A stretch of DNA of 64,000 nucleotides from Crambe crambe (Eukaryota; Porifera; Demospongiae; Poecilosclerida; Crambeidae): positions 930,001-994,000 of the forward strand of contig OZ004589.1 of NCBI GenBank assembly GCA_963924555.1, given 5' to 3'. Positions within the stretch are counted from its first letter, which is position 1; every line of letters starts with the position of its first letter. Positions 1 through 64,000 of this stretch are shown piece by piece. The position numbers and the translations under genes are program-made. The notes under the pieces were generated by a model, which did not search any database, had not been told where the DNA came from, and saw only the letters and a program-made list of their open reading frames with translations.

Positions 1-1473
1 CGGAACACAGCTGCTAATCTTTCTACGCCATTTTGAAGGGGGCGGGGCTTATGGGCGGAGCCACGTAAGCTTAAGTTTAGCTATAGCCAAGGTCTTCATT
101 CATTATCTGATGATGTTCCAGTCACTCCTTGCTGAATTATAGTACAGATGCTCATCCTATAGTAGCATTATAGCCAGTACTTGGCTGTAGTGTAGTCAGC
201 TCACTTCACCATGCCGTGTACATGTCATTTACATTGCTGTTGCTGTAAAGTTTTATATCAACAAAACTTAAATAGCTAAACAAATTCTTCAACCAGAGAC
301 ACTGTATGTACCTACAAAAGAGGTTTATGTAGAGCTGGCTTTGTATAGTACTGTACTGTAGCCTCCCTCATTCAACTTCAAGCACTAAGAAAAAGGATAG
401 AAACAAGTGAGCGTAAAAAATTTCTTCAAATAAAAAGGTTAAGTAGGGATAGCCTAAAATCTAGCTGGGCTATCTATAATGTGCTGCAGCCTCGTATGAA
501 AAAAATCTTCGCGATATTACCTCATAAAAGGGGTGGGGCAATTAATAGCAGTTCTCATATAACACCTGCACAGGATGTGGCCATTTGATGGCATCCACTA
601 TTATGATCACTACACCAAATGCATAAACTTCCCATACTCCTCCCTCAAGCAAGACATACGTACCATCTCAATAATTATTTCAGTGATCACATATGTAACA
701 ATTAGCTAATGCTGTTCACTTTTTAAAATGTTCACTCCTTTCAGTACTCCATTACACTGCAGATGATCATCCTTCAAACTCTCCTCCCTGAACAGAATGA
801 AATACTGATCATTAAATAAATTTAGTTCAATCAAGGAAGCCTTTAGTATCTATCAATTTTCATAATCACAAAGAAAAAGAATGCAAACAAGTGAATGCAA
901 AAAATTTCTTCGAAATAAAAATGTGAAGTAGGGATGCTATTATAACTGCAGCTTCATTATGAAAACCAAGTACTGCAGCATCGAAGCAGTATGGCCCAAA
1001 AATCTAGCTGGAATATGTATTATAACTGCATGCAAGAGAGTGAACTTAGTGAAGTGACCCTTACCCATCATCAAGTACGAGATACTATTCCTACTTCACT
1101 CCCATGATCAAGGGCCAAGGGAGTGAAGTAGGAATAGTATCTCGTACTTGATGATGGGTAAGGGTCACTTCACTAAGTTCACTCTCTTGCATGCAGTTAT
1201 AATACATATTCCAGCTAGATTTTTGGGCCATACTGCTTCGATGCTGCAGTACTTGGTTTTCATAATGAAGCTGCAGTTATAATAGCATCCCTACTTCACA
1301 TTTTTATTTCGAAGAAATTTTTTGCATTCACTTGTGCTAATACAACTCAGTGTCTTGTTTTTGTTTTTGCAAAAGGGTGTGATTAAGAAAAGTGGGCGTG
1401 GCTAGGCATAACTTTTCCCCGCGCGCGGATAATAAAAACTACCCTTTCAAAATCCTGGATCCGCCCCTGAAAC
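1..1473. other. Repeat-rich spacer upstream of receptor copy 1
   Basis: I see no coding exon here. The stretch holds a long foldback at 888-1334, a diverged single-arm relative of it near 395-500, and a transposon end just before the first gene. That end is near 1454-1470 and reads CTGGATCCGCCCCTG, resembling the terminal repeat of small hAT-like elements. The promoter of copy 1 should lie in the last few hundred bases, but no convincing TATA or initiator was found. Confidence 0.6.
888..1334. repeat. Perfect-looking foldback (inverted repeat), 216-bp arms
   Basis: Bases 888-1103 are the reverse complement of 1119-1334, around a loop of about 15 bases. By eye the arms match with no visible mismatch, so the copy is either very young, maintained by conversion, or an assembly artefact. 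A diverged copy of the arm start occurs near 395-500, which suggests a dispersed element family rather than a unique hairpin. A transcript through it would fold into long double-stranded RNA. Confidence 0.85.
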
Positions 1474-4400
1474 ATGAGATTTCTTATCCTAATACTGTTC
1501 TTGAAATGGTGTTTCATCGGAGCTCAAGAGCTAAGTATGTTTCAATAGCTAGACCTGATCAGTTATAGCTAGGCATTTAATGTGGTAGTTAGCTTGTAGC
1601 TGAATATTGAAATTCCTATGACAAAATTACTAGTTAGCAAGTATAGCTAATAATTATGTAGCTGGGTACTCACCACAGTGGAATTTAAGACTAGGGGTGC
1701 ACTACGTGCAAAATCTTTACAGTTAGAATCAGAAATGGCCTATGCATATAGCAATAGTATAACAATCTGCAGTCTGCTCAGCCAATTTGATTCCTTTGCT
1801 TGCTCGAAGGGACACACTAAATATTGTGGTCAGATTGGAAGGTAGCTAGTTAGCAAGCTAAGAAGTGTTGCAGTAATAGCACACCAAAAAGTAAGCCAGA
1901 ATACAAACTCAGTTTAGCAGATAAGCCATGAATAAGTATGGCAGAGTAGCTAATGGCATAAAATATACAGTGGTTATATGATACAATGATACCAAAGTTC
2001 AATTGGACTTGATTATATCCTTGCTTTGCTCAGGATAAATATAACTAACTAGTTCCTTGATGGATATATCACTGTAAAAATGTGAAAAAACAACCAGGTT
2101 ATCTGAATTGGCCAGATAACCTTACATTTCTTTTTACAGTGTAGCTACCTCATCAAATCTGCAGCTCATAAGAGCTATAGTGCTTTGATTGTTTGTATAC
2201 AGCTGCTCCCAGCACAGGACTGTACTTCACCTTGAATGGTGTTGTGTATCTCCCTGGTGACACTGTACTCATTACTGATATTGGATTTGTTGATGCAACG
2301 GAAGCACATGAACCTAGATCTTCTCTAGTGTGCAACACTATCAATGTCAACACTCACTGCTGCAGAGGGATGGAAAATCCTAATGGAGGTCCTTTGGGGG
2401 ACTGGTACTTCCCTAATTATACAATAGTCCCTCGTTTAAGTGCCAGTCCTAATGGTGACTTCACTAGGAATGGCTTCACTCATGAAGTTCGTCTGAATCG
2501 CAGGAATAATGCCATGACACCACTTGGAACCTACACCTGTGTGGTGCCTGATATGAACAATGCAATGAATCACACTGCAACTATAACACTAGGTGAGTAC
2601 TCCATAATTATTGCTGAATGTAGAATGTTGGACTGGATCATGAAAGGTAGTGGCAGTCACTGTCATCCCCTGAAGTTTCATAGTATGACTCAAATGCATG
2701 ATCTTAACTGTTTCATAATACTCTACTCATGATTTTGCTTACAGATAATATTGATGAGTGTGCCAGTGCTACCACTAACAACTGTGACTCTAATGCTATG
2801 TGTACCAACACTCCTGGGAGCTTCACCTGTACATGTAACCAAGGATACACTGGAAATGGAGTAACTTGTGAAGGTAAAATACTGCTTTGTCTAGGTCATA
2901 ACCCAGTGGAAAATTTCTTTATCCAGATATTGATGAGTGTGTCACTAATAGCAACAACTGTGACTCTAATGCTATGTGTATCAACACTCCTGGGAGCTTC
3001 ACCTGTACATGTAACCAAGGATACACTGGAAGTGGCACTACCTGCTTTAGTAAGCAAGCTTCATACTATAGTGCAGAGCATCAACATCATACATAATTTA
3101 ATTGTCACACATACATCTGCCTTTATAGTGCCTCCTCCTTCCCCTGCTATGCTGACCACTTCTTCCCAGTCCACTTCCATCACTTTAACATGGAGCCAGT
3201 CTCCAGGGGATGTGGTGGACTCCTACCAAATCTCATACTCATTCACAATCAGAGTCTGTGAAAATCCAGGCAATGGTGTAACATCAGCACCTGGTTCCTC
3301 CAGAGAGTACACTCTGACAGGACTGGAGGAGAACAGTGACTTCATCATTTCCATCACAGCCATGAATGAAGCAGGGAGTAGTCCACCTGTTACCACCACT
3401 GCAAGGACTGCAATAGCAGGTAGGATACATCCATCATGATATGCTAGTGCAAGTGTCATCTACTGTACACTGCAGCTCCCTCTGCTCCTCCGGATGATCT
3501 GATGGTCTCCTCCACCTCTCCCACTAGCGTCTCCTTCTCATGGGGGGTAGTCCCATGTGCTGGCAGGAATGTGGATGGGATCACTGGATACCAAATAGTC
3601 ACTAGGACCACCTCTGATAATATGATTGTAGGAAGGCTCAGAGGTCACAGTACTAGAATATTTACTGCTAATCACCTCATTCCAAGGACAAGCTACACAT
3701 TTGAAGTTAATGCTCGCTATGAGGATATCAACTTAAATAATCCATTATTTGGACCAGCAGCTGTCATAGCAGGAGTCACTGCAGTACCACAAGGTAAGTC
3801 TTGTTGGGTTAAATTGTTTACTAAGTTATACCACCACTATCCTGTACAGCTGTTGGTTTCTTCCTGGGAGGCAGCAACGGCGTGTTGTACCCCAACAACA
3901 GTGTGGTGCCCTTGACTGATATAAGAGAAGGCTACAATGCTCTGCACTGTCTCACTAACCTCACCACCTGCTGTAGAGGAGCAGATGGTGGTTCAGCAGG
4001 AGAGTGGTTCCTTCCTGGGCAGACTAGTCCAGTGGTTGGTGTCAATGCTCCTAATGCAGGCACAGAGAGCTTCACTAGAAGTAGAGGTCCCAGTGCAGTC
4101 CTTCTCAATCGTAAGACTGGTGCTGTGGGACCCACTGGACTGTTCACCTGTCAGGTGCCTGATGAGAGTGGCATGGAGAGAACTCTGTACATTGGAGTGG
4201 GTGCAAGTACAGTCGACTAAATCATGTGATATGCATGTAGTATAAGTTTTCTCCTTGTTAAATTTACAGGTGTTCCTGCCATCGCTGACCTTGACTATGA
4301 TCGTGCTTCAGGGACCTTGACATGTGTATCTAGTGGTGGACCTGTGGATTCAGTCACTTGGATGAAGGATAGGTCACTCATCCGAGGAGACAGTTTAACC

Positions 4401-7400
4401 TTCTCTCTGAGTCAGAATATCACTAGCACAATATCATCTACCTACCATCACACCCTCTCCAGTTCAAACTCCTCTAACTTTGTGGGGAGCTTTACATGTA
4501 CTATCAGGGATGCAGTTGGCAATAGTAACAGCAGGACCCAAGTATTCAATGGTATGGTTTATTAGTGATTTATATACTATATGACATGGTGTTACTGTCC
4601 AGGTATTGAAGTATCTAATGATCCCTTTGTTGTGGGCAGTCGTGCAGTGGTCACTTGTTCCAGTGACTCTGGTGTTGTTGACAGAATAGAATGGGTGTCC
4701 AGGGAGGGGGGGGTGCTGGTCTCTGGGATGTCAATACAGCAACTCATGTATGTAGTGGACCCAGTAAGGGATGACCTCCATAGGTCAGAGTTCATATGCA
4801 ATATTACAAGAAATCAAATGGTTTTCAACCAGACACTACCACTAACTGTAAGAGGTAAGTGATGATGTTCCCTCACTGAGTCAGTTATGTACTAGCTGAT
4901 AACTAGAACCTATTGATTTGTCTGATTTTGTAGTTCCTGAAAACGCCATCTCTGTCTCCATCAGCCAATCAGGGAGACCAGTGGCAGGATCAGAGTTCAA
5001 CCTGACCTGCACCGTATCTCAGGTCATTTCTGGCCTGGCTAACATGCCTACTGCTGCATGGCTGGACTCAAATAACATGGCCATCACACAAGATACGACT
5101 GTTTCAAGGAGTGATAATGTCTCTACTGCTATTTTGCAGTTTAATCCACTGAGGACATCTTTACAGCAACGATACAGATGTTCAGGGACCATTGTGTCCC
5201 CAGCTCTTCCTAATCCTGTGCGAGTCACAACAGACAGTACTTTCATAATAGAGAGTATGTTTAATAGTGACTGTTACTGCTAGTGCAGGAGTGAACTATT
5301 GTACTATGCATCTTGCAGTCTCAACTCCTACTGTGTCCACTACTGTGCCATCTGGTCCTCTCTTTGCTGGAGGTGTGGATAATGTGACTCTTACCTGTTC
5401 TGTCATGTTGGGTGCTGGTGTGGATAATCCTGCTGTTATCCGCTACTCCTACACTTGGCTGGACAGAGAGGGCTGAGAAATAGTATCTAGGGGTCGTACT
5501 ATCATCACCCCTACTACCCCCTCCACCAGCTCCTTCTCCACTCTCACCCTCTCCCCCCTCGGCACCACTGACACCAACTTCACATGCAGAGTCACACTCA
5601 GTGATTCACGAAACTTACTGCGTCCCAGTGATCCCGGAGAACAAAGAACTCTCATCAATGTTCTGAGTAAGTACTAGTAAATACCGTGGTATTATTAAAT
5701 TATATTTTTAACATATTATTCTCAGTTCCCTGTGCCCCCGCGGTGAGGATTGAGTCTGCTGGTGAATCCACCACTGGAGTCAACCAGACCCTCACCTGTA
5801 CTGTGACCTTGGAACAAGATCTCAGGGCCCCACTCCTGATTCAGTGGACAGCACCTAATGGAAATATTGTTGGGAATGAGACTCTAGTGGATGTGACAGT
5901 GTCCAGGTCTTCCAACAACCTGTCCCTCACCTTTGACCCCCTCCACACCAGTCATGGAGGCCAGTACTCCTGCATGGCCAGTGTCAATGTACCTGAGGCC
6001 AATATCTTCATCGGTGGACAAGCCTCACACAACATCACAGTTCATTACCCTCGTCTGGTGATTACTAGATCAATTCTCACTGGTGAATGCGTAACAAATG
6101 AAGTGGCTACCTTGATCGGCAATGTCACTCTCACTCCCAGCACTAGTGGTAATCCCACATTCAGTTACACCTGGCAAGCTCCTTCTGGTCAAAATATCAC
6201 CACCTCCACTGGTGGCTACACAGTTAATCAAGGATCCTTACGTGTTGGAATAACACAGGAAGATACACACTTTATATCTGTGCCAACATCCCTGAGACTG
6301 GTGTGGTGAACCTCTGTAACTCCACTTCTTTTGTTCTGCACACTGATGGTAAGATACCTGCTAGTAACCACCCCAAGATACTTGTAGTATGTATGTCCAT
6401 ATAGCTAGCTACTAGCTTAAATTTTCTTTCCTGAAGAACCTGGCCAAGTCACAGGGTTAGCGTGTTATTCCTCTGGTGGCAGTGTTTTCTCCTTTAACTG
6501 GGCACCTCCTTCTGTCTATCCCGAAAGTATTGTTGATTATGTGATGGAGGTCACTCAGTACATCCAACCAGAAGGCACCAGACGTCTCCAGTCCATCCCT
6601 CTCAATCCACCTTTCTCTCGAGAAATCGCGCCCTTTGAATCTCTTATAGCTGTTGTGCAATCAGGAGTTGGTGAGGTCTAATGAACTATAGCTAAGTACC
6701 TCTTTCATTATAATATGTATGCAGCAATGCATGTTCCATACAATGTATCAGTGATGCCTCGTAATCCTGCTGGATGTGGCCACACCACCACCAGAGTTTG
6801 TTTCACTGAAGAAGGAGGTATAGTTACCTATGAGCTGAGGTATTCTACCTCATCTAATTATTATTATTCCAACACAAACCAGTAACTAATTCTTATTGTC
6901 ATCTTTTCAACAGTTCCAGCTGTTGCTCCTGGGAGTGTCACTGCAACACGACCACAAGATGATATTGCAGCCTTAATTGTCACCTGGGAAAGTCTGACCT
7001 TGGTTGAAGCTAGAGGCTTCATCAGTTACAGGATTATGCTGCACCCTGTGAATTCCAATGGGAGGCAGGATGTGGCACTCACCATGACAGTACCAGGGGA
7101 TCAGAGCAATGCTACATTCGATAATGTCGATATTTCAGTGAATTATGAAGTCAGAGTTGGTACTGTGACCTCTGATGGTCGTAATAGTGGACCAGGTATA
7201 ATCGGAGTTTTGCCTTTTAAGCTGATAATTACTGATCTTTTTTTGTAGATTCTGAAGTGCTAGTCATACCTGCTGTCATTATCCTTTTACCAAATGTCAC
7301 CATTACTGGTTCTCCTATTAATTCACACTATTTCTCTGGTCTCCAACTCAACCTGACCTGTCACATTCAGCTCCCAATGCCCATTGAATATAGAGTCAGT

Positions 7401-8672
7401 GTATCCTCTCAGTGGAGCAAGTCAGGCTCTGTCCTCACTTCAAACAGTCGAATGAGTGTTGATGAGGAAGCAGTAGAGGTGGGACCACTTCTCTACCAGA
7501 GTAGTCTAGTGTTTAGCTCCCTGGATAGAGACAGAGACGATGGAAACTACACTTGTTCGGTAACTGTTAGTCCCATTGGCATTTCTCCAGTGACAGTCAC
7601 GGCTTCACACACAATCTCAGTGGAAAGTAAGGATTCCTTTTCATATATAACTAGAAAGATTAGCATGCAAGCATTGGTACGTAGAACATTTAATTTTTTT
7701 GTATTGACTATTATTGTAGCTGCACTCATTCAATTGAGGTTGATTGGAATAACAGATTGTAACAACTGGAAGGTACTATAGATTCTGTTAAAACCATGAG
7801 CAGTATAGCTTTATAACAATATCATAATAGGCAGAGAATCCTGAAAGTAAAAACCGAGACATAGTTGATGCTATAACAAGAAATGTCTTACATCATTGTG
7901 GTTGTGGCTTCTCAATGGATCGTATCAGAAATGAAGGCTTCCAATGTTTCCCTTCCTCTCCTGATGCTGTCACTTACCGAGCAGAACTCCATGGAACTCT
8001 AGAAGCTTCTGTCTCTGACTTGATTGAAGACATCACTCAATGGCTGTCTTCTGGTGCTCTCATTTCAGTGCAGCTACAATGACTTACCATAGACAGTTCT
8101 TGCTCTGTAGCCATAACCTCCTTCAATGAGAATGAGTGCAGGAATACTGGGACAAGAACAAATGGACCATCCACTGGTGCAGTTGTCGGGACTACCATTG
8201 TAGTCATTGTTGCCATAGCTGTTCCCATAGCAATTGCTATCATTGTCGTTATATTATACCTATGTCATAAGAATCATCATGCTACTCTCAAGATGACAGA
8301 TACCAAGTGAGTTGTATATTGCAGTTTAAATAATATCTAGCTATATTATTGTGTGTGTTTCATAGGGGTGAAGAAGGGATGGCCATTCAGCTGAATTATC
8401 TGAACCCCAGCCCCCCATATACTGAAGAACAGCATGATTATGAGGACCTTGAAAAATACAGTGAAATCCGTGATATCCCACCAAAGATCCCACCAGGACC
8501 AGCTGCACAGTCCTCCCTTCCAGCTGCCTCTGGTGGTGACTATGAATTCACCACCTGCCCTGCCTATGTTCCTGTCACATCACAGGGTCAAAGTTCAGTG
8601 CCCTTTGTGGATGGGAATTCAGGAACAGAAGAGACACAAATACAGTATGAAGAGGCAGTGGTAGTAGCATGA
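1474..8672 (+). pseudogene. Ig/EGF/FN3 transmembrane receptor, copy 1, with stops and a frameshift
   Basis: Exons inferred from GT/AG sites and homology to copies 2 and 3: signal peptide 1474-1534 (MRFLILILFLKWCF start); N-terminal Ig 2203-2592; EGF 2745-2873, 2927-3049; FN3 3129-3419, 3476-3793; Ig 3850-4206, 4270-4551, 4603-4854, 4934-5254, 5319-5666, 5726-6348; FN3-like 6437-6670 with 6725-6817; FN3 6914-7195; Ig 7249-7626; juxtamembrane 7720-7772 and 7831-8306, which also holds the TM helix; tail 8366-8672. Nearly all exons keep phase 1-1. Three lesions break it: TGA at 5474-5476 (AGA in the paralogues), exon 5726-6348 is 623 nt so out of frame, and TGA at 8080-8082 (CGA in copy 3). Five Ig modules of copies 2 and 3 are absent. 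Splicing signals look preserved, so it may be a young pseudogene, a null allele, or partly sequencing error. Confidence 0.7.
2069..2145. mobile_element. Small inverted-repeat element in intron 1 of copy 1
   Basis: The ends are CACTGTAAAAA and TTTTTACAGTG, inverted copies of each other. Inside is a second palindrome, GGTTATCTG and its complement CAGATAACC. The same termini bound the minisatellite-bearing element at 25451-25706, so this is probably one MITE family. Confidence 0.55.
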
Positions 8673-9231
8673 CTCACAATCATGTAGCTAGCTAGTGTGT
8701 TTCATGTGTACAATTATACAGCTTAATGATGCACCTTGAAAGTCCTATGCTGAATGATTATTAGTTTAAAGCTAACTAAAATTTATTATACAATGTGGGT
8801 TGGGGGAGGGGACTCCCATGAAGGGTCGGATAACCAACTTGTTAGGTATAAGTGATAAAAATTACAGCTATTCTCCATATCTTTGTTGATGGCTATGCAT
8901 TTCCTAAAATAACACATTTCTGTCATCAGCTAGTCAAGGAGCAATATGTGTCTGGCTCATGACAAGATGCCCCCTTGCTAGCAAACTTTCTCACTGAATA
9001 TTGATTGCATTGAGTTCAGCAGTAAAAAAATGATTACTGTTTGTATAAGCTGTGTATTTTCACTTTTTGATAGGACAGCTACTCCTTTTTCAATATAGTG
9101 TAGATGGGCCTAATGCAGTCCACTTGGGAAAAGCAAAAGCTATAGTATCAGTACAGCTACAGTGCATGTGCTTTGCTGTAAAAGTGAATGGTTTGATTGG
9201 GGAGTAGCCCTATATAGTGACAAAGACAAGA
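8673..9231 (+). promoter_or_regulatory. Spacer and upstream region of receptor copy 2
   Basis: The last 250 bases align by eye with sequence upstream of the copy 3 (from 27980) and copy 4 (from 42840) signal exons. Shared blocks include ATGGGCCTAATGCAG, TGTGCTTTGCTGTAAAAGTGAA, an ATTGG box (inverted CCAAT) and GTGACAAAGACAAGAATGA leading into the start codon. Copy 2 has TGTAAAAG where copy 4 has TATAAAAG, and a further TATATAG lies at about 9212. Conservation among paralogues points to a proximal promoter and 5' leader. The 3' UTR of copy 1 should occupy the first part, but no clear AATAAA was seen. Confidence 0.45.
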
Positions 9232-9298
9232 ATGAGGCTCCTTTGTATACTGATTCTTTTCATTTTGGGATGGCAGATCATGAGTGCTCAAAGTCAAG
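9232..9298 (+). CDS. Signal-peptide exon of receptor copy 2
   Basis: It starts [15 protein letters not shown] and ends in SAQSQ, a short hydrophobic core with a plausible cleavage after SA. It ends phase 1 at a GTATGT donor, compatible with every downstream Ig exon. The ATG is chosen because the same leader and exon recur in copies 3 and 4. A headless remnant of the exon (the last 30 or so bases with its donor) lies at about 10799-10831. Confidence 0.8.
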
Positions 9299-12200
9299 GT
9301 ATGTAGAAGTGCCAGGCTAGTTAGTAATAGATGATCATGCATTCTCAGGCCAAATGTATAGTCTGCTCCTCAAGCCTTAGCTAACAGCAGCTTAGCGATC
9401 ACTCACATTGATTGCATCATGATATTAAAGTATAATGTATTTAATTAGCTAGCTACAAGATAGCTATTTTTAAAAATTCTTTTCTAAAAGCAGGACTGTA
9501 CTTCAACTTAAATGGTGTTGTGTATCAACCTGGTGACACTGTACTCATCACTGATATTGGTTCATATTTTGATCTTGGATCTCCTCTTGTGTGCAACACT
9601 TACTATGTTAATGCTCACTGTTGTAGAAGTAGTGATAATCGTAATAGAGGTTCTGTGGGGGACTGGTACTTCCCTAATGGTACCATAGTCCCTCGTTTAA
9701 GTGGCAGTCCAAATGGTGACTTCATTAGGATTGGCTTTACTTTTGAAGTTCGTCTGAATCGCAGGAATAATGCCATGACACCACTTGGAAACTACACCTG
9801 TGTGGTGCCTGATATGAACAATACAATGAATACAACATGTAATAGCTAATTATTATAGCTGTAAATGAAGTCACAGTTATAATATTATAGTGCCCCTATA
9901 AGTGTGTCAATAATAATCATGGGTTATGTACACACCATGGAAATGTATAATTGTTAGCCATTGTGTCAAGTCTCAATCCCATGATACAAGTTGATAGCTA
10001 ATTTTTGCTAGATATCAATCTGGGGCTCTTCAGGAGGTTGATAGAGGCTGAGAAGTGGTAGTCTCAAATGCAGCACTCCTATTAGTCCAATTTTTAAACT
10101 AGTATACAAAAAATAGTTATTTGCTAAGGGGTCACATACCAGTAGCTATTATAGCAAAGAGATTGAGGGAGGGGGAGATTAAATGATCACACCATAATAA
10201 TTATTGGATATGGAAAAGAAAAAAGGACATACCAAGTTATTATATGTACTAGCAGAGCAGTAGAAAAGCTTGAATGTGATTTCAACCATGTACATCATGA
10301 CCACTTACTGCTAGCCTTTTTATCTAAACTCACTGGCTTCGTATTTTTGTAAACATTTATTTTACAGTATGTTTTGACAACTTGAATTTGGTTATGTTAA
10401 CTGCCAACTGTGATTCCCCTAGCCTGTACCTTCAGCATGTACATAGGTGCTTAGGACTACAATTATGTTGATATTGAGGTTGGTGTAGCTAGTGGGTAAT
10501 CATATTCTCTGATGTGCATCACTACCAATATTGATTAACACTGAAGTGCTCGGCATAATGGAACTGCATGCTCTGTACCATTATTATCATAGACCATTAT
10601 GGTGGCCAGGAAGGGCCGACATTCCAAACTGCACATTTAAATTTCCATAAGATGAAATCGGGATTAGTCAACACAGCATGTGTTCCTTAAATGTTGATGA
10701 GTCTGATGAGTCTGATATCTTATTTCAGCTATAGCTACTCAACCTCTTTTGTTCATATTTTTTTGATGTTTAACTTGTCATCTCTACATAACTTTTTCTT
10801 TTCATTTGGGATCATAAGTGCTCAAAGTCAAGGTAGGAGTGCCAGGCTAAATTAATGATGATCACTCTCAGGGCAAGTGTATAGCTGCTCCTATATAACT
10901 ATAGCTAGCCATCACTCTCATTGATTGCATTAGTATAATGTACTTCACTAGCTATAGCTACAAAATGATTCCTAATTCATTTGATGTTCTAAAAGCTCCC
11001 AGCACAGGACTGTACTTCACCTTGAATGCTGTTGTGTATCTCCCTGGTGACATTGTACTCATCACTGATATTGGGATTGGTGTAGTGGCTCACCCTGATC
11101 CTGGATCTTCTCTTGTGTGCAACACTTCCAATGTCAACACTCACTGCTGTAGAGGGAGTGATAATCCTAATGGACCTGGTCTGGGGGAGTGGTACTTCCC
11201 TAATGGTACCATAGTCCCTCGTTTAAGTGCCAGTCCAAATAGTGACTTTACTAGGACTGGCTGGACTCATCAAGTTCGTCTGAATCGCATGAATAATACC
11301 ACAACACCACTTGGAACCTACACCTGTGTGGTGCCTGATATGAACAATGCTGCAATGTATCACAATGCCTCTTTAACACTAGGTGAGTACAAAATATAAT
11401 ACTTATTACTAGTGAATGCTCATGCATTATTGGGCGAGCGAGCAAAGCATTCTGTTTTCTTTACTCTAGGTGCCTTCTTTTTTCTTTGTTCCTTTTTTGT
11501 CACTTCAGAGCTCTCCATGTTTATCGTTTCTAGTTGATACTTTCAGTTTCCTAGCAATGAGTTTGGAGCCTGCGCAGTATTATTAACTATTGGAGCATGC
11601 GCGCTAGTTATTGATGTACCAAATATATAAATATGCGAATCTCAATTTGCATCACAAGTGTGTGGCTCGATCACTTTGTTCGCTTGCCGATTATAGCTGT
11701 AAATGAAGTTACAGTTATTAGTGTGACTGATGTTCATCCCTATGAGTGTGTCAAATATGGGATATGCATGTATACACCATGCAAATGGTATTCAAGTCGC
11801 GATCCCATTGGAACAGTGAGGAACACTAATTTTTGCTAGATATCAATTGGTGGCTCTTGTGGGAGGTTGAGAGGCTGAGAAGTAAAGTGGTAGTCTCAAA
11901 TGCAGCACTCCTATTAGTCCAATTTTAAAACTAGTATAATTAATATTCAATATAGTAGTTATTTACTAAGGGGTCACATAGCTATTACAGCAAAGAGATT
12001 AGGTGGGGAGGGGGAGATTGACCACAACTTCATGTACGTACTATAATTATTGCTGACATTGAACTTGGGTAACTGGGAGATGGAAACATGTTATGTACTA
12101 GCAGAGAAGCTTGAATGTGATTTCAACCATGTATATGTACTGCTTTTTATCTAAACTCACTGGCTTCATATTTTTGTAAATATTTATTTTACAGAATGTT

Positions 12201-15200
12201 TTGACAACTTGAATTTGGCCTGTTATACTAACTGCCCACTGTAATTTCCTCTAGCCTGTATATACCTATAGCTGTAATCAAACCATTTCTTCAGTAGCTA
12301 TGAGGTTGGTGTCCTAATTCTGGCTCTTCTCTTGTGTGCATCACTACCAATATTGATTAACACTGAGGCATCAGCCAAATGGAACTGCTCTGGGGGAGTG
12401 GTACTTTCCTGATGTACCATTATCACCATGGTCCAATATGGTGGCCAAGAGGGCCATTCCAATTAGTGTTTTTCCGACATTTCCGAACTGCACATTAAAT
12501 TTCCATAGTAATAAGATGATGACAGTGAAAAAATAGTCATTACAGCATGTGTGATGAGTGTCTTATTGGGTAAATTCAACTAGCTATATTGTCTCTTCTT
12601 GTTTGTAAACTTTTTGATGTTTGACTAATCACCCCTACGTACATAACTTTCATTTGTAGTATAACATGTTCTTTATCACTTGCATAAATAACATCTAGCT
12701 AGTTAGAAAACTGTGATCACTTACTAGCTACCTCTGTTTTTATCCTCCTTCAGCTTCACAAAATCTCTCCTGTATAACTCCCTCTCTTATTGAACTAATT
12801 GCTAAGCTTGATAGCCATAGTTACTGCAGTGTATCAATCTATAAAACTCAGTTACCAGAAAATACATGACAGCTATTAAAGAGAGAAGCAATTGTTTAGT
12901 ATCTGTAAAATATTATCGCTAAAGACTGCACAGCTTATCCTCTAAAATGTTGTTGGAGTGTATACGAGAGTCAAAGTGGCTCACCTGTACACTCCAACAT
13001 TATGATAGAGCTGCTACTCTCTCTTAATAACTGTTAATAATTATGTGATAGGTGTTAGCCCAGGACTCTACTTTACCTTGAATGGCAGAATGTATCAATC
13101 AGGCGACATTGTACTCATCACTGATATTGGGGAGGCTCTACCTTTCCCTAATAATACTGACCCTGGATCTTCTCTTGTGTGCAACACTTCCAATGTCAAC
13201 ACTCTCTGCTGTCGAGGGAGGGATAATCCTAATGGACCTTCTCTGGGGGAGTGGTACTTCCCTAATGGTGCCATAGTCCCTCGGGGTATTACTGGCGATA
13301 TCACCAGGACTGGTTGGACTCATCAAGTTCGTCTGAATCGCAGGAATAATGCCATGATACCACTTGGAACCTACACCTGTGTGGTGCCTGATATGAATAA
13401 TACAATGAATCACAATGCCACTATAACACTACTAGGTGAGTACAACATGTAGCTAATAGCTAATTATTATAGCTTTAAATGAAGTCAATTTTAGTGTGAC
13501 TGTCATCCAACTAAAAGCAAAATATGGGTTACCAAAAGCAAAATATGGGTTACCATGCAAATGTATAATTGTATCATAGCCATAGTGTTCAAGTCAGCAA
13601 TCCCATTGGAACAGCATAATGCCCTGAGGAACAAGTTGATAGCTAATTTTTGCTAGATATCGGCTCTTCAGGAGGTTGATAGCTGAGTGGAGGCTGAGAA
13701 GCAAATGCAGCACTCCAATTAGTCCAATTAAAAACTATAATTAATATATAATTTACTAAGAGTGTTGGACAAGAGCCGGCCTTATCCAACATAACTAAGC
13801 AATGTATGCATATAGGCATGCAAGAACCTGCACAGACCTCATTTTACCTTTTATGGACTTTTTGCTGATTTGAGCAGCTCTGAAGCTAGCACGGACAGAC
13901 TGATAATTTTTCTCACTGTTGTGATTCATACAAATTGTTCCATCAAAAGCTAATAGCCCTACGTTAGAATAGAATCCCAACATTTGGTGGCAGCGGTTAC
14001 GAGGATTGAACTTGTGCCTACGGGAGTGACCGGCATCGGAAATTCAGAAGAAAGAAATTGGACTTGTCTGCCAGAGGAAGGCGAAGATTACAGCAAAACG
14101 ATTCAGTGGTGGATCTAGGAGTGGGCATTTCAGGCACATGCCCCCCCCCCCTTTTTGGTGTGGCCACTTATAATAATTTACAGTGGTGCATGACAGTTTG
14201 CAAGTTAGCTGGTTAGCCAAAGCTGGGTAAAAAAAATTTTTTCACACGCAAGCGCACGGATATTTTTTCCACTGCGATTGGGGGGGGGGGGGGGGGGGGG
14301 GGCACACATTCAGGTACGTATAATAATTAATGGTGCACTGAAATGGGAAATGGAAATGGAAAAGAGAAAAGGACATACCAAGTTATTATATCAGCTATAC
14401 ATACGTATACATGCAAAAGCTTGAATGTGATTTCAACCACATATTATGCATACGTACATTATGTTGAAAATCATGACCACTTAGCTACTTGCTTTTAAAC
14501 TCACTTGCTTCATTTTTGTAAACATTATGTTTGATTTGTCATCTCTACGATGACTTTCATTTGTAGCTAAACATGTTTTTTTTAATGATATCCAGCTAGT
14601 TAGAAAACTGTGATCACTTACACTAGCTACCTCTGTTTTATCCTCTCATCCCTCCCTTATTGCTCAATAGTTACTGTAGTATATCTATCGAAAATATGGC
14701 TTTGATTACATAGACTGAACCGACACCTTTGTCCAAACTTTTTTTCCCAGCCGGATAAGTGAGATATGTGAAGTGCAATAATAGTGTTGTGGTTATGCTG
14801 TGTTGTATAGTTTAATATTATGGGCTAGTATTAACAGCCTAGAACAGTGTAGATACTACTGATTATTGTTATGCAGTTGAAGCGATTGTTTAGTACGTAG
14901 CTGTAAAAAGATCATATTGATAAAGATGGAGCAAACTGTATTCATCACTGATATTGGGGACAAAAAAAAGTAGTCTTGGGGAGGTGGTCTCTGCATGGAG
15001 GTCAAAATCAATTGAAATAGCACCTCTGGAACATAACCAAGTGGTCTTTATAGAAGGGTGGTCTCTGGATACAGGTGGTCTGTAAGGCAGGCTTCACTGT
15101 ACCACCATTTGATCACTGCAAATTAGTTGTGTATTATAAAAATTTTTTAACTTTCCTATTCTTGTTTTTGAAAGTCACTGTATGTTTTTCTCTACCAAAG

Positions 15201-18200
15201 GCATGGATATGTGTGCCATTTCTACCACTAATAACTGTGACTCTAATGCTATGTGTACCAACACTCTTGGGAGCTTCACCTGTACATGTAACCAAGGATA
15301 CACTGGAAATGGAACCACTTGCATGGGTACTGTCATATCGTTATGTATGTTGTCATGGCGATTGTTAATCCAACTAGATATTGATGAATGTGCTGACAGT
15401 GCTATCGCCATGCAGTGTGACTCTAATGCTATGTGTGTGAACACTCTTGGATCTTACAACTGTGTCTGTAACTCAGGATACACTGGAAGTGGAACCACTT
15501 GCACTGGTATTGAGTACTATTGATACTAGTGAATGACATTTATTACTGTATTGTTTGATGTGCTAGATATTGATGAATGTGGTACTTTTGACTGTGGCTC
15601 TAATGCTACATGTACCAACACTCCTGGGAGCTTCATCTGTACATGTAACCAAGGATATCTAGGAAATGGAACTACCTGCTTAAGTAAGCAAGATTCATAC
15701 TGGGTGCACTGACTCTATATAATTATTGTGGAATGTGTTTACAAGAAGGCCGTGGCTATTTGTCCAGCAGTCAGATACTATTTTCACAGAGCTAGTGCTG
15801 ACACTTAGAAAATTTTCAAAGATTGAGAATCTGAAAGAAGAAAAAGATCAGCAATTCCCATGACCAGGTGCACAGCACTAGCGTTTCAAAAATCACTTTG
15901 AAAGCGATATTTATACTTCTAACCTCAAACTCTTTGGTTGCCTTAGGGGACCCTTTGGGCCTGCACTGCAAGCTGAGCAAGTGTTCCCTAGCCTTGGAGT
16001 CACAACAGTGCGTGAATAGTAGTCCCATACACCTAACGCTCGCTGCGCTCGCTCCCTTACAGGAGTCCTAGCCTCTACCTCTAGCCCTAGCCTAGTAGCC
16101 CTAGCCTAGCCCAAGCCCTAGCCTAGCCCAAGCTCTAGCCCTAGCCCTAGCCGCTACTTTTTTCTTTAATATTAAATACCTATGTATTAATATTAGACTG
16201 CTGGACATATAGCCCTGCGCTAATATATATAGTGTCCGGTGCTGGACGAATAGCCAAGAAAGTCAGTGTATACACATGTAATTGTCATAATGAATGCATG
16301 GGTGCATGGGTGCATGGGTGCATGGGTGTTAATTTTGATGAATATCCACTTTTAGGTCTTCCTTCTTCAACTACTATCATGAGTGTTACTTCCCAGTCTA
16401 CTTCCATTACCTTAACATGGAGTCAGTCTCCAGGGGATGTGGTGGACTCCTACCAAATCTCATACTCATTCACTATCAGAGGCTGTGGAGCGAGGGGTGG
16501 TCATGTGAGTACAGTGAATGGTTCCTCCAGAGAGTACACTCTGACAGGACTGGAGGAGAACAGTGACTTCACCATTAACATCACAGCCATGAATGGAGCA
16601 GGGAGTAGTCCACCTGCCACCACCACTGCAAGGACTGCAATAGCAGGTAGGATACATCCATCATGATATGCAGCTAGTGCACAAGTGTCATGTACTGTAC
16701 ACTGCAGCTCCCTCTGCTCCTCCGGTTGATCTGATGGTCTCCTCCACTTCTCCCACTAGCATCTCCCTCTCATGGGGGGAAGTCCCATGTCTTGACAGGA
16801 ATGTGGATGGGATCACTGGATACCAAATAGTCATTAGGACCACCTCTGATGATGTGATTAGAGGAAGGGAAAGAGATCACAGTACTAGAATTTTCACTGC
16901 TAATGGCCTCATTCCAAGGACAAACTACACATTTGAAGTTAATGCTCTCTATGAGGATATCAACTTAGATAATTATATATTTGGACCAGCAGCTGTCATC
17001 ACAGGAGTCACTGCAGCACCACAAGGTAAGTCTCGTTGGTCCGAATGATTTATTAAGTTTTGCCATCACAATTCTGCAGTTGTTGGTTTCTTCCTGAGAG
17101 TGGATTATCGTAGCAACAGTGTGTTGTACCCCAACAACAGTGTGGTGTTCCCGACTGATATAGGAGAAGGCTACAATGCTCTGCACTGTCTCACTAACCT
17201 CACCACCTGCTGTAGAGGAGCAGATGGTGGTTCAGTGGGAGAGTGGTTCCTTCCTGGGCAGACTAGTCCAGTGGTTGGTGTCAATGCTCCTAATGCTGGC
17301 ACAGAGAGCTTCACTAGAAGTAGAGGTCCCAGTGCAGTCTTCCTCAATCGTAGGACTAGTGTTGTGGGGCCCACTGGACTGTACACCTGTCAGGTGCCTG
17401 ATGGGAGTGGCATGGAGAGAACTCTGTACATTGGAGTGGGTGCAGGTACAGACTTACATCATGTGATATGCATGTAGTATAAGTCTTCTCCTATATAAAT
17501 TTTACAGGTGTTCCTGCCATCACTGATCTTGACTATGATCATGCTTCAGGGACCTTGACATGTATATCTAGTGGTGGACCTGTGAACTCAGTCACTTGGA
17601 CAAAGGATGGGTCACTCATCACAAGAGACAGTTCAATCTTCTCTCAGGCTCAGACCATTACTAATGCAACATCATCTACCTACCATCACACCCTCTCCAG
17701 TTCAAACTCCTCTAACTTTGTGGGGAGCTTTACATGTACCATCATGAATGTAGTTGACAGTAGTAACAGCAGGACCCGAGTATTCAATGGTATGGTTTAT
17801 TAGTGATTTATATACTATATGACATGGTGTTACTGTCCAGGTATTGAAGTATTTAAGGATCCCTTTGTTGTGGGAAGTCGTGCAGTGGTCAATTGTTCCA
17901 GTGACTCTCGTGTTGACAGAATAGAATGGGTGTCCAGGGAGGGGGAGGTGCTGGTCTCTGGGACGTCAATACAGCAGCTCATGTATGTAGTGGACCCAGT
18001 AAGGGACAACCTCCATGGGTCAGAGTTCATATGCAATGTTACAAGAAATCAAATGGTTTTCAACCAGACACTATCACTAACTGTAAGAGGTAAGTGATGA
18101 TGTTCTCTCACTGAGTCAGTCATGTACTAGCTGATAACAGAACCTAATCATCTGACTGTTGTCATGTAGTCCCTGAAAATGCTATCTCTGTCTCCATCAG

Positions 18201-21200
18201 CCAATCAGGGAGACCAGTGGCAGGGTCAGAGTTCAACCTGACTTGCACTGTATCTGAGGTCATTTCTGGCCTGACTAACATGCCTACTGCTGCATGGCTG
18301 GACTCAAATAACATGGTCATCAAACAAGATATGACTGTTTTAAGGAGTGATAATGTCTCTTCTGCTTTTTTGCGGTTTAATCCACTGAGGACATCTTTAC
18401 AGCAACGATACACATGTTCAGGGAGCATTGTGTCCCAAGCTCTTACTAATCCTGTGCGAATCACAACAGACAGTACTTTCATAATAGAGAGTATGTTTAA
18501 TAGTGACCGTTACTGCTAGTGCAGGAGTGAACTGTTGTACTATGCATCTTGCAGTCTCAACTCCTACTGTGTCCACTACTGTGCCATCTGGTCCTCTCTT
18601 TGCTGGAGGTGTGGATAATGTGACTCTTACCTGTTCTGCCATGTTGGGTGCTGGTGTGGATAATCCTGCTGTTATCCGCTACTCCTACACTTGGCTGGAC
18701 AGAGAAGGCAGAGAAATAATATCTGGGGGTCGTACCATCATCACCCCCACTACCCCCTCCTCCTCCACTCTCACCCTCTCCCCCCTCAGCACCACTGACA
18801 CCAACTTTGCATGCAGAGTCACACTCAGCGATTCACGAAGCTTACTGCGTCCCAGTGATCCCGGAGAGCAAAGAACTGATGTTAATGTTCTTAGTAAGTA
18901 CTAGTGTATATTGAAGTGTACATGGTACACAATGTAGTGTAGCATTACTGATAGTGAACTATGCCTGTACTATTCTCAGTTCCCAGTGCCCCTGTGGTGA
19001 GGATTGAGTCTGCTGGTGAATCCACTGCTGGAGTCAACCATACCCTCACCTGTACTGTGACCTTGGAACAAGATCTCAGGGCCCCACTCCTGATTCAGTG
19101 GACAGCACCTAATGGAAATATCATTGGGAATGAGACTCTAGTGGATGTGACAGTGTCCAAGTCTTCCAACAACCTGTTCCTAACCTTTGCCCCCCTCCAC
19201 ACCAGTCATGGAGGCCAGTACTCCTGCATGGCCAGTGTCGATGTATCTAAGGCCAATGTCTTCCTCAGTGGACAAGCCTCACTCAACATCACAGTTCAAA
19301 GTATATATGAGGATAGCCTCATCTTGTACAGAACTTATTTTCTTTCTTCTTTCAGTCCCTATGCCTTCCCTGACCATCACCGGGTCACCTGTGGATGAGG
19401 GATTCCACACTGGCCTCCTCCTCACCCTCACTGGAAGGGCAGAGTTCAACCCCGCTGTGGACACACCCCTCACTGTGAGTGGAATGTGGACTAAGAGCAA
19501 TCCATCCTCAGACCCCACAGCTGATTCACGTGTGAGCATTAAAGGCCCTGACCAGGTACTAGGCAGTCCCATGATGGTGTTTGAAATCTACCTCACTGTG
19601 GACACTTTGAATATGACTGGAGGAGATGGTGGTGACTACACTGTCACACTGAACATTAGTTCGTTCTCCTTCACTACAAGGACCACTGTCTCCCTCACAC
19701 GCAGCATTGTAGTGTTAAGTAATGATACCAGCTACTGCACCTTTATATAAAGAGTGTGGATTACTTAATATGCCATTGTATGTAGACTTTCCTCCTCAAC
19801 GAGTCAGTGTTTCTCCTGTGGAAGTGGGTGTGCCCACTGCTGGTGACAGTCATACTCTGGAATGTAATATCAGTCGTGCAGTTACATTATCCAACTCCAC
19901 CCTGCTGGAGGTGGTGTGGTTGGACCCCAATAATAGAACAATCTCCTCTACCTCCAACTTCACTGTCATGGGAGACACCAGCACCACAGCCACCATCCTC
20001 ACCAGTAACCTCACCTTCTCCCGCTTAAGGACCTCCCAGGGAGGAAATTACACATGTTCTTCCAACATGACCATTCCTGGTGGGGTAGCCACTGACCATC
20101 CAGTACCCAGCACCATCAGTGTCAGAGTCATCAGTAAGTGAAGACTACCTCTATAGTGTATGCCATGTGACCATCCCTTCCACAGTTACCCCAGCTGCAT
20201 CTGACGATGTAATCCTCCTCCCCAGTCGAGGGGACCCTCTTTATGTGGGAACAACTTTGACTCTCACCTGCACAGTGACTGTGGACAGGTCACTGGTGGA
20301 CACTGACATTAACATCATGTTGAACTTTACTAATGTCAATGACTCCATGAGGATCAACACCACAGTCTCACAGCTGAATGACTCCACATTCAGGGGAGTT
20401 ACTCAATTCAGTTTCTTGCTGCCTTCTGATGACAGAACTACATACCAATGTTTATCATTATTCTTGCCATCCTGCGAGACTCCATTTGTAATGAGGGTTT
20501 CTAATCCACCTTCTAATCAGTACATCCACACTATTCAAGGTACAACTGAGTGGATTTTCAAATAGCTCATAGACTAATGCTTACCTTCCTCTAGCCCTGC
20601 CACCTCCTGTCATCACACTGCCTCCTGCACCAATGACCATGGCTGGTCAGTCTATTTCCTTCACCTGCACTGTCTCGGTCATTGAGTACTTAGCAGTGGG
20701 CCCTGTCCTGGAGTGGTTCTCCAGTAATAGCAACCCCCTCATCACTATGGACACTACCAACAGTGGGGTGGAGTTTAATCGCACCTTAATATTCAATAAC
20801 CTGCAGACCTCCCAGGGAGACCAGTACAACTGCACTGCCACTATCAATGTCCCTGGCATCTCTCCAGTGCAGAGTGTGCAACCTCTTAATGTTGTAGTGC
20901 AAAGTAAGTAACTAGAAATGTCACCTACTCATAAGATAACCTTATGGATGATGATATATTCTCCATCCAGTCCCCCCACTAACTTTAAACATCTTGAGAG
21001 AGTCACGTCCTATCAATGGGACAGTGGTGTCCCTCCGGGGGACAGCTCGACTCCACCCATCAGTGGACACTAATGTGATTGTTACAGGATCATGGAGAAG
21101 ACAGGACCTATCACCATTCACCACCATCACTCACATCACTCAAGCACCACTTTATAGCACCACTCTCACCTTTGACCCTCTGAGGAATGAGAGTGCAGAT

Positions 21201-23904
21201 GGAGGGAGTTATGTGTACACTGTTAGTGTCACTCCAGCACAAGTCACTCCCTTCATCATACGTAACATGGCTAATGAAAACTACACACTGACTGTGCAGC
21301 CCTATCCTGACCTAGTGGTAATAGACTCACTGCAAAGTGGTGTGTGTAAGGTAGATGAAACAGCCACCTTGATGGGGAACGTCACCCTCCTCCCAAACAC
21401 TGCTACTAACCACACTCTCAGCTACACATGGACTAACCCTGCTGGTCAACCAATAACATCCTCCAATGGTGATTATGTCGTCACTGAAGGATCTTTGCGT
21501 GTGGAGAACCTTGCTAATCAGAACAATATGGGAAACTTCAGTCTCAGGATCTGCCTGGATGTCTCTGCAACTGACATAGTGGGCTATTGCAGCTCCACCT
21601 TCTTCACTCTGTCCACTGATGGTTAGACCCATTAACATCCACAAATAAATCATGCACTTCATAAATTCCTGCAGTTCCTGGTCAGGTGTCAGAATTGATG
21701 TGTTCTTCCTCTGGTGGCAGTGTTCTCTCTTTCAACTGGGCACCTCCCTCCCTCGATGCTGATAATGTCATTGATTATGTAGTGGAGGTCACACAGTATG
21801 TCCAGCCTGAATCTGCTGTCAAACGAATCATCACAATACCTCTCACTCCAATTTTCACTAAGAATATCAAATCAGGCCCCCCTTCATCTTTGAGGGCTGT
21901 TGTAGACTCAGGGGTTGGTGGGTGTACTGTACCATTAACTTTGATTCATTGTAATGATGTATTCTTGTCATATTGCAGCAATGGGTATTCCATACAATGT
22001 ATCAGTGAGGCCTCGTAACCCAGCTGGATGTGGTCTTGTTACCAATAAAGTGTGTTTCACTATTGAAGGAGGTAAATAGAATTTGTATGAAGCTATCCCA
22101 GATCAAACAGACAAATTAGTTCAACTCATACTGGTTTTCTAATAGTACCTGCTGTTGCTCCTGGAAATGTTGCAGTAACAAGGTCAGAGAGTGACATCAG
22201 AGCTTTAATTGTTACCTGGGAACCTTTGACCCTTGTGGAGGCTAAGGGGTTCATCAATTACACAGTGATATTGACACCAGGTGGTTCCCAGAAGAGACAG
22301 ACTGGGGCACTCACCAGGACAGTATCAGGGGATCAGAATAGTACCACATTTACTGATACTAATCCTGCCACAGACTACACAGTTACTGTTGGTACTCTGA
22401 CCTCTGATGATCTTAGCAGCGGACCAGGTTGGCTTAGCTTGTTTATACATAGCATTAGCATAGGAAGATGATTTGCTTTAGGGGACCCAGTGCCAGTTTA
22501 TACATTAACATAATATCATGGTATTTTTCTCATTAAGACTCTGTTCCAGTTGTTGTGTCTGGACTGAGTGTTACTACCATCCCTCCACCCACTCTCACCA
22601 TTACTGGTTCTCCTATTAATTCACACTACTTCTCTGGTCTCCAACTCAACCTGACCTGTCACATTCAGCTCCCAATGCTCAGGGGCTATAGAGTCAGTGT
22701 CTCCTTTCAATGGAGTAAGTCTGGCTCCGTCCTTGCTTCAAACGGTCGAATGAGTGTTGACGAGGGAGCAGTAGAGGTGGGACCACTTCTCTACCAGAGC
22801 AGTCTGGTGTTTAACTCCCTGGATGGAGACAGAGATGATGGAAACTACACTTGTTCAGTAACTGTTAGTCCCATTGATACTTCTAACCTTCTTCCAGTGA
22901 CAGTCACAGCCACACACACTGTCTCAGTAGAGAGTAAGTTAATTAATTGATATAACTACACATTAATTTATGTAGTTCATCTATTTCCTGACCATAGCTT
23001 CGCTCATCCAGTTGAGGTTGATAGGAATAACAGATTGTAACACCTGGAAGGTAAATTACTAGCTTAGCTAATTCAGTTTTATCAAGATATCATCCAATGC
23101 TGTTTAGGCTGAAAATTCTGCAATGAAAAATAGAGACATAGTGGAGGCAATAACAAGAAATATTGTTCGTCGATGTGGGTGTAGCTTCTCAGAGGATCGT
23201 ATCAGAAATGAAGGTTTTCGCTGCTTTCCTTCTTCTCTTGATGCTGTCACTTACCGAGCAGAACTCCATGGGACTCTAAAAGCTTCTGTCCCTGACTTGA
23301 TCAAAGATATCACTGAATGGCTGTCTTCTGGTGCCTCCATTTCAGTACAGCTAGAGCTACTTACCATAGACAGTTCTTGCTCAGTTGCCATAAGCTCCTT
23401 CAATGAGAATGAGTGCATGGCCACTGGGACAGCAGCGAGTGGACCATCCACTGGTACAGTGGTTGGGATCGCCATTGGAGTCATTGTTGCCATAGCTGTT
23501 GCCATAGCAATAGCTATTATAATAATCATATTCCTACGTCACAAGAATCATCGTGCTACTCTCAAGATGACAGACACCAAGTAAGTCACCATTATAGCTT
23601 TAACTATTTCAAGTGTTATCATTAATTCCATAGGGGTGAAGGAGGTATGGCTGTTCAACTGAACGTCCTGAACCCTAACCCCCCACATACACACACTGAA
23701 GAAAAGCATGATTACGAGGACCTTGAAAAATACAGTGAGATCCGTGATATCCCACCAAAGATCCCACCAGGAGCTGCCTCTGGTGGTGATTATGAATTCG
23801 CTACTTGCCCTGCCTATGTCCCAGTTTCTTCCCAAGGTCGAAGTTCAGTGGTGGATGGGAAAGGAACTGAAGAGGGTCAATATGAAGTGGTGGTAGTACC
23901 CTGA
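9232..23904 (+). CDS. Ig/EGF/FN3 single-pass transmembrane receptor, copy 2 (complete)
   Basis: Predicted cell-surface receptor. Exons: signal 9232-9298; N-terminal Ig choices 9494-9849, 10996-11382, 13052-13435; EGF 15201-15326, 15378-15506, 15567-15683; FN3 16356-16646, 16708-17025; Ig 17080-17445, 17508-17789, 17841-18089, 18170-18490, 18555-18893, 18980-19300, 19356-19718, 19786-20133, 20186-20539, 20595-20903; double Ig 20971-21621; FN3-like 21675-21917 plus 21979-22071; FN3 22146-22427; Ig 22538-22933; juxtamembrane 22998-23050; juxtamembrane plus TM 23108-23580; tail 23634-23904. Using the 13052 Ig, the model is 7146 nt, about 2381 residues, with no stop and every length in phase. The TM helix ([18 protein letters not shown]) is followed by basic residues. 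The tail has YEDL, YSEI, a proline-rich PPKIPP segment, GGDYEF and QYEVVV. No kinase is present, so signalling would need recruited SH2/SH3 partners. The ligand is unknown; adhesion or recognition is inferred. Confidence 0.8.
9494..9849 (+). CDS. N-terminal Ig exon A of copy 2, donor deleted, ends in a stop
   Basis: It encodes [15 protein letters not shown], then the family motifs [25 protein letters not shown] and GNYTCVVPD. The acceptor is in phase with the signal exon. Compared with exon C (13052-13435), about 30 bases including the last residues and the GTGAGT donor are missing near 9832, so translation runs into TAG at 9847. Spliced to 9232-9298 it would give a short secreted single-Ig protein of about 140 residues. 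It could equally be a dead exon that is skipped. Confidence 0.6.
9850..10995 (+). other. Intron with decayed Ig and signal-exon remnants
   Basis: This stretch repeats in diverged form at 11690-12540 and 13480-14480. It includes a TTTGTAAACATTTATTTTACAG block and a fossil Ig exon near 10473-10650, which keeps the TGATATTGAGGTTGGTG and ATTATGGTGGCC pieces. The headless signal exon sits at about 10799-10831. I see no intact coding sequence. It marks a tandem duplication unit of about 1.5-2 kb that carries one Ig exon each time. Confidence 0.55.
10996..11382 (+). CDS. N-terminal Ig exon B of copy 2
   Basis: A 387-nt, phase 1-1 exon, open throughout, with acceptor TTCTAAAAG and donor GTGAGT. It encodes [19 protein letters not shown], then [27 protein letters not shown] and GTYTCVVPD. 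It could replace exon C (13052-13435) or be joined to it in series without shifting frame. Which is used cannot be read from sequence. Confidence 0.75.
11383..13051 (+). other. Intron between Ig exons B and C, with a fossil Ig exon
   Basis: A decayed Ig exon lies at about 12299-12490: TCTTCTCTTGTGTGCATCAC, then GGGGGAGTGGTACTTTCCTG, with frame and splice sites lost. A hairpin-forming pair (TTGGAGTGTATA near 12952 and ACACTCCAAC near 12987) follows, and is also found upstream of the copy 4 Ig exon. Nothing else coding is seen. Confidence 0.5.
13052..13435 (+). CDS. N-terminal Ig exon C of copy 2
   Basis: A 384-nt, phase 1-1 open exon. It begins [19 protein letters not shown], the version also found in copies 3 (32405), 4 (44073) and the chimaera (25924), rather than the APSTGLYF version of exons A and B. 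Motifs are [35 protein letters not shown]; donor GTGAGT. As the last Ig exon before the EGF exons it is the default partner in my copy 2 model. Confidence 0.8.
13436..15200 (+). other. Long intron with LTR-like remnant, poly-G run and MITE
   Basis: There are no intact exons. Contents: an LTR-like piece at 13763-13982; a partial hAT-like terminus near 14103 (CAGTGGTGGATCTAGG) followed by a C run; a G run of about 22 at 14280-14302; and a MITE copy at about 14985-15105. The MITE has GTGGTCTTTATAGAAGGGTG and terminus CAGGCTTCACTGT and is shared with 44650-44810. Confidence 0.55.
13763..13982 (+). mobile_element. Possible solo LTR plus primer-binding region
   Basis: The segment runs from TGTTGGAC to CCCAACA, the TG...CA inverted ends expected of an LTR. 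It is followed at once by TTTGGTGGCAGCGG, resembling the primer-binding region after the 5' LTR of many animal LTR retrotransposons. No gag or pol reading frame follows, so this would be a fragment. A second LTR was not found. Confidence 0.4.
15201..15683 (+). CDS. Three EGF exons of copy 2
   Basis: Exons 15201-15326, 15378-15506 and 15567-15683 each encode one calcium-binding-type EGF with the run [19 protein letters not shown] or a close variant. The first lacks the usual DIDEC start and reads GMDMC, so its calcium site may be weakened. The other two keep DIDEC. Copies 1 and 3 have two EGF domains, so copy 2 gained one. Confidence 0.85.
15754..16255. mobile_element. Inverted-repeat element in the copy 2 EGF-FN3 intron
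   Basis: Ends GGCTATTTGTCCAGCAG and, inverted, CTGGACGAATAGCC. The interior matches the element at 26418-26784 (shared CCTTTGGGCCTGCACTGCAAG and CATACACCTAACGCTCGCT). It contains an expanded CCTAGC-type tract at about 16070-16151. No reading frame is seen, so it is a non-autonomous transposon. Confidence 0.65.
16070..16151. repeat. CCTAGC-type short tandem repeat
   Basis: Irregular repeats of CTAGCC, CCTAGC and CCAAGC inside the inverted-repeat element. The sister copy near 26.6 kb lacks it, so the tract expanded after insertion. Confidence 0.7.
16295..16329. repeat. GTGCATGG tandem repeat
   Basis: Four copies of an 8-base unit about 25 bases before the FN3 exon acceptor at 16355. Copy 3 has a single unit at the same position (33794). 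Confidence 0.8.
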
Positions 23905-25450
23905 GGTACTCCACGATTCAGAAAAAATGAGCACTTTATAATAAACTCACCAACATTATAGCTATAGTTAAAATAACATCATAGCTAAGCCGATAAACTG
24001 GTAGCTACAGTCATTGTGTGCTCAATGTTATTGTAATTAGCCTCTTCTCCAGGCAATTCCGCAAATATCATAGCTTGTGGAAGGCCTGTTCTTGGGATGG
24101 TAAGTCCATCCTAAGATTTTTGTTGTTGAAACTACGTAACTGTCTAGCTATTGCACATACAAATTTGTGCAATGGCAAGTTAGTGATAACAGTGGGCTGT
24201 GACTTGTACAATTCATACTTCATTTAACCACCATGCCATCATTCGCTGTCCCATTGGCACGCACAAAAGTCATTTGAAGCACAGTGCCTCCAACCTCTAA
24301 ACTTATATTAAAAGTGCCCTATTTTAAATATTTTTATCATGAATTTCAGTATTTTCAGCCATTTCACATAAGTAGCTAATGCTAATATAAAATGTGTACA
24401 GTGTATTTGCCTAAATTTCATTTTGGGTTAAAAATACTGATGAATCAGTATGGTTGGAGGCTCTGGAAGCATGGCAAATGTGACAATTTGGCTTCATATC
24501 ATGAAGAATTGCAACTGACTCTTCAAAGTGCACCTGGAAAGATGGAGACAAAGGCATTTAGGTGGGAGAGGGAGAAAGAGAGAGGGAGGCGTGAGAGAAG
24601 AAGGGAGGGAGATGGAGAGAAGAGAGGATAAATGAAGGGAGAGAAAGAATGGACTGCAGGTGGGAGAGGGAAATTCTATAGCTACTAAGCTGTACTCTCA
24701 TAGCCTAGTAGGGTGCAAAGGTCACAAAGAGGTTGCATAAATTGCATAAATCACATCTAAAAATGACTGACAATAAACTACACAAAATTTTATTAAGGCA
24801 AAGCGGGGCTATTCCAAAGGGTCAAATATTTTCAAAACTCCTTGAGCTTATGAACTCTATTTTGAAAGATATATTCTACTATTATAGTAGATTATATCCG
24901 AACATTGAGCTCAGAAGTCTCAGTAGTTTCAGAAATAATTATTTGGAATTACCTGCCGTTCAAAATAGCCCCGCTTTACCTTATGTGATGTCCTAGTGGA
25001 GATCTCAAGTCTGGTTCTGTTTGCAATTCCTGCATCCAGGCCTAGGCATGGGGCTAATATGCTAGCATAAAAATGGGAATAATAGGGCCTCACTGGAATA
25101 GCAGCATAATAGGCTTAAAAAACAGAATAATAGGCTTCAGTCATTGTTATAGCTTACTCCTCACTCTTCCCTAGCCTTTATCTGATTGTCAAATGCTGGC
25201 ATCTTGACTTGGCACAAAATTGATACTGGTGTGTGCATTCTGAGTGAGATTTTTTTAATTTTAAAACATCCCTTTAGGGATCAGCAAGAAACTCATCTTT
25301 AATGCTATGCACAGTTCAAAAAATACTCTTCATGACATTTTATTGAGAATAATAGGCTACTATAAAAAGAATAATGGGTCTTCTGGGGGAGCACTGCAGA
25401 ATAGAATAATAGGCCAAAAAAGAGCATATTAGCCCCATGCCTATCCAGGC
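23905..25450. other. Spacer after copy 2 with small palindromic element
   Basis: I see no receptor exon. A single diverged unit of the 38-base repeat later expanded at 41507 lies at about 23998-24030. A palindromic element at 24794-24984 has termini AAGGCAAAGCGGGGCTATT and its inverted counterpart. A purine-rich GGGAGA tract runs at about 24555-24670. The remaining open frames are short and lack any recognisable domain. Confidence 0.5.
24794..24984. mobile_element. Palindrome-ended element (MITE-like)
   Basis: Left end AAGGCAAAGCGGGGCTATTC, right end AATAGCCCCGCTTTACCTT, inverted with about one mismatch. About 190 bases long, non-coding. Confidence 0.6.
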
Positions 25451-25706
25451 CTACACTGTAAAAATAGAAGCATTATATGTACGCTAAAATGTCCCAATAC
25501 ACACACTCTAGGTGTGCAATGTACACTGAATTGTCCCTATACACACACTCTAGGTGTGCAATGCACACTGAATTGTCCCTATACACACACTCTAGGTGTG
25601 CAATGTACACTGAATTGTCCCAATACACACACTCTAGGTGTGCAATGTACACTGAATTGTCCCTATACACACACTATAAGTGTGCACTTTAGTTTTTACA
25701 GTGTAG
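25451..25706. mobile_element. MITE carrying an internal 42-bp minisatellite
   Basis: Termini CTACACTGTAAAAA and TTTTTACAGTGTAG are exact inverted copies. Between them a 42-base unit (core CACACTCTAGGTGTGCAATG) repeats about five times. The unit itself holds the palindrome CACACTCTAGGTGTG. The open frames on both strands here are only repeat translation. Confidence 0.75.
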
Positions 25707-25923
25707 AAAGTACGTAGGAGAAGCGATTGTTTAGTACGTACAGCTGTAAAAAGATCATAATTATTAATAAAGACTGAGCAAACACATGCACAGCTTATCC
25801 TCTAAAAATGTATATGAGAGTCATTTACCTCAAAGTAGAATGGTTCACCATGGAGGTCCTATACACTCAAACGATAATAAGAAAGATGCTTATCTGCTCT
25901 CTCTGAATGACCATCAAAAAATA

Positions 25924-27139
25924 GGTGTTAGCCCAGGACTCTACTTTGCCTTGAGTGGCAGAGTGTATCAATCAGGTGACAGTGCATTCATCACTGATAT
26001 TGGGGTGGCTCTACTTGTACCTAACAATGCTGATCCTGGATCTTCTCTAGTGTGCAACACTTCCAATATCGACACTAACTGCTGTAGAAGAAGTGATGGA
26101 GGGAATGTGGGGGAGTGGTACTTCCTAGTAGTGACCTAGTCCCTCGTGGTAGTATTGGTAATATCACTAGGACTGGCTACACTCATCAAGTTCGTCTGAA
26201 TCCCATAAGCTCCTTCAATGAGAATGAGTGCATGGCCACTGGGACAGCAACGAGTGGACCATCCACTGGTACAGTGGTTGGAATTGCCATTGGAGTCATT
26301 GCTGCCATAGCTGTTGCCACAGCAATTGTCATAATCATATTCTTACGTCATAAGAATCATCGTGCTACTCTCAAGATGACAGATACCAGGTACAGTAAGT
26401 TGTATAATAATCGCTATGGTTATTGGTCCGGCAGCCGGATACTATTTTCAGAGCTATAGGTCCAGCAGTACTGGCACTTAAGAAGAAAAAGAAACAGCAA
26501 TTCCCAGATTCGAACCCATGACCACACATTTGAAAGCAATATTTATACTTGTTACTCTCTGGTTGCCTTGGGGAGCCCTTTGGGCCTGCACTGCAAGCTG
26601 GACGAGTGTTGCCTAGCCTTGCAGTAACAACAGTGCACGAATAGTACGTTCCATACACCTAACGCTCGCTCCCTTGCAGGAGCCTTTAATAACACATAGG
26701 CCTGCTTCGCTGGCCTATGTATCTATTATTAGACTGCCGGACCTATAGCCCTGCTAATAGCATCCGGCTGCTGGACATATAACCACTTCTTAAAATAATA
26801 GCTAGCTATAGTTACCTATTCATATTGTGTGTGCTTCATAGGGGTGAAGGAGGGATGGCTGTTCAACTCAATTATGTGAACCCCACCCCACATAGTGAAG
26901 AACAGCATGATTATGAGGACATTGATGAATACGGTGATATCCCACCAAGGACCCCATCAGGACCAGCTGCACAGTCCTCCCTTCCAGCTGCAGCTGCCTC
27001 TGGTGGTGACTATGAATTCACCATTTGTCCCGCCTATGTTCCTGTCACATCACAGGGTCAAAGTTCAGTGCCTGTTGTGGATGGAAATTCAGGAACAGAA
27101 GAAACACAAACACAGTATGATGAGGTGGTGGTAGTACCA
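25924..27139 (+). pseudogene. Chimaeric mini-receptor: N-terminal Ig fused to TM and tail
   Basis: The Ig exon starts at 25924 ([19 protein letters not shown]) and runs to VRLNP. At about 26207 it is joined in one exon to the juxtamembrane end ISSFNENEC and the TM helix, ending near 26391 (TDTR). The tail exon is 26845-27142. EGF, FN3 and most Ig exons are missing. Around 26126 one C is lost from the TTCCCT of the family, so the Ig frame runs to a TAG at 26138 while the following part is open in another frame. No signal exon was found upstream. The tail keeps YEDI, GDYEF and QYDEVV. This looks like a recombination product, probably not translated. Confidence 0.65.
26418..26784. mobile_element. 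Inverted-repeat element in the chimaera intron
   Basis: Ends GGTTATTGGTCCGGCAGCCGG and the inverted GGCTGCTGGACATATAACC. Same family as 15754-16255. On the minus strand it contains GGGTTCGAATCTGGG, which resembles a tRNA B-box, so a tRNA-derived piece may be inside. Non-coding. Confidence 0.65.
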
Positions 27140-27142
27140 TGA
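26845..27142 (+). CDS. Cytoplasmic-tail exon of the chimaera
   Basis: It follows the acceptor CTTCATAG and encodes [15 protein letters not shown], then HDYEDIDEYGDIPP, a Pro/Ala stretch, GGDYEF and QYDEVVVVP before TGA. The exon is open and intact, as in copies 1-3, although the upstream Ig part has a frameshift. Confidence 0.65.
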
Positions 27143-28312
27143 CTTACTATTACAATACACTTGCTAGTACCAGAGTTTACTATTTTTACATCTTGACCTA
27201 TGCTGAATGATTATACCACATTGATACATAGCTAGGTGGAGAAACCCCCATACATTTTTTTTGGGGGGGGGGGACATTGCCCCCATGAAATTTTCTACCT
27301 TTTCAAATCTCTCCCAGGCCCCCAGCTACTCTACTAGTATAGCAAAGTAGTTCAGCTTCAGTAGTTACATGTCACCAAGTAAACTGAACCACATCTCTAT
27401 GACTACAAGTGATACAAGATCAAGTGATGTAGCTACAGGGCTGATATCATAACCATAAACAAGTAGCTAATAATGTTCAGCAAAATAGTATGTTGTTATG
27501 CATAAAAGTGTAGCTAGCTACACCTTATAGCTAGCTAGTGTGACAGCACATGAGCTAGAATGGTGGGGGGGATCTGGATCTCCCTGCCCCAAATAATCTG
27601 ATCACTTGGGAAGGCAGTTGCATAACTACCAAGGCTGCATGTATTGGCTATTGTGTGCTAGTGTACTGTATCATCAGGTTTACATTATTATAAGTATATA
27701 AACGTTAGATATTGATGAGTGTGCCAGTCCCAATAGTGCTTGTACCATATACATTTTGATCTCTGTGTGAGACTTAATTAAATAATCCATCATTTGGACC
27801 AGCAGCTGTCATAATAAGAGTCACTGCAGCATACATAGTCTAGTCTATACAATCTACGTATGACTGCAGTACCACGCACAAGGTATAATTATAAGTCTTG
27901 TTAGTTATACCATCACGTACAATCCTATACAGCTGTTAGTTTCTTCCTGGGAGGGGGGCCATCATGAGTTAAGTGTGCATTTTCAATCTGGAGATGCCCC
28001 CTTACTAGCTAGCTAAGTGGGTCAAATTTGCATATCAGATTTTTTGCCATCTGAATAGCTGCTATTGAGTTCATGCATGCAGTCAAAAAAGAGAGAAGTT
28101 GTCCTATCAAACAGCAGCTAAATACACAACTTAGCTATAATAACAACAGACAGTTTTTTTAAAACATAGTGCAGGTGGGCCATAATGCAGTCCTCTTTCC
28201 AGAAAATAGTTTAAATAGCTAGCTACATAGCTAGACTATAGTGTGCTTTGCTGTAAAAGTAAGATTCACGATTGGTGTTGAGGAGCAAGTAGCCTTAGTG
28301 ACAAAGACAAGA
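27143..28312 (+). promoter_or_regulatory. Spacer with module fossils and copy 3 promoter region
   Basis: A G run sits near 27265. A fossil EGF start (ATATTGATGAGTGTGCCAG at about 27713) and a fossil FN3-2 end plus Ig start (27785-27955) show an old broken receptor copy. From about 27980 the sequence matches upstream regions of copies 2 and 4, including GGTGGGCCATAATGCAGTCC, TGTGCTTTGCTGTAAAAGT, GATTGGTGTTGAGGAG and the GTGACAAAGACAAGA leader before the ATG at 28313. Confidence 0.45.
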
Positions 28313-28370
28313 ATGAAGCTCCTTTATATACTGATTCTGGGATGGCAGATCTTGAGTGCTCAAAGTCAAG
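28313..28370 (+). CDS. Signal-peptide exon of receptor copy 3
   Basis: MKLLYILILGWQ to SAQSQ, ending phase 1 at a GTATAC donor. The upstream leader is conserved with copies 2 and 4. Confidence 0.75.
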
Positions 28371-31300
28371 GTATACATAGCTATGTTCTAAAAGCTCCCA
28401 GCACAGGACTGTATTTCAACTTGAATGGTGTTGTGTATCTTCCTGGTGACACTGTACTCATAATTATTGTCAATTAATAGCAAAATATGGGTTACATACA
28501 CACCGAAATAATTATACTAACCATAGTGTTCAAGTCAGCAATCCCATAATTGGTAGCTACAGGATGGTCCCCTGAGGAACGAGTTGATAGCTATTTACGT
28601 AGCAACATGAGGCTCTTTGAGAGGTTGTTTTTTACCTGAACTAGCCATTAGCTATAGGATAATACTAACAGCTACAGCCCCCCCCCCCCCCCCCCCCTAA
28701 CAGCTTTCTGAAGGACACAGTCTCCTCAATTAGGGGTAGAGCTGAACACCTTTCCATGGGGAGGCAAGGAAATATCTTGGGAAGGGAAGTTATACGATGG
28801 AACCTGGTTATAGTGGTCACCCTTGGGCCAACAAGAAATTAGAGGTGGCCTGCTAACTCAGTCTCTCTTGGGACTTGGACCCCTGGCTGTTATAGAGAGA
28901 AGTGACCTATACTTAAACAGTGACCATTATAACCAGGTTCCACTGTAATAACTGTTGTCGACCTTCAGTGAAATTTTGATTGTGTTTAATTAAACAGAAT
29001 GTAGCTAAGCAATGAATATCATGCATATGAATGGGTCCTAGCAGCTTATAGTTTCCATAGCTACATCTGCTTTTTTGTCTAAACTCACTGACTTCATATT
29101 TATCTGATAACTTGAATCTGGCCTGTTATGTATATACTTTCAAGATTAGATACCACACAGCTAAGAAAATATGCCAACCATGATTCCTCTGATGATTATA
29201 TAGCCATACCTATAAGTCAGTATGTACATAGCTTCTATTTTTAATAGTTCTGTGTACTCATCACTGATATTGTGGTTGGTGTAGTGGTGATCCTGATTCT
29301 GGATCTTCTGTGTGTACCACTACTAACACTTGAGTGCTCTAGAGATAATCAGCTCTGGGGGGAGTGGTACTTTCCTGATGTACCATTTACCATAGACCAT
29401 TATGGCGCCATTCCAATTAGGTTTTCCCGACACTTCCAAAATGAACATTTACAAAATAGAATAGCAATAAGATGATGACAGTGAAATTGGGATTAGTTAC
29501 AGAGAGTGATGAAATATCTTAATGGATAAATTCAGCTATATAATAGTTAGACAACGAGACCTAGGGATCTAAGTTATTTAGAGACCCGAGGGCCCTGGGC
29601 TGTAGCGACCCGAGCGCAGCGAGGGCGCTACCAAGGGCCCGAGGGTCTCTAAATAACTTAGATCCCGTTGGTCAAGTTGCCTAACTTATTTAGAACATAG
29701 CAACATAGTTTTGGAACTTAGAAAGGCTTCAAATGAATCGCTAAAGTTTAGCTAGTCAGCCATGAAAGCTTCGTGCACCGAAAATCCAGCAGCTGAAAAT
29801 CACCAGAACTAAGGTAGGCTTTCTAGCTTATACGCTTGAAAATATGAACTAACTAAGCTTTCTACGCTGCCTTCGGTACCTTGTTACTCTTTTCTAGGCT
29901 TTAGTTGGTACTCACTAGTGTCAGGAGGCGAGAAACTAGCTTTCACCATTTTTTGACAAGTCTTCTAACACACACCCACCAGGCGGGGTTGGTTGGTTAC
30001 TATGGATTTATAACAATATTTCTAATTGCTGCCCACCACATGGTACTAAGTGCCTAACCGTAGGTTTACTAAGTGCCCGGGGCACTTAGTAAACCTACTG
30101 TTAGGCACTTAGTATCCCTGTGATGCATTATGAGGTTTAGAAGATCTGATTTTGTATTGTGAATATACAGAGCTGTGTTCTAAGTAATAGTTAGAACACG
30201 GTAGTCTGGTGATTATGGCCAATAAACAACCGAATCCGAGGGCGCAGCCCGAGGATAAGGTTGTTTATTTGGCCATAATCACCAGGACTACCGTGTTCTA
30301 ACTGTTATATATCCCCAGGGCGCACGATTTCATTGGTCGGTCTGTAGCTAGAGCGTAGCTACCCCTTAGTTACGAAACAAAACGAAAACTCCTGCCATGG
30401 CTTGTCCCTGTCCTGGGATGTGCCGTTGTTCAGACTCGAACTCACAGAGCCTCGTGCTCTCAAGCAAGACTACGAACTACGAGGCTCCTCCCATGCCCAC
30501 CACACCCGGTACCCAGCTATTAACGAGTTCCTCCACCCACGTTTTGGCGAAGCTAGCGGAAGGTATGACGAAAAATACCAATGGGCCTTAGAAATAATTT
30601 CTTCTTGTGTGAAAATTGCAAAAAAAAAAAAAAAAAAAAAGCTATGAAGTTTCCTTGTGACCCAGCACCAGATGACTTCTTCATTTTCCAACAATCAGCT
30701 ATAAACTACCCAGAGACAGAAATAGATTAATGACAATGTTATAGACTGATCGTTAACTTCTTCTTCCAACAGTCAGCTATAAACTACCAATATAATACAG
30801 AGACAGAAATAAACTCTTTAGTAATAGCTAGCTAATTAATGACAATGTTATCTGATCATTATCTCATGCATAGATTATCTTCATTATCTTATATTATTAT
30901 CATTATCATTATAGATTATCTTCATTATCATCTTCTTCCAACAGTCAGCTTCAGAAAACCTGTTATTCATAGCCTGGGGAACAGTGCGTTATGAGTCATA
31001 ACGCACTTTACCCTAAGGGAGGGAATTTATGACAGTAAGAGCACTTTTCTCTATGGGAGTAAATGTATTAGGTGGGATATATATACTCATCTCTTCTTGT
31101 TTGTAAACATTTTGTTGTCACCCCTACGTACATAACTTTCATATATATCCCACCTAATACATTTACTCCCATAGAGAAAAGTGCTCTTACTGTCATAAAT
31201 TCCCTCCCTTAGGGTAAAGTGCGTTATGACTCATAACGCACTGTTCCCCAGGCTATGAATAACAGGTTTTCTGAAGCTGACTGTTGGAAGAAGATGATAA

Positions 31301-34300
31301 TGAAGATAATCTATAATGATAATGATAATAATATAAGATAATGAAGATAATCTATGCATGAGATAATGATCAGATAACATTGTCATTAATTAGCTAGCTA
31401 TTACTAAAGAGTTTATTTCTGTCTCTGTATTATATTGGTAGTTTATAGCTGACTGTTGGAAGAAGAAGTTAACGATCAGTCTATAACATTGTCATTAATC
31501 TATTTCTGTCTCTGGGTAGTTTATAGCTGATTGTTGGAAAATGAAGAAGTCATCTGGTGCTGGGTCACAAGGAAACTTCATAGCTTTTTTTTTTTTTTTT
31601 TTTTGCAATTTTCACACAAGAAGAAATTATTTCTAAGGCCCATTGGTATTTTTCGTCATACCTTCCGCTAGCTTCGCCAAAACGTGGGTGGAGGAACTCG
31701 TTAATAGCTGGGTACCGGGTGTGGTGGGCATGGGAGGAGCCTCGTAGTTCGTAGTCTTGCTTGAGAGCACGAGGCTCTGTGAGTTCGAGTCTGAACAACG
31801 GCACATCCCAGGACAGGGACAAGCCATGGCAGGAGTTTTCGTTTTGTTTCGTAACTAAGGGGTAGCTACGCTCTAGCTACAGACCGACCAATGAAATCGT
31901 GCGCCCTGGGGATATATAACAGTTAGAACACGGTAGTCCTGGTGATTATGGCCAAATAAACAACCTTATCCTCGGGCTGCGCCCTCGGATTCGGTTGTTT
32001 ATTGGCCATAATCACCAGACTACCGTGTTCTAACTATTACTTGTAACCATAACATTTTTTTATCACTTGCATTAGCTACGTAGCTAATATCTAGCTAGTT
32101 AGAAAACTGTGATCACTTATTTTTATCCTCCTTCAGCCTCACAAAATCTCTTCTGTATAACTCCCTCCTAATTGCTAAGCTTGATAGCCATAGTTACTGC
32201 AGCATATCTATATAACTCTGTCACCTTAGAAAATATGGCTTGATTACATAGACAGCTATTAAAGATAATTATGACTCATGTTAGAAAGTAGAAGTGATTG
32301 TTTAGTGCAAAATCAAAATTATTGATAAAGACTGACAACTATACACTCCAACATTGAATAGAGCTGCTGCTCTTTCTGAATAACTGCTAATAATTATGTG
32401 ATAGGTGTTAGCCCAGGACTCTTCCTTACCTTGAGTGGCAGAGTGTATCAACCAGGTGACATCGCATTCATCAGTGATATTGGGGAGGCCCCACTTGTAC
32501 CTAATAATGCTGATCCTGGATCTTCTCTTGTGTGTAACACTTCCAATATCAACACTAACTGCTGTAGAGGAGTAGATGGAGGGAATGTGGGGGAGTGGTT
32601 CTTCCCTAATGGAAGCATGGTCCCTCGCAACAGGGACAGTCCGACTGGTAACTTCACTAGGAGTGGCTTCACTCATCAAGTTCGTCTGAATCGCAGGAAT
32701 AATGCCACAACACCACTTGGAACCTACACCTGTGTGGTGCCTGATATGAATAATACAATGAATCACAATGCCACTATAACACTACTAGGTGAGTATGGTA
32801 AGACTAGCCATCCCTGAATAAATCAATTAATCTCAGATACTTGTGCATATATAGCAAGTCACTTAACACATATAGCTACCTGCAAGCATGCCTTCCATAG
32901 GTTGCACAAAGTGCTTATGTTCATGCACATCCAGTTGTAGGCACCCCCTTTATTATCCCAGTCTTGTGGGTAGACTACTGTGATTAGCCTCTGGTTAATT
33001 CCTATCAAGTAATATGTTGGTACGTGAGTCTGGGAAATGACCAATGCCCAATAGAGCTGCTGTAATTATTATTATGCTATTTAGTAATGCTAGGTTATGC
33101 TTGCAATATCACACTCATTACGTATAGAAGACCAGATGCCTTATTGATACACATGTGCAGTAATGTTTAACTAAACATCTATAGTGTCATTGTGGAGACA
33201 GTCCATTAGCTATCACCATTTTGATCATTATAAAAATTTAACGAAAGTCACTCTATGTTTTTCTCCACCGAAGTCATTGATGAGTGTGCCAATTCTACCA
33301 CTAACAACTGTGACTCTAATGCTACATGTACCAGCACTCCTGGGAGCTTCACCTGTACATGTAACCAAGGATACACTGGAAATGGAACCACTTGTGAAGG
33401 TAAGAGCTACTGACTCCAACAGTGTATCATGCCAGTCATGCACTTTATCAGATATTAATGAGTGTGCAGATGCTACCACTAACAATTATTGTGACTCTAA
33501 TGCTAACTGTACCAACACTCCTGGGAGCTTCCACTGTACATGTAACCAAGGATACACTGGAAATGGAACTGTCTGCTTAAGTAAGCAAGATTCATACTTT
33601 GAAGATGTTATCTTGTAATGGGATGGTGAAGGAGGACTGAAGAAGAACTGGTACCCCAAGTGACCCTGCAAACCACCAGCTGAGTATTGAACCTGCGGCA
33701 TCTGACTTTAGCCATCATAGTCACAGGACCCGGGTGCACTCTATATGTACATAATATTGAGGAATGTATATGAATGACTGTGATAGTGTATATGCATGGG
33801 TGTTAATTTCGATGAATATCCACTTTTAGTCCCTCCCTCTTCCCCTGCTATCCTGAGCACTATTCCTCAGTCCACTTCAATCACCTTAACATGGAGCCAG
33901 TCTCCAGGGGATACGGTGGACTCCTACCGAATCTTATACTCATTTGGAGTTAGAGCCTGTGGTGTCTATCTCTCAAATCGGGGCATAATAGTAGCTGGTT
34001 TCTTCAGAGAGTACACTCTGACAGGACTGGTGGAGAACAGTGATTTCACCATTTCCATCACAACCATGAATGGAGCAGGGAGTAGTCCACCTGCTACCAC
34101 CACTGCAAGGACTGCAATAGCAGGTAGGATACATCCATCATGATATGCAGCTAGTGCACAAGTGTCATGTACTGTACACTGTAGCTCCCTCTGCTCCTCC
34201 AAGAGATCTGATGGTCTCCTCCACCTCTCCCACTAGCATCTCCCTCTCATGGGGGGAAGTCCCATGTGAAGACAGGAATGTGGATGGGATCACTGGATAC

Positions 34301-37300
34301 CAAATAGTCACTAGGACCACCTCTGATAATGTGATCAGAGACAGAGAAAGAGGTCACAGGACTAGAATGTTCACTGCTAATCACCTCATTCCAAGGACAA
34401 ATTACACATTTGAAGTTAATGCTCGCTATGATGATATCAACTTAAATAATCCATTATTTGGACCAGCAGCTGTCATAACAGGAGTCACTGCAGTACCACA
34501 AGGTACGTATGTAAGTCTTGTTGGTCTGAATTGAGTTACGTATATCACAATCCTACAGCTGTTGGTTTCTTCCTGAGAGGTGTGTTGTACCCCAACAACA
34601 GTGTGGTGTCCCTGACTGATGTAGGAGAAGGCTACAATGCTCTGCACTGTCTCACTAACCTTACCACCTGCTGTAGAGGAGCAGATGGTGGTTCAGCAGG
34701 AGAGTGGTTCCTTCCTGGGCAGACTAGTCCAGTGGCTGGTGTCAATGCTCCTAATGCAGGCATAGTTGGCTTCACTAAAAGTAGATGTCCCAGTGCAGTC
34801 CTCCTCAATCGTAGGACTGGTGCTGTTGGGCCCACTGGACTGTACACCTGTCAGGTGCCTGATTGGAGTGGCATGGAGAGAACTCTGTACATTGGAGTGT
34901 ACATTGGAGTGGGTGCAGGTACAGACTATATATCATGTGATATAATATGTACATGTAGTATAAGTTTTCTCCTTGTTAAATTTTACAGGTGTTCCTGCCA
35001 TCACTGACCTTGACTATGATCGTGTTTCAGGAACCTTGACATGTATATCTAGTCGTGGACCTGTGAACTCAGTCACTTGGATGAAGAATGGGTCACTCAT
35101 CACAGGAGACAGTTCAACCTTCTCTCAAACTCAGACCATCACTAGCACAATATCGTCTACCTATCATCACACCCTCTCCGGTTCAAACTTACCTAACTTT
35201 GTGGGGAGTTTTACATGTACTATCAGGGATGCAGTTGGCAATAGTAGCAGCAGGACCCGAGCATTCAATGGTATGGTTTATTGGTGATTTATATACTATA
35301 TGACATGATGTTCCTGTCCAGGTATTGAAATATCTAATGATCCCTTTGTTGTGGGCAGTCATGCAGTGGTCACTTGTTCCAGTGACTCTGGTGTTGTTGA
35401 CAGAATAGAATGGGTGTCCAGGGAGGGGGAGGTGTTGGTCTCTGGGACGTCAATACAGCAGCTCATGTATGTAGTGGACCCAGTAAGGGACGACCTTCAT
35501 GGGTCAGAGTTCATGTGCAGTGTCACAAGAAATCGAATAGTTTTCAACCAGACACTACCACTAATTGTAAGGGGTAAGTGATGATGGTCCCTCATTAAGT
35601 CAGCCATGTACTATCTGATAACTAGAACCCTCTGATTTTATCATGTAGTACCTGAAAATGCCATCTTTGTCTCCATCAGCCGATCAGGGAGACCAGTGGC
35701 AGGGTCAGAGTTCAACCTGACCTGCACTGTATCCGAGGCCATTTCTGGCTTTACTGACATGCCTACTGCTGCATGGCTGGACTCAAATAATATGCCCATG
35801 CCAACAATTATTTCAAGGAGTGATAATGTCTCTTCTGCTATTTTGCGGTTTAATCCACTGAGGACATCTTTACAGCAACGACACACATGTTCAGGGAGCA
35901 TTGTGTCCCCAGCTCTTCTTAATCCTGTGTTTATCACAACAAACAATACTTTCATAATAGAGAGTATGTTTAATAGTGACTGTTACTGCTAGTGCAGGAG
36001 TGAACTATTGTACTATGCATCTTGCAGTCTCAACTCCTACTGTGTCCACTACTGTGCCATCTGGTCCTCTCTTTGCTGGAGGTGTGGATAATGTGACTCT
36101 TACCTGTTCTGCCATGTTGGGTGCTGGTGTGGATAATCCTACTGTTATCCGCTACAACTACACTTGGCTGGACAGAGAGGGCAGAGAAATAGTGTCTGGG
36201 GGTCGTACCATCATCACCCCTACTTCCCCTTCCACCAGCTCCTCCTCCACTCTCACCCTCTCCCCCCTCAGCACCACTGACACCAGCTTCACATGCAGAG
36301 TCACACTCAGTGATTCACGAAACTTACTGCGTCCCAGTGATCCTGGAGAACAAAGAACTGATGTTAATGTTCTTAGTAAGTACTAGTGTATACTGAAGTG
36401 TACATGGTACACAATGTAGTGCAGCATTACTGATAGTGAACTGTGTCTGTACTATTCTCAGTTCCCAGTGCCCCTGTGGTGAGGATTGAGTCTGCTGGTG
36501 AATCCACTGCTGGAGTCAACCACACCCTCACCTGTACTGTGACCTTGGAACAAGATCTCAGGGCCCCACTCCTGATTCAGTGGACAGCACCTAATGGAAA
36601 TATCATTGGGAATGAGACTCTAGTGGATGTGACGGTGTCCAGGTCTTCCAACAACCTGTCCCTCACCTTTGCCCCCCTCCACACCAGTCATGGAGGCCAG
36701 TACTCCTGCATGGCCAGTGTCAATGTACCTGAGGCCAATGTCTTCCTCAGTGGACAAGCCTCACACAACATCACAGTTCAAAGTATGTGAGGATAGCCTC
36801 ATACAGAATTTATTTTCTTTCTTCTTTCAGTCCCTATGCCTTCCCTGGCCATCACTGGGTCACCTGTGGATGAGGGATTCCACACTGACCTCCTCCTCAT
36901 CCTCACTGGAAGGGCAGAATTTCACCCCGCTGTGGACACACCCCTCACTGTGAATGGAATGTGGACTAAGATAAATCCATTCTCCAACCTAGCGGCTGAT
37001 TCACGTGTGAGCATTAGAGGCCCTAGACTGGCTCAGGTGAGACCCATGATGGTGTATGAAACCAGCTTCACTGTGGACACACTGGATATGAGGAGAGGAG
37101 ACAGTGGAGACTACACAGTCAGACTGGACATTAGTTCACTTCCCTTTACTACAAGGACCACTGTCTCCCTCACACGCAGCATAGTAGTGTTAGGTAATAA
37201 TACCAGCTACTTCACCTTTATAGAGAGTGTGGGTTACTTTATATGCCATTGTATGCAGGCTTTCCTCCTCAACGAATCAGTGTTTCTCCTGTAGAAGTGG

Positions 37301-40300
37301 GTGTGCCCACTGCTGGTGACATGTACACTCTGGAATGCAATATCAGTCGTGCAGTTACCTTATCCATCTCCACCCTGCTGGAGGTTTTGTGGTTGGACCC
37401 CAATAATAGAGACATCTCTACTAACTCAAACTTCACCATTGTGGGAGACACCAACACCACAGCCACCTTCTTCATCAGTCGACTCACTTTCTCCCGCTTA
37501 AGGACCTCTCTGGGAGGAAATTACACATGTTCTTCCAACATGACCATTCCTGGTGGAGTAGCCACTGACCATCCAGTATCCAGCACCATCAGTGTCAGAG
37601 TCATCAGTAAGTGAAGACTACCTCTATAGTGCTACGTGTAGCATGTGACCATCCCTTCTACACAGTTACCCCAGCTGCATCTGATGATGTAACCTTCCTC
37701 CCCAGTCGAGGGGACCCTCTCTTTGTTGGAACTATTCTAACTCTCACTTGCACAGTGAATGTGGACAGGTCACTGGTGGACACTGACATTAACATCACGT
37801 TGAGCTTTACTAGCATTACGAACTCCATGAGGATCAACACCACAGTCTCACGGCTGAATGACTCCACATTCAGGGGAGTTGCTCAGTTCAGTTTCTTGCT
37901 ACCTTCTGATGACAGAACTACATACCAATGTTTATCATCATTCTTGCCATCCCAAGAAACTCCATTTGTAATGAGGGTCTCTAATCCACCTTCTAATCAG
38001 TACATCCCCACTATTCAAGGTACAACTGAGTGGATTTTAAATATCTTATTGACTAATGCTTGCTTTTGTCTAGCTCTGCCACCTCCTGTCATTACACTGC
38101 CTCCTTCACCAGTGACCATGGCTGGTCAGTCTCTCTCCTTCACCTGCACTGCCTCAGTCATTGAGTACTTAGCAGTGGACCCTGTCCTGGAGTGGGTCTC
38201 CAGTAATAGCAACCCCCTCACCACTATGGACACTACCAACAGTGGGGTGGAGTTCAACAGCACCTTAATATTCAACAACCTGCGAACCTCCCAGGGAGAC
38301 CAATACAACTGCTCTGCCACTATCAATGTCCCTGGCATCTCTTCAGTGCAGAGTGTGCAACCTCTTGATGTAGTAGTGCAAAGTAAGTAACTAGAAATGT
38401 AATAATGTTCACCTGCTCATAAGATAACCTTACGGAGGATGATATATTCTCCATCCAGTCCCCTCACCAACTTTAAACATCTTGAGAGAGTCACATCCTA
38501 TCAATGGGACAGTGGTGTCCCTCTGGGGGACAGCTCGACTCCACCCATCAGTGGACACTAGAGTGACTGTTACAGGATCATGGAGAAGACAGAACCTATC
38601 ACCATTTGCTACCATCACTCACATTACTCAAGCATCACTTTACAGCACCACTCTCACCTTTAACCCTCTGAGGAATGAGAGTGCAGATGGAGGAAGTTAT
38701 GTGTACAATGTTAATGTCACTCCAGCACAAGTTACTCCCTTCATCATACGTAACATGGATAATGAAAACTACACACTGACTGTGCAGCCTTACCCTGACC
38801 TAGTGATAAAGGACTCACTGCAAAGTGGTGTGTGTAGGGTAAATGAAACAGCTACCTTGATGGGGAACGTCACCCTCCTCCCAAACACTGCTACTAACCA
38901 CACTCTCAGCTACACTTGGACTAACCCTGCTGGTCAACCAATAACATCCTCCAATGATGACTATGTTGTCAATGAAGGATCTTTGCGTGTGGAGAACCTT
39001 GCTAATCAGAACAATATGGGTAACTTCAATCTCAGGATCTGCCTGGATGTCCCTGCAACTGACATAGTGGACCACTGCATCTCCACCTCCTTCACTCTGT
39101 CCACTGATGGTTAGACCCTTTAATATCCACAAATAAATCATGCACTTCATAAATTCCTGCAGTTCCTGGTCAGGTTACAGGATTGATGTGTTCTTCCTCT
39201 GGTGGCAGTGTTCTCTCCTTCAACTGGATGCCTCCTTCCCTCAATGCTGATAATGTCATTGATTATGTAGTGGAGGTCACGAAGTATGTCCAGCCTGAAT
39301 CTGCTGTCAAACGAATCATCACAAGACCTCTCACTCCAATTTTCATTAAGAATATCAAATCAGGCCCCCCTGTATCTTTGAGGGATGTTGTAGACTCAGG
39401 GGTTGGTGAGTGTTAACTTTGATTCATTGTAATGATGTACTCTTGTAATATTGCAGCAATGGGTATTCCATACAATGTATCAGTGAGGCCTCATAATCCA
39501 GCTGGATGTGGTCTCATCACCAATAAAGTGTGTTTTACTGCTGAAGGAGGTAAAAGAATTTGTATGAAGCTATCCCAGATCAAACAGACAAATTAGTTCA
39601 ACTCATACTGGTTTTCTAATAGTACCTGCTGTTGCTCCTGGAAATGTTGCAGTAACAAGGACAGAGAGTGACATCAGAGCTTTAATTGTTACCTGGGAAC
39701 CTTTGACCCTTGTGGAGGCTAAGGGGTTCATCAATTACACAGTGATATTGACACCAGGTGGTTCCCGGAAGAGACAGACTGGGGCACTCACCAGGACAGT
39801 ACCAGGGGATCATCAGAACAGTACCACATTTACTGATACTAATCCTGCCACAGACTACACAGTTATTGTTGGTACTCTGACCTCTGATGGTCTTAACAGT
39901 GGACCAGGTAGGTTTAACTTGTTTATACATAGCATTATCGTAGGAAGATGATTTGTTTTAGGGGGACCCAGTGCCAGTTTAGCTATACATTAACATGGTA
40001 TCATGGTATTGATTTTTCTCATTAAGACTCTGTTCCAGTTGTTGTGTCTGGACTGAGTGTTACTACCATCCCTCCACCCACTGTCACCATTACTGGTTCT
40101 CCTATTAATTCACACTACTTCTCTGGTCTCCAACTCAACCTGACCTGTCACATTCAGCTCCCAATGCCTAGGGGCTATAGAGTCAGTGTCTCCTTTCAGT
40201 GGAGTAAGTCTGGCTCCATCCTCGCTTCAAACGGTCGAATGAGTGTAGACGAGGGAGCAGTAGAGGTTCTCTACCAGAGTAGCCTGGTGTTCACATCCCT

Positions 40301-41448
40301 GGATGAAGACTTAGATGGTGGAAACTACACTTGTTCAGTGACTGTTAATCCCATTGGGATTTCAAACCTTCTTCCAGTGACAGTTACAACTTCACACACA
40401 GTCTCAGTAGAAAGTAAGGACTCTTAGCTGGTGATAGTTATAACATAGCAAGTTTACTTAATAGCCTAACAATTATTGTATGCACTTTATACATGTGCAG
40501 CTTCACTCATTCAATTGAGGTTGACTGGAATAACAGATTGTAACAACTGGAAGGTAAAATTAAGAATAATTTTTGTTAACATCATGTCCAGTAGCTACGT
40601 ATGCCATAATAGGCGGAAAATCCTGAAAATAAAAATCAAGACATAATTGATGCTGTAAGAAGAAATATCATTCGTCGTTGTGTGTGCGGGTTCTCAATGG
40701 ATCGTATCAGAAATGAAGGCTTCCAATGTTTCCCTTCCTCTCCTAATGCTGTCACTTACCGAGCCGAACTTCATGGAACTCTTGAAGCTACTGTCCCTGA
40801 CTTGATTGAAGACATCACTGAATGGCTGTCCTCTGGTGCCTCCATTTCAGTGCAGCTGCAACGACTTACCATAGACAGTTCTTGCTCAGTTGCCATAAGC
40901 TCCTTCAATGAGAATGAGTGCATAGCTACTGGGACAGCAACGAGTGGACCATCCACTGGTACAGTAGTTGGGATCGCCATTGGAGTCATTGCTGCCATAG
41001 CTGTTGCCATAGCAATAGCTATTATAATAATCATATTCCTACGTCACAAGAATCGTCGTGCTACTCTCAAGATGACAGACACCAAGTAAGTCACCATTAT
41101 AGCTTTAACTATTTCAAGTGTGATCATTAATTCCCTAGGGGTGAAGGAGGTGTGGCTGTTCAACTGAACGTCCTGAACCCTAACCCCCCACATGCACATA
41201 CTGATCAACAGCATGATTATGAGGACCTCGAAAAATACAGTGAAATCTGTGATATCCCACCTAAGACCCCACCAGGACCAGCTTCACAGTCCTCCCTTCC
41301 AGCTGCAGCTGCCTCTGGTGGTGACTATGAATTCACCACCTGCCCTGCCTATGTTCCCGTTACTTCCCAAGGTCAAAGTTCAGTGCCATCTGTGGCAGAT
41401 GGGAAAGGAACAGAAGAGGGGCAATATGAAGTGGTGGTAGTACCCTGA
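28313..41448 (+). CDS. Ig/EGF/FN3 single-pass transmembrane receptor, copy 3 (complete)
   Basis: Exons: signal 28313-28370; N-terminal Ig 32405-32788; EGF 33274-33399, 33452-33580; FN3 33830-34123, 34185-34502; Ig 34559-34918, 34989-35270, 35322-35573, 35649-35963, 36028-36375, 36462-36782, 36831-37193, 37259-37606, 37666-38019, 38074-38382; double Ig 38459-39109; FN3-like 39163-39405 plus 39457-39549; FN3 39623-39907; Ig 40027-40413; juxtamembrane 40501-40553; juxtamembrane plus TM 40613-41085; tail 41139-41448. The sum is 7056 nt, about 2351 residues, in frame. It is closely similar to copy 2, introns included, with one EGF fewer. The tail has YEDL, YSEI, PPKTPPGP, GDYEF and QYEVVV. The weak point is the start: the signal exon is 4 kb from the Ig exon, across a large palindrome and a broken Ig exon. 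Confidence 0.8.
28395..28477 (+). pseudogene. Broken N-terminal Ig exon (first quarter only)
   Basis: It begins like exon B of copy 2 ([19 protein letters not shown]) and departs from homology after DTVLI, soon reaching TAA. The piece after the break resembles the intron that follows the intact Ig exons, so a deletion removed the rest of the exon with its donor. It must be skipped for copy 3 to be made. Confidence 0.65.
28794..28956. mobile_element. MITE with GGAACCTGGTTATA termini
   Basis: Left TGGAACCTGGTTATAGTGGTCAC, of which the first 14 or so bases form the core; the right end is its inverted copy with few mismatches. Non-coding. Confidence 0.7.
29250..29440 (+). pseudogene. Fossil N-terminal Ig exon
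   Basis: It retains GTACTCATCACTGATATTG, TCTGGATCTTCT and GGGGGGAGTGGTACTTTCCT in the right order, but the frame is broken and both splice sites are gone. Confidence 0.6.
29546..29685. mobile_element. Palindromic element with GTTAG ends
   Basis: Inverted arms share GGGATCTAAGTTATTTAGAG and extend outward to GTTAG/CTAAC. The centre is unusually GC-rich for this window (GACCCGAGCGCAGCGAGG). Non-coding MITE. Confidence 0.65.
30044..30114. repeat. 71-base hairpin palindrome
   Basis: TACTAAGTGCCTAAC, then GTAGGTTTACTAAGTGCCC, is followed directly by its complement with about one mismatch and almost no loop. It could form a cruciform or an RNA stem. Confidence 0.8.
30182..32043. repeat. Large palindrome with about 900-base arms
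   Basis: About 30182-31083 is the reverse complement of about 31142-32043, with a loop of roughly 58 bases. Landmarks pair in mirror order: TTAGAACACGGTAGTC, the poly-A tract at 30620 with poly-T at 31585, AGTGCGTTATGAGTCATAACG, and CCTAATACATTTACTCCC. The outer part of each arm is itself palindromic (30188-30305). A repeat in each arm has AGTTCGAGTCTG on the minus side of the left arm, like a Pol III B-box, and a poly-A end, so it may be a tRNA-derived SINE. The reading frames over 30397-30647 and 31565-31827 are the same repeat in both arms, not genes. Confidence 0.85.
32405..32788 (+). CDS. N-terminal Ig exon of copy 3
   Basis: A 384-nt, phase 1-1 exon. [54 protein letters not shown], donor GTGAGT. 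Unlike most paralogues it has GEWFFPNG rather than GEWYFPNG. Confidence 0.85.
33625..33740 (-). repeat. Possible tRNA-derived SINE fragment
   Basis: The minus strand contains GCAGGTTCAATACTCAGC, close to a B-box, preceded by GATGGCTAAAGTCAG. It sits in the EGF-FN3 intron of copy 3 and is absent from copy 2. A weak call. Confidence 0.3.
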
Positions 41449-41506
41449 GGTACTCCATCATCTAACATGTACATCTATAATGATATAGTTATCAAGTAGT
41501 TAAGTG

Positions 41507-42082
41507 AACAATGTAGCTATAGTCACACTGTGTGCTCAATGTTTAACAATGTAGCTATAGTCACACTGTGTGCTCAATGTTTAACAATGTAGCTATAGTC
41601 ACACTGTGTGCTCAATGTTTAACAATGTAGCTATAGTCACACTGTGTGCTCAATGTTTAACAATGTAGCTATAGTCCACTGTGTGCTCAATGTTTAACAA
41701 TGTAGCTATAGTCACACTGTGTGCTCAATGTTTAACAATGTAGCTATAGTCACACTGTGTGCTCAATGTTTAACAATGTAGCTATAGTCACACTGTGTGC
41801 TCAATGTTTAACAATGTAGCTATAGTCACACTGTGTGCTCAATGTTTAACAATGTAGCTATAGTCACACTGTGTGCTCAATGTTTAACAATGTAGCTATA
41901 GTCACACTGTGTGCTCAATGTTTAATAATGTAGCTATAGTCACACTGTGTGCTCAATGTTTAATAATGTAGCTATAGTCACACTGTGTGCTCAATGTTTA
42001 ACAATGTAGCTATAGTCACACTGTGGCTCAATGTTTAACAATGTAGCTATAGTCACACTGTGTGCTCAATGTTTAATAATGT
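41507..42082. repeat. Minisatellite, 38-bp unit, about 15 copies
   Basis: The unit contains AATGTAGCTATAGTCACACT followed by GTGTGCTCAATGTTTAAC. Copies are nearly identical; a few have one or two missing bases or TAATAATG in place of TAACAATG. There are no spacers, so it is not a CRISPR array. Single diverged units lie downstream of copy 2 (about 24000) and copy 4 (about 46150), so the array grew in the 3' flank of copy 3. Confidence 0.95.
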
Positions 42083-43040
42083 GGTGGATCTGTAGTTAAT
42101 TGGCATGCACTAAAAAATGGACTGGCAACACAGTTCTTTCAAACTGCAAGAATTGGATGAACAGGAGAACAATTTTTTCTCAGGTGATATCTAGCTAGCT
42201 CTAGCCTATAGATTAGTTCAGAACACAGTCTTCTAATGTAATTTTTAAATTTGGCCATCTCTTTTTCTCTACTGAGTCTGGATAAATATGTTTTGTTGAT
42301 AGCTAAAGTCACTGCTGTGAATTGTTACTCTACACTGATAATTGTTTCCAACTGAGAGTATGTATTTGCAGGTAGCTATAACTATAATATACTTAAACAA
42401 ACTACTTTTAGATAGGAATAAAATATTGTCTAACTGTCATTATATTATAGCCTCGAATTATACTTCCCCATATTGTCAATATCATAATTAGTGGCATCTT
42501 GTCCACTTCTTATTATAACACATGACTGTATCAAACGTCAATTAAGGTTGTACATTATGTCTGTGTATCTGTTTGTGTATGATGCATGTGATCTAATTAT
42601 TGTGATTATAATATTATAACCCTAAGAGTTTCTTCTCACTTTTATCAGTGGCACCAATTGCATTATAGGTAGCTATGCCTTCTATGGTACATTTTGTATA
42701 GATGAAGTATATAATCCATTATGACCAGCAGCTGTCATAGCTAATAGGAGTCACTGCAGTACCGCAAGGTTAGTTATATGTACCATCATAATTCTAGTTT
42801 ATTCCTGGGAGGGAGGTATAGCCCCTTAGCATCACTTTGACGTTAGTGTGGATTTCCAATCTGGAGATTCCATGTAGAGTTGCATATCAAAATTTTTTTG
42901 CTGTCTGAATATTGAGATTAGCAGTCAAAAAAGAGAAGTTATCCTATCAAAAAGCAGCTAAATACACAACTTATACTAACAACAAACAATTTTTTTTATT
43001 CTAGCGTAGGTGGGCAGTAGTTATAGTGCATGTGCTTTAC

Positions 43041-43098
43041 TATAAAAGTGAATCATGATTGGTGTTGAGGAGGGAGAGTCCTAGTGACGAAGACAAGA
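43041..43098 (+). promoter_or_regulatory. Core promoter of copy 4
   Basis: TATAAAAG at 43041-43048 and an inverted CCAAT box (ATTGG, about 43058) lie about 55 bases before the ATG. Copies 2 and 3 have TGTAAAAG at the same place and keep ATTGG. TATA-to-ATG spacing is short, so the leader would be only about 25 bases if transcription starts 30 bases after the TATA box. Confidence 0.5.
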
Positions 43099-44072
43099 AT
43101 GAAGCTCCTTTATGTACTCATTTTGGGATGGCAGATCATGAATGCTCAAAGTCAAGGTAGGAGTGCCAGGCTAGTTATAGTAATGATAATCACTCTCAGG
43201 GCAAATGTATAGTCTTGCCAACTGCTCCTCTAATTGAAGCCTCAGCTAATAATAGCTTAGCCATTATTCACATTGATTGCATCATGGTATTAAAATACAA
43301 TGTACTTTAACTAGTTTGCACGAAATAGCTAATACTTGAGCTCCCAGCACAACTCAAATCATTTTTTTCCCCACCACTACCAATATTGATTCTCTAGAGA
43401 TAACCAATGGGGGAGTGATCTGATGTATCATCATTACCATAGTGCCCAAAAAGGGCCATTCCAATTAGCAACATTTCCAAACTGCACATTTACAATATAG
43501 AAATTTCCATAGCAATAAGATGATGACAGTGAAATTGGGATTAGTTATTACTGCAGCATGTGTTCCTTGAGATAATGATGAGATATCTTATTGGGTAAAT
43601 TCAGCTAGCATACTCGACCCTTCTTGTTTGTAAACTTTTTTATGTTTGATTTGTCATCTCTACTTTCATTGTAGCCATAACATGTTTTTGAAATCACTTG
43701 TATCAGCTAGTTAGAAAAATATACATGATCACTTACTAGCTATCTCTGTCTTCAGCTCTCCCTCCCCCTTTATTGCTCAATTACCTTGGAAATGGAAAAT
43801 ATGACTTTGATTACATAGGCTGTTACATAGGCAGCAATTATAAAGATAATGGGCCTAGAAAGTACGTAGGAGAAGTGATTGTTTAGTACGTACAGCTGTA
43901 AATTATTTATAAAGACTGAGCAAACACATGCACAGCTTATCCTCTAAAAATGTTGTTGGAGTGTATATGAGAGTCAAGTAGAATGGCTCACCATGGAGGT
44001 CCTATAGCTATACACTCCAACGATTATACGAAAGATGCTTATCTGCTCTCTCTGAATGATCATCAAAAATAG

Positions 44073-44447
44073 GTGTTAGCCCAGGACTCTACTTTACCTT
44101 GAATGGCAGAGTGTACCAATCAGGTGACAGTATATTCATCACTGATATTGGGGAGGCCCTACCTGTACCTAATAATGCTGATCCTCGATCTTCTCTTGTG
44201 TGCAACACTTCCAATATCAACACTAACTGCTGTAGGAGTAGGGATGGAGGGAATGTGGGGGAGTGGTACTTCCCTAATGGCACCATTGTCCCTCGGGGTA
44301 GTACTGGTGGTGATATCACTAGGACTGGCTACACTCATCAAGTTCGTCTGAATCGCAGGAATAATGCCATGACACCACTTGGAAACTACACCTGTGTGGT
44401 GCCTGATATGAACAATACAATGAATCACACTGCCACTATAACACTAG
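44073..44447 (+). CDS. N-terminal Ig exon of copy 4
   Basis: A 375-nt, phase 1-1 open exon, [19 protein letters not shown] to [18 protein letters not shown], donor GTGAGT. It has R-S-R after NCC where others have CCRG. It is in phase with the copy 4 signal exon and the following EGF. Confidence 0.75.
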
Positions 44448-44649
44448 GTGAGTGTATGGTTCAATTAAAGAAGACTAGCCATTCCTGTGAGTATTTTATA
44501 ATAGCTGTTAGCTGCTCGTTCCATAATGATTGATTGCTAAGTGCAAATTTCTTTTGTTCATGCACAGCTCTATAGTTTCAGGCACCCCCTTTACTCCTGC
44601 AGTCTTTGGGTTGACTCCTGCAATTATCCTTGATAGTCCTCCCATTAGC

Positions 44650-44810
44650 TACAGTGAAACCTGCTTACAGCAATACACCTCTGGGCCACGTAAAAGTGGT
44701 CTTATTAAATAGGGAGGTGGAGGTCAAAATCAATTGAAGTAGCAAATGGTCTTTATAGAAGGGTGGTCTCTGGATACAAGTGGTCTTTAAACCAGGCTTC
44801 ACTGTACCAC
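44650..44810. mobile_element. MITE with ACAGTGAAACCTG termini
   Basis: ACAGTGAAACCTGCTTACAG on the left and CAGGCTTCACTGT on the right. The interior (GTGGTCTTTATAGAAGGGTGG) is shared with about 14985-15105 in copy 2. Both lie in the intron before the first EGF exon, so the insertion predates the duplication. Confidence 0.65.
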
Positions 44811-47103
44811 CATTTATTTGATCACTGCAAATTTAATTGTATATTATTATAATTTAAAAATCTCTGTATATTTTTCTCTACCAAAGGCATTGATATGTGT
44901 GCCAGTTCTACCACTAACAATTGTGACTCTAATGCTACATATACCAACACTCCTGGGAGCTTCACCTGTACATGTAACCAAGGATACACTGGAAATGGAA
45001 CCACTTGTGAAGGTATGTAGCTGTAGGTATCTAGGATTAATTCTCACTCGATCATGATGTAATGGCTTATGTGTAGATATTGATGAATGTATTGATGAAG
45101 TTGATAATTGTAGCTCTGATGGTAAATGCTACAACACTCCTGGAGGATTTAACTGTGTGTGTAACCAAGGATACACTGGAGATGGAGTAATATGCACTGG
45201 TATTAAAGTATAACTAATGCACAAACTTTTCACTATAATAATGTCATCATGTCAGATATTGATGAGTGTGCCAGTTCTACCACTAACAACTGTGACTCAA
45301 AATGTAACTTTTTAGACCTTATCAAGTAGTTGCCATATGCAAAATATTGGCCCATTCCCATGCATAGTTCCTGAGTTGCAATGACTTGTTCATTATTCAT
45401 GCTAGCATGGATTTTACATGTGCCAAAGCAGCAGCTGCTATTGTGTTTACTATCTGTTATTTTAGCGCGGTAGTGTTTGTGGTTAATTAGTGCTTGTACT
45501 AGCGCATGCCTTGGTTACTATGTGCCTGCACACTTAATAGCCTAACAATTGTTGTATGCCATCATGTGCAGTAGCTATGCCATAATAGATGGAAAATCCT
45601 GAAAGTAAAATCGAGACATAATTGACGCTGTAAAAAGAAATATCATTCGTCGTTGTGGGTGTGGAATCTCAATGGATTGTATCAGAAATGAAGGCTTCCA
45701 ATGTTTCCCTTCCTCTCCTAATGCTGTCACATACCGAGCAGAACTTCATGGAACTCTTGAAGCATACGCTCCTTCAATGAGAATGAGTGCATGGCTACTG
45801 GGACAGCAACAAATGGACCATCCACTGGTACAGTAGTTGGGATTGCCATTGGAGTCATTGCTGCCATAGCTGTTGCCATAGCAATAGCTATTATAATAAT
45901 CATATTCCTATGTCACAAGAATCATCATACTACTCTCAAGATGACAGATACCAATGGTTAGCTATAGCTTTAACTATTTCAAGTGTGATCATTAATTCCC
46001 ATTACTTCCCAAGGTCAAAATTCAGTTCCATCAGTGGCAGATGGGAAAGAAACAGAAGAGGGGCAATATGAAACAGTGGTAGTACCCTGAGGTACTCCAT
46101 CATCCCAGAAAAACTTGAAAACTTTTCTGTAGCTAGGTAGCTAGAACAATGTTGGTAGTCACAGATCAATTCATTGTGTGCTCTGTGTAAAATCACCAGC
46201 CGAGTTGCCCCACCCCTTTTATTTAGGCCGGTGTCATAGTCAGCGGTGACTCCCCTCGGCGATGACTCCCCGGTCACTTCTGACTAGGGGTGGATGACTC
46301 CCGGTCACTCATGCCTAGGCGTGGATGACTCCCGGTCACTCACGCCTAGGTCTGAGTGACTCCCCGGTCATTTCTGACTAGTCTATAATGACTCCCCCCT
46401 GGAAAAAATGACTCCCCAGTTCCGAGCACTCTTGACTAGGCGTGGATGACTCCCGGTCACTCACGCCTAGGTCTGAGTGACTCCCCAGTCATTTCTGACT
46501 TGTCTGCCCCTGGAAAAAGACTCACCAGTCCCAATTCATTGCATTGCTGCATGCAAAATCATAATAAGTCAAGGATTTATACCATAGTTGCTTATGAAAT
46601 TGGAATCTTTTGTGCCTAGGAAGAAATTACTCCCTGAATCAAGATAGATGGACTCCCCTATGCATGCATATAGTTGGAGTCATGACAGCCATGGAAGGAG
46701 AGTCATTTCATCCTATAGCCAGGCATTAGGCAAGATTTTCAGGGAGTTATTGGATAGGGAGTCATTCATGCCTGTAGGATGTGTCGACTCCCCTTCCATG
46801 GCTATCATGACTGTCCAGTCATCTCAATTCATGGAGTCATTCATGCCTAGGATGAAATAGCTCCCATTCCATCCATGCATATATAAATCAGATTGGGGGA
46901 CGAAATGATGTTTGCTTATAAAGGGGCAGATAACTCCCTGTGAATGCACTAAAGTTCATTCTCACACAGCTGATACAATAACAATAATAACAATAAGAAG
47001 ATAAGCTAGCTATGATTGCATGAACGGCACAAAATTTTTTCACTATAATATATTGTCATTATCTACACAGTCTTGGTGAAACCAATTAAAACAATGTTCA
47101 CAT

Positions 47104-47809
47104 TCAACCATGTTGCCATATGTCTCTGGCATAGGCAGTCACAGTATAACTCCAGAATCCGACAGGGGAAGTAATTATCCCTATGTCCAACTTTGGAAAA
47201 GGAGAAAAAGTTTTCTTCCATAAACATTTAGAAAGATGGCTCCTCATTTCTTCCTGCTGGAATTCAATCTCTCCCACATTTTCTCCTAGTGCTGCATGGA
47301 CAGCAAAAGCTATCGCAAATACTCCACAATCCACGATACCACTTTGTTGCTGCACAGGAGGAACATGTATGTATAGCATATTCCTGTATTCCATTGTTTC
47401 ATCATTTTCAGCATCCACTTCTTCCTGAGAAAAACAAATTAAAGCTATAATAGCTACCTATGCATGTATACCTACATATACGTATTGTTTCACCATTCTG
47501 AACTGGAATCAAGGCATCGTTTTGGCAGAGCAATGGTGACTGAAATCCACCAATATTCGGAAATTGCATCTTCAAGATATGCTGAGCAAGGATGATATGT
47601 TCATCACAGATCCATTTCCCACTGCACCCAGCACTATATTTTTCATCTTCTTTGGATCTTTCTCTACAATAATATATTATGGATTGGTAGCTATTATAGT
47701 TGACTATTGATTTTGAAGCAAACTGTAGCAGATAATCTGTTTTGAGGGGAAGTTGACGAGGACAATTACCAGGTACCTCCTTATTCTGCACAATCTTAGT
47801 ATGTAACAC
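47104..47809 (-). pseudogene. Ulp1/C48-type cysteine protease fragments of the transposon
   Basis: The upstream piece (47809-47408) includes CSGKWICDEHIILAQHILK and FQSPLLCQND, as in the N-terminal part of transposon Ulp1-like proteins. The downstream piece (47418-47104) has QQQSGIVDCGVFAIAFAVH, matching the Gln and nucleophile Cys block of the family. The segment that should hold the His-Trp and Asp of the triad is not seen between them. The two pieces are in different frames around an apparent intron near 47435-47490 that I could not join in phase. Probably a defective gene. Confidence 0.55.
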
Positions 47810-47899
47810 AATAGTCCATTACAATATCCTGACCTTTTGGGAACCAGTTTTGAGGGGAGATTGACGAGGCGAATTGCCAGGCATAAATTATCAATAGAC

Positions 47900-48930
47900 A
47901 TGGAAGGGAATCATTTCATCCTCAGCATGAATGACTCCCTAAATGGAAGGGGAGTCATTTAGGCATGAATGGCTGCCTGAAAAAAACTATAGCCATGGAA
48001 GGAAGTCATTTCATCCTAGGCATAAATGACTCCCCGAAACATCAATAGCCATGGAAGGGAATCATTTCATCCTCGGCATGAATGACTCCCTAAATTGAAG
48101 GAGAGTCATTTCATCCTAGGCATGAATGACTCCCTGAAAAATCTATAGCCATGGAAGGAAGTCATTTCATCCTAGGCATAAATGACTCCCTAAATTGAAG
48201 GGGAGTCATTTCATTCTAGGCATGAATGACTCCCTGAAAAATCTATAGCCATGGAAGGGAATCATTTCATCCTCGGCATGAATGACTCCCTAAATTGAAG
48301 GGGAGTCATTTCATCCTAGGCATGAATGACTCCCTGAAAAATCTATAGCCATGGAAGGAAGTCATTTCATCCTAGGCATAAATGACTCCTCGAAAAATCA
48401 ATAGCCATGGAAGGGAATCATTTCATCCTCGGCATGAATGATTCCCTAAATCGAAGGGGAGTCATTTCATCCTAGGCATGAATGACTCCCTGAAAAATTA
48501 ATAGCCATGGAAGGGAATCATTTCATCCTCAGCATGATTGAAGGGGAGTCATTTCATCATAGGCATGAATAACTGCCTGAAAAAAAAACTATAGCCATGG
48601 AAGGGAGTCATTTCGTCCTAGGCATAAATGACTCCCTGAAAAATCAATAGCTATGGAAGGGTTGGCATGTATGACTCCCTAAATGGAAGGGGAGTCAAGG
48701 CATGAATGACTCCCTTAAAAAATCTATAGCCATGGAAGGAGAGTCATTTCATCCTAGGCATGAATAACTCCCTGAAAAATCTATAGCCATGGAAGGGAAT
48801 TATTTCATCCTAGGCATGAATCAATCAATAGCCATGGAAAGGGAGTCACTTCATCCTTGGCACGAATGACTCCCTAAATGGAAGGGAGTCATTTCATCCT
48901 AGGAATGACTCCCTCCTATATAGGAGCAAA
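47900..48930. repeat. ATGACTCC/GGAGTCAT minisatellite
   Basis: Units of about 50-60 bases, often as pairs of about 105. Each has ATAGCCATGGAAGG, GAGTCATTTCATCCTAGGC and ATGAATGACTCCCT. The two GAGTCAT halves face each other, so every unit is a loose palindrome. Variation among units (CTCGGC, CTAGGC, CTTGGC) shows partial homogenisation. Confidence 0.9.
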
Positions 48931-49438
48931 TGTCATTGACTACCAGAATATGCATGCATTAAAGTTCAAAGGAAGATGCATCATACAGTGCTTGCACAAT
49001 GGACAGTTATAATAAAATATGCACAGTTTTGGTGAAATCAGTTCAAGCAATCATCACATTCCACCATATCTCTGGCATCATAGAGAATCTGACAGGAGCA
49101 GTAAATCCATGACACCATTTTTGTTGCTACCCAGCTATATAGCTATACATAAAAATTGTCCCACAGGTTCATCATCATCTTCAGCATCAACTTCTTCCTG
49201 AGATAAATTAGCTAGCTACATGATTTATTGTGATCAGGCGCCAAGGCAGGAATGACCGTGTGGGGAGTCATTTTCACCAGGGGGGAGTTATTTATGCCTT
49301 AGGCAGGAATGACCGGGGGAGTCATTTTCCGGGGGGAGTCATCCGTGACTTTGACACCGGCCTACCACCCCCGCACACAAAGCAGATACGCCCAGCTAGC
49401 AGTGGTCAGAGCTGTTGGATAGCGAGCTCGTGTTGAGG

Positions 49439-63851
<14,413 letters not shown>

Positions 63852-64000
63852 GTGGAATATATATGCAAGTGCATGGTTATCTACCTGTCTATTTTTTAAA
63901 GAATTTAATTTAATTTTTATGATTGAAATGACTGTTATATTGTATTAAAATGACATCACAATTAGCTATGTAGTTAAATGAACAATGTTTATCAATTCGC
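63852..64000 (+). other. 3' flank of the SRCR/EGF receptor
   Basis: AT-rich; ATTAAA at about 63943 is a possible polyadenylation signal about 90 bases after the stop. Confidence 0.4.

Follow-up and report, generated by a model that had tools for sequence, protein, structure and literature searches.

Intact, broken and chimaeric members of a tandem family of giant Ig/EGF/FN3 receptor genes in the sponge Crambe crambe

Organisation of the locus

The window, i.e., the whole 64-kb stretch analysed here (bases 930001-994000 of the contig OZ004589.1 of Crambe crambe), carries on its + strand two intact genes encoding giant receptor-like proteins, g2 and g3, together with a broken mosaic copy (g1), a fusion copy, a truncated pseudogene (g4), fossil exons, and one or more neighbouring genes with scavenger receptor cysteine-rich (SRCR) and EGF exons; all feature positions given below refer to the window. 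Exons were identified by a simple splice-aware search limited to phase-1 exons and the models were then corrected by hand; the gene models are predictions from sequence with predicted splice sites, and some donors are weak, e.g., the one after position 22427 of g2. The phase-1 exons recovered in this search mostly encode one domain each. Signal-peptide-like first exons are located at 1474 (g1), 9232 (g2), 28313 (g3), 43099 (g4), and 49438 (SRCR/EGF neighbour), while Rfam and tRNA scans of the 64-kb window gave no matches.

The gene g2 (9232-23904, + strand) consists of 26 exons and encodes 2507 aa when both of its V exons are included and about 2380 aa with one of them; splice phases are consistent at all junctions and the sole stop is terminal. 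The gene g3 (28313-41448, + strand) has 24 exons encoding 2351 aa, with every junction in phase and a single stop at the end. These are the two complete genes of about 2350-2380 residues that an earlier note on this DNA had recognised. In the self-comparison of the window, the longest same-strand repeat pairs 16319-23913 with 33793-41457 (89.0% identity over 7737 aligned bases, introns included). The claim that these two copies match in introns also holds: among the 21 introns that are shorter than 700 bases and can be paired, 14 are at least 0.90 identical (rounded), four are at or below 0.60, and the pooled identity is 83.5% over 1464 bases.

Protein architecture

The predicted proteins contain, in order, a signal peptide, one or more V-like Ig domains, EGF domains, FN3 domains, a second V-like domain (V2), about 12 Ig domains with FN3 domains, a cysteine-rich SEA-like domain, a transmembrane helix, and a cytoplasmic tail; the layout is that of a type I membrane protein with one transmembrane helix, and the Ig-fold domains place the family in the Immunoglobulin superfamily. 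In g2, over the cut-off, the Pfam scan returned Ig_3, I-set, Ig_2, fn3, and EGF_CA. This gene has two intact exons for V-like Ig domains, a (10996-11382, +) and b (13052-13435, +), followed by V2 (17080-17445, +), which has a cysteine pattern as in the first V domain (V1). In g3, V1 (32405-32788, +) has a predicted Ig fold with a mean pLDDT of 84.5, V2 (34559-34918, +) is recognised by sequence, and the exons Ig1 to Ig11 (34989-39109, +) encode 11 Ig-like units, named by exon, with Ig10 and Ig11 in one exon and Pfam Ig families found in the g2 counterpart. By sequence, V1 had no match among solved structures at an E value of 10; the profile of the V domain gave weak rows for Ig proteins, the best of which (E 0.0098) stood behind a phage tail protein (E 0.009).

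The SEA-like juxtamembrane domain and the transmembrane helix are encoded together (JM/TM exon) at 23108-23580 (+) in g2, where they are recognised by sequence, and at 40613-41085 (+) in g3, for which a fold was predicted as well. The comparison of the predicted juxtamembrane fold with known structures by Foldseek gave no match at E 0.001, and the VIA rows were middling.

The tails, located at 23634-23904 (+) in g2 and at 41139-41448 (+) in g3, are short, kinase-free, and provided with conserved tyrosines and PxxP motifs; the g2 tail has five tyrosines. The tyrosine tails of the earlier note are thus present behind the transmembrane helix. A receptor tyrosine kinase was considered and rejected: the tail exon stops after 89 aa in g2 and 102 aa in g3, and no kinase appears in the Pfam scan of g2. 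The canonical ITAM (YxxL/I, 6-12 residues, YxxL/I) is found in none of 12 tail sequences, three of which are partial; in the same set an ITIM-like VQYEVV is found in three tails and single YxxL/I motifs in nine.

Broken, truncated and chimaeric copies

The copy g1 (1474-8672, +) includes a signal peptide (1474-1534), V1 (2203-2592), EGF (2745-2873 and 2927-3049) and FN3 (3129-3793) exons in its N-terminal part, V2 from 3850, Ig1-Ig5 (4270-6044) and an Ig11-like piece to about 6348 in the middle, and FN3 (6437-7197), Ig12 (7249-7626), JM/TM (7831-8304) and tail (8367-8672) at the C-terminus, all on the + strand. It is interrupted by in-frame stops in Ig4 and in the JM/TM exon and by a frameshift in the Ig11 piece; moreover, an internal deletion has removed Ig6 to about Ig10, and the Ig5 exon continues directly into the Ig11-like piece. 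Protein identity with g3 is 64-91% in V1-Ig5 and 70-88% from Ig12 to the tail, and it falls to 46% in the Ig11 piece, 56% in FNc1, 70% in FNc2, and 61% in FNd; FNc1 and FNd are closest to another copy of the cluster, H1016. These segment-wise differences, together with the H1016-like exons, indicate that g1 is a mosaic as well as a pseudogene.

In the fusion copy (25928-27143, +), part of a V exon runs directly into the last part of a JM/TM exon, and a tail exon follows at about 26838-27143; a frameshift and a stop near 26120-26139 break it. The truncated pseudogene g4 (43099-46090, +) retains a signal peptide at 43099, a V exon at about 44074-44447, EGF pieces from 44887, a damaged JM/TM exon from about 45585, and a tail piece ending with the stop at 46090. 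A fossil V exon, recognised by V-domain similarity and with the frame lost before its end, lies in intron 1 of g2 (9494-9838, +), and a second one, identified by eye, is found just 3' of the g3 signal-peptide exon (about 28390-28470, +). The multiply mutated copy, the truncated copy, the chimaera, and the exon fossils that had been listed from a first inspection are therefore all recovered, with the mosaic nature of g1 as an addition.

The surrounding cluster

A survey of 264 kb around the window (contig 840-1104 kb, i.e., 200 kb plus the window) kept 333 exon matches, of which 332 are on the + strand; they extend from 868.7 to 1078.9 kb. The family therefore forms a cluster of about 210 kb in one direction, of which the window genes are a part. 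Other long copies number at least five, with starts near 907, 1016, 1035, 1053, and 1072 kb of the contig, and in the copies at 868, 880, 889, and 920 kb a block EGF-FN3-FN3-V2-Ig1 is repeated within one stretch. Among the between-copy alignments listed, those of at least 1500 bases are 83.4-95.2% identical. The single orientation reported beforehand extends through the cluster; of the extent reported (1474-46090), both ends are real, as they coincide with a signal-peptide-like exon and the g4 stop, but this interval covers only part of the cluster. The tandem arrangement of intact and broken copies supports the proposed birth-and-death evolution of the Ig/EGF/FN3 receptors.

The neighbouring SRCR/EGF gene or genes (49438-63632, +, partial model) begin with a similar signal peptide at 49438 and contain SRCR and EGF exons and an exon of the JM/TM family (63053-63620). 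The JM/TM exons of the SRCR/EGF neighbours in the cluster belong to this same family, and in one neighbour a V1 exon closely precedes JM/TM (contig 1000523 and 1001203); in contrast, the Pfam scan of g2 shows no SRCR domain. Throughout the genome (143 Mb, 119 contigs), the JM/TM exon matched 97 places from 129 candidates, all scored, of which 18, including one with a stop, reach at least 60% identity over 148 residues or more; the V exon matched at least 150 places from 307 candidates, V2-type domains included.

Mosaicism and probable homogenisation of a 3' half

In all eight pairs of copies tested, the exon-to-exon variation in divergence exceeds that expected from uniform placement of differences; for the pair formed by copy D907 and g2, chi-square is 413 on 17 df, in a test that ignores constraint. 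In this pair dS is 0.091 in FNa-Ig8 and 0.011 in Ig9-tail, whereas for the pairs g2/g3 and D907/g3 it is close to 0.14 in either half. The near-identical tract begins near 20426 of the window, continues beyond the end of the gene as far as about 24.9 kb, spans about 4.5 kb and is 98-100% identical in 300-base blocks, with the last block at 95%. The best single split falls at 17395, in V2, and separates 13.9% from 2.7% divergence (chi-square 258, against a maximum of 18.0 among 1000 uniform placements); since this split lies before the start of the near-identical tract, divergence drops stepwise from the 5' end. The pattern fits a recent gene conversion or a recombinant duplication. A comparable step was not found in 300-base blocks of the pair J1053/K1072; the homogenised 3' half is seen in the single pair D907/g2.

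The comparison of g2 with g3 had also suggested exon replacement, with introns more conserved than synonymous sites; this reading was dropped because introns are on average at least as diverged as silent sites in most of 16 junctions of the cluster.

Selection and constraint by exon

Ratios of dN to dS were calculated by the Nei-Gojobori method over the copies in the 264 kb, dropping hits with stops or with less than 85% coverage, for 21 exon classes with n from 6 to 60. Among the least constrained classes by mean ratio are V1 (0.69, n=15), V2 (0.71, n=17), and the FN3 exon FNb (0.67, n=17); among the most constrained are the tail (0.31, n=9), Ig12 (0.31, n=6), EGFa (0.31, n=60), and Ig1 (0.34, n=17). 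Tree-based counting agrees, with 0.77 for V1, 0.78 for V2, 0.77 for FNb, and 0.38 for the tail. The copies tend to vary more at their outer than at their signalling ends, as would be expected of proteins for the recognition of other cells or microbes. For the stalk exons Ig3 and Ig5 the means are 0.55 and 0.51 but the median pair ratios 0.75, and the contrast is therefore not purely one of outer versus inner exons.

The ratio dN/dS per exon had been suggested beforehand as a check on a recognition role; in this one haplotype the outer exons are indeed among the least and the tail among the most constrained, but none of the 21 classes has a mean above 1 and positive selection was not found. In fact, site counting over 13 exon classes gave three nominal, uncorrected sites, which multiple testing would remove and which are treated as none. 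Between g2 and g3, total dN is 0.085 and dS 0.153 (ratio 0.55), and the four of 23 exons with a ratio above 1 (EGFb, V2, Ig3, FNd) have 2 to 6 silent differences each. Because every class has a mean ratio below 1, outer divergence could derive from relaxed constraint, which is the main alternative to a selected outer diversity. As regards position, Ig1 (0.34) and EGF (0.31) are constrained although they lie near the outer end.

Relatives and comparable systems

The protein searches depend on 5-residue words in common and on a fixed range of lengths, and their sensitivity is limited accordingly. Among the best 7983 candidates by shared words, the sole protein match to residues 430-2351 of g3 is A0A1X7U7Q4 (P0121) of the demosponge Amphimedon queenslandica (E 6e-34, 27% identity over 26%), the juxtamembrane domain of which is 30% identical to that of g3 over 132 aa (pairwise E 5e-18). 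The protein matches by themselves thus point to a demosponge host that probably lacks close relatives in the database searched. Like g3, this protein has many Ig domains with FN3 and, by eye, a transmembrane helix and a tyrosine/proline-rich tail; it differs from the family in its low identity and in a Pfam scan without an EGF family, and it lacks the CC motif of V1 type, because its only CC pair is located in the transmembrane region. For the V domain, no homologue was found at E 0.01 among 2356 candidates, and the search with the EGF-rich N-terminus was swamped by fibrillin-like EGF proteins and is uninformative on homologues.

The Alr genes and the allorecognition complex of Hydractinia were reportedly treated by Huene et al. 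in 2022. In the excerpts of the sources, this complex is multi-genic with 41 Alr members (PMC11999971), and the Alr proteins are tandem Ig-superfamily receptors with a signal peptide and tyrosine motifs (PMC12065747, PMC11999971, PMC13119343). The resemblance to Alr asserted in the earlier note stands for these characters, as well as for clustered copies with pseudogenes and tyrosine tails. It is an analogy only: no Hydractinia protein is among the matches of g3 430-2351 or of the V domains in these searches of limited sensitivity, the 12 tail sequences contain no canonical ITAM, and the proteins of the sponge are giant (2351-2507 aa), with EGF, FN3, and SEA-like domains.

Sponge aggregation factors are secreted proteoglycan proteins and are not known to be Ig transmembrane receptors. 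Grice et al. are said to have proposed them in 2017 as allorecognition candidates; both they and the present family are candidate self/non-self systems of sponges, with secreted proteoglycans on one side and Ig transmembrane receptors on the other. The Botryllus fuhc/fester locus is, in the available text of PMC12065747, a receptor cluster in self/non-self discrimination with an experimentally established function; it shares with this array the clustering of receptors, but the receptors differ and the function of the array is a prediction from sequence. Sponge SRCR receptors are presented in excerpts of PMC10855680 as a large lineage-specific expansion of recognition receptors, and in C. crambe SRCR genes adjoin the Ig genes and share their membrane module. 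Sponge receptors for self/non-self and for microbes are portrayed as largely unknown in portions of PMC12065747, in line with general knowledge. The kind of system is known; this variant was not found in the literature searched, in which titles and the starts of abstracts pointed to no paper on this family.

Interpretation

The genes of this locus probably belong to a tandem family of giant cell-surface receptors that cross the membrane once and serve in recognition, a family shaped by duplication, exon exchange, and 3' homogenisation. The outer V1 and the V2/FN3 region would bind a ligand carried by a microbe or by another cell, a cytoplasmic tyrosine kinase would phosphorylate the tail, and its phosphorylated tyrosines may recruit SH2/SH3 adaptors and start signalling. 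Selection may favour outer diversity. Copies would be gained by tandem duplication and lost again, exons or domains would be exchanged, and at least once a 3' half would recently have been homogenised; this turnover of the repertoire would let the outer half diverge and keep the signalling half alike. The array is chromosome-scale and combines intact with broken genes for giant Ig receptors, the outer part being more variable and the signalling part conserved; it offers defined exons for population sequencing and defined proteins to test.

A broader reading is put forward tentatively and is rather doubtful: an early-branching animal would possess a previously undescribed recognition system. 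Its giant Ig receptors would carry at the outer end a V-like domain that is cysteine-rich and specific to the lineage; the outer half would be diversified by exon exchange, and the membrane/signalling half, common to Ig- and SRCR-type ectodomains, would be kept uniform by gene conversion. If true, an animal that lacks adaptive immunity would have a variable/constant arrangement in its germline, and the array would be a candidate sponge allorecognition or immune locus.

In a narrower form of the recognition-receptor reading, the array would be a germline repertoire of innate immune receptors for microbes or symbionts. This is a possible reading, though held at less than an even chance; it agrees with the neighbours that combine SRCR, EGF and, once, V exons with the same membrane module, as well as with the many individual-specific immune receptors that a sponge expresses (excerpts of PMC8242945) and the sponge SRCR genes reported, some of them combined with FN3 or Ig domains (excerpts of PMC6208332).

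The copies could also be receptors for ordinary adhesion or for the matrix that unequal crossing-over has multiplied, relaxed in their outer constraint and with no repertoire function. Many adhesion proteins have the Ig-FN3-EGF layout, repeated exons favour duplication, and the mean dN/dS, which stays below 1 whatever the exon class, is in accordance with this view; it is nevertheless somewhat unlikely, given that two 7-kb frames have stayed intact at a pairwise dS of 0.153 and a total dN/dS of 0.55 and that many separate copies have constrained tails.

Within the recognition-receptor reading, an allorecognition complex that decides, like Alr in Hydractinia, whether individuals fuse or reject one another is the other narrower form and appears unlikely. 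Tandem Ig receptors, pseudogenes, divergence of the outer V exons, and tyrosine tails speak for it, and sponges are said to have polymorphic allorecognition (excerpts of PMC12065747); however, an Alr homologue is absent among the matches of these searches of limited sensitivity, the tails have a canonical ITAM in 0/12 and an ITIM-like motif in 3/12, and the SRCR/EGF neighbours are equally compatible with microbe sensing.

An assembly artefact, in which two haplotypes were put one after the other and account for some of the near-identical copies, is very improbable. The 98-100% D907/g2 stretch that runs past the gene end would suit it, but copies are otherwise 83-95% alike in the listed alignments of at least 1500 bases, with different exon content and neighbours, and 8.6% of the coding bases compared are different between g2 and g3.

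Membrane-proximal ends and tails of the receptor copies

In the long receptor copies I1035 and K1072, the transmembrane part and the cytoplasmic tail were matched (contig C12, 1043-1079 kb), while the exon search of this interval gave no match for either Ig12, the Ig exon preceding the juxtamembrane/transmembrane (JM/TM) module, or the juxtamembrane domain. For the copy J1053, the exon search over 264 kb recovered the tail alone, and the transmembrane part came from the genome-wide search with the JM/TM exon. The copies at 1043-1079 kb possibly possess a different membrane linker; the tail there contains VQYEVV. In the copy H1016, repeated EDEYEVMAA units continue the reading frame of the tail (contig C12, ~1024.98-1025.5 kb), multiplying a single tyrosine motif.

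SRCR/EGF neighbour and surrounding sequences

The plus-strand SRCR/EGF gene or genes (49438-63632), composed of SRCR and EGF exons, share the JM/TM module with the Ig receptors, have a signal peptide resembling theirs, and include a 1.9-kb duplication revealed by self-comparison of the window (54559-56476 vs 57460-59271, 91.5%). A DDE_3 transposase-like open frame (50161-50997; Pfam E 2.4e-29) lies 3' of the exon at 49438 that encodes this signal peptide; a minus-strand open frame of 276 aa (51036-51866) has a SHOCT domain barely above the Pfam cut-off and no other match at E 0.01 in the Pfam scan.

The overlapping tandem arrays at 47998-48914, with periods from 46 to 200 bp, are all based on a single motif. 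A minisatellite with a 38-bp unit (41507-42082; 15.2 copies, 98% matches) is located directly 3' of the intact receptor gene g3, and a 1.5-kb tandem duplication, 98% identical (contig C12, 928348-931342, extending into window positions 1-1342), directly 5' of the broken mosaic copy g1.
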